Assembly (NCBI RefSeq): GCF_004118375.1
Contig: NZ_SDHX01000001.1
Coordinates: 1,181,693-1,245,692, forward strand
DNA: 64,000 nucleotides
Direction: 5' to 3'
Origin: Oleiharenicola lentus
GTDB taxonomy: Bacteria; Verrucomicrobiota; Verrucomicrobiia; Opitutales; Opitutaceae
In this document: positions 1 to 64,000 of the stretch, piece by piece
Position numbering within the stretch: the stretch's first letter is position 1
Layout: each line of letters begins with the position of its first letter
The notes under the pieces: generated by a model
Databases searched by the model: none
What the model was told of the DNA's origin: nothing
Seen by the model: only the letters and a program-made list of their open reading frames with translations
Program-made: the position numbers and the translations under genes

Positions 1-160
1 TCAGCATCGTGGGCTGGGGGTTCGCCGGCTGGGCGGAAACCTTTTCGAGTTCCGGGTAGGACGCGACCTAAGGGTGATCTTCGAATTGCAGGGCGGCGTC
101 GCGGAACTCTGCATGATCGGCAATCACGACGAGGTGCGGGCGTTCCTGAGGAACCGGTAA
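1..160 (+). CDS. RelE/ParE-family toxin, C-terminal fragment (cut by window edge)
   Basis: Reading from base 2, an open frame runs to TAA at 158-160 and encodes about 52 residues with the look of a RelE/ParE/YoeB-type toxin C-terminus: LFEFRVGRDLRVIFELQGG, then a beta strand, then NHDEV and a final helix. The pattern (arginine-rich strand, R-V-I-F strand, His-Asp before the last helix) is typical of this family, whose full-length members are ribosome-dependent mRNA interferases or gyrase inhibitors. The start and any antitoxin lie left of the window. Assignment rests on this short tail only, so subfamily and activity cannot be judged. Confidence 0.6.
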   Translation, partial: QHRGLGVRRLGGNLFEFRVGRDLRVIFELQGGVAELCMIGNHDEVRAFLRNR

Positions 161-503
161 GAACCGCAAACAGTGGAAGTGGGTGAACCACTAATCAGTT
201 TCGCCAAGGGCAGAAACTTTGAGCGTCCCCTCCGACTGATCGTCTCCGGTTTTGTTTCGTGGGGTCTGCTGATCGCAGACCGGGAAAACGAGCCGCCGAT
301 TTCAGCCGCAGCACAGGCTGCGCGACTGATCCCGGACTGCCAGCGGGCAGCAACAGAAAGCCGGACCCGGAACCAATCGGCGGAGACGATTAGTCGGAGC
401 GTACTCTTGAGGATTCATCCGTTGATGAATCCATGAGTAGTTAAAAACCTGTGGGATCGAGGCGTTGGACGCGCAAGGGTGGTTGGTGGAAACCACCGCT
501 ACC
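161..503. other. Intergenic stretch, no gene seen
   Basis: No open frame here has a recognisable protein or a convincing start. A small inverted repeat near 478-497 (GGTGG...CCACC with an AAA loop) sits just before the metH-like fragment. Nothing else is evident. Confidence 0.4.
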
Positions 504-740
504 TCAATAATCCAGGTATGGCGCCAACCACTTCTCGGATTCGGTGACCGCGATGCCCTTCCGGGCGGCGTAGTCTTCGATCTGGTCCTTGGCGATTTTG
601 CCCACCGCGAAGTATTTCGAATCCGGATGATTGAAGTAATGGCCGCTGACGCTGCTCGGTGGGTGCATGGCGCAGGATTCGGTGAGCTCGATGCCGGTGA
701 GCGCGGTGGCGTTGAGGAGCTCGAAGAGGATAGGCTTTTG
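504..740 (-). pseudogene. Remnant of a second metH 3' end (activation-domain C-terminus)
   Basis: The minus strand encodes about 75 residues that align with the last 75 residues of the intact MetH next to it. Shared blocks include [23 protein letters not shown] and [10 protein letters not shown] followed by TGA. The match begins near LFELL and ends at the same stop codon; even the bases after the stop look alike. The rest of methionine synthase is missing: upstream of the match the sequence turns into a palindromic repeat (745-807). The two copies differ at roughly a quarter to a third of residues, so this is not a recent perfect duplication. It is either an old duplication or the residue of a replaced metH allele. 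No start codon or function is evident. Confidence 0.8.
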
Positions 741-744
741 TGGC

Positions 745-807
745 CGAAGTCGCCCCAAGGGCACCCGACTTCGACCACCCCTTTGGGGCCAAACCTGCGG
801 TTTGACC
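745..807. repeat. Palindromic repeat between the two metH 3' ends
   Basis: Two hairpins lie next to each other: CGAAGTCG (745-752) pairs with CGACTTCG (766-773), and AAACC/GGTTT pair around 790-804. They sit between the metH remnant and the intact metH stop codon and resemble other compact palindromes in this window. Confidence 0.55.
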
Positions 808-851
808 ATCTCCGCGCTGCCGCGCTGCGTCCGTTACCAAGCCAAGCTGCC

Positions 852-4823
<3,972 letters not shown>

Positions 4824-4915
4824 GAGTTAGGAATAATCTACATATCAGGATTTAATGATACGAAGCAAGCTCCGTGTGAGTCCAACGGGAGTAGGGCAGG
4901 AGTAGTCTTGGCTGT

Positions 4916-4939
4916 AAGGTCGCTGCTTGCGGCGACCTT
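4916..4939. repeat. Hairpin repeat in metH leader
   Basis: AAGGTCGC (4916-4923) pairs with GCGACCTT (4932-4939) around an 8-base loop. A partial relative (GAGGTCGCCGCAAGTGAC) occurs near 10,120. It lies between the candidate riboswitch and the metH start. Confidence 0.5.
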
Positions 4940-5069
4940 TCACGTGAGGTCGGCGCTAGCGCCGCCCCTACAAGAAAGATTCCGAAGTGGGAGCGCGGGC
5001 ACCACCATCCACGCCAAGTCATAGTCAAAGGATGCACAGGGTTGGGGCTTGCGGGTTGGGGTGGCGCGG

Positions 5070-5225
5070 CGGTTGTGTCGGCACGTTCCTGAAGTTCTTT
5101 CCATCTCATCCGGCAGTCACAGGGAAGGCCGTGCAATCCGGCCACAGTAGCGCTGCGGTAACGCATCACAAATCCCCATTCCGCTTCAGGGCGGGAACAC
5201 AGCCAGTCGGGCAACCGGCGAAGGC
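5070..5225 (-). promoter_or_regulatory. Candidate cobalamin riboswitch in the metH leader
   Basis: On the minus strand, pieces of the cobalamin aptamer appear in the right order: GGTTGCCC (5210-5216 region), TGAAGCGGAAT (comparable to the TTAAAAGGGAAT core), then CCGCAGCGCTACTGT (ACTGT at 5144-5148), and finally TTCAGGAACGTGCCGAC (5077-5094), which resembles the B12 box consensus AGTCAGGAxACCTGCC. Spacing between ACTGT and the box (about 60 bases) fits. The downstream gene is B12-dependent metH, which normally would be expressed when B12 is available, so ON-type control is possible. Several consensus positions are not matched (the GGTG..AATCC segment is poor), so this is a likely but degenerate or variant aptamer. 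Confidence 0.5.
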
Positions 5226-5453
5226 GGGGAGGAGGACGCGCGGAGCGCGCCAAGTAGGAAGTAACAAGTGACAGGTAACAAGAGGTAGACTCCTGATACT
5301 TGATCCTTGGACCTTGATACTTGTGCGCCACGCGCACGAATGCGGAGTCCGAACATCTGTCTGCGGGAACTCACCGCGCCGGCGCGTGTGCGCGCATCGG
5401 CGACAAACCTTCATCGCACTTAATGAAGCGTGAGAGTAGGAGCGTGTTTTTGT

Positions 5454-5502
5454 TGTAGCCGGCCTCGCTGAGGCCGGACCGGGGTCAACGACCCCGGCTA
5501 CA
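5454..5502. repeat. Cloverleaf-like palindromic repeat
   Basis: An outer stem TGTAGCC / GGCTACA encloses two perfect hairpins, GGCCTCGCTGAGGCC and CCGGGGTCAACGACCCCGG, so the element could fold into a three-way junction on either strand. A larger element with the same outer stem lies at 36,755-36,870. Confidence 0.7.
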
Positions 5503-5512
5503 TCCGAGGCAC

Positions 5513-5543
5513 GGTCTGCTCTTGCCGTTAGGAATAGCAGACC
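5513..5543 (+). promoter_or_regulatory. Hairpin abutting the btuB start codon
   Basis: GGTCTGCT (5513-5520) pairs perfectly with AGCAGACC (5536-5543), which ends directly before the ATG at 5544. The likely Shine-Dalgarno AGGAA (5530-5534) lies in the loop. Folding could limit ribosome access to btuB. Regulatory meaning is inferred from position only. Confidence 0.4.
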
Positions 5544-7409
5544 ATGAATCGAAAACTCCGGGCGTCGTTGAGACGCCTCCTTCTCACCGTCGCGCTCGCG
5601 CCGGCCCTTCACCTGTCCGCGCAGCAATCATCGCCGCGCGCCGACACCGTTGTCCTGCCGGACTACGTGACCACCGCCACGCGCACGCCCGCCGCGCTGA
5701 CGACCACCGGCACCGCCGTGGATGCGATCAGCGGCGCAGAGCTGGCGCGCATGCAGCTCACCGGCCTCAACTCGGTGCTCGCCGGGATTCCCGGCGCTCC
5801 GGCCGCGGCCTCCGGTGCACCGGGCGCGATCACCTCGCTCTTTCTGCGCGGGTCCAATTCCAACCAGACGCTGTTTCTCGTGGACGGCATCCGGGCCAAC
5901 GATCCCAACACCGACTACCAGGTCATGCTGGGCGGTGCGTGCGTCGGCGCCTGTGACAACCTCGAGGTGTCGCACGGCCCGCAGAGCACGCTCTACGGCG
6001 GCGAGGCCGTCGGCGGCGTGATCGCTCTCCGCGGCCAGCGCGGCGCGGGCCCGGTGCGCGGCAGCGTGGCGGTCGAAGCCGGCTCCTTCGGCACGATCCA
6101 GGGCGCGGCCAGCGCGCAGGCCGGCGACGACACGCAGGCGTGGTCGTTCTCCGTCAACGGCGGGCACACTGACAACGAGCGCGACAACAACGCCTTTGAC
6201 AGCACGACCTATGCACTGCGGGTGGACCGCAGGCTCTCGACCAAGGTCGCCGTTGGCGGCACCTGGCGCGGTTTCTTCGGCACCTATGGTTCGCCCGGTG
6301 CGGCGATCGGTTGGGGCGCCAATGATCCCGACAACGAGGAAACCGAGAACAACCAGCTCGCGACCGTCTTCGCCGAGTTCACGCCGTCGGCATCGTTCAC
6401 CCACAAGGCCGTGCTCGGCGGGCAATACCGCCGTTACGAGTCCTTCAACGGCACTTCCACGACGGTTGTTAAGAACCGCCGCGCCGTGCTCGATTGGCAG
6501 GGCACCTGGACCGCGAGCGCGCAGCATCGCGTGACCGGCGGCCTCACCGCCGAGGCGAACCACACGCGCAACACCGGTTTCGGCGACATCAACGAGAGCC
6601 AGCAGCTCTTCGCGTTCTTCGTGCAGGACGAGTGGACGCCGGTCGAGCGCGTCTATCTGACCGCGGGCCTGCGAAGCGACGACCATGACACCTACGGCCG
6701 GGCCACGACTGGCCGCGTGACCGCGGCGTGGCTGTCGGCCGACGCGCGTTGGAAACTGCGCGCGAGCTATGGCACGGGGTTTCGGTCGCCGAGTTTCCTG
6801 GATCTTTACGGGCAGAGCTCGTTCTACGTCGGCAACCCGAACCTCGAGGCTGAGAAGGCGAAGGGCTGGGACGCGGGCGCGGACTATTTCTTCGCCGACA
6901 AAAAGGGCGTATTGAGCGCCACGTGGTTCGACACGCGCATCGACAATCTCATCGCCTTCGATTTCGCCGCGTTTCCCAGCACGGTGAAAAACATCGGCGA
7001 GGCCCGCACGCAGGGCCTGGAGCTGTCGGGCAAATTCGTGCTGCCTGGCGCCGTGGAGACCCGCCTCGCCTACACCTACCTCGCGGCCGATGATCTCACC
7101 GCGGGCGCGCGGCTGCTCCGCCGGCCGAAGCACAGCGGTTCGATCGATGTCTGGAAGGATTTCGGCGGGCTGAGCGCCGGGGCCGGCTTGGTGTTTGTGC
7201 GCGACCGCGTGGACGTCCATGCCGCGACCTTCGCCACGATCGCCGGGGAAGACTATACGGTCGTGCGTGTCTATGGCGCGTGGCAGGTGAGCGACCGCCT
7301 CGCGCTCAAGGCCCGCGTCGAGAACCTCTTCGACGAGTCCTACGAGCAGGTGCACGGCTACCCGCAGTTGGGCGTCGGCGCTTACGCGGGGCTGGAGTGG
7401 AAATTCTGA
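5544..7409 (+). CDS. btuB: BtuB-like TonB-dependent outer-membrane receptor
   Basis: Outer-membrane beta-barrel receptor for TonB-powered uptake, most likely of cobalamin. 621 residues, about the size of E. coli BtuB (614). A signal peptide ends near LHLSAQQ. The plug domain begins near residue 35 (VVLPDYVTTATRTPAAL, TonB-box-like) and contains LFLRGSNSNQTLFLVDGIR and VSHGPQSTLYGGEAVGGVI. The barrel ends with a terminal aromatic (EWKF). The plug sequence and the neighbour metH with a candidate B12 riboswitch support B12 as substrate. A hairpin overlaps the ribosome-binding region and a good terminator follows. A related metal-chelate receptor cannot be excluded from sequence alone. Confidence 0.85.
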   Translation: MNRKLRASLRRLLLTVALAPALHLSAQQSSPRADTVVLPDYVTTATRTPAALTTTGTAVDAISGAELARMQLTGLNSVLAGIPGAPAAASGAPGAITSLFLRGSNSNQTLFLVDGIRANDPNTDYQVMLGGACVGACDNLEVSHGPQSTLYGGEAVGGVIALRGQRGAGPVRGSVAVEAGSFGTIQGAASAQAGDDTQAWSFSVNGGHTDNERDNNAFDSTTYALRVDRRLSTKVAVGGTWRGFFGTYGSPGAAIGWGANDPDNEETENNQLATVFAEFTPSASFTHKAVLGGQYRRYESFNGTSTTVVKNRRAVLDWQGTWTASAQHRVTGGLTAEANHTRNTGFGDINESQQLFAFFVQDEWTPVERVYLTAGLRSDDHDTYGRATTGRVTAAWLSADARWKLRASYGTGFRSPSFLDLYGQSSFYVGNPNLEAEKAKGWDAGADYFFADKKGVLSATWFDTRIDNLIAFDFAAFPSTVKNIGEARTQGLELSGKFVLPGAVETRLAYTYLAADDLTAGARLLRRPKHSGSIDVWKDFGGLSAGAGLVFVRDRVDVHAATFATIAGEDYTVVRVYGAWQVSDRLALKARVENLFDESYEQVHGYPQLGVGAYAGLEWKF

Positions 7410-7432
7410 GGTCAGCTCTTTCGTAAGGTTGC

Positions 7433-7467
7433 AAAGCCGCAGCTCCTCGGAGCTTGCGGCTTTTTTT
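7433..7467 (+). terminator. Rho-independent terminator of btuB
   Basis: AGCCGCAGCTCC, loop TCG, then GGAGCTTGCGGCT followed by TTTTTT: a strong GC-rich stem with one bulge and a U-run, 25 bases after the btuB stop. Confidence 0.85.
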
Positions 7468-7702
7468 GGGCGCTTCTTCCCGGCAGCAAACGGCAGCGAT
7501 TTAAAGTCTTTGCCGAAGTAGCCGATGAGGGTGGGCGGAGGCGGGATCCACCTGTCTCCATTGATCCAACTACCCGATTGCGGGCCAGCGATTGGGGTGA
7601 CCTCGATGCACCCATGAAATTGCTATGCCTTCAGCCTGCCCGCGCGCAACCGGACATCACTCCCCGGTTGTCCCGAATCCTTGTGCGCAAGGAGATCTCG
7701 CC

Positions 7703-9301
7703 ATGAACACCTGGTCCTTGGGCCGGCGCGTTGGCGCGGGGTTCTCGCTCGTGCTCGTCATCGTGGTCGCGCTGGCGGCCACTTCGATCCGGGAGTTCAA
7801 CCTGATCTCCGATTCGGCCCATTTTCTTGCGGAATCGGGCATTCCCAAGGCCATGTCCCTGCAGCGCATCCAGGGATTGATCCGGGAGAATTTGGGTTTG
7901 GTGCAGGCGTACGGTCACGCCGAGGACAAGGCGGCCGTGGATGCGGAGGTCGCTGGCAACGTGGCCGAGATCGACCGACTGGTCACCGATTACGCCTCGC
8001 GCCTGATCCAATCGGGCGAGCAGCATCGTTTCGCGGAGTTCAAGGCCCTCCGCGCCGAGTGGGTTGTAGCGTTCAAGCAATTCCTGGGCCTGCAAAAACA
8101 GGGACAGCGCGAGGCTGCCGAAGAATGGCTGAAGCACCAGGTGCTGCCCGCCTATCATGAAGTGGATGAAATTCTCGAAGGGATGGTGGAGGACAGCGCG
8201 CGCGTACTGGCTTCCTCCGAGCAGCAGATCATGGCTGACGTGCGGATAGGTATTGGCGCCGCCTGGGCCTGGGGAATCGGCGCCTTGCTGGCTGGGATCA
8301 GCGTCGGTGTCGGCGTGAGCCTCAGCACCAGTCGCCTGTTGCGGCGCACGGCGGATGTCATGATCACCGGTTCACAGGAAGTCGTGGCCGCGGCCGGACA
8401 GGTATCCGGCGCCGCCGCCGCGCTGGCGAGCGGTGCGACGGAGCAGGCCGCCGCCCTGGAGCAGGCCAGCGCCTCCATGACCGAGATTCAGGGGACGACT
8501 CAGAACAATCACGACCAGACAGTTAATGCCCGCAAAATGGCGGCTGAGGCCCAGGTTGCGGCGGATACCGGTGGACTGGCCGTTAAGAAACTGACCGCAG
8601 CAATGCAGGAACTCACGGTATCCAGCGGGCAAGTGGCCAAGATCGTCAAAACGATCGATGAGATTGCCTTCCAGACCAACATCCTCGCGCTCAACGCCGC
8701 GGTTGAGGCCGCCCGTGCTGGTGAGGCGGGGGCCGGTTTCGCGGTCGTGGCCGAAGAAGTGCGCAGCCTCGCGCAGCGCAGCGCCCAAGCGGCCAAGGAG
8801 ACGGCGGATAAAATCTCCGCCGCCATGACCCGCAGCGACGAAGGGGCGCGCATCAGCGCGGACGTGGCCAACAGCCTGACGACAATCACCGAAAAAGTGC
8901 AGCAGCTCAACGGCATCATCGAATCGCTGGACGGTTCTTCCACCCAACAAACCGAGGGGATCGCCCAGATCAACGATGCCTTCGTGCAGATGGACAAGGG
9001 CACCCAGGGCAATGCCGCCGCTGCGGAGGAGGCCTCGGCCGCCGCTCTGGCAATGAACCAGCAGGCAGTGGCCCTGAACGAGTTGGTGGCAGACCTGATG
9101 CGGTTGTCCGGCGGACGCCGCGAATTCGATCATCTCGGACAGGTTGGCCAGCTTCAACCCGAGGGGAAACGACACCGGGATGAAGCGCTCCGGAAAGAAC
9201 CGGCGGTGAAGTCGCCGCCTGCCAAGGTGGACTCGCCCATCAAATCACGCTTGGAGGGCGTGTCTGCCGGGGCCCATGCAACCGAGGACTTCTTCAAGTA
9301 A
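7703..9301 (+). CDS. Methyl-accepting chemotaxis protein without an evident HAMP domain
   Basis: Inner-membrane chemoreceptor that controls CheA/CheW. About 532 residues from ATG 7703, chosen because AAGGAG (7689-7694) sits 8 bases upstream; the frame is open for 26 more codons. TM1 is at about residues 10-28. A helical periplasmic four-helix-bundle-type sensor occupies about 30-185 and TM2 about 188-212. The cytoplasmic signalling helix pair carries the conserved hairpin tip [18 protein letters not shown] with [18 protein letters not shown] after it. TM2 is followed almost at once by the methylation helix ([18 protein letters not shown]), leaving no room for a usual HAMP linker. No C-terminal CheR-docking pentapeptide is seen. 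No other chemotaxis gene is nearby, so the ligand is unknown. Confidence 0.93.
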
Positions 9302-10037
9302 GCCGTGGACGAACGGACTCGCGAGCGCGCATCGCGAGTCTTTCAAACATTTCCTCTTCCGAAAGATTGGCCGGCCAGCCATAGGCGGCGAGGACGGCGC
9401 CGTTGAGTGCACCGGCATCGCCACCCCGGGTGGCGCGGACGATGGCGTGGCGGTGCTCCTCCTGTATCTTGCTGAGGGCGGAGAGCGGGGTGGTGGGCGG
9501 CCAGGGGAAGGGAAACGATTCGATCGCGATCAGAGGTTGCGCGCGGTGGCGCGCCCACCAGGACGCGAAGACTGGAGATGACAGAATTCCGTGCGTGAAG
9601 TCATCTTCGCGGGCCACGACCAGCAGCGAGGCGTCGGGCAGGACTTCCTCCTCAATCCAGCGCCAATCGGGTGCATCGGCCCCGACCGGCAGGGCGAGCC
9701 AGCGCGAGACGCGGGCGAGGGCGCGGCGCAGGGCGGGCTGGGTGTGGGGATTCCGCCACGCGCCGGCGCGCTTTTGCAGCAGCGCGAAAGGCTGCTCGTA
9801 GAGCGCGGCTTCCTGCGCGGTGAAGTGCCCGGGAAAATCGACCTGACAGGATTCGACTGGCTCGCCGTCAACCACGGCGAGGCGACCGCGCAGGACGTCG
9901 ATGTTGGGCCGGCCGCAGGCGTTGGCGGCGGCGAGGAGTTTCTGTGCCTCGCGGTCGGTGAGTTGCGCCGGGGCCCACGCGGGCTCGCCGAGGAAGGCGA
10001 GGCCGGCGTTTTCGGGGAGGGCGGCGGGGACGGGCAT
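9294..10037 (-). CDS. Stand-alone MmeI/type IIG-type DNA target-recognition domain protein
   Basis: 247 residues matching the C-terminal specificity region of large MmeI-like adenine methyltransferases. The hallmarks appear in the family order: [20 protein letters not shown], then [17 protein letters not shown], then [36 protein letters not shown], and near the end [17 protein letters not shown]. The catalytic methyltransferase part (SAM site, NPPY) is absent, both in this frame and upstream, where an in-frame stop lies five codons before the ATG. It could be a frozen remnant of a restriction-modification gene or a free-standing DNA-binding specificity protein. It lies 111 bases downstream of recQ on the same strand. 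Its C-terminus overlaps the chemoreceptor stop by 8 bases on the other strand. Confidence 0.75.
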
Positions 10038-10148
10038 CGAAAGGAAGAATCAAACAGGGGAATGTCCGAGGCAAGAGCTGCGGGATGGAGGGGCGACCCT
10101 GGGGCCGACCTAGCACCCGAGGTCGCCGCAAGTGACGATCCTGCAAAT

Positions 10149-12005
10149 TCAATCTGCGAATTCTATCTTCGGATTGGTCTTCAGGAATTCGGCGATGGCG
10201 GCGGTGAAGGTGTCGCCGAACTCGGCGCGCTTCTTCTCGCCGATGCCGGTGATGCCCTCCAACTGGCCGACGCGCGTCGGGTAGCGCCGGGCGAGTTCGC
10301 GCAGTGTCGTGTCGCCGAAGATGATGTAGGCGGGCACGCCGCGCTCGTCGGCGAGCTGCTTGCGCAGCTCGCGCAGCCGGGCGAAGAGAATCTCGTCGCA
10401 TTCGATCTCGCCCTCGCGGTGGGTGACGCGCTTGGCCTTGGGCAGGGCGAGGGGCTTGGTGAGCGTGACGGCGGCGCGCGTGCGGAGGACATTCAGGCCG
10501 GCCTCGGTCAGTTCGAGGATCGGAAATTCACCCTCGGCCTGCGCGACGTAGCCTAGGCGCATGAGTTCGCGGCCCACGGCGGCCCAGGCGGGACGTGCGA
10601 GGTCTTTGCCGATGCCGTAGGTGGAAAGCTGCTGGTGACCCCAGCGCTGGATCTTCTCGGTGTCAGCGCCGGTCAGCACCTCGACGATGTGATTCAGGCC
10701 GACGCCGAAGCGCCCGGTCTGGCGGATGCGGTAGATGCAGGAGAGGAATTTCTGCGCGAGGACCGTGCCGTCGTAGGTTTCGCGGGGTTCGAGGCAATTG
10801 TCACACGCGGCGCAGTTGTCGGTGGCGAAGCCCTCGCCGAAGTATTCGAGCAGCTCGCGGCGGCGGCAGCCGGCGCTCTCGGCGTAGTGGAGGATCTGGC
10901 GGAGCTGGGCGCGGGCGACCTGCTTCTCCTGGTCGTCGGTGATCTCCTCGATGAAGTGCGTTTGCTTGGCGGCGTCGCCGCCGCTGAAGAGCAGGAGGCA
11001 GTCGGCGGGCAGGCCGTCGCGGCCCGCGCGGCCGGTTTCCTGGTAGTAGCCCTCGATGTTCTTGGGCAGGTCGTGGTGGATGACCCAGCGGACGTTGGGC
11101 TTGTTGATGCCCATGCCGAAGGCGATGGTCGCGCAGATGATCTTGGTTTCGTCGCGGAGGAAACGCTCCTGGTTGCGGCCGCGTTCCTCGGCGTCGAGGC
11201 CGGCGTGGTAGGCGCGGGCGGAAAAGCCGCGCCCGGCGAGCGACTCGGCCGTGCGCTCGGCGGCGGCGCGCGTGGCGCAGTAGATGATGCCGGACTCGTC
11301 CTCGCGCTTGCGGACGAAGTCGATGATCTGCTTCAGCGGCTGGTCCTTGGCGAGGACGCGGTAAGTCAGGTTGGGCCGGTTGAAGGAGGCCACGAAGACC
11401 TCCGGCTCACGCAGCTGGAGGTGTTTGATGACGTCGGCGCGAACACGCTCCGTGGCCGTGGCGGTGAGGGCCATCACCGGCACGGTGGGCAAAAGTTTAC
11501 GCAGGCGGGCGATCTGGCGGTATTCGGGGCGAAAATCATGGCCCCACTCGGAGACGCAGTGCGCCTCGTCGATGGCGAGGGCGGTGATGTTCCACGCGGT
11601 CAAGTTTTCCTGCCAGTTGTCGAGCATGAGGCGCTCAGGCGCCACATAGAGCAGGCGGAACTCGCCCCGGTGGAGGCCGGCGAGGCGGGAGCGCGCGGTG
11701 TCGGCGTCGAGGGTGGAGTTGAGGAAAGTCGCGGCCACGCCCGCGGCTTGGAGCTGGTCCACCTGGTCCTTCATCAGGGCGATCAACGGCGAGACGACGA
11801 CGGTCAGGCCAGTGCGCTGCAGGGCCGGGATTTGGAAGCAGAGCGACTTGCCACCGCCGGTGGGCAGGAGGGCGAAGACATCGCGGCCGTCGAGGGACGC
11901 TTCGATGATCTCGCGCTGGAGCGGGCGGAAGGCGTTGTAACCGAAGGTGGTCTTGAGCGTGAGAAGGAGGTCGTCCACAAAAGCGTTCAGTGTGGCCCGC
12001 GGCAT
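10149..12005 (-). CDS. recQ: ATP-dependent DNA helicase RecQ
   Basis: 3'-5' DNA helicase of recombination and replication-fork repair; 618 residues, normal for bacterial RecQ. The order is a RecA-like domain 1 with Walker A LLPTGGGKS and DEAH box (AIDEAHCVSEWGHDFRPEY, including the RecQ-specific aromatic-rich loop), domain 2 with QETGRAGRDG (motif VI), a zinc-binding segment (GCRRRELLEYFGE followed by CAACDNC), a winged helix, and a C-terminal HRDC domain (FARLRELRKQLADERGVPAY). All key residues are visible. The start at 12005 (MPRATLNAFVDDLL) fits the family. The MmeI-type domain gene follows downstream on the same strand. Confidence 0.96.
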   Translation of the reverse strand: MPRATLNAFVDDLLLTLKTTFGYNAFRPLQREIIEASLDGRDVFALLPTGGGKSLCFQIPALQRTGLTVVVSPLIALMKDQVDQLQAAGVAATFLNSTLDADTARSRLAGLHRGEFRLLYVAPERLMLDNWQENLTAWNITALAIDEAHCVSEWGHDFRPEYRQIARLRKLLPTVPVMALTATATERVRADVIKHLQLREPEVFVASFNRPNLTYRVLAKDQPLKQIIDFVRKREDESGIIYCATRAAAERTAESLAGRGFSARAYHAGLDAEERGRNQERFLRDETKIICATIAFGMGINKPNVRWVIHHDLPKNIEGYYQETGRAGRDGLPADCLLLFSGGDAAKQTHFIEEITDDQEKQVARAQLRQILHYAESAGCRRRELLEYFGEGFATDNCAACDNCLEPRETYDGTVLAQKFLSCIYRIRQTGRFGVGLNHIVEVLTGADTEKIQRWGHQQLSTYGIGKDLARPAWAAVGRELMRLGYVAQAEGEFPILELTEAGLNVLRTRAAVTLTKPLALPKAKRVTHREGEIECDEILFARLRELRKQLADERGVPAYIIFGDTTLRELARRYPTRVGQLEGITGIGEKKRAEFGDTFTAAIAEFLKTNPKIEFAD

Positions 12006-12041
12006 TTGTGCCCGGCAAGTCCGCAGCGTGGAAAAAGGAAA

Positions 12042-12090
12042 ACCGCCTGAAAACAGGCGTGGGATCCGTCCGGTCTCCGACCGGCCCTAC
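12042..12090. repeat. Palindromes between alkZ-like gene and recQ
   Basis: Two inverted repeats: CGCCTGAAAACAGGCG near 12,045, and GTCCGGTCTCCGACCGGCC near 12,068-12,086. The second shares the CCGGTCTCCG..CCGG core with the two inserts found inside metH. Confidence 0.5.
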
Positions 12091-13247
12091 TTCAGGCCCA
12101 GCCAGTGGGCGAGGGCGCGGACGGCGTCCGTGGCGGAGTGTCCGCGCTTGAGCGAGCGGCGCATCACGCGCAGGCGGCGGGCGGGGCGGTCAGCCTTGGG
12201 ATCCACATGGCCGACGATTTCGGTGCCCGCCAGGACGGGCAGGGCGTAGTAGCCGCGCTGACGCTTGGCGGGCGGCGTATAGACCTCCCACGTGTAGTCG
12301 AACTGCCAGAGCGCGGAGGTGACGCGGCGGTCGTAGATCAAAGGATCCAAGGGCGCCAGGAGCAGAGGCGCCACTTTTTCGATTTTGGATTCTCGATTTT
12401 GGATTTCGGAAAGAAGCGTGAGGTCGGACTTGAGGCAGTAGAGCGGTGGGCAGCCTTCTACGGTGACGGGCTGAACGAGGTCGGCGACGTGAGGGAGTTC
12501 GTCGCGCTTCAGGGAGGTGAGGCGACGCTGGCGAAGTTTGAGGAGGGCTTCCCAGCGGCCGGTTTCCGGGGCGGACGGCTCGGGCTGGCGGAGGATTTTC
12601 GACGGGAGGACGCGATCCGGCAGGTCGTAATAGCGGCGGTTGCCCTCGCCGCGCCGGGCTATGAGCAGTTCGCCGTGGAAGAAGAGTTTTTGGAGCGTGG
12701 CCTTGGCCTGGGTGGCGGCGCCCCAGACGGCGCGAGAGCGGCCGGTGTCTTCGAAATCCTCGGAGCTGAGCGGTCCGCGCGCGGTGATTTCCGCGAGCAG
12801 GCGCGGGGCGAGCTGTTTTTGCTTCGGCGTGAGGCGTCCGGACCAGGAGCCGCTGCGGCGCGGGCGGTGGCGCATTTCCGAGAGGAGGTGAGGCCAGGCG
12901 TCGTTGGTGAACGCGACCAGGATGCCCGTGGACGGGATGTGATGTTCGAAGGCGGTGCGCTGGGCCGCGGGCAACACCACACCCCGGCCAGGTGGGCCAC
13001 CCCTCTCCAGTGAGGATTTTTCGGAAAACCCGCCATGCAGATGCCGCATCAGGCCGCCCTCGGCGTAGCCGCCGACGCGGTTGCGCAGGATGAGGTCGTG
13101 CATGCGGCCGCAGACGTTGATCGGATCAATCTGGATGTAGCCGAGATGGGCGAGAGCGGAGCCGACATCGGGCGCGGGCGTGTCCAGCAACAGCGCGCGG
13201 CGCATGAACCGGCGGGCGGTGAGCGGATCAAGGCGGAGCGGGGGCAT
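12087..13247 (-). CDS. YcaQ/AlkZ-family DNA glycosylase (winged-helix protein)
   Basis: Family members remove bulky alkylated bases and unhook DNA interstrand crosslinks. About 386 residues with the family signatures LGYIQIDPINVCGRMHDLI near the N-terminus (starting near 35) and, near the C-terminus, LLAPLDPLIYDRR, FDYTWEVYTPPAKR, GYYALPVLAGTEIVGHVDPK and ADR. Two segments look like inserted repeat DNA in frame: residues encoded at about 12,976-13,018 (ERGGPPGRGVVLP), which replace the usual aromatic E-Y-W-like block, and at 12,377-12,410 (EIQNRESKIEK), from an AATCCAAAATC-type direct repeat. The open frame extends 13 codons further (ATG at 13,286); the internal ATG at 13,247 puts the family motif at the usual distance. 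The first insert falls near the catalytic region, so activity may be changed or lost. Confidence 0.85.
   Translation of the reverse strand: MPPLRLDPLTARRFMRRALLLDTPAPDVGSALAHLGYIQIDPINVCGRMHDLILRNRVGGYAEGGLMRHLHGGFSEKSSLERGGPPGRGVVLPAAQRTAFEHHIPSTGILVAFTNDAWPHLLSEMRHRPRRSGSWSGRLTPKQKQLAPRLLAEITARGPLSSEDFEDTGRSRAVWGAATQAKATLQKLFFHGELLIARRGEGNRRYYDLPDRVLPSKILRQPEPSAPETGRWEALLKLRQRRLTSLKRDELPHVADLVQPVTVEGCPPLYCLKSDLTLLSEIQNRESKIEKVAPLLLAPLDPLIYDRRVTSALWQFDYTWEVYTPPAKRQRGYYALPVLAGTEIVGHVDPKADRPARRLRVMRRSLKRGHSATDAVRALAHWLGLK
12377..12410. repeat. AT-rich direct repeat inside the glycosylase gene
   Basis: TTTTTCGATTTTGGATTCTC followed by GATTTTGGATTTCGG: two copies of GATTTTGGATT in a GC-rich gene, encoding EIQNRESKIEK in frame. 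Composition is unlike the flanks, as expected of an inserted tract. Confidence 0.6.
12976..13018. repeat. GAGAGGGGTGGCC-type repeat inside the glycosylase gene
   Basis: On the minus strand: CACTGGAGAGGGGTGGCCCA followed by CCTGGCCGGGGTG, a form of the widespread GAGAGGGGTGGC...CCGGGGTG intergenic repeat. It encodes LERGGPPGRGV in frame. Confidence 0.5.
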
Positions 13248-13345
13248 GCGGGGGAGTTTTCTGAGCAGGAAAATTCCGAAAAGCACGAAAAGAAGCGTGC
13301 ACCGGCAAAAGCCGGCGCGGAGCGCGGGCTCCTTCTGGTAAAAGA

Positions 13346-13374
13346 AAGGCCGCGCTCTGCTAAAGCGCGGCCTT
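13346..13374 (-). terminator. Terminator downstream of the coiled-coil membrane protein gene
   Basis: AAGGCCGCGC (13,346-13,355) pairs perfectly with GCGCGGCCTT (13,365-13,374). On the minus strand the stem is followed by TCTTTTACC, a short T-rich run. It ends the gene at 13,398-14,213. Confidence 0.75.
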
Positions 13375-13397
13375 GGACAGATACCAAATGGTTTTGC

Positions 13398-14213
13398 TTA
13401 CTTCTTCGGCGTGGCGGCCTGGATCTCGGTCAGACGCTTGTCGAGGGCGTTCATCTCGGACACAAGGCGCTCTTCCATCTTCTTGCGCTCGGTGCTGTTG
13501 ACGATGCTCATGTTGGCGGCGTCGCGCACGACGTTGGCCGGGAGGGAGAGCAGGCGGGTGACGAGGCCCTGGTCCTTGAAGCTGCTCAGGTAGAGGGCGA
13601 CGAGCTCCTTGGATAGCTTCATCGAATCCTGGGCGACGGTCTGGGAGGCGAGCAACTGGGTGTTGAGCTCCTGGTTGCGGGCCATCTCGGCGGTCAGCAC
13701 GCCGCTGATCTGGTCGGAGATGCGCTGGCTGTAGTTGTTGATGGATTCGCGGGTGAGGTTCTGGTCGCTGGCCATCTCGGCAAGGATGGGAGAGATCTTC
13801 TCGGCCATGCGGCTGGAAACCTTGTCCACCTGCTCGTTTTGCATGCGCTCGGCTTCCTCGGGGGTCTTCGGGAGCGGATTGTAAGGCTGGACCTTCTTGG
13901 CAATGGCCTCGGCCAGGGCGTCCACCTTCTCGGCGTTGAGCTTGGCGACCTCCTCCTCGGTCATGAAGACGTCGGCGGAGCGCTTGGAGATGGCGTCCTT
14001 GAGGAGCTGGTTGACCGCCTCGATGTGGCGGCGGGTTTCCTCGGCGTTGGCCTTCATCTCGGCGTTGGTCTGGTCCCGCAGATCGGCGATTTCCTTCTGC
14101 TGCTTCGCCGTCAGCTCGGTGACGGTTTTCTGGTTGAACCAGAACGCGGCGCCAATGATCAGCGCGGCGGTGAGGATGACGGCGGGAATTTGTTCTTTAA
14201 ATTTTTGCCACAT
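13398..14213 (-). CDS. Membrane-anchored coiled-coil protein, function unknown
   Basis: 271 residues. An N-terminal membrane segment at about residues 8-27 (IPAVILTAALIIGAAFWF) is followed by a mostly helical, charged, glutamine- and glutamate-rich region with long coiled-coil stretches, for example around 30-95 (LTAKQQKEIADLRDQTNAEM) and 240-271. No catalytic motif was recognised. Topology suggests one anchor at the inner membrane with a long coiled coil on one side, as in cell-envelope scaffolds. It has its own terminator and no obvious operon partner. Confidence 0.75.
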   Translation of the reverse strand: MWQKFKEQIPAVILTAALIIGAAFWFNQKTVTELTAKQQKEIADLRDQTNAEMKANAEETRRHIEAVNQLLKDAISKRSADVFMTEEEVAKLNAEKVDALAEAIAKKVQPYNPLPKTPEEAERMQNEQVDKVSSRMAEKISPILAEMASDQNLTRESINNYSQRISDQISGVLTAEMARNQELNTQLLASQTVAQDSMKLSKELVALYLSSFKDQGLVTRLLSLPANVVRDAANMSIVNSTERKKMEERLVSEMNALDKRLTEIQAATPKK

Positions 14214-14305
14214 GGGATGAGTCGGGGTTGGTTGTGTGCTACGACATGACTAGCAGGAGTTAGTTCAAAAGCAATGTTGCCCTTAACAGCCTATTCACCG
14301 CGCTC

Positions 14306-14605
14306 ATGAGCCTTAATCGCTGCGAGCAAGCCGTCTTCGATTACTGGGATCGCGCGCCCGACGAACGTCGCCACTGGCAGGCCAAGGTGGCCGATCTCAC
14401 CCGCGGCGGCCCCGACCTAGCGCTGGCCCGCGGGCTGGAGCGGGACCTTTGGGCCTACCTGCAGGAGCGCAGCGCCCATGTGCCGGCGTTGCGCGATCTC
14501 CGCGTGGCTGCTGGTCCGAAAGTGAGCCTGCTCAACTTGGCCGAATATCTGATCCGCCTCTGGGGGCCTCCGCCCAAGCCGCGGAAACCGCCCGCGCCAC
14601 GCTAA
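14306..14605 (+). CDS. Conserved small hypothetical protein
   Basis: 99 residues, mostly helical, with an N-terminal CEQAVFDYWDRAPDERRHW block and a Pro/Lys-rich tail. No domain recognised. The next gene, phoH-like, starts 72 bases downstream on the same strand. Confidence 0.6.
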   Translation: MSLNRCEQAVFDYWDRAPDERRHWQAKVADLTRGGPDLALARGLERDLWAYLQERSAHVPALRDLRVAAGPKVSLLNLAEYLIRLWGPPPKPRKPPAPR

Positions 14606-14677
14606 TGGCGCCGATGCGTCATCAGAAGTTTTCACAATTTTGCAATTACTGCATTTACAAAGCGACCAAGTGGATGC

Positions 14678-16234
14678 ATGGGTTGTTCACAAGTTATCCA
14701 CTCGATGGAAAACACCACCAGCTCGGTTCATTTCTCACCGCAGCATCACGTAGAGGTTAGGGCCAAGACCTACGTTCTGGATACGAACGTTCTGCTGCAC
14801 GACCCTCAATCGATCTTCAAATTTGAAGACAACAACCTCGCGATTCCCGTCGAGGTCTTGGAGGAGCTGGACGCCATCAAGGGCGAGCAGTCCACCGAGC
14901 GCGGCCGCAATGCGCGGCGCGTGCACCGCATCCTGCAGGAGCTGCTGCCCGATTCGCGCGCGATGCACGAGGGCGTGAAGCTGCCCAACGGCGGCACGCT
15001 CTCCGTCATCATCAACCGCTACCTGGTCGAAAACAACTGGTCGTCGCCCGCCATGCAGCGGCTGCGGGCCGTCGTCTCCGACCTCACCAAGAAGGACAAC
15101 CGCATCATCGCCGCGGCGCTCTTTGTGCAGGAAACCTACCCGCCGCCGACGATCCTCGTGACCAAGGACGTCAACGTGCAGCTCAAGGCCCGCGCCGTCG
15201 GCCTTGAGGCCGAGGACTACCTGAACGACAAGGTGCCCGAGGCCGTCAGCGACGACGATTCCTACCCGACGCTGGAGCTCGACGTGTATGAGATGCAGCG
15301 CTTCTGCTCCGAGGGCCAGTTCGAGCTGTCCGCCGCCCAGGCGAAGCCGCTCTACCTGAACGAGTACATCCTGCTCAGGACGCCCGAGGGCAAGACGATG
15401 CCCGGACGCGTCTCGGTCAACGGCCTTGTGCGCCGCCTGCATTATCCGGAATTCGTGAAGGCGCCCGGCGGCATCCCGATCCGTCCGCGCAACCTTGAGC
15501 AACAGTTCTTCCTCGATGCGCTGATGGATGATTCCATCAACCTCATCACCTGCTTCGGCAAGGCCGGCACCGGCAAGACCCTGCTCTCCACCGCCGCCGC
15601 GCTCCAGCAGATCTGCGGCGAGGCCGGCCGCTACGACGGCCTCGCGATTTCCCGGCCGGTGATCGCGCTGGGCAAGGACATTGGCTTCCTCCCCGGCACG
15701 CTCGAGGAGAAGATGAAGCCCTGGCTCCAGCCCTACTACGACGCGCTCGAGGTGCTCATGCCCTCGAAGCCGCAAAAGGAGCCGCAGTTCGCCGCGAAGA
15801 AAGTCGGCAAGAAAAAGAAGAAGCACGACGACACCCTTTCCATGATGACCACGCCGCAGCCCCAGATGGGCGGCGGCGGCGGTGCGCTGCCGCCGATGAA
15901 ACCCTATGAACGGCTGATCAAGAACGGCACGGTCGAGATCGAGGCGCTGGCCTTCATCCGCGGCCGGTCCATTGCGCGGCGCTTTTTCATCCTCGACGAG
16001 GCGCAGCAGCTTACGCCGCACGAGGTGAAGACCGTCATCACCCGCATCTCCGAGGGCTCGAAGATCGTGCTGATCGGCGACCCGGCGCAGATTGACAACC
16101 CCTTTGTGGATTCGCGCAGCAACGGTCTCGTCTATTGCCACAACCGGATGAAGGGTCAGGCGATTCACGCCCACGTGAAGCTCTCGAAGGGCGAGCGCTC
16201 CAAGCTCGCCGAACTCGCGGCGGACCTGCTCTGA
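14678..16234 (+). CDS. PhoH-family ATPase with N-terminal PIN domain
   Basis: About 518 residues. The N-terminal PIN nuclease-like domain (about 30-170) has the acidic motif TYVLDTNVLLHDP and later acidic residues (SDLTKKDNRIIAAAL). The C-terminal PhoH/RecD-like ATPase (about 270-515) has Walker A GKAGTGKT, FIRGRSIARRFFILDEAQ, GSKIVLIGDPAQIDNP and SRSNGLVY. PIN-PhoH fusions are thought to act as RNA helicase/nucleases in RNA turnover or stress. The ATPase part holds a Lys-rich then Gly-rich insertion at about residues 365-410 (KKVGKKKKKHDD, later GGGGGALPP). A second in-frame ATG at 14,705 is an equally possible start, since neither has a strong ribosome-binding site. Confidence 0.93.
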   Translation: MGCSQVIHSMENTTSSVHFSPQHHVEVRAKTYVLDTNVLLHDPQSIFKFEDNNLAIPVEVLEELDAIKGEQSTERGRNARRVHRILQELLPDSRAMHEGVKLPNGGTLSVIINRYLVENNWSSPAMQRLRAVVSDLTKKDNRIIAAALFVQETYPPPTILVTKDVNVQLKARAVGLEAEDYLNDKVPEAVSDDDSYPTLELDVYEMQRFCSEGQFELSAAQAKPLYLNEYILLRTPEGKTMPGRVSVNGLVRRLHYPEFVKAPGGIPIRPRNLEQQFFLDALMDDSINLITCFGKAGTGKTLLSTAAALQQICGEAGRYDGLAISRPVIALGKDIGFLPGTLEEKMKPWLQPYYDALEVLMPSKPQKEPQFAAKKVGKKKKKHDDTLSMMTTPQPQMGGGGGALPPMKPYERLIKNGTVEIEALAFIRGRSIARRFFILDEAQQLTPHEVKTVITRISEGSKIVLIGDPAQIDNPFVDSRSNGLVYCHNRMKGQAIHAHVKLSKGERSKLAELAADLL

Positions 16235-16238
16235 TTTT

Positions 16239-16267
16239 GTCGGGCGGGGGCTGCGACCCCGCCCGAC
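16239..16267. terminator. GC-rich hairpin between convergent genes
   Basis: GTCGGGCGGGG pairs perfectly with CCCCGCCCGAC around GCTGCGA. It lies between the phoH-like stop and the convergent HEAT-protein stop and may end transcription from one or both sides. There is no U-run, so it may instead be a repeat. Confidence 0.45.
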
Positions 16268-16292
16268 AGTCAGGTGCAAGCGGCGCCCGGCC

Positions 16293-18653
16293 TTACTCCA
16301 CGATCATCTCGGAGATCGCGATGGGCGCGTCGCGCAGCTTGGTCACGCGGAGCCACACATAGCGGCCGCGCGTGCCGGCGGGCAGGTTGAGCACGGTACC
16401 GGTGCGCTCCCCTTCACCCTGGGCGATGACCTCGCCGGGCTTCTCGGGGTCGTCGCTGACCTGCACATCAAATTGAGCGGGGTAACCCCAGCTGCGGTTG
16501 CCGTGTTCCAGCGTGAGCTTGCGCACCGGACGCGGGTGGTGGAGATCCGCACGGATCCACAGGCCGAGTTCGGATGGCACCTGCCAAAAGGTGCCGTCCT
16601 TGCCATCGGCCATCTGGGCGGCGGCTTCGCTATCGACGGATGCAGTCATGGCCGGGGCACCGGCGAGGTTCGAGGTGATGGCGTCCACGGCATCACGCGC
16701 GGCGGCGGCCACTGCGACGTCGTCATTGCCGGCGAAGCTGCGGGCGGTCGCAAGCGCGTCGGCGTCGGAGCAGAGGCTGAGCACGTTGAGCAGGGCGCTG
16801 CGGGTGGCGGGGTTGAGGGGGAGGGCGAGCAAGGCCCGGGCTTGGGCGGAGCGGCTGGCGGTGACCGCCGGCGTGCGGAGCGAAAGGAAGCGTGCGGCGC
16901 CCTGCACGGCTGCGGCCTGGATGGCTTCTGCTTGGGTGGCGACGGCGAGTTCCACGAGCACCGGCAGGGCCGATGCGTCGGGCCAGCGCGCGAGTTCGGC
17001 GGTCGCGGCGGCGGCCACGGCGGCATCGTTCTCCCGGGCGAGCGTGCCGGCGGAGGCGAGGGCGGATTTCCCACCCACGCGGGAAAGCACCGGCAGCAGG
17101 GCCAGGCGGGCGGCGGAGTCACCGGTGGCCAATGCCGTCACGACGGGTGCGGCGCGCGTGTCGGCGGCGCCGTCCCTCAGGATGATCGTGATGAGGGCGC
17201 GCACGGCGCGGTTCTGTTCGGCGCGGTTGGTGGTGCCGGTGGCCCACGCGATCACGGCGCCTTGGTCGGCGGACGCGGCGACCAGGCGGAGTGCATCGAG
17301 GGCCTCGAGGCGCAGCGATTCGACGGGCGACGAACGCAGGCCCAGCAGGAAGGGGATGGCCTCGGTGAGGTTGCGTGCGGCGATCTGCTGGATGTAAACG
17401 GCCCGCAGGGCGTTGTCGCCCTCGGCGGCGGCGGAGCGGATGTGTTCGTCAAGGCCGGGACCGTTAAGGCGGGCGAGGGCGGCGGCCGCGGCCTTGGCGT
17501 CATCACCCTTGGCGGTCGCGAGGCCGGCCAGTTTGCGGGCCACCTCGACGGCGCCGGGCAGGCGGCCGAGCGCTTCGAAGGCCGCGAGGCGCACCGTGGC
17601 GTCGGCATGGTCCAGCGCCTGGAGGACACCGGGCACGGCGCCGGCTTCACCGCGATGGCCGAGGGCGGCGATCAGCGCGGTTTGCACGGCGGGCGCGAAG
17701 GCGCCGAGGCGGGCGGCGAGCCGCGCGCCGGCATCGGGCACCGGCAGCGAGCGCACCGCCTCGATGGCGGGCGCATGGAAGGCCGGTTCGTTGCCGGTAA
17801 GGGCGGCGTCAATGGTATCAACAGCGCTGGCGGGCTGGGCGCTGATGAGCGTGCGCAGCGCGATGGTCCTCTGACCGAGCGGCGCGGCGCTGTTGCGATA
17901 GATTTCACCCGCGACCCGCGCCGCGGTGGCGGCGTCGGCCTTGGCCGCGGCCGCGAGGCGGGCCTTGAGCACGGTCGGGGAAAGGGGATTCTTCGCCGCC
18001 CCGAGGGCATCGAGCGCGCCGGTGCCGCCAAGGCGCCCGAGGGCGGTGGCCGCGGCGTCGGCGGTGGCGGCATCGCTGTCCTGGAGCAGCCCCGCCAGCG
18101 CCCCGGTGGCTCCGGCGATGCCGCGCGTGGCCACGGCGTCAATCAGGCCGAGCCGGGCACGGCCCGTGGCGCTGAGCAGCGCCTGCAGGTAGAGGGTGTC
18201 CACCGCGGTGCCGGGCACGCGGTCCAGCGCGAGGCGGGCGTGATCGGAACGCGCGGAATCGGCGAGCAGCGGGGCGAGCGCGTTGAGGGTGGTCGCGTGG
18301 CCGGCGGAATTTCCGGTCAGCAGGATCTGGCCGAGCAGCTGGGCCGCCTCCTGGGCGGCCGCGGGGGTGCTGGCGGGGTTTTGCAGAATCGCCAGCAGCT
18401 CGCCTTGGGCGGCGGCGAGCTTCGCGGCGTCCAGGCCGGCGGCAATGACGAGGTTTTCGGCGCTTGTCAGCGGCCGCGCATCATCCTCGAAGGCGCCGAC
18501 CGCGGCCGCGGCGGGCGCGTTGGCGGCACCGGAAGTGGAAGCCGGGGTTGCGGGCTTCGGCGTGGTGGTGGAGGTGCAACCGGCGGCGAATAGCAGCGAG
18601 CCAAGCGCCAGCGCACGGGTGAGGAGCAGGGAGGAGGGAGTGAGGGAAATCAT
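16293..18653 (-). CDS. HEAT-repeat lipoprotein with C-terminal discoidin-like domain
   Basis: Exported lipoprotein of about 786 residues from ATG 18,653; the signal peptide has lipobox LLFAAGC, then a Thr/Pro/Ala-rich linker. The frame is open for 23 codons upstream, but only the internal ATG gives a signal peptide. The middle is a long alanine-rich array of HEAT/PBS-lyase-like helical repeats (AALGRLGGTGALDALG, FEALGRLPG, LEALDALRLVAA). The last 130 or so residues resemble an F5/8 type C (discoidin) carbohydrate-binding fold (GTFWQVPSELGLWIRADL, then YVWLRVTKL near the end). It follows the oxidoreductase gene by 16 bases, so the two are probably co-transcribed. Likely a scaffold or sugar-binding surface protein; the partner is unknown. 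Confidence 0.82.
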   Translation of the reverse strand: MISLTPSSLLLTRALALGSLLFAAGCTSTTTPKPATPASTSGAANAPAAAAVGAFEDDARPLTSAENLVIAAGLDAAKLAAAQGELLAILQNPASTPAAAQEAAQLLGQILLTGNSAGHATTLNALAPLLADSARSDHARLALDRVPGTAVDTLYLQALLSATGRARLGLIDAVATRGIAGATGALAGLLQDSDAATADAAATALGRLGGTGALDALGAAKNPLSPTVLKARLAAAAKADAATAARVAGEIYRNSAAPLGQRTIALRTLISAQPASAVDTIDAALTGNEPAFHAPAIEAVRSLPVPDAGARLAARLGAFAPAVQTALIAALGHRGEAGAVPGVLQALDHADATVRLAAFEALGRLPGAVEVARKLAGLATAKGDDAKAAAAALARLNGPGLDEHIRSAAAEGDNALRAVYIQQIAARNLTEAIPFLLGLRSSPVESLRLEALDALRLVAASADQGAVIAWATGTTNRAEQNRAVRALITIILRDGAADTRAAPVVTALATGDSAARLALLPVLSRVGGKSALASAGTLARENDAAVAAAATAELARWPDASALPVLVELAVATQAEAIQAAAVQGAARFLSLRTPAVTASRSAQARALLALPLNPATRSALLNVLSLCSDADALATARSFAGNDDVAVAAAARDAVDAITSNLAGAPAMTASVDSEAAAQMADGKDGTFWQVPSELGLWIRADLHHPRPVRKLTLEHGNRSWGYPAQFDVQVSDDPEKPGEVIAQGEGERTGTVLNLPAGTRGRYVWLRVTKLRDAPIAISEMIVE

Positions 18654-18669
18654 GGCGCGGGGCGGCGGT

Positions 18670-19986
18670 TCAGAGGAGGGCGTAGGGGGCGCGGCGGGGG
18701 CGGTCGAGGAGGCGGGAGGCAACCGGGTCGCCGATGATCTCCTCCTTGACCGGGTCCCACTTCAGCGGACGGCGGACCTGGCGGGCGATCCCGCAGAGGT
18801 GGCCGACGGTGGCCGAGCGGTGGCCGATCTCGACATCCGCGATCGGTCGCTGGCGCGTGCGCACGCAGTTGAAAAAGTCGCTCTGGTGGTCGTCGCTCTC
18901 GTAGAGGTGCTGTTCGGCCGCCCGCAACGGACGGGTGGCGAGGCCAATCGGATCGCACACGAGATAGTCGTCGCGGCCCACGCCGACGGTGCCCTTGGTG
19001 CCGATGAACTCGATCATGGCGGGCTGGTTGCCGTCCACGCGCTGCACGGTGACGCCGTTGGCGTAGCGGTGGGTCTGGTAGGGGTTGCCCTCGAAACCTG
19101 CGGGGATGAACTCGACCGGGCCGGAGGCATCCATGCCGAGCGCCCACTGGATGATGTCGAAGTGGTGGGCGCCCCAGTCGCCGTTCTTGCGGGAGCCGTA
19201 TTCGAGGAACACGCGCCAGCCGCCGCCGTAGTCGCCCTTCACGCGGAAGGAGTTGTAGGGATACCAAGGCGTGGGTCCGAGCCAGCGGTCGTAGTTCAGG
19301 TCGGCGGGAATCGGCTCCTCGGGCAGGCTCACCGGCGCGGCGGGGAACTTGCCCAGCCGGGTGCGGATCAGCTTGATCTCGCCGATCCATCCGTTGCGGA
19401 CGATAGTCGCGGCGCGGCGGAAGGCGGCTTCGGAGCGCTGCTGCGTGCCGGTCTGGAGCACGCGGCCGGTGCGGCGGGCGACATCCACCATGGTGCGGCC
19501 CTCGCGGACGGTGAGCGTCATGGGCTTTTCGCAATACACGTCCTTGCCCGCCTGCATCGCTGCGATGGAGACGGCGGCGTGCCAGTGGTCGGGCGTGGTG
19601 ACGAAGACGACGTCGACGTCAGGGCGGGCCACGAGCTCCTCGTGTGTGCCGTAGAGGTCCAGGCCCTTGAATGCAGCGGTGCTGGCGCGGTCGGCGTAGC
19701 CCTGCTCGATGCGTTTTTGCATCGCCTCGGCCTTGCTGCGGGAGACATCGCACAGGGCGACGATCTGGCAGTCATCCCGGCCCAGCAACGCGCCCACATG
19801 GCTGCGGGCGATCAGGCCGTTGCCCACGATGCCGACCGTGATCCGGTTGCTCGGGGCCGAGGCGCCAAAGAGGCGGGAGGGCAGCACCAGCGGGGCCACA
19901 CCGAAGGCGAGGATGCCGGACAGACCACGTTTGATGGCCGTGCGACGCGTGAGCACGGACGGGGATTCCGAAGCGGGAGGGGTCAT
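18670..19986 (-). CDS. Tat-exported Gfo/Idh/MocA-family oxidoreductase
   Basis: NAD(P)-dependent sugar oxidoreductase family. About 438 residues from ATG 19,986, chosen because it precedes a twin-arginine signal (TRRTAIKRGLSGILAFGV) that the longer frame would bury. The Rossmann fold begins at ITVGIVGNGLIARSHVGAL, with the family EKP motif (YCEKPMTLTV) and, later, GDWGAHHFDIIQWAL, a GG/DxxxH-type active-site segment. Exported members occur in Verrucomicrobiota and Planctomycetota, often with carbohydrate-degrading genes. The HEAT/discoidin lipoprotein follows closely. The substrate cannot be read from sequence. Confidence 0.9.
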   Translation of the reverse strand: MTPPASESPSVLTRRTAIKRGLSGILAFGVAPLVLPSRLFGASAPSNRITVGIVGNGLIARSHVGALLGRDDCQIVALCDVSRSKAEAMQKRIEQGYADRASTAAFKGLDLYGTHEELVARPDVDVVFVTTPDHWHAAVSIAAMQAGKDVYCEKPMTLTVREGRTMVDVARRTGRVLQTGTQQRSEAAFRRAATIVRNGWIGEIKLIRTRLGKFPAAPVSLPEEPIPADLNYDRWLGPTPWYPYNSFRVKGDYGGGWRVFLEYGSRKNGDWGAHHFDIIQWALGMDASGPVEFIPAGFEGNPYQTHRYANGVTVQRVDGNQPAMIEFIGTKGTVGVGRDDYLVCDPIGLATRPLRAAEQHLYESDDHQSDFFNCVRTRQRPIADVEIGHRSATVGHLCGIARQVRRPLKWDPVKEEIIGDPVASRLLDRPRRAPYALL

Positions 19987-20114
19987 GGGGCGGGAGGAGG
20001 GGTGAACGGAAAGTTCTGATCTACCCGACGCTCGGTCAATCGCAAGCACCGGACGCGTTTAATTACCGTCACATCGTAGAGCAGATCGTCCGGCACCGCG
20101 GCCGGGAATTCGGC

Positions 20115-20618
20115 TTGCCGCCGGGTGAGGCAGCCGGACACTCGGCCTTCGTGTCCAAGGCCGCGTCATCGTCCACCCCGCCGATTACCCTCGCTGAGGG
20201 CGATGAGCTGCTGGAGGCGCGCCGGCAGATCCGCCAGATGGCCGACACGGTTGCCGCCTTGCGCACGCAACTGGAGCAGGCGGAGACCTTGCGCCGCGAG
20301 TCGGTGCAAGCGGCGTTGACCGTGGCGCAGGACGAAATCCGGCAGCTGCAGCACACCGTCGGTTCGCTGCGCGACGAATTGCAGGCGCTGGCCGCCGCCA
20401 AGACCGAGTCGGTGCAGGCGGCCGTGGCCACCGGGCAGGACGAAGCCAAGCAGCTGCACGCGGCCATCCAGGCGCTGCGCGACGAGATGGAGCGCCAGAC
20501 GCACACGCATGCCGCCGAGCGCGACCGGTTGCAGCGCAGCGCCAACGAGGAGATCAAGCAGCTGCGCGACAGCATCGCCGCGCTGCGCACCCAACTGGAG
20601 GCCCACCATGTCCGCTAA
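20115..20618 (+). CDS. Coiled-coil protein preceding the adenylate cyclase gene
   Basis: 167 residues from a TTG start, nearly all after residue 30 in repeated coiled coil: three similar units of the type ALRTQLEQAE/SLRDELQALA/ALRDEMERQT alternate with ESVQAA(L/V). The reading frame stays open upstream to at least 20,001 (RHIVEQIVRHRGREFGLPPG), so the true start may be earlier with a non-ATG codon. It overlaps the cyclase start by 11 bases, pointing to translational coupling and possibly a physical partnership. No known domain. Confidence 0.6.
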   Translation: MPPGEAAGHSAFVSKAASSSTPPITLAEGDELLEARRQIRQMADTVAALRTQLEQAETLRRESVQAALTVAQDEIRQLQHTVGSLRDELQALAAAKTESVQAAVATGQDEAKQLHAAIQALRDEMERQTHTHAAERDRLQRSANEEIKQLRDSIAALRTQLEAHHVR

Positions 20619-22884
20619 GCGCGCCGCCTCCGACTCTCCCGCCGCCTTTCGTGCCCGCCTCCGGCGCGCCGAGATGCTCGTGAAGCTCACGCAGCAGGTC
20701 GCCGCGATCGAGAGTCTCGACGAGTTGCTTGCCACCCTCGTGCAGCTCGTGGCCAACGAGACCAACGCCGAGCGCGGCACGCTCTTCCTCAACGACCCCG
20801 TCACGGGCGAACTCTACTCGCGCGTCGCCCAGGGCACCTTCAACCGCGAGATCCGCATCCTCAACACCGCGGGCATCGCCGGCGCCGTGTTTCAGTCCGG
20901 CCAGGGCGAGATCGTGCACAATGCCTACGCCGACCCGCGTTTCCACCGCGAGGTGGACGAGAACACCGGTTTCACGACCAAGTCCGTGCTCTGCGCCCCG
21001 GTGCGCACGGCGCGCGGCGAGGTCATCGGCGTGGTGCAGACGCTGAACAAACGGCGCGGCCGGTTCACGCGCGACGACCTTGGTCTGCTTGAGGCGATGG
21101 CTTTGCAGGCGGCGTCGGCCCTGCAGAGCACGCAGTTCATCGAGAAGATGAAGAAGACGCGGCAGCAGGAGATGGAGTTCCTCGACCTCGTGGCCGACAT
21201 CACCAGCTCGCTCGACCTGTCGCTGCTGCTGCGCCGCGTGATGAGCGAGGCCACGCGCATGCTGAAGGCCGACCGCTCCACGCTGTTCCTCAACAACGAG
21301 AAGACCGGCGAACTCTGGTCCGAGGTGGGCGAGGGGCTCAGCGCCGTGCAGATCAAGCTGCCCAACACCGCGGGCATCGCGGGCGCGGTCTTCCAGTCGG
21401 GCAAGACGATCAACATCCCGCACGCCTACGCCGACCTGCGCTTCAACCCGGCGTTCGACAAAAAGACCGGCTACTTCACCCGCTCCATCCTCTGCGTGCC
21501 CGTCGTCAACAAGCACGGCAAGGTGATCGGCGTCACGCAGGCGCTGAACAAGCGCGGCGGGCCGTTCACCGCCGAGGACGAGGCGCGGCTCAAGGCCTTC
21601 ACCGCGCAGGTCTCCATCGCGCTGGAGAACGCCAAGCTCTTCGACGACGTGCAGACGATGAAGAACTACAACCAGTCGATGCTGGAGAGCATGTCGAACG
21701 GCGTCATCACCCTCGCCGAGGACGGCCGGATCCAGACCTGCAACGCCGCCGGCTACCGCATCCTGAAATACCGCGAGGCCGACGTGATCGGGAAGAACGC
21801 GGCCGATTTCTTCACCGGCGCCAATGCCTGGATTGTCGAGCGTCTCAAGGTGGTGAGCGAGGGCCGCAAGACCGACGTGCTGATGGACGCCGAGATGGAG
21901 GCGCGCGGCGAGAAGCTGAGCGTCAACCTCACCGTCCAGCCGCTCATCAGCCTCAAGGGTGCGCGCGCCGGCACGCTGCTCATGCTGGAAAACATCAGCA
22001 ACGAGAAGCGCATGAAATCCACGATGGCGCGCTACATGGACCCCGGCCTCGCCGACCGCCTGCTCGCCGCGGGCGGAGAGATCCTCGGCGGCCAGAGCGT
22101 CGAGGCCACGATGCTGTTCTCCGACATCCGCGCCTTCACCACGCTGACCGAGGAGCTGGGCGCGCAGGGCACGGTCGCGCTGCTCAACGAGTATTTCACG
22201 GTGATGGTGAACTGCATCACGCAGGAGGGCGGCATGCTCGACAAGTTCATCGGCGACGCAATCATGGCCGAGTTCGGCATCCCGGTCGCGCGCGGCGACG
22301 ACGCCGACCGCGCCGTGCGCGCCGCCATCGCCATGACCACGGAGCTGCGCGCGCTCAACCGCACGCGCCAGGAGCGCGGCCAGAAGCCCATCCTCATGGG
22401 CATCGGCCTGAACACCGACACCGTGGTGTCGGGCAACATCGGATCGCCGAAGCGCATGGATTTCACGGTCATCGGCGACGGCGTGAACCTCGCCTCGCGG
22501 CTGGAGAGCGCGTGCAAGGAGTATTCGGCGCAGATCCTCATCAGCGAGTTCACGCGGACGAAGCTCAAGGGCACCTACCGCACGCGCGAGGTGGACCGCG
22601 TGATCGTGAAGGGCAAGACCGAGCCGGTTGGCGTGCACGAGGTGCTCGACTACCACACCGAAGAAAGCTTCCCGCACCTGTCCGAGGTGCTGAGCCAGTT
22701 TCGCGGCGCGCTCGGCTACTACCGCAAAGGCGACTTCGACCGCGCCATCAAGTCCTTCAAGGAAGCGCTCAGCCTCCACCCCGGCGACAGGCTCAGCGCG
22801 ACCTACATCGAGCGCTGCGAATACCTCAAAGCCCATCCGCCCGAGGGAAAATGGGACGGCGTGTGGGTGATGAAGTCGAAGTAG
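20608..22884 (+). CDS. Adenylate/guanylate cyclase with GAF-GAF-PAS sensors and TPR tail
   Basis: Class III nucleotide cyclase of 758 residues. Start at ATG 20,608, preceded by GGAGG at 7 bases. Two GAF domains lie at about 15-170 and 180-345; both carry the block NTAGIAGAVFQSG(Q/K) and a NKR region, indicating an internal duplication. A PAS domain follows (about 350-460; VITLAEDGRIQTCNAAGYRI). The cyclase domain is at about 485-660 with metal-binding MLFSDIRAFTTL and DKFIGDAIMAEFG and the MDFTVIGDGVNLASRLES motif. A TPR-like tail (YYRKGDFDRAIKSFKEALSL) ends the protein. This layout resembles cyanobacterial CyaB-type cyclases, whose GAF domains bind cyclic nucleotide. No membrane segment, so cytosolic. 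Confidence 0.93.
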   Translation: MSAKRAASDSPAAFRARLRRAEMLVKLTQQVAAIESLDELLATLVQLVANETNAERGTLFLNDPVTGELYSRVAQGTFNREIRILNTAGIAGAVFQSGQGEIVHNAYADPRFHREVDENTGFTTKSVLCAPVRTARGEVIGVVQTLNKRRGRFTRDDLGLLEAMALQAASALQSTQFIEKMKKTRQQEMEFLDLVADITSSLDLSLLLRRVMSEATRMLKADRSTLFLNNEKTGELWSEVGEGLSAVQIKLPNTAGIAGAVFQSGKTINIPHAYADLRFNPAFDKKTGYFTRSILCVPVVNKHGKVIGVTQALNKRGGPFTAEDEARLKAFTAQVSIALENAKLFDDVQTMKNYNQSMLESMSNGVITLAEDGRIQTCNAAGYRILKYREADVIGKNAADFFTGANAWIVERLKVVSEGRKTDVLMDAEMEARGEKLSVNLTVQPLISLKGARAGTLLMLENISNEKRMKSTMARYMDPGLADRLLAAGGEILGGQSVEATMLFSDIRAFTTLTEELGAQGTVALLNEYFTVMVNCITQEGGMLDKFIGDAIMAEFGIPVARGDDADRAVRAAIAMTTELRALNRTRQERGQKPILMGIGLNTDTVVSGNIGSPKRMDFTVIGDGVNLASRLESACKEYSAQILISEFTRTKLKGTYRTREVDRVIVKGKTEPVGVHEVLDYHTEESFPHLSEVLSQFRGALGYYRKGDFDRAIKSFKEALSLHPGDRLSATYIERCEYLKAHPPEGKWDGVWVMKSK

Positions 22885-23106
22885 GGTTGCCCACGGAATT
22901 CACGGAAAACACAGAAAGGCGGAAGAGTTTCGCAGCCTGTCATGCTGAGCGCAGCGAAGCATCCAGAGGAAGCGCAACGGATGTCCGTGATCGCTGGATC
23001 CTTCGCTGCGCTCAGGATGACAGGTCGGTGGTGGAGGCGGGACTGATCGTGCCGCCTCCAGTCCAACGTTCTACCTTCGTCGCTGAGCTTTCCGTCCGGC
23101 GGACGG
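22885..23106. repeat. Intergenic repeat with long inverted arms
   Basis: CCTGTCATGCTGAGCGCAGC (from about 22,936) is matched by the inverted arm GCTGCGCTCAGGATGACAGG (ending about 23,026). The arms enclose GAAGCATCCAG and CTGGATCCTTC inner arms and a 30-base centre. This is the GTCATGCTGAGCG-AGCGAAGCATCC repeat found between genes in many bacteria. A GGAATTCACGGAAAACACAG segment precedes it. The copy lies between two converging genes. Confidence 0.75.
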
Positions 23107-23730
23107 TCACTCCTTCACTTCCGCCTCGGCGGGTTGTTTCTCGCCCTCGGTTTCTTCCTCCTCGTCGTCGAGCAGGCTGGGCTCCTCGTTGCGTTTGGCG
23201 ATCCACTCCATCACGCCGGCGAAGAGGCCGGTGAACATGAGGTCGCCGAAGAGGGTGTTGCGGAAAAAATAGATCGTGGGCGGATACTCCGGGTGGCCGA
23301 TCGTGAGCGCCTGCCACCAGCCGGCGAGGGTCTTGGCGTAGAAGGCGTCGCTCCACCACGACAGCGTGTTGGTGACGAAGTAGAACAGCAGCGCACCGAG
23401 CAGGGAGCCGTTGAGCAGCCAGAGCCAGGATTTGCGGGTGGACACCCACCAGCCGAGTCCGAGGCCGGCGGCGAAGCTGATCACGCGGGCGACGTAGCCG
23501 GTCCACTCCAGGTGGTAGCCATATTCGCGGGCGTAGAACCAGTTGACGTAAAGATCCGTGAGGCAGAGCCCCGCGAAAGGCAGCAGCCACAGGCGCTTGT
23601 CGCGGAAATACACGGCGCCGCAGAACGCGATCGCGGCGAACGGCGCAAAATTGGCCCAGGTCATGTCCAGCGTCGGCAGCACCCGGTAGGCGAGTGCGAG
23701 CAGGATGAGGACGATGGCGGCGGTGCGCAT
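23107..23730 (-). CDS. DUF6580-like polytopic membrane protein
   Basis: 207 residues with about six membrane segments (IVLILLALAYRVLP, FAPFAAIAFCGAVYF, LWLLPFAGLCLTDLYV, and more) and an acidic cytoplasmic tail (DDEEEETEGEKQPAEAEVKE). NFAPFAAIAFCGAVYF near the N-terminus resembles DUF6580 proteins, which are related to small-substrate permease-like (ECF S-type) folds. It lies 70 bases downstream of the cobalamin adenosyltransferase on the same strand, so a role in cofactor transport is possible but unproven. Confidence 0.65.
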   Translation of the reverse strand: MRTAAIVLILLALAYRVLPTLDMTWANFAPFAAIAFCGAVYFRDKRLWLLPFAGLCLTDLYVNWFYAREYGYHLEWTGYVARVISFAAGLGLGWWVSTRKSWLWLLNGSLLGALLFYFVTNTLSWWSDAFYAKTLAGWWQALTIGHPEYPPTIYFFRNTLFGDLMFTGLFAGVMEWIAKRNEEPSLLDDEEEETEGEKQPAEAEVKE

Positions 23731-23800
23731 GGAGGATTTTTAGGCCGGGGCGGAGGGGTGGGACAAAACGAAAAAAGCGTCGTTTCGTGTCATTTGCTCC

Positions 23801-24346
23801 TCATGAGTTCTCCGCTTCCCTGGCCATGAGCCAGAGCAAATCCGATGCACGGTTGACATACTGGCCGATGAGCGGGCGCAGGTGGCGGCCGGCTGCGGGG
23901 AGGGCGGCCAGCCGACGCTCGCAGCGGCGGGCGGTGGTGCGGGCGACTTCCAGGGCGGCGGAATAGGGATTGGCGCCCGGCGTGGCCCAGCCGTCGAAGC
24001 GCAGGCCCTTGGCTTCGAGGGCAGCGACGGCAGCGTCGAGGCGGGCGAGGTCGGCTTCGCTGAGGCGGGCAAATTTCGACGCCGCGTGGCGGGCCGCATC
24101 GGCTTCGGCGCAGGAGACCTCGCCCATGAGCGCGATCAGGTCGCGCTGGATGGCTTCGAGCGGGGCCGCGTCGGTGCCGGGCGCGCGCGCGGCCTTGGCG
24201 GCGCCGATGGCCACGTTGAGTTCATCGAGCGTGCCGACGGCCTCGATCTGAGGGTGATCCTTGGGCACGCGCTGGCCGTAGAGCAGGCTGGTGGTGCCGT
24301 CGTCGCCCTTGCGCGTGGCGATGGACTGGGGGCGGGAACCGCTCAT
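23801..24346 (-). CDS. pduO: PduO-type cob(I)alamin adenosyltransferase
   Basis: Transfers the adenosyl group of ATP to cob(I)alamin, forming adenosylcobalamin. 181 residues, normal for the PduO/MMAB type. Visible motifs: the N-terminal ATP-binding TRKGDDGTTSLLYGQRVPKD, EAVGTLDELNVAIG, and the C-terminal RPLIGQYVNRASDLLWLMAR (family: Y-(L/V)NRLSDLLF). The start lies 3 bases from the stop of peptide deformylase, so the two are co-expressed. With metH and btuB it shows that the organism imports and uses B12. Confidence 0.92.
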   Translation of the reverse strand: MSGSRPQSIATRKGDDGTTSLLYGQRVPKDHPQIEAVGTLDELNVAIGAAKAARAPGTDAAPLEAIQRDLIALMGEVSCAEADAARHAASKFARLSEADLARLDAAVAALEAKGLRFDGWATPGANPYSAALEVARTTARRCERRLAALPAAGRHLRPLIGQYVNRASDLLWLMAREAENS

Positions 24347-24349
24347 CGC

Positions 24350-24919
24350 TCAGGGCTTCTTGCCGGCGTCGCGGGTCTGCTTCTTGAGGGCCTTCAGCTC
24401 CGGGTCGATGACGGCAAGGACGTCCTTGGCCATGCGGTCGATGAAGAGGATGCCCTGGAGGTGGTCGAACTCGTGTTGCACACAACGCGCGAGCAGGCCG
24501 TTGCAGCGCAGCGTGTGCGGCGTGCCGGACACGTCCTGGAACTTGACCGTGACCTCGTCGGGGCGCACGACGTCGCCGCGGATCTCGGGGAAGGACAGGC
24601 AGCCTTCCTCGTAGGAAGTGGTCGGCTCGGGCACGATCTTGAGGTCGGGGTTCACGAGCGTGAGCGGCATGAAGAGCTCCAGCGGCGGACGGGCTCCGTC
24701 GTATTCCCAGGCAAAATCGGCCTGAGTCTCGCGCAGGTCGAGCACGCAGAGCTGGAGGGCCTGCCCGATTTGCTGGGCGGCGAGGCCGATGCCGTTCGCC
24801 GCGTGCATGGTGTCAATCATGTCTTCCGCCAGCTGGGCGAGGGCAGCGTCGAACTTTTCCACCTTCACGCCTTTTTTGCGCAGGACGGGGCTGTTGAAGT
24901 GAACGATCGGGAGAACCAT
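24350..24919 (-). CDS. def: Peptide deformylase
   Basis: Removes the N-formyl group from nascent proteins; Fe/Zn metalloenzyme in the cytosol. 189 residues from ATG 24,919. All three motifs are present: GIGLAAQQIG (motif 1), EEGCLSFPEI (motif 2, metal Cys) and QHEFDHLQGILF (motif 3, HExxH). The open frame extends 55 codons further upstream, but that part shows no deformylase sequence; MVLPIVHFNSPVLRKK is the normal beginning. The cobalamin adenosyltransferase follows after 3 bases. Confidence 0.96.
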   Translation of the reverse strand: MVLPIVHFNSPVLRKKGVKVEKFDAALAQLAEDMIDTMHAANGIGLAAQQIGQALQLCVLDLRETQADFAWEYDGARPPLELFMPLTLVNPDLKIVPEPTTSYEEGCLSFPEIRGDVVRPDEVTVKFQDVSGTPHTLRCNGLLARCVQHEFDHLQGILFIDRMAKDVLAVIDPELKALKKQTRDAGKKP

Positions 24920-25067
24920 GGGTGAGGAGGAGGGACGGCGCAGGCTATTTGTCGTCGCAGACGGGCGGCAAATCTTTTGTTCCCGGTCGCTGGCCGGGTG
25001 ACGGGACCGCGTCCCGGGGACGCTTCCGCCATTTACAGCCGGGCCGGCAATGCCCTGACTCCCCCGC

Positions 25068-26096
25068 GTGAATCTGCTGCCCAACCTGCTCGACTCGCTC
25101 GCGCTGAACGACCCGCTTGCCTACCTCGTGGTCTTCCTGGGCGTGTCGCTGCTCATGCTCTGGCGCCTGGAGGCGATGCTGGATTCCGGCCTGGAGGGCA
25201 CGGCGCTCGGGACCCTGCTGCTGCCCTACTGCTCGGGACTGGGGAACCTGATCTTCGTGGCGCTGATGGTGCCGAAGTTCGGGGCCGCGTCGGAGGTGCT
25301 CACCAACTGCCTCGTGAACAACGTCACCAATCTCACGCTGCTGCTCGGGGTGCCGGCGTTGTGCTGGGGGCTCGCGATCCTGCCCGGCGCGGGCGGCGGC
25401 AAGGGCGGCAAGGCCGGGGGCAAGGCTGCCCGGCCGACGAAGGGCGGCGGCACCGAGGCGCAGATCAACCGGCTCTCGCTGCTGCTCACGCTGACGGCCG
25501 TGTTGTTCTTCACGGCGGCGGTCTGGTTGCTCGGGCGCGATGGTAAACTCACCGAGACCGACGGCTGGGCGCTCATCGGGCTCTTCCTCTTCTGGCAGTG
25601 TGTGCAGGTGTTCGACGTGATGAAGCACAACGTGCGGCACCGGGTCTCCTTCGGCTGGAAGTTTTACGCCGATGGGCTGGTCGTGCTGGTTTGCGCCTAT
25701 TTTCTCTTCGAGACCATCGACTGGCTCGTGTCATGGATCTCGGCCCAGCGCACCGGCTTCATCAGCCGCGACAACCTCGGCTGGGTGACCGGCTGGCTCA
25801 TGGTGCTGCCCAACGCCATCCTCGCGCTCTACTGGGGTTGGCGGCGGCGGGCGGACGTGGTGTTCAGTTCCCAGGTCGGCGACGGTCATATCTGCATTCC
25901 GCTGTGCCTCGGCCTGTTCGCGCTGGCGAAGCCCGTGCCGGTGCCGGCCTTCGCGCTCAACTCCTTCCTGCTGATCTGCGGTGCGGCGGTGACGCACATG
26001 CTGTTCCTTGCCTTGGCCGGCGGCCTGCCGCGCTGGGCCGGCGCGCTGATGTGCGCGGCGTATGGCGGATTTGTCTATCTCGGCCTGGCCGGCTGA
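25068..26096 (+). CDS. Na+/Ca2+ exchanger-family membrane protein
   Basis: 342 residues, about ten membrane segments, GTG start. The two pseudo-symmetrical alpha-repeat regions are visible: SGLGNLIFVALMVPKFGAAS with TNCLVNNVTNLTLLLGVPA in the first half, and GWLMVLPNAILALYWGWRRR in the second, comparable to the G-(N/S)-xxx and N/P-rich ion-binding segments of CaCA antiporters. A central cytoplasmic loop is Gly/Lys-rich (GGGKGGKAGGKAARPTKGGG). The substrate cation is not determined by sequence. The small gene downstream is convergent, 16 bases away. Confidence 0.75.
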   Translation: MNLLPNLLDSLALNDPLAYLVVFLGVSLLMLWRLEAMLDSGLEGTALGTLLLPYCSGLGNLIFVALMVPKFGAASEVLTNCLVNNVTNLTLLLGVPALCWGLAILPGAGGGKGGKAGGKAARPTKGGGTEAQINRLSLLLTLTAVLFFTAAVWLLGRDGKLTETDGWALIGLFLFWQCVQVFDVMKHNVRHRVSFGWKFYADGLVVLVCAYFLFETIDWLVSWISAQRTGFISRDNLGWVTGWLMVLPNAILALYWGWRRRADVVFSSQVGDGHICIPLCLGLFALAKPVPVPAFALNSFLLICGAAVTHMLFLALAGGLPRWAGALMCAAYGGFVYLGLAG

Positions 26097-26112
26097 ACCC
26101 GTCGCGGACCGC

Positions 26113-26529
26113 TCAGTCCAGCGGATCGGCCCGGAAGGCGGAGGCCAGCTCGGCAAACGGCCGCTGCGCCGCGAGCCACTGCGGATCCTTACGGATGTCG
26201 TCCATCGACATCGTCGTGTTGTTGCAAAACAGGTAGGCGCCGGGGCCGAGGCGGATGCAGGCGTCGAAGTGCGCGCCATGGGCGTTGGGCGCGAACTCGA
26301 AGTCGCCGACGGCCATCTTGCGGCCCTGGATCTCGGTCTGCAGCGGGGCAATGTCGGTCTTGAAGCGGCGCTGGTAGGATTCCGCGCGCGGACCGTGGTA
26401 GGCGAGGATGGCGCCGGCCTCGCTGCCGAGCTTCACGAGCACCCACTCGTCGAAGAGCGGCCGCTTGAACAGGCTGTCCATGCGACCGAAGGCGAGGATG
26501 ACGGCAGTGCGGGCGTCGGCGAGATTCAT
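26113..26529 (-). CDS. Conserved hypothetical protein, small soluble
   Basis: 138 residues with mixed alpha/beta character (LFDEWVLVKLGSEAGAILAY early; CIRLGPGAYLFCNNTTMSMD later) and no signal peptide. No domain recognised. It lies between a convergent exchanger gene and a divergent DUF1080 gene; codon use is like the flanks. Confidence 0.6.
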   Translation of the reverse strand: MNLADARTAVILAFGRMDSLFKRPLFDEWVLVKLGSEAGAILAYHGPRAESYQRRFKTDIAPLQTEIQGRKMAVGDFEFAPNAHGAHFDACIRLGPGAYLFCNNTTMSMDDIRKDPQWLAAQRPFAELASAFRADPLD

Positions 26530-26651
26530 GCGGGGGATTTTTCAGCCCCGGTCTGGCGTGGCCAGAAGATTCTTGGCCGAAGCCGCGCGGGCGCGCGTCC
26601 GGTTTGCGTTGGACAGCTCCGGGCGGGCGAATCAAGCTGTCGGCTCGCCCC

Positions 26652-27713
26652 ATGAAAAACCCGTCAATCTGCCTCCTCGGCCTGCTCGCCTTCCTTTCCG
26701 CCACCCGTCTCGTTGCCCAGCCTGATCCCGCCTGGCTCGTGCACGACCGGGACCGGCCGCTGCCGCCGGTGGTGGACCCCGGCACCCCGAGCACGCAGGA
26801 GCAACCCGGCCGGCCCCCCTCCGACGCCGTGGTGCTGTTTGACGGCCAGAGCCTCGCCAACTGGGTGGCCATGGATGGTTCCCTGACCAAGTGGGTGGTG
26901 AAGGACGGCGCGCTGGAGTGCGTGCCCGGCAGCGGTTACATCCGCACGCTCGCCGGTTTCGGCGACTGCCAGCTGCACATCGAGTGGACCGCCCCGACCA
27001 AGGTCGAGGGCAGCAGCCAGGGACGTGGCAACAGCGGCGTGTTCTTTGGCCGCGGCCGGTACGAGGTGCAGGTGCTCGATTCCCACGACAACAAGACCTA
27101 CGCCGACGGTTCGGCCGGTTCGGTTTACAGCCAGTATCCGCCGCTGGCGAACGTCACGCGCGCGCCCGGCCAGTGGCAGACCTACGACATCATCTGGACC
27201 GCCCCCCGCTTCGACGATGCCGGCAAACTGATCTCGAAGGCGCGGGTCACCGTGCTGCACAACGGCGTGCTGGTGCAGAACAACGTCGAGCTGACCGGTC
27301 CCACCACGTGGATCGGCCGCCCGCCCTATGAGGCCCATCCCGAGCGCCTGCCCATCGCCATGCAGGACCACGGCAATCCCGTCCGCTACCGCAACATCTG
27401 GGTGCGCGAACTGGGCCAGCATCGCCACCCGGCCCTGGTGCTCGCCGACACCCTGCTCGAGACTTACGTGGGCGATTACGGCCGTCCCGGCCAGTGGAAC
27501 ACGGCGAAGATCAGCCGCCTGCCCGACGGCCGGCTTGGATTGAAGATGGCCGGCGCCGATCTCGTGCTCACCGCCGCTTCGACCACGCATTTCTACGCCG
27601 CCGGCACCGACGTCCAGGTGAAGTTCGACTTCACCGGCGACAAGAAGAAGGCGCAGGTCACCGTCGGTGAGGACTTCGCCCGCGCGATGGTCCTGGAGCG
27701 TGCGACCCCCTGA
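26652..27713 (+). CDS. Secreted DUF1080 (3-keto-disaccharide hydrolase-type) protein
   Basis: 353 residues from ATG 26,652, which precedes a clear signal peptide (ICLLGLLAFLSATRLVAQ). The main domain is a beta-jelly-roll of the DUF1080 family: VVLFDGQSLANWVAMDG, WVVKDGALECVPGSGYIRT, CQLHIEWTAP, GRGNSGVFFGRGRYEVQVLD, then MQDHGNPVRYRNIWVREL. Related enzymes cleave 3-keto-glycosides in Bacteroidota and Verrucomicrobiota. A second C-terminal beta region (about 260-353) follows. Function is likely extracytoplasmic carbohydrate turnover. The small secreted gene downstream may be co-transcribed (65-base gap). Confidence 0.88.
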   Translation: MKNPSICLLGLLAFLSATRLVAQPDPAWLVHDRDRPLPPVVDPGTPSTQEQPGRPPSDAVVLFDGQSLANWVAMDGSLTKWVVKDGALECVPGSGYIRTLAGFGDCQLHIEWTAPTKVEGSSQGRGNSGVFFGRGRYEVQVLDSHDNKTYADGSAGSVYSQYPPLANVTRAPGQWQTYDIIWTAPRFDDAGKLISKARVTVLHNGVLVQNNVELTGPTTWIGRPPYEAHPERLPIAMQDHGNPVRYRNIWVRELGQHRHPALVLADTLLETYVGDYGRPGQWNTAKISRLPDGRLGLKMAGADLVLTAASTTHFYAAGTDVQVKFDFTGDKKKAQVTVGEDFARAMVLERATP

Positions 27714-27778
27714 GCCCGGAGCCCGCGCGACCAAAAATTGCGAGAGAACCCGGTTTCATTTTACCTGTCAGACCTCCC

Positions 27779-28204
27779 ATGAAAATCAGCCACCTGCTCC
27801 TGTCCCTGTTGCTCACCGCACTCCCGGCCCTGGCGATCGAACGCGGCCTGACCATCACGGCGCCCGCCGGGGTGAAGCCCGGCGAAAACATCCATGTCGT
27901 GGTGACCGCGAACACCGCGGCGACCGACGGTGAGCAGATCGGCTTTTTCCAGGTCGAGTATTCCAGCGACGGCGGCAAGTCGTGGATTCCGGTCTATGCG
28001 GAAAAGGTCGGCCGCTCCCACACGCGGGCGATCGACTTCCGGGCCGGCGCGGCTGGCTCCCCGGCGATGGTCCGGGCGCGCATGGCCTACCGCGGCGGCA
28101 AGTCCGGCGACGTGGATTTTGCCGGCAAGCCGCTCGACTGGGGCGGCAGCTGGACCAAGTGGGCAACTCCGCCCGCAAAGAGCGTGACCATCGAGGTCAA
28201 GTAA
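27779..28204 (+). CDS. Small secreted Ig-like protein (paralogue A)
   Basis: 141 residues with a signal peptide (LLLSLLLTALPALA) and a single beta-sandwich-like domain: GVKPGENIHVVVTA, EQIGFFQVEYSSDGGKSWIP, VRARMAYRGGKSGDVDFAG, ending WATPPAKSVTIEVK. It is a clear paralogue of the product of 31,139-31,582 (shared EQ-G-FQ--(Y/F)S-DGG--W and W-KW--PPAKSV-I). Function unknown; the pair flanks a GT-C glycosyltransferase and an epimerase gene. Confidence 0.7.
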   Translation: MKISHLLLSLLLTALPALAIERGLTITAPAGVKPGENIHVVVTANTAATDGEQIGFFQVEYSSDGGKSWIPVYAEKVGRSHTRAIDFRAGAAGSPAMVRARMAYRGGKSGDVDFAGKPLDWGGSWTKWATPPAKSVTIEVK

Positions 28205-28223
28205 GGCGCTCGCGCCACCGGTC

Positions 28224-29924
28224 TCAGCGATTGGCCGCGGTCACCGGTCGTTCCACGTCCTTCAGCCGGTAGATCCGCAGGGGGGCGATCTCGGCCACGA
28301 AGTCGTAGTGGTCGGCAATCCACTGCCGCAGCGCCGGCACGGACTCGTGGGCGTGACGGGTGCGGTCGTCGAAGATGAAGGCACCCGGGCCGACCGCATC
28401 CACGAACCAGACGGGCCGCCAGCGCGCCAGGTCGCCGAGGTAGCGGTCCACGAAAAAGTCCGTGAGCGGCCACTGCATGATCTGGTTTCCGCTCTGGGCC
28501 TCGCGCGTGGCGTGGGGCAGCTGCGTTTCCACATGCAGATGCGGCGCCCAGCCCCACATCGCCAGCGTGTCGCCGGGAAGCAGGCGCGCCCGCAGGTAGG
28601 CGGCCGTGCCGGAAAGGGGCGCTTCCCAGTGCCGTTGCGCGTGGCCGACGAAGCGGTGATAGGCGACCGCCTGATTCAGGGCTTGCGGTCCCAGCGCGAG
28701 CAGGGCGAAGGCCCCGAGCGTTTTCCACGCGCGACTGACGCCTGCGGCGGGCTGGTCGGGCCAGGCGTTGCCGAGGATCACCCCCGCCAGCGTGGTGACG
28801 GGAATCACCAGCAGGTGGAGGTAGTGCGCCGACTCACGCCCCGGGCGAATCACGGTGAACCAGGCCGCGGCCAGCGAAATCCCGGCCAGCGGAATCGCGG
28901 CGCGCAGGAGTTCCGAGCGGCGGGGTGAGCGCAGATAGAGGAGGGCAAAAGCAAGGTTGCCCCAGAAGAACCAGCTGAACGAGGGCGACGTGGCGGCGAG
29001 GTGGAGGAATCGTCCCGGCATGTCCGCAAAGCGGTGCGCGGAGGTGTCCAGAAAATCAACGGCACTGACAATGTAGGTGAACCAGAACTGTCCCCAGAGG
29101 CCGAAGACGGTCAGGTAGAGACCGTGCAGCACCGACGGCGTCACGGCGCCGCCGATCAGGCCGGCCAGCCGCCGCCACCGCACCGCCTGATCACGGACCA
29201 GCCGCCAGACCAGCACGAGGCCGATCAAGCCGATGAGCCCGGCGTGCGGCGTGGACTGGAGTTTCCCGTAGGGCACGGCCCCGAGAAGGCAACCGGCCAG
29301 AAACGCGGTGCGCACCGCCGGGCGCTCCGTCGGGGTCAGCAGTGTCCGTACGAGATAATAGCCGCCCCACGCCATCAGGAAAATGCCGGGCAGCTCGCTG
29401 GAGTAATGCAGGAAATCGTCCCAGGAGGTCAGGCTCCAGAAAGCCAACCCGGGCAGCACGGCCAACCGGGCCGGCGATTCGTCCATGATTCTCCGCAGCG
29501 TAGCCCACACCGCCACCAAGGCTCCCGCCTGCAGCAGCGCGGCCACCACGCGGGCGGTCACGTAGTTGAACGGCGCGCCGAGCCACGAGGCAAAGACCAG
29601 GAAGTATTCGCAGAGCGGCCCGTGGGTCGTGGGATCGAGGTGTTTCCACGGCAGGAGGAAGCGGTCGAGCGTGAGCGCGCCCGACACGATCTGCGCCTCG
29701 TCGGGGTTCAGGTCCAGCCGGTAGAACCAGGTGGGCCAACGGAACGCGAGGAGCGTGAGGAATACCGCGGCGATGAACCAACCGGGCTGGTTGAGTTTGC
29801 CGGTCGTCTGGCCTTGCGGACGGAGTGCGAGGAACGCCGTCGCACCGAACAGCAGCCAGGCCGGTGTCCAGAAGCGCCACGGCGCGCCGTCCAGCCAGAA
29901 GAAGAATTCGCGGACCGCTTCCAT
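28224..29924 (-). CDS. GT-C (ArnT/PMT-like) glycosyltransferase
   Basis: 566 residues with about twelve membrane segments. The first extracytoplasmic loop carries the acidic motif DLNPDEAQIVSGAL typical of GT-C enzymes that use polyprenyl-phosphate sugars. A small C-terminal soluble part ends WIADHYDFVAEIAPLRIYRL, as in many ArnT-like proteins. No C-terminal jelly-roll like that of the enzymes at 49-58 kb. It follows the epimerase gene by 48 bases on the same strand and probably shares its transcript. Donor and acceptor sugars are not readable. Confidence 0.78.
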   Translation of the reverse strand: MEAVREFFFWLDGAPWRFWTPAWLLFGATAFLALRPQGQTTGKLNQPGWFIAAVFLTLLAFRWPTWFYRLDLNPDEAQIVSGALTLDRFLLPWKHLDPTTHGPLCEYFLVFASWLGAPFNYVTARVVAALLQAGALVAVWATLRRIMDESPARLAVLPGLAFWSLTSWDDFLHYSSELPGIFLMAWGGYYLVRTLLTPTERPAVRTAFLAGCLLGAVPYGKLQSTPHAGLIGLIGLVLVWRLVRDQAVRWRRLAGLIGGAVTPSVLHGLYLTVFGLWGQFWFTYIVSAVDFLDTSAHRFADMPGRFLHLAATSPSFSWFFWGNLAFALLYLRSPRRSELLRAAIPLAGISLAAAWFTVIRPGRESAHYLHLLVIPVTTLAGVILGNAWPDQPAAGVSRAWKTLGAFALLALGPQALNQAVAYHRFVGHAQRHWEAPLSGTAAYLRARLLPGDTLAMWGWAPHLHVETQLPHATREAQSGNQIMQWPLTDFFVDRYLGDLARWRPVWFVDAVGPGAFIFDDRTRHAHESVPALRQWIADHYDFVAEIAPLRIYRLKDVERPVTAANR

Positions 29925-29972
29925 CGGGCTTCAGCCGCGGGTGATTGGCATGGTCGGACGGCCCGCGGGCGC

Positions 29973-31031
29973 TCAGGCCTTGGGCCGCACCTTCCAGGCC
30001 TCGACGATCTGGCGGATGGTCTCCTCGAGCGACTGCGTGATGTCCCAATTCGGGTAGTGGGCCTTCATCTTGCGCAGGTCGGAGTAGTAGCAGATGTGGT
30101 CGCCGGCGCGGTTTTGGTCCACGTAGGTGAAGACCTGCGCCTTGCCCGAGAACTTCTCGGCGATCTTGAAGGCCTCGAGGATGGAGGTGCTGTTGGCCTT
30201 GCCGCCGCCGAGGTTGTAAACCTCGCCCGCGCGCGGGGCCTCGACGAAGGCCGCCATGAAGCGCGCCACGTCGAGCGAGTGGATGTTGTCGCGCACCTGT
30301 TTGCCCTTGTAGCCGAAAACCTTGTATTCGCGGCCCTCGAGGTTGCACTTCACGAGGTAGGAGAGGAAGCCGTGCAGTTCGACGCCCGAGTGGTTCGGGC
30401 CGGTGAGGCAGCCGCCGCGCAGCGCGCAGGTCGGCAGGTTGAAATAGCGGCCGTATTCCTGGACCATCACGTCGGCCGCGACCTTGGACGCGCCGAAGAG
30501 CGAGTGCTTCGACTGATCGATGGTGAAGGTCTCGGCGATACCGTGCGCGTAGGCTGGGTCGGCGTAGTCCCAGCGCGTGGCGAGTTCGGTCAGCTTGATG
30601 GTGTTGGGGGCGTCGCCATAAACCTTGTTCGTGCTCATGTGCACGAAGGGCGATTCGGGGCAGGCCTGGCGCGCGGCCTCGAGGAAGTTCAGGGTGCCGA
30701 CGGCGTTGGTGTCGAAGTCGTCGAACGGGATCGCGGCGGCGCGGTCGTGCGAGGGCTGGGCGGCGGTGTGCACGATGACCGACGGCTTCACCGCCTTCAC
30801 GAGGGCGAGTACGCCGGCGCGGTCGCGGATGTCGAGTTCGTGGTGGACGAAGCCCTTCAGCTCCTGCGCGAGCCGGCTCTGGTTCCAGCGCGTGTCGCCC
30901 TGCGGGCCGAAGAACACGGCGCGCTGATTGTTGTCCACGCCATGCACGGTGTAGCCGAGCGAGGCGAAATAAACGCAGACTTCCGAGCCGATGAGGCCCG
31001 AGGAGCCGGTGACGAGAAGGGTCTTTGCCAT
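29973..31031 (-). CDS. CDP-paratose 2-epimerase-like NAD-dependent SDR
   Basis: 352 residues, extended SDR fold. The NAD-binding motif [20 protein letters not shown] and [14 protein letters not shown] (the latter typical of CDP-paratose/tyvelose 2-epimerase relatives) are present; [16 protein letters not shown] follows. The usual YxxxK catalytic pair reads [10 protein letters not shown], so Tyr is replaced by Phe; the lysine is kept. [19 protein letters not shown] lies in the substrate region. Nucleotide-sugar modification for the surface glycan is likely, but the missing Tyr makes the exact reaction uncertain. The GT-C gene follows. Confidence 0.82.
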
Positions 31032-31138
31032 GGTGAAGCGGGAGCGGTCAGCCAGACAGGCGCTGGAGCGGGTTTCCAGCCGATTTTGTGTCCGGGAACG
31101 CGCTTGCCTTGGCGCGGCCCGAGGGCGTCATCGGGACC

Positions 31139-31582
31139 ATGCTTTTGCGTTCCTGCATGCACGGGTTGGTCTTGCTGCTCGGGTTGGCGGCGACGGGCCT
31201 GGCCGTGGAGCGTTCGGTGGCCATCGAGGCGCCGCCGACCACCAAAGCCGGCGAGGCGTGCCGGATCGTCCTCATCGCCAGCACCACGGCAGGGCAGGGT
31301 GAACAAGTGGGGCTTTTCCAGGCGGATTTCTCAACGGATGGCGGTCGGACCTGGGCCGGGCTGTGCTATCTCGACAAGCTGGGACCCGAAACCCGGCAGG
31401 AACGCGACATCACGGCCGGCCCGGCGGGTTCCGAGATCCGGGTGCGTTTGCGCGTGGCCTTTCGCGACGGGCTGGCCGGTGACGTGGATTACCGGGGCGC
31501 GGCCATCCGTTGGCATGCCGGGTGGGAGAAATGGCAGGAGCCACCGGCGAAATCCGTGGCTATACCGGTCGTGGTGCGCTGA
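31139..31582 (+). CDS. Small secreted Ig-like protein (paralogue B)
   Basis: About 147 residues from ATG 31,139, chosen for its signal peptide (GLVLLLGLAATGLAVERS); the frame is open for 17 codons upstream. Beta-sandwich-like: AGEACRIVLIASTTA, EQVGLFQADFSTDGGRTWAG, IRVRLRVAFRDGLAGDVDYR, WHAGWEKWQEPPAKSVAIPV. It shares about one third to one half of positions with the product of 27,779-28,204. It is divergent from the epimerase gene. Function unknown. Confidence 0.65.
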   Translation: MLLRSCMHGLVLLLGLAATGLAVERSVAIEAPPTTKAGEACRIVLIASTTAGQGEQVGLFQADFSTDGGRTWAGLCYLDKLGPETRQERDITAGPAGSEIRVRLRVAFRDGLAGDVDYRGAAIRWHAGWEKWQEPPAKSVAIPVVVR

Positions 31583-31616
31583 GCCGCCGCGTGCGAGCAA
31601 AGCGGGCTATACGCGG

Positions 31617-34600
31617 TCAGTGCAGGTTGTAGGCGCGTTGCAGCGCCTTGGCCCGCTCGATGTGCATGAACTCCAGCGCCGGCACGCGCACCGCCGGATC
31701 CTGGGTGGCGGGGGCGAAGATGAGCCGGCGAAGTTCGGTGCCGCGCCAGCCCGTGAAGTCCCGCAAGACCGCCGGCCAGCCCCGCAGGCAGAACCCGACG
31801 ACAAGCACGGTCAGCAGCGCGGCCCCGAATCGGGCGCGTGACGCCGACAGGCGCGGCCACACCGCGGCGAGCAGGATGGCCACGCTGGGGAGCGACCCGA
31901 GCAGCGAGCTGTATTGGTAACGCGAACTCATCGCCGCGAGAAACCCGGTGTCATGCCGGCCGATGCCCAGCAGCAGGGAACTGCCGAGATCGTAGGCCAG
32001 CGCGAGCAGCAGCACGGGGCGGGTGCGTTCCGTGGCCAGCGCGAGGGCGGCACCCAGCAACCCGAGTTTCAGGCCGGCCGCGGTCAGGAGCGCGCCCGGG
32101 TGGAGCGAGCCGCCCAGCAGGGTGTGCCAGGGGTTCAGCAAAAAATAACTCAGGCCAAATTCCAGCGCGGCCCCGCCATTCTCGCCGAAGCGTTGATGCA
32201 GGCCGGAGGAATTCAGCTTGATCACCAATGCCACCGCCACGGCCGGCAGCAAGCAAAGCAGCCCGCGCGGCAAGGACCGCAGGAGGGTGCCGCGATCCCC
32301 GGCGAGCACGCCCGGCAGCAGCAGCCCCAGGCCGATCACGCCGCCGCTGATCACGCCGCGCGAAAAACAGCAGGCGCTGGCGGTCACGCACAGTGCGAGC
32401 CACAGGTCCTTGCGTCCAATCCAGTCCCCGTCGGAGTCCCGGGCCGAGGGCAGAAAATTGAGCCCGAGGAGCAGAAAGAGGGTGGCGAGGAGCGCCGACC
32501 ATTGCACGGCCCAGCCCAGGCTCTCGAGGTTGCCGGGCGTCAGCGCGAACAGGGCCGCGACCGGGAGCACGACCCCGGCCGGGAGGCCGGTGCGCAGCAG
32601 CCAGCGGGTGAACAGACCGATGTTGGCGGCGTGGGTCAGCCAAAGCAGCGCCAGCATCAGCGGATAACTGCCGTTCAGGCTGAACACGGCCCCGGCCCAG
32701 CCCAGCTTGAAGAGCGGCACAAAGTTCTCGGAGAACACTCGCCAGATCCACGACCCGGTCCCCATCACCGCCATTTGGTCCAGCAGGAACAAATCGTCGC
32801 CAAACCAGAAAAGCGTCCGGAACTGCCCCTGCCAGATCAGAAAAGGCGCGAGCGCCGCCAGCCCGGTCACCGCCCAAAGCCAACGCGGCGTTCCGTCGGG
32901 GGCGGGGCGGGCGGCCATGTCGCCCTCCGCTCCCTTGGGCTCCGTGGCCCCGGGTGTTGCCCGGCGGGCCGCCCACGCCGCGGCGGCGTCCCAGCCCACG
33001 GCGACGATGAACAACAGCACCAGCGGATATACCGGCGCGAAGGAGGAAATCGTCAGCACGGGAAACGACGAGGCCTCGATCGCCGCGTGCATCAGGATGG
33101 ATGCGGCCACGGCGCCCCACGCCGCGGCGGCCACCGTGAGCGGATACGTCCAGCGCCGGTGCCAGAGCAGCCAGCCGACCCGGGCCAGGGCGAGCAGCTG
33201 AGCGGACCAGAACAGCACCATGAGCACCGGGCGCAGCGCCTTGCCGATGGCGTGCAGCGTGTCGGCCTTCCACACGTTGAGCAGGTAGCGCTTGGCGCCG
33301 ACGACATCGAGTTCGCCCTCCGGCGGGGACAGGCGTTCGCGCGTGAGATCGTGGAAGAGCTGCAGCTCCTCCGGCGAACCGGTGCTGGGCGGCGGCCGGC
33401 CGGCGAAGCGGCTGAAGCGAATCACGAAGTCCGCAAAATCCCGCGTCGCGCGCACGAAGGCGGGCGTCTGGTCGTCGCGCCACGGCGGAAGGAAACCGCT
33501 GCGGCGCGGGCCCGCCGGCAGCCGGCTCTCGTCGGCGGCGCGGTTGAGTTCGCGCGCCATCTCGCGGTAAAAGATGATCGCCTGCTGGGCGTTGCCCGCG
33601 TTGCCGGATTTGGCCACCGCTTCGCGCACGGCCCACATGAACCAGCCGCCGCCGATCTGGCCCTCTGCGGCCGGCCGCTTGGTGAAAAACTCCGAGGCGC
33701 CGGCCCAGCCTTCCGCCAGACCGCCGGCCTCAAACTGACGCTGCAACACCGCGAACCGAGGGCTCACCGCCGCCATCGCCTCGCGGGCCTCGCGCGTAAC
33801 CGGCACGAAGGGAATCTCGGGCCCAACCCGAACCCGGAGCATTGCGCCGTAGGCATCCTGAAATTCCTGGGCGCGAAACTCGCAGGTGCCGAACCAGTCA
33901 TAGTGCCGCTTGTTCTGGGCGCAGACCAGGTAAACGGGCCCGGCCGCGACGCCGAACGCCAGGGCCAGCATCGCCCCCGTGCGCATCACGGTGTCGCGCG
34001 ACAGCCGCCACGCGCCCCACAGGCAGGCGCCGGCGAGCAGGGTCACGCTCGGGAGGAACCACAGCACCTCCTCGCGCGTGAGGTAGAAACACCCCGCCGC
34101 CGCTCCGGCCAGCACCGCCCACGGGCCCTGGCGGCGCACGTTCTCGTTCCGGCGCAGATAGAGGGCGACCAGTCCGGCAAAAATCATCAGCCCCAGCGGA
34201 CCATAGACCTGCTGGCGCAGCACGCGTCCCATGCTGTGGGCGTCGTAGGTCATCGGGTTCCAGAGCAGGAGGGCGTAGATGGCGAATCGTGCCCCGGCCG
34301 ACGCGATCGCCGGCCGCAGCGCGCGCACGAAGGCCCCGCAGGCCGCGGCGTAAAACAGGTGCTGGGCGAAAAACAGCGGCAGCCCGACCATGAACGCCGC
34401 CGCGATGAAGAGGGAATAGAATGGGCCCTTGGCCAGGGTCAGCTCGTTGTAGGGGCCGAGCCAGTCGCCGCGCACGAGGTGTTGAGCGAGCTCGATGAAC
34501 AGCCGGTCGTCGTGCCCGGCGCCGCCGATGGCAAACACGCCCTGGCCGCGGCTCAGCCAGAGCTTGGCGACCGTGAGCAGGAGCGCCGCGCCGAGCCAGA

Positions 34601-34625
34601 GGCGGTTCCGGAGCGCGGGCGTCAT
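31617..34625 (-). CDS. Giant fused double GT-C-like membrane protein
   Basis: 1002 residues with two polytopic modules. The first (about 1-570) has its acidic loop GGAGHDDRLFIELAQHLVRG, then DWLGPYNELTLAKGPF, also found in the product of 45,196-49,056. A Pro/Gly/Glu-rich linker (about 575-605) follows. The second module (about 606-1000) has the loop FWFGDDLFLLDQM and ends with a short soluble tail. GT-C enzymes normally have one such unit, so this is a fusion or an extended pair. The start ATG overlaps the GT2 gene stop (ATGA), so translation is coupled. Likely adds sugars or other polyprenyl-linked groups outside the inner membrane. Confidence 0.72.
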   Translation of the reverse strand: MTPALRNRLWLGAALLLTVAKLWLSRGQGVFAIGGAGHDDRLFIELAQHLVRGDWLGPYNELTLAKGPFYSLFIAAAFMVGLPLFFAQHLFYAAACGAFVRALRPAIASAGARFAIYALLLWNPMTYDAHSMGRVLRQQVYGPLGLMIFAGLVALYLRRNENVRRQGPWAVLAGAAAGCFYLTREEVLWFLPSVTLLAGACLWGAWRLSRDTVMRTGAMLALAFGVAAGPVYLVCAQNKRHYDWFGTCEFRAQEFQDAYGAMLRVRVGPEIPFVPVTREAREAMAAVSPRFAVLQRQFEAGGLAEGWAGASEFFTKRPAAEGQIGGGWFMWAVREAVAKSGNAGNAQQAIIFYREMARELNRAADESRLPAGPRRSGFLPPWRDDQTPAFVRATRDFADFVIRFSRFAGRPPPSTGSPEELQLFHDLTRERLSPPEGELDVVGAKRYLLNVWKADTLHAIGKALRPVLMVLFWSAQLLALARVGWLLWHRRWTYPLTVAAAAWGAVAASILMHAAIEASSFPVLTISSFAPVYPLVLLFIVAVGWDAAAAWAARRATPGATEPKGAEGDMAARPAPDGTPRWLWAVTGLAALAPFLIWQGQFRTLFWFGDDLFLLDQMAVMGTGSWIWRVFSENFVPLFKLGWAGAVFSLNGSYPLMLALLWLTHAANIGLFTRWLLRTGLPAGVVLPVAALFALTPGNLESLGWAVQWSALLATLFLLLGLNFLPSARDSDGDWIGRKDLWLALCVTASACCFSRGVISGGVIGLGLLLPGVLAGDRGTLLRSLPRGLLCLLPAVAVALVIKLNSSGLHQRFGENGGAALEFGLSYFLLNPWHTLLGGSLHPGALLTAAGLKLGLLGAALALATERTRPVLLLALAYDLGSSLLLGIGRHDTGFLAAMSSRYQYSSLLGSLPSVAILLAAVWPRLSASRARFGAALLTVLVVGFCLRGWPAVLRDFTGWRGTELRRLIFAPATQDPAVRVPALEFMHIERAKALQRAYNLH

Positions 34626-35845
34626 GCGGTTTCAGAGCGCGTGTCGAGCCGCAGCACGCCGAGGAAGAAACTCGTGAGGATCATCTGGCAGCCCAGCACG
34701 AGGCAGAGGGCGCCGGGGATCACCCAGCGCAGCGTCGCCGTCGGGTTGTGCAGGGGGCCGAAGCCCTGGCCGCCCCAGATCCAGACCGCGCCGACGGACA
34801 AAATCAGGCCGAGCACCACGAGCACCGTGCCCGAAACCAGTCCCGCCTCGAGCGTCACGTGGCGGAACCATTCGTCGAAGCCCGCCTCGGCCCGACGCAG
34901 CCCGGCGCGGATCGCGAAGAACTTGCTCAGCACCGCAAAAGACGCGGCCTGGAAACCGATCAGCACCGCGACCGCCGCGAAGAGCAGCGTGTGCACGTCG
35001 AGCGTCACCCGCCCGAGCGGGAGCGGACCCTGCACGAGCGCGCCGCCGAGCAGCAGACCCGCCGCCATCAGCAAGATGCCCGGATACCAGAACAGCCAGC
35101 GCGGGCTGAACAGGAGCATGAAACGCAGGTGCCGCCAGCCGTCGCGCCACGGCCGCAGGTGCGGCGGCCGGTCGCGGCCGTCCTTGCGCAGCACGGTCGG
35201 CACTTCCTCGACGCGCAGGCCGAAGAGCACGGACTTGATGACGATTTCCGACGCCAGCTCCATGCCGGTGGTGCGCAGGTCCATGCGGCGATAAGCGTCG
35301 GCGGTGAAGGCGCGCAGGCCGCAGTGGAAGTCGCCGATGCCGGTGCGGAAGAACAGCCGGCCGATGAACGAGAGGATCGGGTTGCCGATGTGGCGGTTTT
35401 TCCACGGCATCGCGCCGGGCTCGATGCCGCCGAGGAACCGGTTGCCCATCACGAGGTCCGCGCCCGCGCGCAGGCGCTCGACGAAGCGGGGCAGGTGGCC
35501 GAAGTTGTAGCTGCCGTCGGCGTCGCCCATGAGGATGAACCGGCCGCGGGCCGCCGCGATGCCGCCGCGCAGGGCGTTGCCGTAGCCCTTGACCGCGATG
35601 GGCACCACGCGCGCGCCGGCCTTGGTCGCGAGGTCCTGCGAGCCGTCGGTGCTGCCGTTGTCGGCCACGACCACCTCGCCCGCGATGCTGCTGGCGGCGA
35701 GCGCGTCCATCGCCTCGCGCACGCAGCCGGTGATCGTCCGCGCCTCGTTGAGGCAGGGGATGACGACGGTGAGTTCAGGCGCCGCGGCGGCGGGTGATGG
35801 GACGGGGGCGGACACGCCCCGGAGCAAAACACCGGCCGAGGGCAT
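34622..35845 (-). CDS. GT2 glycosyltransferase with C-terminal membrane segments
   Basis: 407 residues from ATG 35,845; the frame stays open upstream but that part is not glycosyltransferase-like. GT-A domain of the polyprenyl-phosphate-sugar synthase type: LTVVIPCLNEARTITGCV, VVVADNGSTDGSQDLATKAG, ALRGGIAAARGRFILMGDAD (DXD) and GDFHCGLRAFTADAYRRMDL. Four to six membrane segments follow (FWYPGILLMAAGLLLGGALV and more). Such enzymes make the polyprenyl-P-sugar donor that GT-C proteins use, fitting the coupled GT-C gene downstream (ATGA overlap). Confidence 0.88.
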   Translation of the reverse strand: MPSAGVLLRGVSAPVPSPAAAAPELTVVIPCLNEARTITGCVREAMDALAASSIAGEVVVADNGSTDGSQDLATKAGARVVPIAVKGYGNALRGGIAAARGRFILMGDADGSYNFGHLPRFVERLRAGADLVMGNRFLGGIEPGAMPWKNRHIGNPILSFIGRLFFRTGIGDFHCGLRAFTADAYRRMDLRTTGMELASEIVIKSVLFGLRVEEVPTVLRKDGRDRPPHLRPWRDGWRHLRFMLLFSPRWLFWYPGILLMAAGLLLGGALVQGPLPLGRVTLDVHTLLFAAVAVLIGFQAASFAVLSKFFAIRAGLRRAEAGFDEWFRHVTLEAGLVSGTVLVVLGLILSVGAVWIWGGQGFGPLHNPTATLRWVIPGALCLVLGCQMILTSFFLGVLRLDTRSETA

Positions 35846-35887
35846 GGCAAAGGCAGAAATGCCAGTCGTGCGCCGGTCAGTTTTGGT

Positions 35888-35952
35888 GGAACCGGTGCTC
35901 CGCGCCGGTTGGCTCGATCCCAGCCCGCGATGGAGCGCGGGCTCCACCTTTT
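35888..35952. repeat. GTGGAACC...GGCTCCAC palindromic repeat
   Basis: GGTGGAACCGGTGCTCCGCGC at the left and GCGCGGGCTCCACC at the right form an outer stem (GGTGGA/TCCACC) with inner hairpins (CCGGTGCTCCGCGCCGG, GCCCGCGATGGAGCGCGGGC). The same family occurs at about 40,806-40,950. Confidence 0.6.
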
Positions 35953-36010
35953 TGCGAACCCGAAAAATTCCGGCTTTGCGGACGGCGGTGAGATCACAAT
36001 ACTGCGCGAA

Positions 36011-36205
36011 ATGGATGATCCCGCCCAAGCCATCGAGGAAGCCCGCCGCGCCGGCATCGATCTGGCTTTGGTGGATTCCAACCTCGCGCTCAGCTACGAG
36101 GAACGCGTGCTGCGGCACGCCTCGGCGCAGGAGCTGATGTGGGCCCTGAAGGAAGCCGGAGCCGCCTATGAAAAGTCTGCACGTTCTGCTGCAGAGATTC
36201 GCTGA
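36011..36205 (+). CDS. Small partner protein of a nucleotidyltransferase (antitoxin-like)
   Basis: About 64 residues from ATG 36,011 (MDDPAQAIEEARRAGIDLAL, then LSYEERVLRHASAQELMWAL). Helical, with the YEERxxxH segment seen in small proteins that precede nucleotidyltransferase genes in many genomes. It overlaps the next gene by 38 bases, as expected of a coupled pair. Antitoxin role is inferred from layout only. Confidence 0.55.
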   Translation: MDDPAQAIEEARRAGIDLALVDSNLALSYEERVLRHASAQELMWALKEAGAAYEKSARSAAEIR

Positions 36206-36665
36206 CGCGGGTCTGGACTTCGTGGTGGTGGGTGGATTTGCCGGCGTCCTGCACGGATCCACCTACGTCACTGAGGATCTCGACATCTGCGCGGTGATGT
36301 CGCCCGAAAACGTGGCGAAACTGCGATCCGCGCTGGCCGATCTGCACCCGGTGCATCGCATGACCCACCAGCGGCTGTCGTTTCTGGAGCACCCGCCGGC
36401 GGGCCAGCCTCTGGCCAACGTCTATCTCGAGACAGATGCGGGCGTCGTGGATGTGCTCGGCAGTGTGCTGGGCATCGGAGATTACCAAGCCCTGTTGCAG
36501 CACGCCATCGCGGTTCCGCTGTTCGGGCGAACCTGCCACGTCATTTCCATGGAGGACTTGATTAAGGCCAAGGAGACTCTGGGCCGTGACAAGGACAAGC
36601 TTGTGGCCAAGGAGCTGCGCGCCATCCAGGCCAAACGCCAGCTCGGGCGATCGGAGCCGCGCTGA
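36168..36665 (+). CDS. Nucleotidyltransferase-fold protein (AbiEii/MNT-like)
   Basis: 165 residues. The N-terminal motif VVVGGFAGVLHGSTYVTEDL then DIC matches the nucleotidyltransferase GG...H-G...(S/T)xDxD pattern of AbiEii-type and MNT toxin-like proteins. C-terminal helices follow, including ISMEDLIKAKETLGRDKDK (family: the S-x-EDLIxxK block). RBS AAGGA is upstream. With the overlapping small gene it forms a plausible toxin/antitoxin-like module. Catalytic competence cannot be judged. Confidence 0.72.
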   Translation: MKSLHVLLQRFADAGLDFVVVGGFAGVLHGSTYVTEDLDICAVMSPENVAKLRSALADLHPVHRMTHQRLSFLEHPPAGQPLANVYLETDAGVVDVLGSVLGIGDYQALLQHAIAVPLFGRTCHVISMEDLIKAKETLGRDKDKLVAKELRAIQAKRQLGRSEPR

Positions 36666-36998
36666 GCCGCGCCTCTATTGACTCCGGAAGCCCAAGCTCC
36701 CGCGCCGACGGCTCGGACTTGGAATACCTCGCGCTATAGCACATTCATAAGAGTTGTAGCCGCGCTTAAGCCGCAGGCGAAAGCGGGGTCAGGGGACGAC
36801 CACTTTGTCGCCGTTTCGACAAGCTCAAGGTCCCGAGCCTGTCGAGGGACTGCGCTCCAAAGCGGCTACACTTCAATTTAAACTGGTCCAAGTCCGCCAA
36901 GGTTTCGGTCTTCCTGTGCGACCTTCGCGGACTTTGCATGAGGTCTGTCTTGATCCTGGAACAGATGTTAAAGCATTCCTTTCCGGACTTTCAGCGCA
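36666..36998. other. Intergenic stretch holding a nested palindromic repeat
   Basis: No gene recognised. Contains the repeat at 36,755-36,870 and otherwise plain sequence between a nucleotidyltransferase gene and the convergent TonB-like lipoprotein gene. Confidence 0.6.
36755..36870. repeat. Nested palindromic repeat with GTAGCCGC outer stem
   Basis: The outer stem TGTAGCCGC / GCGGCTACA encloses, among others, TTTCGACAAGCTCAAGG...CCTGTCGAGG arms, a form of the widely distributed CCTTCGACAAGCTCAGG-type repeat. It shares its outermost stem with the smaller cloverleaf at 5454-5502. It looks like one repeat inserted inside another. Confidence 0.6.
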
Positions 36999-37469
36999 TC
37001 ACAATCCGTTCCAGCCGCCGCCAGCTGCGGGCATTTCTTCCCCCAGGTTGAATCGGATGGTTTGTTCCAGGATGTAGATGACCGGACGTCCGTTCTCGTC
37101 AGCCATCGGATAGTATTTCCAACGCTTGGCCGCGTCCAACACCGCCTGGCCAAACTCCGCCGTGGGTGAGCTGCTGACGACGGTGTAGTCAATCGCTTCT
37201 CCGGTTTGATCCACGATGATCCGGACTACTCCGACTCCCTGGATCCGGTTTCGCTTTGCTTCTGTCGGATAGACCGGTGGCGTGGACTTGTCGCAGCGCA
37301 CCTGGTTGGCATCGAAAACCGAGACTTCCAGGCCCTTGTGCATCATCGTGCCGATGGGCTTGGCCGTGATCGACGAAACGACCGGTTGGTGGGTGCTGCA
37401 GCCGGCAAGGGCCCACATAATCGCCGGTAAAATCGCCGCGAGGATTGAATGTCTATAGGGGTGATTCAT
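36999..37469 (-). CDS. TonB C-terminal-domain lipoprotein
   Basis: About 156 residues from ATG 37,469. The signal peptide ends in lipobox WALAGC, so the protein is lipidated. Its C-terminal domain has the TonB fold: PPVYPTEAKRNRIQGVGVVR, then VDQTGEAIDYTVVSSSP and AAKRWKYYPMADENG. Usual TonB proteins have a transmembrane anchor and a long Pro-rich spacer; neither is present. It follows the TonB-dependent receptor gene on the same strand by 70 bases, hinting at a linked role. No energising ExbB/ExbD here. Confidence 0.78.
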   Translation of the reverse strand: MNHPYRHSILAAILPAIMWALAGCSTHQPVVSSITAKPIGTMMHKGLEVSVFDANQVRCDKSTPPVYPTEAKRNRIQGVGVVRIIVDQTGEAIDYTVVSSSPTAEFGQAVLDAAKRWKYYPMADENGRPVIYILEQTIRFNLGEEMPAAGGGWNGL

Positions 37470-37539
37470 GGATAACGAGCCATCTTCGACACGCTCCACG
37501 CAACGGGGTTCATCACCCATGAAAATATGATTGCTGGCT

Positions 37540-40500
37540 CTAAAAGCTCGCGGTCACCGACAGCGAGTAGGTGCGGCCGCGCCAGTCGCCGTAGGGCTGG
37601 ACGCCGGCGCCGGTGGGGTCGGCGGCGTATTTCGGGAAGTCGAAGCCGGAGAGGTTGTTCACGCGCAGCTGGGCATGCAGGCGGAAGTTCTGCGGGTTGC
37701 CCGGCAGCCAGCGCGTGAGGTCGGTCTGGGCGAAGGCGTCGAACTGCCAGTAGGGCTTGATCCGGCTGGCGCCCTGGGCGGCTTGCTCGATGAGGGGCAG
37801 TGTGCGCTCGCCGAGGTAGTGTCCGTCCACGCCAAAACCCCAGGCCGGGCCGGTCCACGCGGCGCCGAAGGTGAGGCGGTGACGCAGCAGGCCGGGCGCG
37901 GTGCCGTCGGGATGATCGAGCTGGTCCACGACGGGTTGCGACGGGTCGAGTTGGTTGGCGTAACGCTGAAACCACACCCAGCGGCCGCGCAGCTCGAGCG
38001 TGCCGCCGAGGAAGCCGCTCCAGGCGTATTCGGCCGCGAGGTTCCAGTTCTGCGAGTGCCGCTGAGACACGTTGGCAAAGCCGGTCAGCAGGGTGGTGAT
38101 GCGGCCGGTGCCGGCGGGATCGCGCTCCACCCGGTCGGGGAAAAAGGATTCGAGGTTCACCACGGTCTGGGCCGTGAGCCCGATGATCTCGTCGGTCTTG
38201 GTGGTGTCGGCGAAATCCAGCGAGGCGCGGAAGCGGTGCGTGCGGCCGCGGGTGAAGACCAGGCCGGCGGTCTGCGTGACGGCGGATTCGGCGCGGATGT
38301 CCGGATTCACCGCCACCTTCGCGTCGGTGAAGTAGCTCTCGCCGCGAACCGGATCAACGATGCTCACGAGATCGGCGCCCGAGCCGCTGCCACTGCCTTG
38401 GTCCAGCCGGCGGCTCATCACCGGGTTGGGAAACCGGTTGGACGTGGTGTAGGAGGCGCGGAAGGCGAGGCCGTTGCGGAGATCTACCTTGAGGCCGAAG
38501 GTCGGCGCGAGATTCGTCTCATTGGACTGGGTGGAAACGATGTAGCGGACGGCGGTGTCGGTCTCGACCGACCTGATGGCCCGCGGCAGCATCCGCACGG
38601 GCACGAGCGGGGCCTGGATTTCGCCGAAGACGCTGATGCGCTCGAGCGTGCGACCGCTCCATTCCTCAATCGCTGCGGCCGGGGTGCCGTCGGCGAAGCG
38701 CGGCGCGGAGGTGTAGGGCGCGAGGCGGTTGAGCCGGTAGTCGGCCCCGAGGTTGAGCGTGCCCTCGCCGGTGGGCAGCGGCAGCGCCTCGTGGGTGAGC
38801 CGGGCGGCGCCCTCGATCGTGTGGTAGTCGCCGAGCGTCACGAACCGCCCCGGCCCGCCGTGATGGATGAGCGCGCGGTCGTAGAACTCCTGCGGTGGGC
38901 CGTGTACCTGCGTGTCCCGCAACGGTTGGTAGAGACCGGCGTCCACGAGCTGCTGCCAACGGTCGTGATCCACGCCCACCAGCCCGCGGTAACGTGCGAC
39001 GTTGCGGGCATATTGGGCGTCGAAGGTCAGCTTCCAGTCGCCCGGGAGCTTCAGCAGTGCGCCACCCACGAAGGAGAAGGAGTCGAGCTGCGCCTCGTTG
39101 TAATTCTGGCCGAGGGCTGGCGTGGTCTCGTGCAGGGCGACGCGCAGGTCCTGGCCGAAGGGATTCAGCGTGGTGTTGGCGCGGGCGAGTTCCAGCTCGG
39201 CCGCGAAGACCTCGTGGCCGCGGTGCACGATCGTGCGGCCGTAGCTGGCGTCGAGGCCAAGCTGGAGCCAGGGCGTGGCATCGAACACCGCCGAGCCATA
39301 CCAGGTGGCGCGGCGCTGCTCGCGCCCGTAGAGGAAATCCTGGCTGTTGGGGTTCGTCGCGAGGCCGCCCGGCGGATCGAAGGGGCCGGTGCTGAACACG
39401 CCCTGCCTGCCGGTGAACGCGGCCAGCCCGCCGCGACCGTCGGCCCCCGGCGGGACGGACGCGAAGTTGGCCGTGCCGGCCCCAAACAGGGGCGAGCCGT
39501 CGGCGCTGACGACATTGGGCGTGTCGCGCGGCGCAAAGCCCGCCGGGGTGCGCACGAGCCGGGCGCGCTGGTAGCCGAGCTCGCTCTCCACCGCGGGCGC
39601 GGTCTCCGTAAAGGTGGCGTTGAGGCGCAGGCGCAGCCGGCCGTCGAGCAGGGTGCGGCCGTGGGAGAGCGAGACGGAGGCCTGCGGGGCATCGAATCCG
39701 CCCATGGCATTGGTGTAGGTGGTGCGCAGCTCCGTGCCGTCGAGGTCGGGCGTGAGCACGATGTTGATCACGCCGCCGACGGCGTTGCCGGTGTAGAGGG
39801 CCGAGGCCGAGGTCGGGAGCACCTCGATCTGCTGCACGAGCGAGAGCGGCACGAGGTTCACGTCGGGGGTGCCGAGCTCGCCGGGGACGTTCGTGAAGGT
39901 TTCCGGCAGACGCCGGCCGTTGACGAGGATGACGGTCTCGTCGGAGCCGTAGCCACGCAGCTGGAGGTTGGAGCTGCCCGAGATGATGCTGCCCTGCGTG
40001 CTGTCCTGCTCGGGCGGCTGGGTGGTGTTGGACTCGAGGAGCTCGCGCTGGAGGAACTCGTTCAGCTGCACGACGCCGCTGCGGACAATCTGCTCACGGT
40101 TGAAGACCGTGAACGGCAGCGCGTTGTCCGCCGTGCGCGGCAGGTCAAGGTTGCCGGCGGCGCGGCGCGGGGCGGCGCCCACGCCTTCGCCGATGGGCAG
40201 GCGGTCGTTGCGCTCGGTCACGACATAGGGATCGAGCACCGTGATGTCGGCGGCGGCGCGCAGCCGGAGCGAGCCGAGGTCAAGCGCGCTGCCGGTCTCC
40301 ACCGCGAGGCCGGTTTGCTCCAGCAACTGGTAGCCGGGGCCGCCGGCGAAAAGCCGGTGCGTGCCGGGTGCGACGGTCGGAAACACGAAGGCCCCGTTCG
40401 AATCGGTGGTCGTGCGCAGGCGCGTGCCGGCGAGGGCGACCGGCAGGTTCGCGGCGGGCTCGCCGGCCGGCGTCAGGATACGCCCGGTGATCGCACCGGT

Positions 40501-40989
40501 CGTGGACACGACGCGCGTGATCACGAATTTCCCGCGCAGGTTTCGCCGGGCGGCGAAGCCCGTGTCCTTGAGCAGCTGTTCCAGCGCCTGCGCCGGTTCC
40601 AGGCGGCCGCTGACCGCCTGCGCCTGCACGGTGCGCAGGTCGTCGTAGGAATAGAGCACCTCCACGCCCGCCTGGCGCGAGAAGGCCAGCAGGGCCTCGG
40701 CGGCGGGCTGCGCCGGCAGGTTGAAGTCCACCGGGGCGGCCCGACTGATCACACCCAGCAGCAGGCTGGCGGCGAGCAGGCCAAGGCGGAATACGAAGAT
40801 CGAGGTGGAACGGCTTGTCCCCAAGACGTTGGTTCTACGAGCGGGTGTCGAACAACGCGTTGGGAGCAACGCGTTCCACCAACCTGCCAGACGCTGCGCC
40901 GGCGAAGTTGGTCCGGGGTGGAACCTGCGCTCCGCGCGGGCTCCACCTTCCCGAGCGGATAAGCCGAGGGGGTGTGGTATCGCCTGCAT
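37540..40989 (-). CDS. TonB-dependent receptor with N-terminal STN domain
   Basis: Outer-membrane receptor of 1149 codons. After the signal peptide, a secretin/TonB short N-terminal (STN) domain (about 90-155; VDFNLPAQPAAEALLAFSRQ) interacts with the FecR protein encoded upstream. A carboxypeptidase-regulatory-like (CNA-B) domain follows (about 170-225; GRILTPAGEPAANLPV), then plug (TVILVNGRRLPETFTNVPGE) and barrel. The barrel ends VTASF. The first 56 codons are encoded by palindromic repeat sequence and lack a signal peptide; a TTG at 40,822-40,824 (LGTSRSTSIFVFRLGLLAAS) is a better start for secretion. Substrate (chelate or glycan) unknown; FecR/sigma control is clear from order. Confidence 0.88.
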   Translation of the reverse strand: MQAIPHPLGLSAREGGARAERRFHPGPTSPAQRLAGWWNALLPTRCSTPARRTNVLGTSRSTSIFVFRLGLLAASLLLGVISRAAPVDFNLPAQPAAEALLAFSRQAGVEVLYSYDDLRTVQAQAVSGRLEPAQALEQLLKDTGFAARRNLRGKFVITRVVSTTGAITGRILTPAGEPAANLPVALAGTRLRTTTDSNGAFVFPTVAPGTHRLFAGGPGYQLLEQTGLAVETGSALDLGSLRLRAAADITVLDPYVVTERNDRLPIGEGVGAAPRRAAGNLDLPRTADNALPFTVFNREQIVRSGVVQLNEFLQRELLESNTTQPPEQDSTQGSIISGSSNLQLRGYGSDETVILVNGRRLPETFTNVPGELGTPDVNLVPLSLVQQIEVLPTSASALYTGNAVGGVINIVLTPDLDGTELRTTYTNAMGGFDAPQASVSLSHGRTLLDGRLRLRLNATFTETAPAVESELGYQRARLVRTPAGFAPRDTPNVVSADGSPLFGAGTANFASVPPGADGRGGLAAFTGRQGVFSTGPFDPPGGLATNPNSQDFLYGREQRRATWYGSAVFDATPWLQLGLDASYGRTIVHRGHEVFAAELELARANTTLNPFGQDLRVALHETTPALGQNYNEAQLDSFSFVGGALLKLPGDWKLTFDAQYARNVARYRGLVGVDHDRWQQLVDAGLYQPLRDTQVHGPPQEFYDRALIHHGGPGRFVTLGDYHTIEGAARLTHEALPLPTGEGTLNLGADYRLNRLAPYTSAPRFADGTPAAAIEEWSGRTLERISVFGEIQAPLVPVRMLPRAIRSVETDTAVRYIVSTQSNETNLAPTFGLKVDLRNGLAFRASYTTSNRFPNPVMSRRLDQGSGSGSGADLVSIVDPVRGESYFTDAKVAVNPDIRAESAVTQTAGLVFTRGRTHRFRASLDFADTTKTDEIIGLTAQTVVNLESFFPDRVERDPAGTGRITTLLTGFANVSQRHSQNWNLAAEYAWSGFLGGTLELRGRWVWFQRYANQLDPSQPVVDQLDHPDGTAPGLLRHRLTFGAAWTGPAWGFGVDGHYLGERTLPLIEQAAQGASRIKPYWQFDAFAQTDLTRWLPGNPQNFRLHAQLRVNNLSGFDFPKYAADPTGAGVQPYGDWRGRTYSLSVTASF
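40806..40950. repeat. Palindromic repeat covering the receptor start region
   Basis: GGTGGAACGG (about 40,806) and CGTTCCACCAACC (about 40,870) form an outer stem around AACAACGCGTTGGGAGCAACG, and a second unit GGTGGAACCTGCGCTCCGCG...GGCTCCACC lies at about 40,916-40,950. It is the family of 35,888-35,952, here within the 5' end of the receptor open frame. Confidence 0.6.
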
Positions 40990-40998
40990 GGATCCGGC

Positions 40999-42003
40999 TC
41001 AGCTTTCGTCGGGCAGGCGGACCCGGATGGCGCCGTCGGTCTCGCGGCTGACGCGCAGGTTCATGCCCTCGGTCTCCTCGAGGAAGGCGAGAAAACCGTC
41101 GAGATCGTCGAGGCTGTAGTTGCCGCCCACACGCTTGCCGGCGGCGGCGGTGCTGGCCGTGAGCGTGCGTCCGTGATAGCGGGCGAAACGCGCCAGGGCC
41201 TCGCGCAGCGGCGTGTCGGCGAAGACGATGCGGCCCTGACGCCAGGCCAGCGTGTCGTCGAGCTGGCCGGCGCTCAGGCGGGCTAGGTTGATTTGCTGCG
41301 CGTCGCGCACGAGTCGGTCACCGCCGGTGAGGTTCTGCGGCGCGCCGCCGCCACCGGGGCGCACCTGCACGGAGCCCTCGCGCACCGTGACCTCGAGGCT
41401 CGCGGCGGACTCGGTGCGGACGTTGAACGCGGTGCCGGTCACGCGCACGGAGCCGGCGGGCGTCTCGACGTAGAACGGCCGGGCGGGGTCCTTGGCCACG
41501 CGGAAAAAGGCCTCGCCGCCCGCGAGCCGCACGCGGCGCTCCGTGGCGGTGAGCTCGACGGCGGCGGCGGTCTGGGCGTTCAGCTCGACCTGCGAGCCGT
41601 CGGGCAGGGTGAATTCCTGCCGGGTGGCGACCGCGGTGCCGAGGTTTTGAGAATGATTCTGTGGCTGGCCGGGCCACAGAAAAACCGCAAGGGCCGCGGC
41701 CGCCGCGAGCGTCGCACCGGCCCATGCCGGACGGCGCAACCAGGGAAACGGACGGACAGCCATTGACGCGGTGGGGGATTCCGCCAACTCGTCCCTGACC
41801 CCTGCAAGCAACGGCAGCTGCTGCTCGAGATCGGCGGAAAACTGGCAGTAGGAGGCAAGGAGCGGGCGGTGCGCCGGGTCGGCGGCGAGCCAGGCGGCGA
41901 GTTCGCGCTGGTCGGCGGCGGACAGCTCGGAACCGTCGAGGCGGGCGGCCCAGAGGGCAGCCTGTTCGTCGGCTTGGGCGGTAGGAGGCGTGGAAGGATT
42001 CAT
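40999..42003 (-). CDS. fecR: FecR-family anti-sigma/sigma-regulator
   Basis: 334 residues. N-terminal DUF4880-type cytoplasmic part (WAARLDGSELSAADQRELAA, WLAADPAHRPLL) for sigma binding, one membrane segment at about 90-108 (AWAGATLAAAAALAVFLW), then the periplasmic FecR beta domain (TRQEFTLPDGSQVELNAQT, GEAFFRVAKDPARPFYVET). The C-terminal STN-contact domain has the typical LARFARYHGRTL segment and SLDDLDGFLAFLEE. It is translationally coupled to the sigma gene (ATGA overlap at 42,000-42,003) and followed by the TonB receptor. Confidence 0.94.
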   Translation of the reverse strand: MNPSTPPTAQADEQAALWAARLDGSELSAADQRELAAWLAADPAHRPLLASYCQFSADLEQQLPLLAGVRDELAESPTASMAVRPFPWLRRPAWAGATLAAAAALAVFLWPGQPQNHSQNLGTAVATRQEFTLPDGSQVELNAQTAAAVELTATERRVRLAGGEAFFRVAKDPARPFYVETPAGSVRVTGTAFNVRTESAASLEVTVREGSVQVRPGGGGAPQNLTGGDRLVRDAQQINLARLSAGQLDDTLAWRQGRIVFADTPLREALARFARYHGRTLTASTAAAGKRVGGNYSLDDLDGFLAFLEETEGMNLRVSRETDGAIRVRLPDES

Positions 42004-42626
42004 GACGGGAAGGCCTCGGAACGCGAGGCGGGGGTGGCCGGGGACGACGGAGAAGGGCGAAGGGAGAAGGGAGAACGGAGGTCCACAGAGGGGACGGCGG
42101 GGCGGGAAGCTCCGCCGGTATTTTGCAGCGCGGCCTTCAGCAAGCGGAGGGCGCGGGCGTGCTGTTTTTCGACGGTGCTGATGGCGATGCCGAGGCGGTC
42201 GGCGATTTCCTGGTGGGAGAGGAGTTCGACCTTGCGGAGGAGGAGGACTTTGCGGCAGCCCTCGGGCAGGGCGGCGATGGCCTGCTCCAGCTGCTGGAGT
42301 TCCTGGCGGGCCATCACCTGCTGGGCCACGCCGGGTGCGGCGGAGGGCAGGACATCGTCGGCCGGCGGTTCCGGCAGGAAGGGCACGATGCGGCGGCGCT
42401 TGAGGCGGTTGAAGGCGAGGCGGCGGGCCGTGGTGTAGAGGAGGGCCTCGGGTTTTTCCGCCTGCTGCTTCTCCACGAGCGGATAGACCCGCAGGTAGGC
42501 GTCGTGGGCGACGTCCTGCGCCTCCGCGGAATTCCCGAGGATCCGGGCGAGGTGCTGCCGCAGCGGCGTGAGCGTGCGCTGGTAGAGCCCGGCGAAGGTC
42601 CGGTCACTGGGCGGCGGTTCGGACAT
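42000..42626 (-). CDS. ECF-family RNA polymerase sigma factor
   Basis: About 208 residues from ATG 42,626 (the open frame begins six codons earlier). Sigma region 2 is EAQDVAHDAYLRVYPLVEKQ and region 4 is IAALPEGCRKVLLLRKVELL with helix-turn-helix SHQEIADRLGIAISTVEKQH. In sigma/FecR/TonB-receptor systems, substrate binding at the receptor releases the sigma factor, which activates the receptor operon. Region 4 ends with a Ser/Pro-rich tail of about 35 residues. The gene starts the operon. Confidence 0.94.
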   Translation of the reverse strand: MSEPPPSDRTFAGLYQRTLTPLRQHLARILGNSAEAQDVAHDAYLRVYPLVEKQQAEKPEALLYTTARRLAFNRLKRRRIVPFLPEPPADDVLPSAAPGVAQQVMARQELQQLEQAIAALPEGCRKVLLLRKVELLSHQEIADRLGIAISTVEKQHARALRLLKAALQNTGGASRPAVPSVDLRSPFSLRPSPSSPATPASRSEAFPS

Positions 42627-42883
42627 GGTGGTAGCGTGTAACACTTCACCACTGAAGACAACCGCGCAGCCCCGACCCGCTATCCGGCGGTGCGATTATT
42701 GACCGACCGGTTCCTCCCTTTGCCCCATGGGTTAGGCATGGGCGCGCCAGATGTGGCCGGAGAAGACATTAACCCAGTTCGCCTTACCCGGGAACCAGCG
42801 ATCACTCCACGCGCGCGTTCAGGAGGCCGGGTTGCGGGTTTGGATCAGCGCCTGCAGGAAGCTGCCATCGGTGGGGACGCGGG

Positions 42884-43069
42884 CTACTTCCCGGTGCGGT
42901 TCAGACTCTCGGTCCATACGGTGCAGGCCTCGTTGCTGGCGAACTTGTAGATGCCCTTGGGTTGGCCGCGTCCCCGCGCCAACCGGGCGGCGGTGCGCTG
43001 CAACCGGGCGAAACGCGGCCACGAAGTCTGCCGCAAATGGCCGAGGATCTTGATCGCAGGTTTCTCCAC
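42884..43069 (-). CDS. Possible small protein (61 aa)
   Basis: GTG start at 43,069. KPAIKILGHLRQTSWPRFAR, then RGQPKGIYKFASNEACTVW, looks like a compact helical protein with the P-x-G-x-(Y/F)-(K/R)-F segment seen in small orphan genes that sit beside nucleotidyltransferase genes. There is no start-proximal Shine-Dalgarno; recognition is from the protein pattern only. Confidence 0.4.
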   Translation of the reverse strand: MEKPAIKILGHLRQTSWPRFARLQRTAARLARGRGQPKGIYKFASNEACTVWTESLNRTGK

Positions 43070-43392
43070 GCAGGAAGATTCGTCCCAAAAACGGGGTCGT
43101 CAAGTGCGGCTCCGGGCGCAGCTCCGGGGCTATACCTGCGACGCTGCTGCCCCGTCGCCCTTTCGGATCAACCGAGGATATCTCCCGGCACCGGTGACAT
43201 TGACGTCGTCCCTCGGGGGCGTATCAAGTCCTGACCAATCCGGGAAGCCGAGGGCCGCGGCCACCCCGGACCAGCCAGCAAGATGGTGCAGCATTTAAGA
43301 CATTGCCCTCGTCACACTTTTCCACAGCCCACCGAGCCCAGGTCGGAACTGCGCGCGTCCATGGCTCGTCGTAGATAATAGGCACAAGAACA
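43070..43392. other. Intergenic stretch, no gene seen
   Basis: Nothing recognisable; no repeat stands out. It leads into the more AT-rich small-gene island. Confidence 0.4.
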
Positions 43393-43764
43393 ATGCCCCA
43401 AGAGAATCCCTATTCAGGTCGAGAGGCGGTGATGTTTGATTTTGCCTGTGATGCTCAAAAAAGAGGCGAGCATTTCTTCTACATTAAGATTCCCGGGAAT
43501 ATCGGACCTGTTGAGCGCGGTGATCGCTTTGAGGATCCGCTAGCGGACAAACTTTCTGGACTTGGGGTTGGTAACGTATGCGGCGGCGGGTCGCAGCTGG
43601 GTGAAGGCAAGACCATCGAGTATTGCGGCATAGACGTCATCCTGACGAAACGCGAAGAAGGATTGGCGGTCATATTGGCGGCTTTGCGTGCTTTGGATGC
43701 ACCCGCCGGCACTGTAGTGGAAGAGTATCTTCCAACCCGCATAGATCATCCCGTTTATGCTTAG
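43393..43764 (+). CDS. Conserved hypothetical protein (immunity-protein-like)
   Basis: 123 residues, cytosolic alpha/beta. HFFYIKIPGNIGPVERGDRF, then GGGSQLGEGKTIEYCGIDVI and a C-terminal ALRALDAPAGTVVEEYLP. The strand pattern resembles small proteins found beside polymorphic toxin loci in other bacteria. No toxin gene is visible here. Part of a cluster of short genes richer in A+T than the flanks. Confidence 0.6.
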   Translation: MPQENPYSGREAVMFDFACDAQKRGEHFFYIKIPGNIGPVERGDRFEDPLADKLSGLGVGNVCGGGSQLGEGKTIEYCGIDVILTKREEGLAVILAALRALDAPAGTVVEEYLPTRIDHPVYA

Positions 43765-43844
43765 ATCGCTAATCCGGAAGCCCATCCCAATGTCCCGGCT
43801 GACATGCAGTCAGGACGCATCGTAAACGTTGGCCGATAGAAACT

Positions 43845-44444
43845 ATGTCCCCAAAAGAAGAAGCGTCACTTCGTCAGCTTTACTCGACCTGGCCACTGGA
43901 GCGATTGGCTCGGGCTGCTTCCGTTGAGAAGCAGCAATATACGCCAGAGGCAGTGGCGATCATGCTGGTGGAACTGGAGCAGCGTGGTCTGGCCACCGAC
44001 TCGGTGGCGAAGTTTGCGAGCACGGTTCCTCCATCGTTGCCATCAGGACCGGGCCGAGTGCTGGTGACCGATACCTGGCTGCTGCCAGCGCGTCTGGACC
44101 GCAGGCAATACAGGATCAGAGCCGCCAGCGTTGTCTTCGGCACCGTCGCGCTGGCGGTTCTTCTCGAGTTCATCCCGTTTCTCCAACCGGCCAGTTTTGT
44201 CATTCTGGCCGTCTCCAGCTTTCTGTATTGTGCCCTTGGCTTGCTGTTACCGCGGTGTCGTGACGCGGGCGTGCCTTCGGGAATGGCGATAGTCTTTGCG
44301 CTCTTCCCGTTCACTGCATTTCTGACGTTTTTTGTTTTATTCTTTATCCCATCAAAGGCAGAGGACGGGAGCGCCAAGCAACTACCGGAAACGCCGGCTG
44401 GCGCCCCGGTCTCTGTCGATCAACCAAAGGCTACGCGTCCCTGA
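43845..44444 (+). CDS. Hypothetical membrane protein, orphan
   Basis: 199 residues. An N-terminal helical soluble part (LRQLYSTWPLERLARAASVE, AVAIMLVELEQRGL) is followed by about three membrane segments (AASVVFGTVALAVLLEFIPF, then FVILAVSSFLYCALGLLLP and FALFPFTAFLTFFVLFFIP) and a Pro/Ala-rich tail. Not assigned to a family. Confidence 0.6.
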   Translation: MSPKEEASLRQLYSTWPLERLARAASVEKQQYTPEAVAIMLVELEQRGLATDSVAKFASTVPPSLPSGPGRVLVTDTWLLPARLDRRQYRIRAASVVFGTVALAVLLEFIPFLQPASFVILAVSSFLYCALGLLLPRCRDAGVPSGMAIVFALFPFTAFLTFFVLFFIPSKAEDGSAKQLPETPAGAPVSVDQPKATRP

Positions 44445-44473
44445 CTTCAATTTACTGGCGGAGAAAAATCACC

Positions 44474-44803
44474 ATGCCTCGTTTAAGTGAATCAGTAAGC
44501 GGTGCACTCAGGACGTTCTCATTCTGGATCGCCAATCGCAGCGTCGGTCATCCGATCCTAGAGGGCATCGATTATTCGTGCATTTTTGAAGAGCCGAGCG
44601 CGCTAGAGCAGGTTTACGCCATTTACGCGAACGTCCTCGAGTGCGACGAGCGCGGTCAGGTCATCAACGCACGTCATGCCGAAAGAAGAGCGGCTCAGTA
44701 TATACTCTCTTATGTCACCGGTCGGCGCCCGGAGCCGGAATTCGAAGGCTGGGAGGTTGCCCTCCACCAACCGCCACCAAAGATTGATCCGAAAAGATCA
44801 TGA
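44474..44803 (+). CDS. Small hypothetical protein
   Basis: 109 residues, helical. Preceded by GGCGGAGAAAAATCACC, a good ribosome-binding site 8-10 bases before the ATG. Motifs of note: LRTFSFWIANRSVGHPILEG and YSCIFEEPSALEQVYAIYAN. It looks like an orphan accessory protein. Confidence 0.55.
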   Translation: MPRLSESVSGALRTFSFWIANRSVGHPILEGIDYSCIFEEPSALEQVYAIYANVLECDERGQVINARHAERRAAQYILSYVTGRRPEPEFEGWEVALHQPPPKIDPKRS

Positions 44804-44887
44804 AGAAGAATGCCGATCTCCTGTTGCCAGAGCCAATGTCCGGGTTGGCGCCCGACTAAGGTTCATAGTAATCGATCCAAAAGAAAA

Positions 44888-45103
44888 ATGACCTCAAAGA
44901 TCAAACTATCGCCCCTTGAGGAAGCTGCATACCTGTTGGTATCCGAGATCTGGGAGCGCAAGTGGGATCACATATCCGAAGTTAAGAACCAGCCTGTTGA
45001 GGGTTGGATAGTCATCCCAGCGGAACTCGAGCGCCGAAATCCGGGATACGAGAAGAGCGAGTATGTTCGTGCCATCACGAAAGGGATGCTGTGCTACCGA
45101 TGA
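44888..45103 (+). CDS. Small hypothetical protein
   Basis: 71 residues from ATG 44,888 (LSPLEEAAYLLVSEIWERKW, then VEGWIVIPAELERRNPGYEK). The frame opens 26 codons earlier without a clear start. Last of the small-gene cluster. Not recognised. Confidence 0.5.
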   Translation: MTSKIKLSPLEEAAYLLVSEIWERKWDHISEVKNQPVEGWIVIPAELERRNPGYEKSEYVRAITKGMLCYR

Positions 45104-45195
45104 AATTCTGGTGCGGCTTCGAAGAGAATAGTATCAGGTTTGAAGTGCGACAGGAGTGAAGCGATCACGGCACCCGGCAAGGGGGTGTGATTTGC

Positions 45196-48100
45196 TCATG
45201 CAATCCCGCCTGCGATTCGGCGGTTCCGCCAACAGGCAAAGGCACCGAGGGAGAAGGCGAGGGCGAGGACTGCCAGCGTGGCGTGGAGGCGGCTCTGGCT
45301 TTCGCGCTGGAGGCGCTGGGTCAGGTCCACGGCGAGATTCGGGCGGTCCGTGGGAATGGGCGGGGCGACGGCGATCCAAGCTTGGCCCTCGGTGCGGCCG
45401 TCGTAGAGCACCAGCCGGGCCAGCCGGCCGCGATGGGCGGTGACGTCCACCGTCCAGTAGGCGATGCCTTCCTGATTCGGGCCGGGACAGCTGATCTCCT
45501 CGCCCTGCCAGATGCCCTCGTGGTCGAGCAGGCGCAGGCGCAGGCCGTTGCCGTCGCCCGTCGGATAGCCGGCGAAGGGCACGACGAGCCAGGGCTGGCT
45601 GAGCGTGAAGGAGGAGCTCAAGATGGTGCCCGTCCAGCCCGGGCCCTCGGGGGCGGTTCCGTAGAAACGGTTGCGCAGTTCCGGCGGCGAGAGCGGGGCG
45701 GCACCCTGCAGCCGTTCGGGCGGCAGGGGTGAGTTAAACGTGAAGTCGTAGGTGATGTCCGTCAGCGCGGCGTCGCCGCCAAGCATCTGCGTCCAACGCG
45801 CCTCCCGGCTGAAGACGAGTGGGTTGCTCCAGAGGAACAGAGCGCCGGTGCAGGCCACGGCGCCGGCCAAGGCCACCCAGCCGGGCCAGCGGTCGGTGCC
45901 GGGCGCGAGCTGTGTCAGCGGTTGGTCGTGAGTCGGGCGCGCAAAGGTCAGGACCAGGCCCGCGCTCAGCAGCAGGCCGCCGCCGAGCAGCCACCAGGGC
46001 CAGCGCTCCTGCAGGCCGCGGTTGAGGCGGCCGAGTGCGGTGTCGCCGGCGGGGTTCACCGACGCGGGCAACAGCGCGCGGAAGTCCGCCCGGTCGAGCA
46101 GCGGGCGCACGAGTTCGGGGCTGTTGGTCAGCACCCAACGCGTTTCCTTCTGCTCCATCGGCTGGGGATCGCCGCGTTCGAGGTAGGCGCGGAGCGCCTC
46201 GCGCCGCACCTGGTTGCTCTGGGCGGCGGTCTGGTGGAAATACGCGGCGTGGCCCTCGGTGGCGTTTTGCCAGAGGCCTGCGACGAGCAGCGCACCCCAG
46301 AGCGTCGCGCCGGCCATGAAGGGCCAGCGCACGCGGCCGGGGGCGGGCACAAGGCGCGTGAGGGCGAGCGCACCGGCCAGCGCGCCGATGAACAACAGGT
46401 CGCCGTAGCGCGAGACATGGCCCTCGGTGCCGCCGCCGCGCGCCAGCGCCAGGCCCACGGCGTGGGCGAGATTCCAGAGCCCGAGGGAAAAGATGATGCG
46501 GTCGGCGGCGTTGGCATCGGACCGCCCGCGCAGGCGCAGCGCGTGCACGAGCCACGGCACCTGCAGGATGGCCGCGGCGCCGGGCAGGTTGCTCGGCCAG
46601 CCGAGTTGGAAGATCACGCCATGCAGCACGTCGAGCAGGCTGCGGGCTTCGTTGGCCGGACCGGCGCGGCCGCCGGCCTGCCAGTGGATGAGGCCGAACA
46701 TCGCGAGCCCGATTCCCGCCACCACGGCCGGGGCGACCAGGCGGCGGCGTTCCCGTTGGCCGGTCCATAGGATGGCGGCGACCACCGCCAGCGGCGCGGC
46801 CCACATGCTCGCGAGCGTGCCGAGTCCGGCCATGCCCATGCCCTGCGCGAACCACCAGCGGCGACTGCCGGGCTCCTGCGTGTGCGCGCCGTGCACGTGG
46901 ACAAAGAGGCAGAGCAGCGCCAACGGGAACTGCGACTGGAAGCCCCACGCGATGTTTTCCCAGGCGAAGGGCAGCGCGCCGCCGAGCAGCAGCACCGCGG
47001 AGACGAGGCCCGCGCCGCGCGCGGAGAAGGTCCGCCACGCCCAGCGGGCGACGAGCCCGATGAACAGCGAATGCAGCGCGGCGTTGAGCGTCATCTGCAC
47101 GAGCGGGTCCCAGCGGCCGGTGAACACGACCTGCAGCCAGCTCAGGAGGCGCGTCCACACCGGCAGGTGCTCGAAGTGCGGCGTGAAGAAGGTCCAGGGC
47201 CGCAGCGTTCCGTCGAGCCACGGGCCGATGATCTGCTGCGCCTCGATGATCCACTGGTCGTTGTAGGGGATGTCGGCGGCGTAGGTCGCGATTTCCCGCA
47301 GGCGCGCGGCGAAAACGAACACCATCACTCCCGTCGGCACGAGCCAGAGGCGGTGCGGGTTGGCCGCGACGGTTGTCGAAGCAACCGGCGTGTCGGCCGC
47401 AGCGGGTTGACGCCACGCGGCACAGGCGTCGGCCACGATGGCCGCGAGCGCGACAAGGTAGAGTGGGTAGGCGGAGGCCATCGCCGCCGGGCTCATGTTG
47501 AAGAAGGCCGTGACGTGCACGAGCACGTTGATGACGAGGTAGGCCGCGCAACCACCGAGCAGCGCGAGCGCCAGCCCGAGGCGGAAGGTGGGGCGGTGGT
47601 TGACGGCGGACTCGAGCGTGCGCACGAGGCCGACAAAGAGCACCAGCGGCCCAAGCCAGCCAAACAGACGGCCGATCAGCAGGCCGAAGGATTCGAGGCG
47701 TTCCACCTTGGCACGGGCGACTTCGGCCTGGGCCGGCGGGAGCGGATCGGGCGAGCGCGGCGCGTGGCTCAGGCGCATGTTCACGATGTCCCGGAACGGC
47801 TTGAGCTCGGCGTAATCGCCGACGCTGTCGGGCGCGCGGGCGGTGAAGCCCTTGAACTGGATAAAAAACGCGAGGTACTCGGCCGCGCCGTCGGCCAGCG
47901 GACCGACGTCCTTTTCGCTGAGCGGCGGCACGAAGCCCGAGCGACGCGGGCGGGCGGGCACCTTGCCGGCGTCGCAAGCGGCGTTGAGTTCGTCGGCGAT
48001 GCGCCGGTAGTGCCGCATCGCCGTGCCGGCATCGGGCGCGAGGCCGGCGGCGGCCATGGCGTCGCGGATCGCCCACACGAACCAGCCGCCGCGGATTTGG

Positions 48101-49056
48101 CGCTCGCTGGCGGGGAAGAGGTTTTTCTCGACCCAGTGTTCGCCGATCGGGCCCTCCAGGTGCGGACGCAGCTGAGCAAAGGCCGGGCTCAGCTCATAGG
48201 CCGCCTCGCGCATCTGGCGCGTGACCGGCACCTGGTGCGGCAGCTCCGGACCGACCTGGAGCCGGGTGAGCGCGCCGTAGGCATCTTTGAAATCCTTCGC
48301 GCGGAACTCAACCGTGCCGAACCAGCCATAGTGGCGGTAATTCAGGGTCGAGACGATGAGCGAGGGCAGCACGGCGGCGCCGACAAACAGACCGAGGCTC
48401 ACGGCGAGCGTCCGCCAGCGGGTGGCGAGTTCGCGGCCGAGTGACGCGGCGACACCGAAGAGGAGCAGGCCGACGGCGGGCAGCAGCCAGACGCTTTCCT
48501 CGCGCGTCAGCCAAAAACAGCCGAGCGCCAGGCCGCCGAGCGCGGCGGGGGCGGCCTGTTTTCGCCAGGATTCGCGGCGGTGGTGGAACAGGCGCACGAG
48601 GCCCGCGACCACGAGCAGCGCGAGCGGCGTGTAGACGTTCTGCCGCATGAGCCGGCCGAGGTTGCCGGCGTCCCAGGTCATGGGGTTGGCGAGCAGCAGC
48701 GTGTAGAGGCCGAACTGTGCGCCGGCCGACGTGAACCACGGCCGCAGGGCGCGGGTGAGCGTGGCGGCGGCGCCCGCGTAAACCAGCTGTTGCGCGAGGA
48801 TGAGCGGCAGGCCGGTCCAGAAGACGCCGGCGAGGAAGAGCGGGAAGAACGGACCTTTCGCCAGCGTGAACTGGTTGTAGGGCCCGAGCCAGTCGCCGTT
48901 GATGAGATGCGCGGCCTGGAGGGCGAAGAGCTTGTCGTCGTGGATGGCCGCGCCGATGGCGTAGATCGTCTGGCCCGAGGTGAGCCAGAGTTTGGCGACG
49001 GTGAGCGCGACCGCCGTCCAGAACCACGCGCGACTGGAGGCAGCGGGCGACATCAA
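45196..49056 (-). CDS. Giant fused double GT-C-like protein with C-terminal beta domain
   Basis: 1286 residues. The first polytopic module (about 1-560) has loop AIHDDKLFALQAAHLINGDW then LGPYNQFTLAKGPFF, shared with the product of 31,617-34,625. The second (about 570-1050) has loop DIPYNDQWIIEAQQIIGP. A soluble jelly-roll-like part (about 1060-1250) contains GIAYWTVDVTAHRGRLARLV and LYDGRTEGQAWIAV, and a final membrane segment (LHATLAVLALAFSLGAFAC) anchors the C-terminus. It is the last gene of a five-gene operon of polytopic proteins. Likely a polyprenyl-dependent glycosyltransferase pair acting at the periplasmic face. Confidence 0.72.
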   Translation of the reverse strand: MMSPAASSRAWFWTAVALTVAKLWLTSGQTIYAIGAAIHDDKLFALQAAHLINGDWLGPYNQFTLAKGPFFPLFLAGVFWTGLPLILAQQLVYAGAAATLTRALRPWFTSAGAQFGLYTLLLANPMTWDAGNLGRLMRQNVYTPLALLVVAGLVRLFHHRRESWRKQAAPAALGGLALGCFWLTREESVWLLPAVGLLLFGVAASLGRELATRWRTLAVSLGLFVGAAVLPSLIVSTLNYRHYGWFGTVEFRAKDFKDAYGALTRLQVGPELPHQVPVTRQMREAAYELSPAFAQLRPHLEGPIGEHWVEKNLFPASERQIRGGWFVWAIRDAMAAAGLAPDAGTAMRHYRRIADELNAACDAGKVPARPRRSGFVPPLSEKDVGPLADGAAEYLAFFIQFKGFTARAPDSVGDYAELKPFRDIVNMRLSHAPRSPDPLPPAQAEVARAKVERLESFGLLIGRLFGWLGPLVLFVGLVRTLESAVNHRPTFRLGLALALLGGCAAYLVINVLVHVTAFFNMSPAAMASAYPLYLVALAAIVADACAAWRQPAAADTPVASTTVAANPHRLWLVPTGVMVFVFAARLREIATYAADIPYNDQWIIEAQQIIGPWLDGTLRPWTFFTPHFEHLPVWTRLLSWLQVVFTGRWDPLVQMTLNAALHSLFIGLVARWAWRTFSARGAGLVSAVLLLGGALPFAWENIAWGFQSQFPLALLCLFVHVHGAHTQEPGSRRWWFAQGMGMAGLGTLASMWAAPLAVVAAILWTGQRERRRLVAPAVVAGIGLAMFGLIHWQAGGRAGPANEARSLLDVLHGVIFQLGWPSNLPGAAAILQVPWLVHALRLRGRSDANAADRIIFSLGLWNLAHAVGLALARGGGTEGHVSRYGDLLFIGALAGALALTRLVPAPGRVRWPFMAGATLWGALLVAGLWQNATEGHAAYFHQTAAQSNQVRREALRAYLERGDPQPMEQKETRWVLTNSPELVRPLLDRADFRALLPASVNPAGDTALGRLNRGLQERWPWWLLGGGLLLSAGLVLTFARPTHDQPLTQLAPGTDRWPGWVALAGAVACTGALFLWSNPLVFSREARWTQMLGGDAALTDITYDFTFNSPLPPERLQGAAPLSPPELRNRFYGTAPEGPGWTGTILSSSFTLSQPWLVVPFAGYPTGDGNGLRLRLLDHEGIWQGEEISCPGPNQEGIAYWTVDVTAHRGRLARLVLYDGRTEGQAWIAVAPPIPTDRPNLAVDLTQRLQRESQSRLHATLAVLALAFSLGAFACWRNRRIAGGIA

Positions 49057-49075
49057 CGGGTGGCGGCGGGCCGGT

Positions 49076-51451
49076 TCACTTGAATTCGATGCCGGTCCAG
49101 CCGGTCCAGTCGAAGGCGTATTCGCCGTGCTCGCCCGGGTCGATGCGCATCACGACATGGCCGGTGCCCTTCGGCAGGCGGGCGGAGAAATGCTGGAGCC
49201 CGCGGTCGTTGAGGCGCGGCACCGGGTTGAGGTAGCGCTCGTGCAGGACCATGCGGTCGGAGCCGTCGGTCCAATACACGGTGAAGAGCGCGCCGTTGGT
49301 GTTGCCGCCCTTCGAGTAGGCGCCGGCGACGAAGCCGAAGTCGCCCTGGATCATCGTGGTGCCGGCGGGCACGGCGAAGATCATCTGGCTGGGCGCGTGC
49401 ATGATCATGACCGTGCGCGAGTCGATGAGGTCCTCGTTCGGCGGATTGTGCGCCTCGTAGGAGATCGGCGGCTCGGAGAACATGTGGAACTTGGCGCGGT
49501 CGGCGCTCTTGAAGTAGTCCTTGCCTGCGTCGGAGGGCGGCAGCGCGGACAAGCGCACGACAACCTCCTCCTGCAGGCAGTCGCGGTCCTGCGGCGCGGT
49601 CTCGACGCGGATGCGGGCGGCGCGGCGCGGGGGCTTGCCGCCGGCGGCGTGCATGTAGGAGAGCATGTCGTCCACCACGGGGCTGAGCATGAAGCCGCCG
49701 CGGCCGATGGGCTGGGGCAGGCGGTGGACGGACTCGACGCCGCGGTCGTCGGTGATGCGCAGGTTCACCAGCGGCGGACGGAAGAGGAAGCGGCGGAGCT
49801 TGCCGAGGAGGTTGAAGCGGTAGTCGATCTCGACCCACACGCCCTGGTCGGCGGCGAGGTCGGAGACGTCGAGGTCCGCGCCGATCGTCGTCGTTGCGGT
49901 GCGCAGGAGTTTGGGCTCGAAGGCCGCGGCGTCGAAGGCGCCCGGCTTGCGCTGCCAGAGGGTGAAGCCCTGTTCGGAGAACAGGTAGGTGTAGCGCTGC
50001 ACGAGCAGGCGCAGGACGTCGGGGTCGTCCATCATGGCGAGCCGGCCGTCGAGGGTCTGGAGCTTGAAGAGCACGAACTCCGGCGCGCGGTCCGAGGCGT
50101 AGTAGTCGTGGTTCAGACGCGACAGGTAGGGCGTGTAGGCGGAGTAGCCCTGGAAGACGGGGCGCGGCTGGTAGTTGAAGCCGTTGAACAGCGCGATGGC
50201 CTGCTCGAAGCCGAGCACGTCGAGCGAGGCGCGGCCGACGGTCTCCTTGACCTTGCGCAGGTCGTAGTTGTTGCGCTCGGCCTCCCACTTGCCGGCGTAA
50301 ACCTCGCGGCCGTGGTTCACGCCGAGGAAGAACCCGGCGTGGGTGTTGACGTTGTTCTGGGCGCCGCCCAGCGCGCCGCGCACGAGGCCGGGCAGCACGA
50401 GGTCGCAGCTGACGATCGCCAGGAGGCCGGCCGCGGCCAGCAGCGTGTGCTTGAGCCAGCGGAGCACCGGCGAGGGCTCGAGCACCAGGGGCGCGCTGAC
50501 GATCACGGTGAGCGCGGCGTAGAAGAAGCCGATCTGGTGGCCGTCGGCGCGGATGTAACCGTGTTTCCAGTTGAGGTAGAGCAGGGCCAGCGCCCCGAGC
50601 GTGAGGGCGCCGTTGCGCACGCGGTCGGCGCTCGTGAGGAAGTTCACGCCAAGGAAGGCCACGACCAGCGCCACGACACCCAGCCCGCGGTAGAGCTGGC
50701 CGGAGGGGCAGGAGAGGCCCATCGCGTCCTGGTAACCCTGGCTGATCTGCCAGGAGCTGATGAAGTAGGCGGGCAGGTTGAGCGGGTTCTGGCCGCAGGC
50801 GGCCCAGCCGGCGATGAAGAGCGCGAGGAACACGCCGGGCACGATCAGCCCGGTGGCGCGCCGGGTCTTCCAGAGCGCGAGCGCGCAGGCGACAAGCACG
50901 AGGAAGAAGCCGAGCAGGAGGTTGGTGAACTTGACCAGCGAGAGGACCACCAGCAGTGCAATCCACCCGAGGGAAGACCAGCGCCAGGACTCCTCGCTGC
51001 GGCGGATCAGTTCCCAGCCGGCGAAAGCCATGACCGTCTGGTGAATCGCGTCCTGGTAGGAGAGGCCGAACAGAAAGAAGAACAGGAAGAAAAACACCCG
51101 CGCGTATCCGGTCAGCCGGTAAGCGTGCCAGAAGACGACGGCGGAGAACACGATGGCCTGCACGATATGCCAGCCGACGAGGACGTTCCAGTTGGCGCCC
51201 CAGAAGGTCTTGCCCATCGCCCAGCCGAGCGGGCCGTAGGTGAACACGACTTCCCGGCCGAACTGGCGGCCCTCCATAAAAAATTTCCCGATCGCCATGC
51301 GCCAGGAGGAGTCGAGCTCCATGGCCGGGAAATAGGGCAGCGTGAAGGCGACCAGCACCATCGCGACGAAGCCGAGGCCCCGGAAGGTCCAGTCAAGGAG
51401 ACCCGGGCGGGCGGAGGGGGCGGACGCGGTTTCCATGGATTGAGGGGCCAT
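49076..51451 (-). CDS. GT-C-like membrane protein with C-terminal beta domain (family III, copy A)
   Basis: About 791 residues from ATG 51,451; the frame extends 59 codons upstream without a plausible protein. Loop MELDSSWRMAIGKFFMEGRQ, then VVFTYGPLGWAMGK. Strongly conserved with the next gene: FCGQNPLNLPAYFISSW-type (CGQNPL), SYQDAI/GYQDAMGLSCPSGQLY, WKHGYIRADGHQIGFFYAAL, RPVFQGYSAYTPYLSRLNHD, and FKLQTLDGRLAMMDDPDVLR. A soluble beta region forms the last 230 residues and ends WTGWTGIEFK. Large proteins with the FQGYSAYTP/DDP pattern occur in other bacteria as uncharacterised membrane proteins. Confidence 0.75.
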   Translation of the reverse strand: MAPQSMETASAPSARPGLLDWTFRGLGFVAMVLVAFTLPYFPAMELDSSWRMAIGKFFMEGRQFGREVVFTYGPLGWAMGKTFWGANWNVLVGWHIVQAIVFSAVVFWHAYRLTGYARVFFFLFFFLFGLSYQDAIHQTVMAFAGWELIRRSEESWRWSSLGWIALLVVLSLVKFTNLLLGFFLVLVACALALWKTRRATGLIVPGVFLALFIAGWAACGQNPLNLPAYFISSWQISQGYQDAMGLSCPSGQLYRGLGVVALVVAFLGVNFLTSADRVRNGALTLGALALLYLNWKHGYIRADGHQIGFFYAALTVIVSAPLVLEPSPVLRWLKHTLLAAAGLLAIVSCDLVLPGLVRGALGGAQNNVNTHAGFFLGVNHGREVYAGKWEAERNNYDLRKVKETVGRASLDVLGFEQAIALFNGFNYQPRPVFQGYSAYTPYLSRLNHDYYASDRAPEFVLFKLQTLDGRLAMMDDPDVLRLLVQRYTYLFSEQGFTLWQRKPGAFDAAAFEPKLLRTATTTIGADLDVSDLAADQGVWVEIDYRFNLLGKLRRFLFRPPLVNLRITDDRGVESVHRLPQPIGRGGFMLSPVVDDMLSYMHAAGGKPPRRAARIRVETAPQDRDCLQEEVVVRLSALPPSDAGKDYFKSADRAKFHMFSEPPISYEAHNPPNEDLIDSRTVMIMHAPSQMIFAVPAGTTMIQGDFGFVAGAYSKGGNTNGALFTVYWTDGSDRMVLHERYLNPVPRLNDRGLQHFSARLPKGTGHVVMRIDPGEHGEYAFDWTGWTGIEFK

Positions 51452-51476
51452 TCCTAGGTTCGGGGGCGGGGGGCGT

Positions 51477-53825
51477 CTAGTGGGAATTTTCGAGGCGCAG
51501 GTGGCGCCAGTAGGTCCAGTCGCTCGCGGAGTTGCCGGCCGGGCCGGGCCCGATGGCGAACTCCAGTTCGCCGGCCCCGGCAGGCAGCGGCACGGCAAAA
51601 TCCTGCGGACCGCGATCGGCCGGCTCATCGCGCGGGCGCAGCAGGCGGCGGAAGATCATTTCCGACCGGCCGTCCGCCGCGTGCCAGTGCACGAGGAATT
51701 CCGCGCCGTCCGAGGCGCCGGCGTTGGTCGCGGCGTAGGCTCCATCGTAGAGACCGAAGCTTCCGCGCAGGGTGGTGGCGCCGGCAGCGGCGCGGTAAAC
51801 GAGCGAGGAGGGCGCGTGGGCATAGTATTCCAGCCCGCCCTCCACCTGCGAGAGCTGGGCGCCAAACGGGGCGGTGCCCCGCACAAACTCCAACGGGAGC
51901 TCCGGCGACCCGAGCGACAGGGCGGCCCAGCCGGTGCCCGGCGCGGTCGTCGTGACCGAGATTTCCACGGCGACCTCCGGTTGGAAGCAGTCGCGGTCCT
52001 GCGGGGCGGGTTCGAGGACAAACGAAGCCACGCGCCGGCCGGGTTCGCCATTGGCTGCGCGGAGAAACTCGGAAATGTCGTGGACCAGCGGACTGAGCGG
52101 AAAACCCGTCGCGGCGATCGGCGCGGGCAGGCGGTGATCCGAGACGGCGCCGGTGGTGTCCGTCACCTTGAGCCGCATCATCGGCGGCTTGAGCAGCAGG
52201 CGGCGGACGCGCCCGAGCAGGTTGAGCCGGTAATCGATTCGCACCCACACAGAGCGGTCGCCCAGATCGGTGAGATCAACCGGTTCGCCGAGGCGGGCGG
52301 TCACGCTGCGCACGGGCGCGGGCGAAGCCGCCGGACCGGCGGGTGCCGCCTTGCGTTGCCAGAGCGTGAAGCCGCGCTCGGTGAAAAGATAGCGGTAGCG
52401 CTGCGGCAGCAGGTCGAGCACCAGCGGATCGTCCATGCTCGGCAGGCGGTCGTCCACCGTCTGCAGCTTGAACAGCACGAACTCCGGCGCGCGCTCCGAT
52501 TCGAAGTAATCACGGTTCAGGCGGGCGAGCCGGGGCGTGTAGGCGGAGTAGCCCTGGAAGACGGGGCGCGGCGCGTAGTTGAAACGGTTCAGCAGAAGGA
52601 CGTCCTGCTCATAGCCCAGCACGTCGATCGGCCGGTCGCCGACCACGCGGCGCACGAGCGGCAGCGGCACCTCCGCGCGCAGCGAGTCGAGGGTCCAGTC
52701 GTATTGCGCGCGCAGGGTGCGCGGCTCAAGCAGGAGCGAGGCCTGGCGTTGCAGACGGTCCTTCAGCGTCGCGAGCGTGGCGGGGGCGACTCCGGGTGTG
52801 GCCAGTTCCGCGCCGCGCAGGGCGAGCAGCGCCGTCGCGACCAGCAGCAGCCGGCGCGGCCAGGGCCAGCGGAGGGCGTCGCCGGGCAGGTGCAGCGGGC
52901 TCACGACCACCGCGAGCGCCGCGAAGTAGAACACCAGCTGGTGGCCGTCGGCGCGGATGAAGCCGTGTTTCCAGCTCAGGAAAAGATAGGCCGCCGCGCC
53001 GGCGGCAAGCGCCCACCCGCGCCCGCGGTCGCGGTCGGCCAGCGCGCGCAGCCCGAGGAGCCCGACGAGGAGCGCCGCCGTCGCGAGGCCGTGGTAAAGC
53101 TGCACGCTCGGGCAGGACCAACCCATCGCATCCTGATAGCCGCTGCTGATCTCCCACGAGTGCCACAGGTAAGCCGGCAGATGGAGCGGGTTCTGCCCGC
53201 AGAACAGCCAGCCCGCGAGGAACAGGCCAGCCCACCACGCCGGCCCCTTCGCCGCGGCCCGCCAGTCGCGCCGGGCCAGCGGAGCGGCGGAGGCCAGCGC
53301 GACCAGCGCGACGGCCAGCACGAGGTTGGTGAACTTCACGAGCGACAGCAGCGCCAGCAGGGCGAGCAGCGCGACCGAGGAGCGCTGCCACGGTCCGGCG
53401 GAGCGGCGGATCAGTTCCCAGCCGGCCAGCGCGATCGCGGCCTGCTGCAGGATGTCCTCATGCCGCACGCCGAGGGTGAGGAAGAACAGCAGAAAGCCGA
53501 CCCGGTGAAGCGGCGGCAGTCGGAAGGCCTGCCAGGTGAGCAGCGCGGCCAGGATGAGCGCGAGGCCCGCGTGCCACGCGACGAGCGCGCCCCATTGCGC
53601 GCCCCAATACATGTTGCCCATGGTCCAGCCGAGGGGGCCGTAGGTGAACACGACCTCCGTGCCGAAGGCGCGGTCGTCGGCGAACACGCGGCCCAGCGCC
53701 ATCTGCCACGCCGAGTCGAGACCGAGCGACGGCATGGCCGGCAGGATGAAAGCACCCGCCGCCAGGGCGGCGAAGCACAGCGCGCGAAGCACCCGGTTGG
53801 CAGTGAGGCTGGAGGCGGCGGACAT
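51477..53825 (-). CDS. GT-C-like membrane protein with C-terminal beta domain (family III, copy B)
   Basis: 782 residues. Loop LGLDSAWQMALGRVFADDRA, then VVFTYGPLGWTMGNMYWGAQ; GQNPLHLPAYLWHSWEISSG; GYQDAMGWSCPSVQLYHGLA; WKHGFIRADGHQLVFYFAAL. RPVFQGYSAYTPRLARLNRD and FKLQTVDDRLPSMDDPLVLD follow. The C-terminal domain ends SASDWTYWRHLRLENSH. A tandem paralogue of the product of 49,076-51,451, about half identical by eye. 14 bases separate it from the upstream gene. Confidence 0.75.
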   Translation of the reverse strand: MSAASSLTANRVLRALCFAALAAGAFILPAMPSLGLDSAWQMALGRVFADDRAFGTEVVFTYGPLGWTMGNMYWGAQWGALVAWHAGLALILAALLTWQAFRLPPLHRVGFLLFFLTLGVRHEDILQQAAIALAGWELIRRSAGPWQRSSVALLALLALLSLVKFTNLVLAVALVALASAAPLARRDWRAAAKGPAWWAGLFLAGWLFCGQNPLHLPAYLWHSWEISSGYQDAMGWSCPSVQLYHGLATAALLVGLLGLRALADRDRGRGWALAAGAAAYLFLSWKHGFIRADGHQLVFYFAALAVVVSPLHLPGDALRWPWPRRLLLVATALLALRGAELATPGVAPATLATLKDRLQRQASLLLEPRTLRAQYDWTLDSLRAEVPLPLVRRVVGDRPIDVLGYEQDVLLLNRFNYAPRPVFQGYSAYTPRLARLNRDYFESERAPEFVLFKLQTVDDRLPSMDDPLVLDLLPQRYRYLFTERGFTLWQRKAAPAGPAASPAPVRSVTARLGEPVDLTDLGDRSVWVRIDYRLNLLGRVRRLLLKPPMMRLKVTDTTGAVSDHRLPAPIAATGFPLSPLVHDISEFLRAANGEPGRRVASFVLEPAPQDRDCFQPEVAVEISVTTTAPGTGWAALSLGSPELPLEFVRGTAPFGAQLSQVEGGLEYYAHAPSSLVYRAAAGATTLRGSFGLYDGAYAATNAGASDGAEFLVHWHAADGRSEMIFRRLLRPRDEPADRGPQDFAVPLPAGAGELEFAIGPGPAGNSASDWTYWRHLRLENSH

Positions 53826-53839
53826 GCGGGCGGGGCGGG

Positions 53840-55936
53840 TCAGCGGGAGTATTCCAGCAGGAGGTCGCTCCAGTAGGTCCAGTCGCTGGCGGTGTTCTCG
53901 TAGGGGCCAGCGGTGATCACCAGTTCCAACTCGCCGCCCTGGTGCGGCGGGAGCGCGACGCGGAAACCATGCACCCTGCGGTCGGCGGGCTCATCGCGGG
54001 GGCGCAGCAGATGCCGGAAGAGGATCTCCTCCTTGCCGCCGTCGGGGCGCCAGCGCACAAGGAATTCCGCGCCGTCGGTCGGGCCCTTGTTCTCGGGGGC
54101 ATAGGCGCCGGGCCGGATGCCGAACCCGCCGCGCAGAAAGGCCGCGTTCGCGGGCACACGGTAGGTGATGGTCGAGGGCGCGTGGGCGAAGAATTCCAAA
54201 TGCCGGTCCACCATGGTCACGTCGGCGCCGTGGCGGGCGCTCGCGCGCACGGGCACCAGCGGCGAGCCCAGGGTGCCGAGGGTGAACTGGTCGGTAACCG
54301 CCGGTGGCAGAAGCGGGAACGCCTCCTCCGGCACGATCTCCCCCGGTTCCTTGCGCTGAAAAAGCCGGAAGCCCTGCGGCAGGAAGTAGTGCGATTCCAC
54401 CTGCTTGTAGCCGGCGCGGATGAAGGCGTGCAGCGGCGGGAATTTCTCCAGCGGATACTTCGACCAGAAACGGTTGGGGCCCGCGCTGCAGTCCACGATG
54501 AAGAGCGGACGACTCGCGGCGAGGTCGCGCAACAGCGTGTCCATCGCGCCCGGCACGATGGCGTAGCTCGTATCGACGCCCGGAGCACCGTTGGTCCAAG
54601 GCACGAGGCCGGTGAGGAACGAGGCGTAGAGGAACCGGCTCGCGGGCAGGCGATCGGCCAGGAGGTAGATGTCCGGGTGGTAGCCCCACACGAAGATGCG
54701 GTCGGCGGCGTTGCTGTGTTCGCGGATGTGGTTCGACACGCGCATCGAAGGATCCACGGGAACGACGCGGTTGGGCCGGCGCGCGCTCAGGGCAAGCACC
54801 GCGGTGTGGTAGGTGACGAGCGCGAGCAGCAAAGCCGCGGCGACGCGCAACCAGCGACTGCGTGCCGACCCCAGCCAACCCGGCAGCAGTGCGAGGGCGA
54901 GGCCGGCGCCGAGGGAAAAAGGGGCGAGGAACTGGATGTGGTAATGCTGGAAATCACGCCCGCCCGCCGCCGCCCCGGCAAGGGCGACGAGCGACCAGAC
55001 CGCCACGAACAGCAAGCCCGGGTTCGTCGCCTGTTCCGCGGGTTCGGGGCGGCGTTGCAGCACGCGGTGCAGAACAAACCCCGCGCCCGCAAACCACAGC
55101 GCCAGCAACCCGGGTTGGGCCGCGCCGAGCAGACGGAACGGCAGCAGCGCGCTCATCACTCGGTCGGCGAGCGTGGTTTCCGGTCCGTAGAACCGCAGGT
55201 TGTAGATCCAGGTGTAGAAAATCGCGTCACCAAGCGCGCCGCGCGCCGCCAGGTAGCCGGCGGTCAGCAGCACCGGCGCCAGCCAGCCGCCGATGAGGGT
55301 GAGCAGCGTCAGCGCCAGCCGGCGGGGCGGCCGGTTCGCCCGCCAGCCGAGGTAAAGCAGGGTGGCAAAGGGCGCGGCCGCGTCGAGCAGCGCGGGTTGT
55401 TTGGACAGGAACGCGCACCCGAACAGCGCGCCGGTCAGAAAAATCTGCCGCGCCGACGGCTTCGTGCCGCCGAGCAGCAACACCGCGGCGCCCGCACTGG
55501 TGAAGAACGCCACGAACCACTCCGTGTTGGCGGCGTTGGCGTCGCCCGCGTAGAGCATCGCGGTGGTCAGCAGCACAAACAAAGCGGCCGCGGCGATGCC
55601 GGCGAATCCGCCGCGCAGCGTACGGCCGGCGAGAAACAGCAGCCAGCCGGTGCCGGCGATCAGCAGCGCGATGGCGCAGCGCACGGCCCAGAGGTTGTTC
55701 TCGCCGAAAATCGCAAAGACGCCCGCCACGGCGTAATAGCTGAGCGGCGTGCGCTGGTCGATGGCGTCGCGGTAGAGCACGCCGCCGTCGAGGATCGCGC
55801 GCGCGGCGGTGGCGTGGATCGCTTCGTCGAGATTCCAGAGCCCGAAGCTGAAGGCCGGCCACCGCAGCCAGAGCGTGCCCGCCGTGATCAGCAGCAGCAC
55901 GAGGAGCGAAGTGGTCCGGGGCGGCAGGAAACGCAT
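53840..55936 (-). CDS. GT-C (PMT/ArnT-like) glycosyltransferase with C-terminal beta domain
   Basis: 698 residues. Acidic loop FGLWNLDEAIHATAARAILD (D-E motif), then DAIDQRTPLSYYAVAGVF (typical of dolichol-P-mannose-type transferases). About twelve membrane segments; the soluble C-terminal region (about 590-698) has TDGAEFLVRWRPDGGKEEIL, LFRHLLRPRDEPADRRV and NTASDWTYWSDLLLEYSR, as in the products of 51,477 and, more weakly, 49,076. It lies 6 bases from the gene upstream. Confidence 0.78.
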   Translation of the reverse strand: MRFLPPRTTSLLVLLLITAGTLWLRWPAFSFGLWNLDEAIHATAARAILDGGVLYRDAIDQRTPLSYYAVAGVFAIFGENNLWAVRCAIALLIAGTGWLLFLAGRTLRGGFAGIAAAALFVLLTTAMLYAGDANAANTEWFVAFFTSAGAAVLLLGGTKPSARQIFLTGALFGCAFLSKQPALLDAAAPFATLLYLGWRANRPPRRLALTLLTLIGGWLAPVLLTAGYLAARGALGDAIFYTWIYNLRFYGPETTLADRVMSALLPFRLLGAAQPGLLALWFAGAGFVLHRVLQRRPEPAEQATNPGLLFVAVWSLVALAGAAAGGRDFQHYHIQFLAPFSLGAGLALALLPGWLGSARSRWLRVAAALLLALVTYHTAVLALSARRPNRVVPVDPSMRVSNHIREHSNAADRIFVWGYHPDIYLLADRLPASRFLYASFLTGLVPWTNGAPGVDTSYAIVPGAMDTLLRDLAASRPLFIVDCSAGPNRFWSKYPLEKFPPLHAFIRAGYKQVESHYFLPQGFRLFQRKEPGEIVPEEAFPLLPPAVTDQFTLGTLGSPLVPVRASARHGADVTMVDRHLEFFAHAPSTITYRVPANAAFLRGGFGIRPGAYAPENKGPTDGAEFLVRWRPDGGKEEILFRHLLRPRDEPADRRVHGFRVALPPHQGGELELVITAGPYENTASDWTYWSDLLLEYSR

Positions 55937-55942
55937 GGCGGA

Positions 55943-57976
55943 TTACCGGAGCTCGGGATCGGACCAGAACGTCCAGTCCTTGGCCGTGTTGCCGTTGGAA
56001 TGCGTGAGGAACGACAGCCAGGCATCGGTCGGATGGCGGCGGTCGGGCAGGGTGACGGAAAGCTGTTGCAGGCCGCGATCCGCGGCTTGGGCCACGGGGT
56101 CGAGCGAGCGGGACAGCAGCCGCGTCCGCTCGCGGCCGTCGGTGAGCCACACCTCAAAGGTCGCACCGTTGGTCGCGTAGGGTTGTTCCCGGGCGCCGTC
56201 GGGGATGCCGTAGGCCACGTCCAGCGTGCGGACGCCGGGCGGCAGCGGGGCGACGAGGATGCCCGGAGCGTGCACGAGCCGCATGGGCCGGCCGAGGGCG
56301 TTCTGCGGATTCGACGGCATCAGCGCGGCGATGCGGTAACCGTCCCGATCCTGCCGCAGCACCTGTTTGCGCCGGTAAACAATGAAGTGGGCGTCGAACT
56401 CGAGCAGGGACCGGCCGGGCACGTCGAGCTGTGCGACGTCGGCGCTGCGGTTGAACTCGCGCACGCGTTCATAGGCGGATGCGACGAGTTCGCCGGAGAT
56501 GCGCTCGAGCTGCCCGTCGCTGGTGGCGCGGAGCACGAGCCAGTCGGGCTGGAGATAAAGAATGAGATGGGCCCAGGGCGTGCCGACGAGCCGGCAGGCA
56601 TCCGTGACCTCGCGGGAGGACAGGCCCGGCCAGTCGTAGGTTTTCAGACCGGAGAAGAAGCCGATGTAGCCGAGCGGCTCCATGAACACGGTGTCCGAGG
56701 GTTTCGCATTGGCGCGGAGCCACTCGCCGATTTCGCGCCGCGTGCCGTCCTCGATGAGGGTTTGCTGCGCCCGCATCTGGCGCGCCGTGCCGACCGTCAT
56801 GAAGAGTCCGACGGCCAGCAGCAGGACGCCCACTGCGCCCGTGACCCAGCGGCCGACCGCCCCGCCCGCGGTCCAGAGCTGGCCGAGCACGCTCGCGAGC
56901 GCGACGAAGGCGAGCAGGCCCACCGGCGGCAGGTACCAGGGGAACGGGAAGTAGGGGACGAAGGACAGGTAGGCCGCGGCGAAGAAGAAGGCGAGCGACG
57001 CGACCCGCGCCTCGGGGCGCACTTTCGGCAGCAGCCAGATCACGCTGGCGAGCGTCGCGAGCACGCGGCCGAACGGCCACAGCCAGGCGGGCCAGGCGGG
57101 AAACATGTGGTAGGACGGCAGGAACACGCCCAGCGCCGCGGTGTCGCCCGACCAGATTTTCCACGGCAACTGCCAGAAGTTTTCCCGGAAACGCGTCCAG
57201 GCGAGGAGCCCGCCGCTTTGCGCGCCCTTGGCCACGATGGTGTGCGGCACGGGCGAACCGTAATACCACCAGGCCCACAGCAGCCACGGAGCGTAGAGCG
57301 CGGTGGTGAGCAGCCCGGCCTTGAGGAAGACGAGCAGTTGTGCCCGGCGGTCGCCGCCGGTGCGGGCGGGGTCGTTGAAGATCCAGCAGCCCGCGGCCAC
57401 GAGCCCGATGTAGATGAAACTGTCGGGCCGGGTCCACATGAGGCCCGCCCACGCGCCGCCGAGGTGCAGCCACTGGCGCGGGCCGGGCGTGAAATGCGCC
57501 CGCAGCGCGAGACCGAGGAACAGCAGCATGAACGCCGTCTCCATGCCGTTGATCGTGAAGTCCAGCATCTTGGCGTCGGTGGCCAGCAACAGCGCGAGCA
57601 GGGCGGCGGCCACCCCGGGCCAGGCCAGCCGGCGGGCGAGCCCGACGAGCACGGCGGCCGCGCCGCCCAGCGCGGCGATGCACATGAAACGGAAAATCCA
57701 CAGCGCGGCCGCATCGGAGCTGTTGCCCGTGAGCAGGCTCGCCACCGCCGGCAGCAGCACGCCGAGCGGCGAGGTGAAGGTGTGCAGGCGGTCGCCGTGG
57801 TTGAAGACCAAGCCGTGCCCCGTCGCCAGGTTTTTGCTGGAACGGTAGGTGATGTAGTAGTCCTCCCACGCGTGCTGCGTGAACAGCGCGAAGACCAGGG
57901 CGGCGAGGGCGACCGTGAGGAAGGAGAGGAGGCGGGGCCTCGGGCTGGCGAACAGGCTGGGCATGAAGACGGCCAA
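55943..57976 (-). CDS. GT-C-type arabinosyl/mannosyltransferase-like protein with C-terminal beta domain
   Basis: 677 residues. The loop motif AWEDYYITYRSSKNLATGHG then VFNHGDRLHTFTSPLG matches the EDxYIT(x)RY-xxNLA-G-G-VFN-G-R-TSPL pattern of a GT-C family that includes AftB-like arabinofuranosyltransferases. The last 110 residues form the C-terminal beta domain (TNGATFEVWLTDGRERTRLL, ADRGLQQLSVTLPD, NTAKDWTFWSDPELR). First gene of the operon; M at residue 5 (57,964) is an alternative start. Function: extracytoplasmic glycosyl transfer. Confidence 0.8.
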   Translation of the reverse strand: MAVFMPSLFASPRPRLLSFLTVALAALVFALFTQHAWEDYYITYRSSKNLATGHGLVFNHGDRLHTFTSPLGVLLPAVASLLTGNSSDAAALWIFRFMCIAALGGAAAVLVGLARRLAWPGVAAALLALLLATDAKMLDFTINGMETAFMLLFLGLALRAHFTPGPRQWLHLGGAWAGLMWTRPDSFIYIGLVAAGCWIFNDPARTGGDRRAQLLVFLKAGLLTTALYAPWLLWAWWYYGSPVPHTIVAKGAQSGGLLAWTRFRENFWQLPWKIWSGDTAALGVFLPSYHMFPAWPAWLWPFGRVLATLASVIWLLPKVRPEARVASLAFFFAAAYLSFVPYFPFPWYLPPVGLLAFVALASVLGQLWTAGGAVGRWVTGAVGVLLLAVGLFMTVGTARQMRAQQTLIEDGTRREIGEWLRANAKPSDTVFMEPLGYIGFFSGLKTYDWPGLSSREVTDACRLVGTPWAHLILYLQPDWLVLRATSDGQLERISGELVASAYERVREFNRSADVAQLDVPGRSLLEFDAHFIVYRRKQVLRQDRDGYRIAALMPSNPQNALGRPMRLVHAPGILVAPLPPGVRTLDVAYGIPDGAREQPYATNGATFEVWLTDGRERTRLLSRSLDPVAQAADRGLQQLSVTLPDRRHPTDAWLSFLTHSNGNTAKDWTFWSDPELR

Positions 57977-58137
57977 CGAAAGGCGGCCCGCCGCCGGCTG
58001 TCAGCATGAAAGCGGGTCACGGGGTGCGCGATGCGGCCGCGGTTTCGCCATGACCGGCGGGCGACCGCACCCCGCCATCGGGACAACGCGAGCCGGGATA
58101 TTCAGAACGCGCTTGCCCGTCCGGCGGAGGGCGTTGT
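57977..58137. promoter_or_regulatory. Divergent promoter region between the two GT-C gene sets
   Basis: About 160 bases lie between the minus-strand five-gene operon start and the plus-strand tandem pair. No repeat or recognisable -35/-10 pair was seen; position alone implies two promoters. Confidence 0.35.
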
Positions 58138-60627
58138 TTGCTCGCGCCTCTGACACCGGCGAGCCCCAGTTCCAAAACCAGACCGTCATGGGCCGCGTGG
58201 GCCGTGGTGGGGCTGTTCGCGGTGCTGGCGCTGGCGCCGTGGTGGCGCAACCACACGCACCTGCGCAGTTTCTTTGACTACGGTCTGGCGATGGCCGGCG
58301 CGGGCCGCATCGAGGCGGGGCAGAAACCCTACGTCGATTTTATCACGCCGGCGCAGGCCGGTTGGTATTTTCTCAACTGGGCGTCGGAGAAGGTCGGTGG
58401 CGGCACGTTTCAGGCGATGACCCTCGGCGGGGCCGCGAGCATCCTGATTTCCTACGCGGTCCTGCTCGGCATGCTGGCCCGGCGCTGGTCGCTCCCCGCC
58501 GCGGCGGTCATGGCGGGTGGGTTGGTGTGCGCGACGGTGTCACAGCACACGCTGTGGTGGTACAACCCGTGGGGCGTGATCTGCCTGACCGTGGTCGCGT
58601 GGGCGGGCGCGGTCGCGCCGGTGTTGCGGCGCGAGCACCTCGGCTGGCACCTGCTCGCGCTGGCGGGCCTGTTTTTCGGCGGCATCAACAAGATCAACAT
58701 GCAACTCATGGCCGTGGCGCTGGCCCTGGCCTGGGCGGTGCGCGCCGGGCTCAATGGCCGCGCGTCGGCCGGTCGCGTGTTGCTGACCGTCCTGTTTTAC
58801 CTCGGGGCCCTGGCCCTGCCCGTGCTCGCGGAGATGGCCTGGACCGGCGCGTCGTTCGCCACCTGGTGGCACAACGTGATCACGCTGCCCGCGTCGAGCC
58901 GCAGCGGCATGGCGCTGGAGGCGTTTTCCCCGAAATACCTCCTCACGCCGTTCAACGACCATTACTACGGCCTGCTGTTGAAACCGGTTGGTCTCATCGG
59001 CCTGGTGCTGACCGTGCAAACCGTTGGGCAGATCCTGATCCACACCTGGCGCGAGGCCGGGTGGTGGGAACGGATCCTGCCCGTGGTCTGCGGCCTCGTG
59101 GCCTACGCCGGCGGCGTGGTGCTGCTCGCCACCAACATGGACATCGCCTACACCGGCATCGGCGGCTGGCTTGCGCTGCTGGTGGCGCTGTGGCTCGGCT
59201 TCGGGCTGCCGGCGCAGGGACGCTGGTTCAACGCCGTGATGCTCGCATCGGCGCTGGGCATCGGGGCGGTCGCGTGGCATTCGGCGTGGATCGGACAGCG
59301 TTCTCAGTTCGGCCACTCCGGCAGCCCGCGGGCGGCCTATGTGGACGCCGGAAGCGCCGGCCCCGACTTCGGTTATTTTCGCGGCACCTTCATGCCGCCC
59401 GAGACGGTCGAGTCGCTGCGGGAGCTGGGGGCCTGGCGGGCCGCGCTGCCGGCCGAGCGCCGCGCGGGGCACTTCTACGGTCCCGGCACGGAATGGGCCG
59501 CGCACCTCTGGCCGGCGATGGCGACGCCGGGTCTGCCGATCTCCGTCTATCGTCAGCCGGGCAACAGCGATGGTCGCGCCGAGTCGGCCCGGTTGGCGCA
59601 GCTGCTCGGTGACGGCACCATCCGGGAAATCACGGTGTCCCGGGTGCTCGATTACTGGGAACAGCGGCAGCTGCCGCTGCTGACGCACCGTTTCGACAAG
59701 CTGCCGCTGGGCGAGATATTTTCCGTTTACAGCGCGAACGTCGCCGACGGCGTGTCGGGTTCGCCCATCTGGTTCACGCGGGTCTTCGGCGGCAACGCGG
59801 ACTCGCGTCAGCTCGTGTCGGCCGGGCGGTTTGCGGGGAAAAACGAGTGGAACCAGTTCATCGCGTTCGGCGAGGGCCGGGGCACGATGCTGCTCAAGGC
59901 GCAGAGCAACCGCCTGCAGGGCGAGGTGGTCGTGCGCCGGGCGGACGGGGCGCCGCCCCGGGCCGCGGCGGCGGAATTCGCGATCTACGCGCAGGCGAAT
60001 CCCGAGGCGCGGTTCGAGCGCTGGCGCCAGCGCGTGGAGCTGCCGGCCGGCGAGGAGGAAATCCGCGTGCCCTACGCGATCGACAGCAGCGGCATGGCGG
60101 CGTTCTTCACCGTGGATGTTCCAGACGAGGCCAAGGGCGTGATCCTCGCGGGCTGGCGCGGGCCGCAGCTGCTGCACACGTTCAATGCCGGACCCGAGAA
60201 CCCGGAGTGGCTTTATCCGGGCCGGACGCCGGGCACGCCGCTGGATGAGCCGACGCTGGCGAAGCTGCTGCCCGGGAGTTGGCGCCCGGCGAAGGCCTTC
60301 ATGCGCAACGGCCGGGTGACGGACCAGGGCGTCGAACTGCTCCCCGGCGGCGAACTCTGGCTGAAGGTGGAGGGCTTTGTGACGGAGTTTTCCGGGCAGG
60401 CCCTGGTGGAGGCGTGGGACCCGGCGCATATCCCGTTCGTGCGGGGCATGTGGTATCGCGGCGGCCGCCTGGAGGTGTTCACGCAAATGATCGCGCGGGA
60501 CGGCGACCGGAAGGCGGACTTCAAGATGTGGTGCGCGGAACCGGGCGGCTGGCTGATTCTCTCCGTTGATCCGCTGCTGAAGGCGACCCCGGTGCGCGTG
60601 CTGGTATACAAGGCCACGCAGGGCTGA
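58138..60627 (+). CDS. GT-C-like membrane protein, tandem paralogue 1
   Basis: 829 residues from a TTG start (no ATG fits the frame before the first membrane segment). Loop LRSFFDYGLAMAGAGRIEAG, then KPYVDFITPAQAGWYFLNWA and LGWHLLALAGLFFGGINKIN. Two beta-rich soluble regions follow the membrane part (about 530-829), with LQGEVVVRRADG and, near the end, LVEAWDPAHIPFVRGMWYRG and RLEVFTQMIARDGD. It is clearly related to the next gene (YVDF...QAG, HLLALAG-x-x-GG-NK-N). Its sugar is unknown. Confidence 0.72.
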   Translation: MLAPLTPASPSSKTRPSWAAWAVVGLFAVLALAPWWRNHTHLRSFFDYGLAMAGAGRIEAGQKPYVDFITPAQAGWYFLNWASEKVGGGTFQAMTLGGAASILISYAVLLGMLARRWSLPAAAVMAGGLVCATVSQHTLWWYNPWGVICLTVVAWAGAVAPVLRREHLGWHLLALAGLFFGGINKINMQLMAVALALAWAVRAGLNGRASAGRVLLTVLFYLGALALPVLAEMAWTGASFATWWHNVITLPASSRSGMALEAFSPKYLLTPFNDHYYGLLLKPVGLIGLVLTVQTVGQILIHTWREAGWWERILPVVCGLVAYAGGVVLLATNMDIAYTGIGGWLALLVALWLGFGLPAQGRWFNAVMLASALGIGAVAWHSAWIGQRSQFGHSGSPRAAYVDAGSAGPDFGYFRGTFMPPETVESLRELGAWRAALPAERRAGHFYGPGTEWAAHLWPAMATPGLPISVYRQPGNSDGRAESARLAQLLGDGTIREITVSRVLDYWEQRQLPLLTHRFDKLPLGEIFSVYSANVADGVSGSPIWFTRVFGGNADSRQLVSAGRFAGKNEWNQFIAFGEGRGTMLLKAQSNRLQGEVVVRRADGAPPRAAAAEFAIYAQANPEARFERWRQRVELPAGEEEIRVPYAIDSSGMAAFFTVDVPDEAKGVILAGWRGPQLLHTFNAGPENPEWLYPGRTPGTPLDEPTLAKLLPGSWRPAKAFMRNGRVTDQGVELLPGGELWLKVEGFVTEFSGQALVEAWDPAHIPFVRGMWYRGGRLEVFTQMIARDGDRKADFKMWCAEPGGWLILSVDPLLKATPVRVLVYKATQG

Positions 60628-60736
60628 GCCGCGTGGAAGCGAGCCTTGGGCCGTCGGGTGCCGCCTACTGCGGGTGTGTCACTCCGGCAAGAGGGCTTGC
60701 CCCCACCGGCAGGTCCCGCCCAATTTTCGCCCACGC

Positions 60737-63205
60737 ATGACCGATCCCCGTCACCGACTCCCGCCCGTCTTCTGGTGCCTGCTCGCGGTCGTGACCTTGG
60801 TTGCGCTGCTGCCCTGGTGGCGGAACCACGGTTACCTGCGCGATCTCTACGACTACGGCTTGGTTATCACCGCCAACGGCCTGATGGAGCGCGGGGAGCG
60901 GCCGTATGTGGATTTCACCACTTCAATTCAGGCGGGTTTTCTCGGGCTGAACTGGCTGGTGGAAAAGATCGGCGGCGGCACCTACGCGGCGCTGGCGCGC
61001 GGCGGAGCGGGGCTGATTCTCGCGAGCGGGTTGCTGCTGCCCCTCATGCTCGTGCGGCGCTGGTCCGGGTGGGCGGCCGCGGCCGTGGGCGGGGTCGTCA
61101 CGATGGGTGCGGCCGCGCAGCACACGATCCTGTGGCACAACACGCTGGGCGTGTTCACGCTCGCGCTGGTCGCGTGGGCGACCGCGGTGGCGCCCGTGCT
61201 GCGCAAGGCGGACTGGCCCTGGCATCTGCTCGCGCTGGCCGGGCTGGTGCTCGGCGGCGTGAACAAGCTCAACTTTCATCTCGTCGCGCTTGCCGTGGCC
61301 CTCGCCTGGGCGCTGCGGGCCGGCCTGACCGGCCGGGCGGGCGCGGGGCGGGTGGCGGTGACGGTGCTCGGCCTGGTTGTTGCGGGCGTGGTGCTGCCGC
61401 TGACGGTTGAACTCGCGTGGACCGGAGCCTCGTTCGAATTGTGGCGCAGCAATGTCATCGGGCTCGCCGCGGGTTCACGTTTCGCGCTGTTGGAGCGCAT
61501 CGCGTCACGGGAGTTCCTGTTCGCGCCGCTGCACGACTACTACGGCAAACTCGTTTTGCCACAGGTGGGGCTGGCGGGCCTGGTGCTGACGCTGGCCACC
61601 TTCGCCGGCTGCTGGCGCGGCGCGACGTCGTCCCGGCCGGGGATCGACCGCGTCCTGCTGGGGCTGGCGGTGCTCGGCGCGGCGGCTGCGGGCGCGGCCC
61701 TGCTCGCGACGAATTTCGAGATCGCGTGGGTGGGCGTGGCGGCGTGGCTGGCCCTGCTCGTGAGCGTGTGGCTGGGCTTTCAGCCGGAGCCGCCGGGCCG
61801 CGTTTTCACTGTGGGGTTTGTCCTGCCGGCCGTCGTGCTGGGCGCGGCGGCATGGTGGTCGGCCTGGGCGGGGCAGCGCTCGCAGTTCGGCTACTCCGCG
61901 GAACCGCGGAGCGCCTACCGGCCCGCGGCGGAGACGGAGACGGCTTGCGCGGCGCTGCGGGGCCTGCGGGTGCCGCCGGATGTTTTTCTCAGCCTGCAGG
62001 CCGTGGGCCGCGAGCTGGCCGGTTACGAGGAAGGCAACGCGCGGCCGGTGTTCTACGGCCCGGGTTTGGAGCTGCTCGAACGGTTCTACCCGAGCGCGCG
62101 CGAAAAGGGTCAGCCGCTCTGGGCGCACTGGGACACGACCTACAACGAGGCGTCGGTCGGCCGGCTGCGCGAGGGTTTCCTTTACTCGGAGACACGCCGG
62201 GCGGCGTTCACGACCATCGCCTTCGCCCACTGGCCCGAGGCCTTGCGCACGGTGTTGGACGAGCATTTCGTGCGCGATCAGGTTGGACCGGTCGTGGCGC
62301 GGTGGCGCCGGCAGGAGGATGTGCCGGACCGGCAGGTGGACAGTTTTGCGACCCTGGGCAAACTGGGCGGCAACGTGGACGGCCGCGTCCTGCATTTCGA
62401 CCGCCGGCCCCTGCGGGCCACGCCCACGGGCAGCGGCACCCACCTTCTCGGCACCGTGGGCGAGGCGGGCCAGGTGCTCTTGCGCGTGCCCATATTCCGC
62501 CTGCGCGGTGTGGCGATGGTGCGGCGCATGCCCGGGCGGGAATCCGGCCTGCTCCAGGCGCATTTCAAGGTGATCGTGCACGGGGCCGTGCCGGAGGATG
62601 TGCGCTGGTCACAGGCGATTGAGCTGCCGGCCGGGCAGGACGAAGTGAAGGTGCCCTTCGAGGTGGATGGCTCGGGAAAGCAGCTCCTGCTCTGGGTCAT
62701 GCAGCCGGGCGGACAACAGCGGGCCCTGCTCGCCGGTTACCGCGACCTTGAGATCACGCACGCGGGCGAGGTGCCGGGTGCGCCGCATCTGCGGCCCTAC
62801 CAGTCGCCCGAGGCGGCGCCGGAGCCGGCGTTGGGCGCGAGTCTTTTCGGCGACATCGCCTGGCGTCCCGCCGAGCTGGTGGTGCGGAACGGCCGCCCGG
62901 CCGGTGACGGCCTCGAACTGTTGCCCGGTGGCGAGGTCTGGCTGCACACCGCCGGCATGGTCGGTGAATTCCACGGACGCGTGACCTGTGCCGAGTCGGA
63001 GGGACGGCCCTCGGTGGCGCGGGTCGTGTGGTATAAGGGCGGTCGCCTGCAAATCCTCCAGCAGGAGCAGTTGAGCCGCGAGCGACCCTTTGAGTTCCGG
63101 GCCTGGACCGCCGAGCCGGGCGGTTGGATCGGTGTACTCGTGGACGTCGGCGAGGGGCTGGCCCCGGCACGCGTGCGGGTGACCCGCAGCTCGCTGCAAC
63201 CCTGA
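60737..63205 (+). CDS. GT-C-like membrane protein, tandem paralogue 2
   Basis: 822 residues from ATG 60,737 (the frame is open for 21 more codons upstream). Loop LRDLYDYGLVITANGLMERG, then RPYVDFTTSIQAGFLGLNWL; WHLLALAGLVLGGVNKLNFH; then about twelve membrane segments. The soluble C-terminal part has FHGRVTCAESEGRPSVARVV, WYKGGRLQILQQEQLSRERP and FRAWTAEPGGWIGVLVDVG. Tandem with the gene before it (about 110-base gap). Confidence 0.72.
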   Translation: MTDPRHRLPPVFWCLLAVVTLVALLPWWRNHGYLRDLYDYGLVITANGLMERGERPYVDFTTSIQAGFLGLNWLVEKIGGGTYAALARGGAGLILASGLLLPLMLVRRWSGWAAAAVGGVVTMGAAAQHTILWHNTLGVFTLALVAWATAVAPVLRKADWPWHLLALAGLVLGGVNKLNFHLVALAVALAWALRAGLTGRAGAGRVAVTVLGLVVAGVVLPLTVELAWTGASFELWRSNVIGLAAGSRFALLERIASREFLFAPLHDYYGKLVLPQVGLAGLVLTLATFAGCWRGATSSRPGIDRVLLGLAVLGAAAAGAALLATNFEIAWVGVAAWLALLVSVWLGFQPEPPGRVFTVGFVLPAVVLGAAAWWSAWAGQRSQFGYSAEPRSAYRPAAETETACAALRGLRVPPDVFLSLQAVGRELAGYEEGNARPVFYGPGLELLERFYPSAREKGQPLWAHWDTTYNEASVGRLREGFLYSETRRAAFTTIAFAHWPEALRTVLDEHFVRDQVGPVVARWRRQEDVPDRQVDSFATLGKLGGNVDGRVLHFDRRPLRATPTGSGTHLLGTVGEAGQVLLRVPIFRLRGVAMVRRMPGRESGLLQAHFKVIVHGAVPEDVRWSQAIELPAGQDEVKVPFEVDGSGKQLLLWVMQPGGQQRALLAGYRDLEITHAGEVPGAPHLRPYQSPEAAPEPALGASLFGDIAWRPAELVVRNGRPAGDGLELLPGGEVWLHTAGMVGEFHGRVTCAESEGRPSVARVVWYKGGRLQILQQEQLSRERPFEFRAWTAEPGGWIGVLVDVGEGLAPARVRVTRSSLQP

Positions 63206-63212
63206 GCGCCGT

Positions 63213-64000
63213 TCAGGTGTGCGCCAGCCAGGCCTCGCGGGCGAGGTCCACGTGGAAGGGCAGGACCTTGTGATGGTCGTAGAGGCGCAACGCCTTCGAA
63301 TAGGCGGTGGGCGTCAGCGATTTGCCGCTGCGTTCCTTGGCGAGGCAGGTCCACATCATGCGCGAGAGGCCGAGGTGGTCGCCGGGCTTCACGAGGTAGC
63401 CCTGCTGGCGCTGGCCGATCATCTCGGCGATGCCATGGACGTCGGTCGTGACGATCGGCGTGCGGAACGCCATCGCCTCCATCACCACGCGCGGGAACGA
63501 CTCCTCGTAGCTCGTGCAGACGAACTGGTCGGCCGCCACGAAGAAGTCGAAGACCTCGCGCGTCTCGGGGATGAGCGTGACGTTGGGCAGCTCAAGGCGG
63601 GCGAGGTCGCGCTTGAGCAGGTCGAGGTAGATACCCGGACGGGCGCCGACCATGACGAAGCGGAATTTCCCGCGGTGGCCCTGCCGGTTGAAATGCTCGA
63701 TGGCGCGCAGGAAGACGTGCTGGCCCTTGCGCTCGCAGACGGTGCCGATGTTGGCGATGATCGTCTCGTCGTCGGCGAAGCCGTGTTTGCGCCGCATCGC
63801 CGCGCGGGTGTGCGTGGCGCGGAACGTGTCGATGTCGTCGAGGTTGATCCAGCTCGGCACGAGGCGGAAGTTGCCGCTGACGTTGTGGTCCTCGTAGTAG
63901 GCGCGCGTGGCCTGGCAGAGGAACAGTGCGCGGGTGGCGCGGTGGAAGGCCTCGGCCACGAGCCGGTGCAGGTCGAGCTCCAGCTTGCGCTCGAAGAACC
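63213..64000 (-). CDS. GT4 glycosyltransferase, C-terminal part (cut by window edge)
   Basis: The frame stays open to the right edge (FFERKLELDLHRLVAEAFHR precedes TRALFLCQATRAYY), so the start lies outside. GT-B fold, second domain: DDETIIANIGTVCERKGQHV, FVMVGARPGIYLDL, then FVCTSYEESFPRVVMEAMAF and PIVTTDVHGIAEMIGQ, the E-x7-E donor-binding region of GT4 enzymes. It probably transfers an activated nucleotide sugar in the cytosol, serving the same surface glycan as the neighbours. Convergent with the GT-C tandem, 7 bases apart. Confidence 0.88.
   Translation of the reverse strand, partial: FFERKLELDLHRLVAEAFHRATRALFLCQATRAYYEDHNVSGNFRLVPSWINLDDIDTFRATHTRAAMRRKHGFADDETIIANIGTVCERKGQHVFLRAIEHFNRQGHRGKFRFVMVGARPGIYLDLLKRDLARLELPNVTLIPETREVFDFFVAADQFVCTSYEESFPRVVMEAMAFRTPIVTTDVHGIAEMIGQRQQGYLVKPGDHLGLSRMMWTCLAKERSGKSLTPTAYSKALRLYDHHKVLPFHVDLAREAWLAHT

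Follow-up and report, generated by a model that had tools for sequence, protein, structure and literature searches.

A conserved array of GT-C-like membrane proteins in Oleiharenicola lentus, four of them ending in an NPCBM/CBM51-like domain

In the 64 000 nt of Oleiharenicola lentus DNA analysed here (the window; from a genome of 4.71 Mb in two contigs), seven long frames at positions 45196-63205, G1 to G7, form an array that is real, conserved and mostly unnamed in the family libraries searched. Four of the predicted proteins, G2 to G5, carry at the C-terminus a common domain of about 130 residues, which is a divergent relative of the NPCBM/CBM51 type and is referred to below as NPCBM/CBM51-like. 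The locus probably builds a periplasmic, and likely a surface, glycan from lipid-linked sugars, and the tail would hold the acceptor chain.

The array and its neighbouring genes

The genes of the array, the shared domains and the adjacent genes of the conserved set, which extends past 45196-63205 to the genes at 31617-36262 and to genes right of 63205, are as follows.

31617-34625 (-), GT-C-like protein of the G1n type, 1002 aa, overlapping the GT2 gene by 4 bases; 438 bits with the HMM of the G1 first half
34622-36262 (-), GT2 glycosyltransferase (GT2), polyprenyl-phosphate-sugar synthase-like; PF00535, 83 bits; about four C-terminal hydrophobic stretches
45196-49056 (-), G1, 1286 aa, two fused GT-C-like units, a beta-rich tail and a final hydrophobic stretch; without the shared domain
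49076-51628 (-), G2, scaffold A with the shared domain
49076-49471 (-), shared NPCBM/CBM51-like domain of G2, from profile and BLAST comparison
51477-53825 (-), G3, scaffold A with the shared domain; predicted structure, pLDDT 90.9
51489-51896 (-), shared domain of G3, from profile and BLAST comparison
53840-55936 (-), G4, scaffold B (PMT_2) with the shared domain; PF13231, 37.2 bits, cut-off 26.1
53843-54271 (-), shared domain of G4, modelled alone, pLDDT 94.9
55943-57976 (-), G5, scaffold C with the shared domain
55946-56353 (-), shared domain of G5, from profile and BLAST comparison
58138-60627 (+), G6, scaffold G67 with a different tail of about 300 residues; 39 % identical to G7
60674-63205 (+), G7, scaffold G67 with a tail of the same kind as G6
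63213-63998 (-), C-terminal part of a 1306 aa GT2/GT4 protein that starts outside the window (906-4826 of L008); PF00534, 94 bits

As given in a preliminary description of this DNA, all seven frames have many hydrophobic stretches, and five minus-strand genes are followed by two divergent plus-strand genes. The gaps of 6 to 25 bases described there also fit, with 19 bases between G1 and G2, 14 between G3 and G4 and 6 between G4 and G5. Read from its first ATG (51628), G2 overlaps G3; the inner ATGs at 51451 and 51436 lie 25 and 40 bases away, and one of these two is probably the true start. The initial 140 or so residues of the GT2 frame may be non-coding. G2 and G3 are paralogous over their full length, as are G6 and G7, and the second half of G1, including its tail, is found as a stand-alone gene in other loci. 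Among G1 to G7, the curated Pfam cut-offs were passed by G4 only (PMT_2), and none of the seven exceeded a curated NCBIfam cut-off.

Several other genes in or near the window were noted. A 199 aa frame beside the array (43845-44441, +) has a weak DUF805 match (21.4 bits, cut-off 25.7). Further left are a HEAT-repeat protein with an F5/8 type C domain (16293-18722, -), a protein with a 3-keto-disaccharide hydrolase domain (26604-27713, +) and a partly hydrophobic 566 aa frame with an early acidic NPDEAQ stretch (28224-29924, -), which has no Pfam or NCBIfam match and looks like a further GT-C, one that lacks the shared domain. To the right of the window, in the same genome, several large GT4 and GT2/GT4 proteins (906-9815 of L008, 4229-16940 of L010) have in common about 300 N-terminal residues without a Pfam name. 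A profile of this region matched 16 of the 46 loci described below, and the region is a possible cytosolic equivalent of the tail.

The shared C-terminal domain

The preliminary description had credited all seven proteins with C-terminal beta domains and proposed a profile comparison to decide whether one was shared. The tails of G2 to G5 are homologous, with G2 the weaker version as first suspected; the tails of G3 and G4 are 54 % identical (BLAST, E 2e-39), and the remaining pairs are G2-G5 (E 9e-15), G2-G4 (E 1e-13), G4-G5 (E 1e-8) and G3-G5 (E 6e-8). A single domain on all seven proteins is ruled out, as the G1 tail and the G6/G7 tail reach only 1.9 % and 2.4 %, respectively, in hhalign, and these three proteins have other tails. 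The same domain is found on three proteins encoded outside the window, N1 and N2 (10034-12160 and 12219-14303 of L008) and N3 (6615-8705 of L010). Across G2-G5 and N1-N3 the local matches range from E 2e-39 to 3e-5, with no BLAST match at E<=0.001 for the pairs G2-N1 and G5-N1. A profile built from these seven copies recovered eight places in the genome, four in the window and four elsewhere, the eighth being on a GT-C-like frame with the same scaffold as N1-N3 (scaffold D). A chance likeness of short motifs is thus ruled out by the BLAST E-values and the genome profile matches. As five of the 13 PMT_2 matches in the genome bear the domain, it marks a subset of GT-Cs.

An alignment of 146 copies has 16 positions with at least 80 % conservation, including (G4 copy numbering) HAP at 28-30, G49, G65, F68, P89, D95-R96 and D128-W129. 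Further stretches of the domain are conserved inside one scaffold and unlike between scaffolds. This pattern would suit one fold with scaffold-specific ligands equally well as a single common ligand, and individual copies may differ in the sugar they bind or may bind no sugar at all.

Relationship to NPCBM/CBM51

Among 105 copies of the domain compared with Pfam, 33 match NPCBM (PF08305) at E<=1, the best at 3.8e-5, and any other family is matched by at most two; the G4 copy has no Pfam match. The window proteins have no NPCBM match at E<=1 and fall under the curated cut-off of 23.9 bits, and a search of the whole genome with PF08305 gave no match at E<=0.001. One copy from a relative (G016:C202) clears the cut-off with 24.7 bits.

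A Foldseek search with the AlphaFold model of the G4 domain (pLDDT 94.9), a comparison with carbohydrate-binding modules that the preliminary description had suggested, returned 8pvs first (E 1.2e-5), followed by 7jrl, 2vnr and 7jrm, a GH43 xylosidase in fifth place, 2vng and 2ygl, and then CBM6 chains. The six entries other than the xylosidase and the CBM6 chains have E-values of 1.2e-5 to 1.6e-4 and TMq values of 0.54-0.68, and the domain has the CBM51 beta-sandwich fold. Five of them (7jrl, 2vnr, 7jrm, 2vng and 2ygl) are titled CBM51, and 8pvs, 7jrl and 7jrm are also matched in sequence by a verrucomicrobial NPCBM domain. When a profile of 153 copies was aligned with one of 32 NPCBM domains from the phylum, hhalign gave 97.1 % (E 5e-11, 96 columns), against 0.2 % for the G1 tail, 1.5 % for the G6/G7 tail, 0.1 % for scaffold A and 0.2 % for scaffold B. 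The NPCBM set was taken from 33 of the 41 loci L105-L145, after exclusion of seven partial or own-type matches and of L139, a near copy of another; L143, whose frame could not be read through, was then dropped, leaving 32.

With a thin set of four NPCBM sequences, however, hhalign gave 0.4 %, and searches of the PDB with two sequence profiles of the domain returned no CBM51 (no hits with one profile and 13 at E<=10 with the other). The best of these 13, a designed trefoil (E 0.026), is regarded as a chance match. Because of these results, and because the window copies miss the Pfam cut-off, we use the name NPCBM/CBM51-like and do not file the domain as a family member. It has the fold and distant sequence homology in common with the NPCBM/CBM51 domains of glycoside hydrolases and peptidases. 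The known hosts, judged from the structure titles and PMC3267712, are enzymes that degrade glycans or glycoproteins, whereas the host here is a GT-C-like protein; the ligands named in that paper are galactose and blood-group A/B glycans.

The membrane parts

G1 to G7 look like GT-C sugar transferases, which would use polyprenyl-linked donors. For G3 the assignment comes from the model (pLDDT 90.9), which gave 11 Foldseek matches at E<=0.001. Five are GT-C chains, namely 7bvc_B, 7bvf_A and 7bvf_B (EmbA/EmbB), 6w98_A (AftD) and 5f15 (ArnT); the others are one CBM51 (2ygm_B) and five unrelated chains, and AftA (8if8) stands at rank 17 in the list. The TM-scores are low (0.10-0.32) because the query is multidomain. 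A full-length G3 profile had no match among PDB sequences at E<=1, and so none to a GT-C. G4 is assigned by its PMT_2 match, which it shares with N1-N3. G5, G6 and G7 are connected to GT-Cs only via profile links, and G1 has no such link. In hhalign, scaffold B is linked to D (96 %), to G67 (82 %) and to C (76 %, 132 columns), and the values for A-B and A-C are 9 % and 3 %; no pairing that involves scaffold A or either half of G1 reaches 20 %.

The acidic residue after the first membrane helix, which the preliminary description had pointed out, is invariant in the homologues of all six array families. It is present in 59/59 sequences for scaffold A (G2/G3), 26/26 for scaffold B (G4; those of 27 rows with a letter there), 20/20 for scaffold C (G5), 25/25 and 22/22 for the first and second halves of G1, and 9/9 for G6/G7. 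In scaffold D, outside the window, this position is Glu in 11 of 13.

Distribution and gene order

An HMM of the domain, a search likewise proposed at the outset, matched 23 of 57 relatives, comprising 19 of the 21 genomes of the genus (own genome included), four of 16 from other genera of the family and none of 20 from elsewhere in the order. Across the phylum, a sample of 387 genomes contained 24 with a match, 15 from the same family, one from the same class and eight weakly, and at least 20 of the sampled genomes of the family have no match. The same-class match outside the family is a scaffold A protein with the domain. The eight weak matches lie outside the class, in large frames (E 8.6e-6 to 5.2e-10), and three of these proteins match nothing in Pfam at E<=0.01.

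Scaffold A was also used to scan named genomes, and 46 loci were found, 42 of them from Verrucomicrobiota by title or genus name. Close-relative loci come from MAGs titled Opitutaceae, Lacunisphaera, Oleiharenicola, Cephaloticoccus and similar. The domain is present in 42 of the 46, including a full match in a planctomycetal locus (L084) and a partial one in Syntrophaceae (L087). Of the four without it, L073 and L086 run into a contig end, and L091 and L092 (Geobacter, Geobacteraceae) have the scaffold but not the domain (6273-8354 and 9839-11812, respectively). The last two suggest that the domain is an add-on to the scaffold.

The array recurs in other genomes, and conservation beyond the strain was the other check that the preliminary description had named. 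The recurrent order is C-B-A-(A)-G1-GT2-G1n. For the 46 loci and the window, recognised genes separated by under 300 bases were taken as neighbours; all loci had been picked by scaffold A, and many are cut by contig ends. On this count B is immediately before A in 22/47, C before B in 9/47, and A immediately before the G1 second-half part in 22/47 (12 as a separate gene and 10 as a fusion). GT2 was found in 21 of the 46 loci, with a G1n gene alongside in 16. In the window, genes for a TonB receptor, a FecR protein and an ECF sigma factor (37540-42644, -) lie between G1 and the GT2/G1n pair and interrupt this otherwise conserved order; in one relative (G003) the G1 and GT2/G1n parts are about 6 kb apart.

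In the 46 loci, the window, L008 and L010 together there are 124 domain-bearing frames. GT-C-like frames make up 120 of these (56 with scaffold A, 30 with B, 20 with C and 14 with D); three others are short (221-388 aa) and without a hydrophobic stretch, and one has about eight stretches. The domain occurs once in 98 frames, twice in 17 and three times in nine, and the last copy ends no more than 15 residues from the frame end in 119 of the 124. Three tandem copies are seen, for example, in B-type GT-Cs of about 1100 residues (L054 4807-8070, L062 1031-4327 and L063 462-3833, all +). B-type genes in L056 (2527-5889), L057 (61-3329) and L059 (416-3637) are split into two or three pieces in different frames, and are either broken or affected by sequencing errors.

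Domain copies group by scaffold, with six changes for A against 43.7 after shuffling, one for D against 12.6, and eight when the last copies of all scaffolds are considered, so the pairings of domain and scaffold are old. The scaffolds of G2 and G3 are 51 % identical and their domains 35 %, compared with 55 % for the domains of G3 and G4. In a tree of 146 domains the G3 type (three rows) joins 20 B domains (SH-aLRT 99); in a tree of 65 A and B domains, a single clade of all A domains is not rejected by the AU test (p 0.336). These results are no more than suggestive of an exchange of the domain between G4 and G3.

The donor synthase and a proposed pathway

GT-C enzymes require a donor maker, a polyprenyl-phosphate-sugar synthase. 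The GT2 protein looks like a member of this wider group, its closest solved relatives in the PDB being ArnC (E 5e-10) and dolichol-phosphate mannose synthase (E 2e-9). Its match to the NCBIfam model for AglJ (139 bits) is below the cut-off of 325, and it is therefore not AglJ itself. In this wider sense it is GtrB-like, as is the synthase of the three-component GtrABC system; the GtrA flippase (PF04138) had no match in the genome at E<=0.001, in a search whose control was positive in 7 of 14 genomes.

We infer the following pathway. GT2 would load a sugar onto polyprenyl phosphate, as expected from its family, and a flippase would bring the loaded lipid to the periplasmic face. There each of G1 to G7, and the 31617-34625 protein as well, would take a sugar from these lipid donors and add it to the acceptor chain as it grows, the invariant acidic residue that follows helix 1 being a candidate active-site residue. 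The C-terminal module of G2 to G5, presumably on the periplasmic side, would grip the acceptor chain, a role suggested by the precedent of the carbohydrate-binding modules (CBMs) of EmbC, AftD and ORF12 (PMC11127046). The multi-step glycan pathway envisaged in the preliminary description thus agrees with the GT-C character, the CBM-like common tail and the conserved order with GT2; its shared recognition domain applies to only four of the seven proteins.

A more specific reading is that remotely related or unrelated GT-Cs of one operon bear the same grafted module as a common address, which directs them to one growing chain, and that the module increases in number (as many as three on one protein) and may be exchanged between adjacent genes. 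We hold this only tentatively, and rather doubt it, since the conservation suits scaffold-specific ligands as well as one ligand.

It is unlikely, though worth weighing, that the array glycosylates secreted or outer-membrane proteins and not a polysaccharide, the tail recognising the first protein-bound sugar or the protein itself. PMT_2, matched by G4 and scaffold D, is named after protein mannosyltransferases, and GT2 resembles AglJ of archaeal N-glycosylation. However, PMT_2 is a broad model with 13 matches in this genome, and at least seven GT-Cs with several adjacent GT4 proteins exceed the needs of a single sugar, although an oligosaccharide on proteins is still compatible with them. Somewhat less probable again is a tail that binds no sugar and acts as a structural or docking domain, joining the GT-Cs in a complex or fixing them in the periplasm. 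A single domain type on four scaffolds, always terminal and with few strongly conserved positions, would fit such a role; the recognised relatives of the tail are nevertheless CBMs, and one GT-C CBM has been shown to bind the acceptor (PMC11127046). As a source of the shared tail, ordinary tandem duplication of one GT-C gene, with nothing modular, is very improbable; the full-length paralogues G2/G3 and G6/G7 speak for it, but the G3, G4 and G5 scaffolds are at most remotely related while their tails are plainly homologous, and G1, G6 and G7 are without the domain.

Comparison with known systems

The glycan-building pathway preferred here has partial counterparts, and the preliminary remark that no described system of this kind was known is overstated, because GT-C enzymes with acceptor-binding CBMs (EmbC, AftD and GT136) are published (PMC11127046). 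The mycobacterial arabinosyltransferases EmbA/B/C and AftD combine a GT-C membrane part with a C-terminal CBM-like domain, as in the array, and the EmbC and AftD CBMs interact with the acceptor (reviewed in PMC11127046). The PDB search, in contrast, gave no sequence relation to them, and the array module is NPCBM/CBM51-like and on four scaffolds, three of them in one operon. The GT136 ribosyltransferase ORF12 of Citrobacter youngae is also a GT-C with a C-terminal CBM and uses a polyprenyl-phosphate sugar donor; the CBM binds the unmodified acceptor polysaccharide and was dispensable under the conditions tested. ORF12 differs in being a single GT-C for one sugar, with a CBM described as immunoglobulin-like and a donor from another kind of synthase (PMC11127046).

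Systems that pair ArnT/PMT_2 GT-Cs with synthases of the ArnC, AglJ or DPMS type have in common with the array the PMT_2 match of G4, the ArnT match of G3, and ArnC and DPMS as the nearest relatives of GT2; the array lies outside those equivalogs and contains many GT-Cs. A search of mostly open-access literature returned no paper dealing with the array or with GT-C enzymes that carry NPCBM/CBM51.

The principle of a GT-C with a CBM is therefore already known, and the new point is that a single type of CBM is attached to four enzyme scaffolds and that three of these scaffolds occur together in an operon. The CBM51 structures found belong to enzymes that degrade glycans or glycoproteins; in the array, a related module terminates several different GT-C-like proteins encoded side by side. 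The array gives a first hint of function for GT-C-like families that have no Pfam or NCBIfam name, and it opens to experiment the otherwise difficult question of how sugar transferases that act one after another in the periplasm locate a common acceptor chain.
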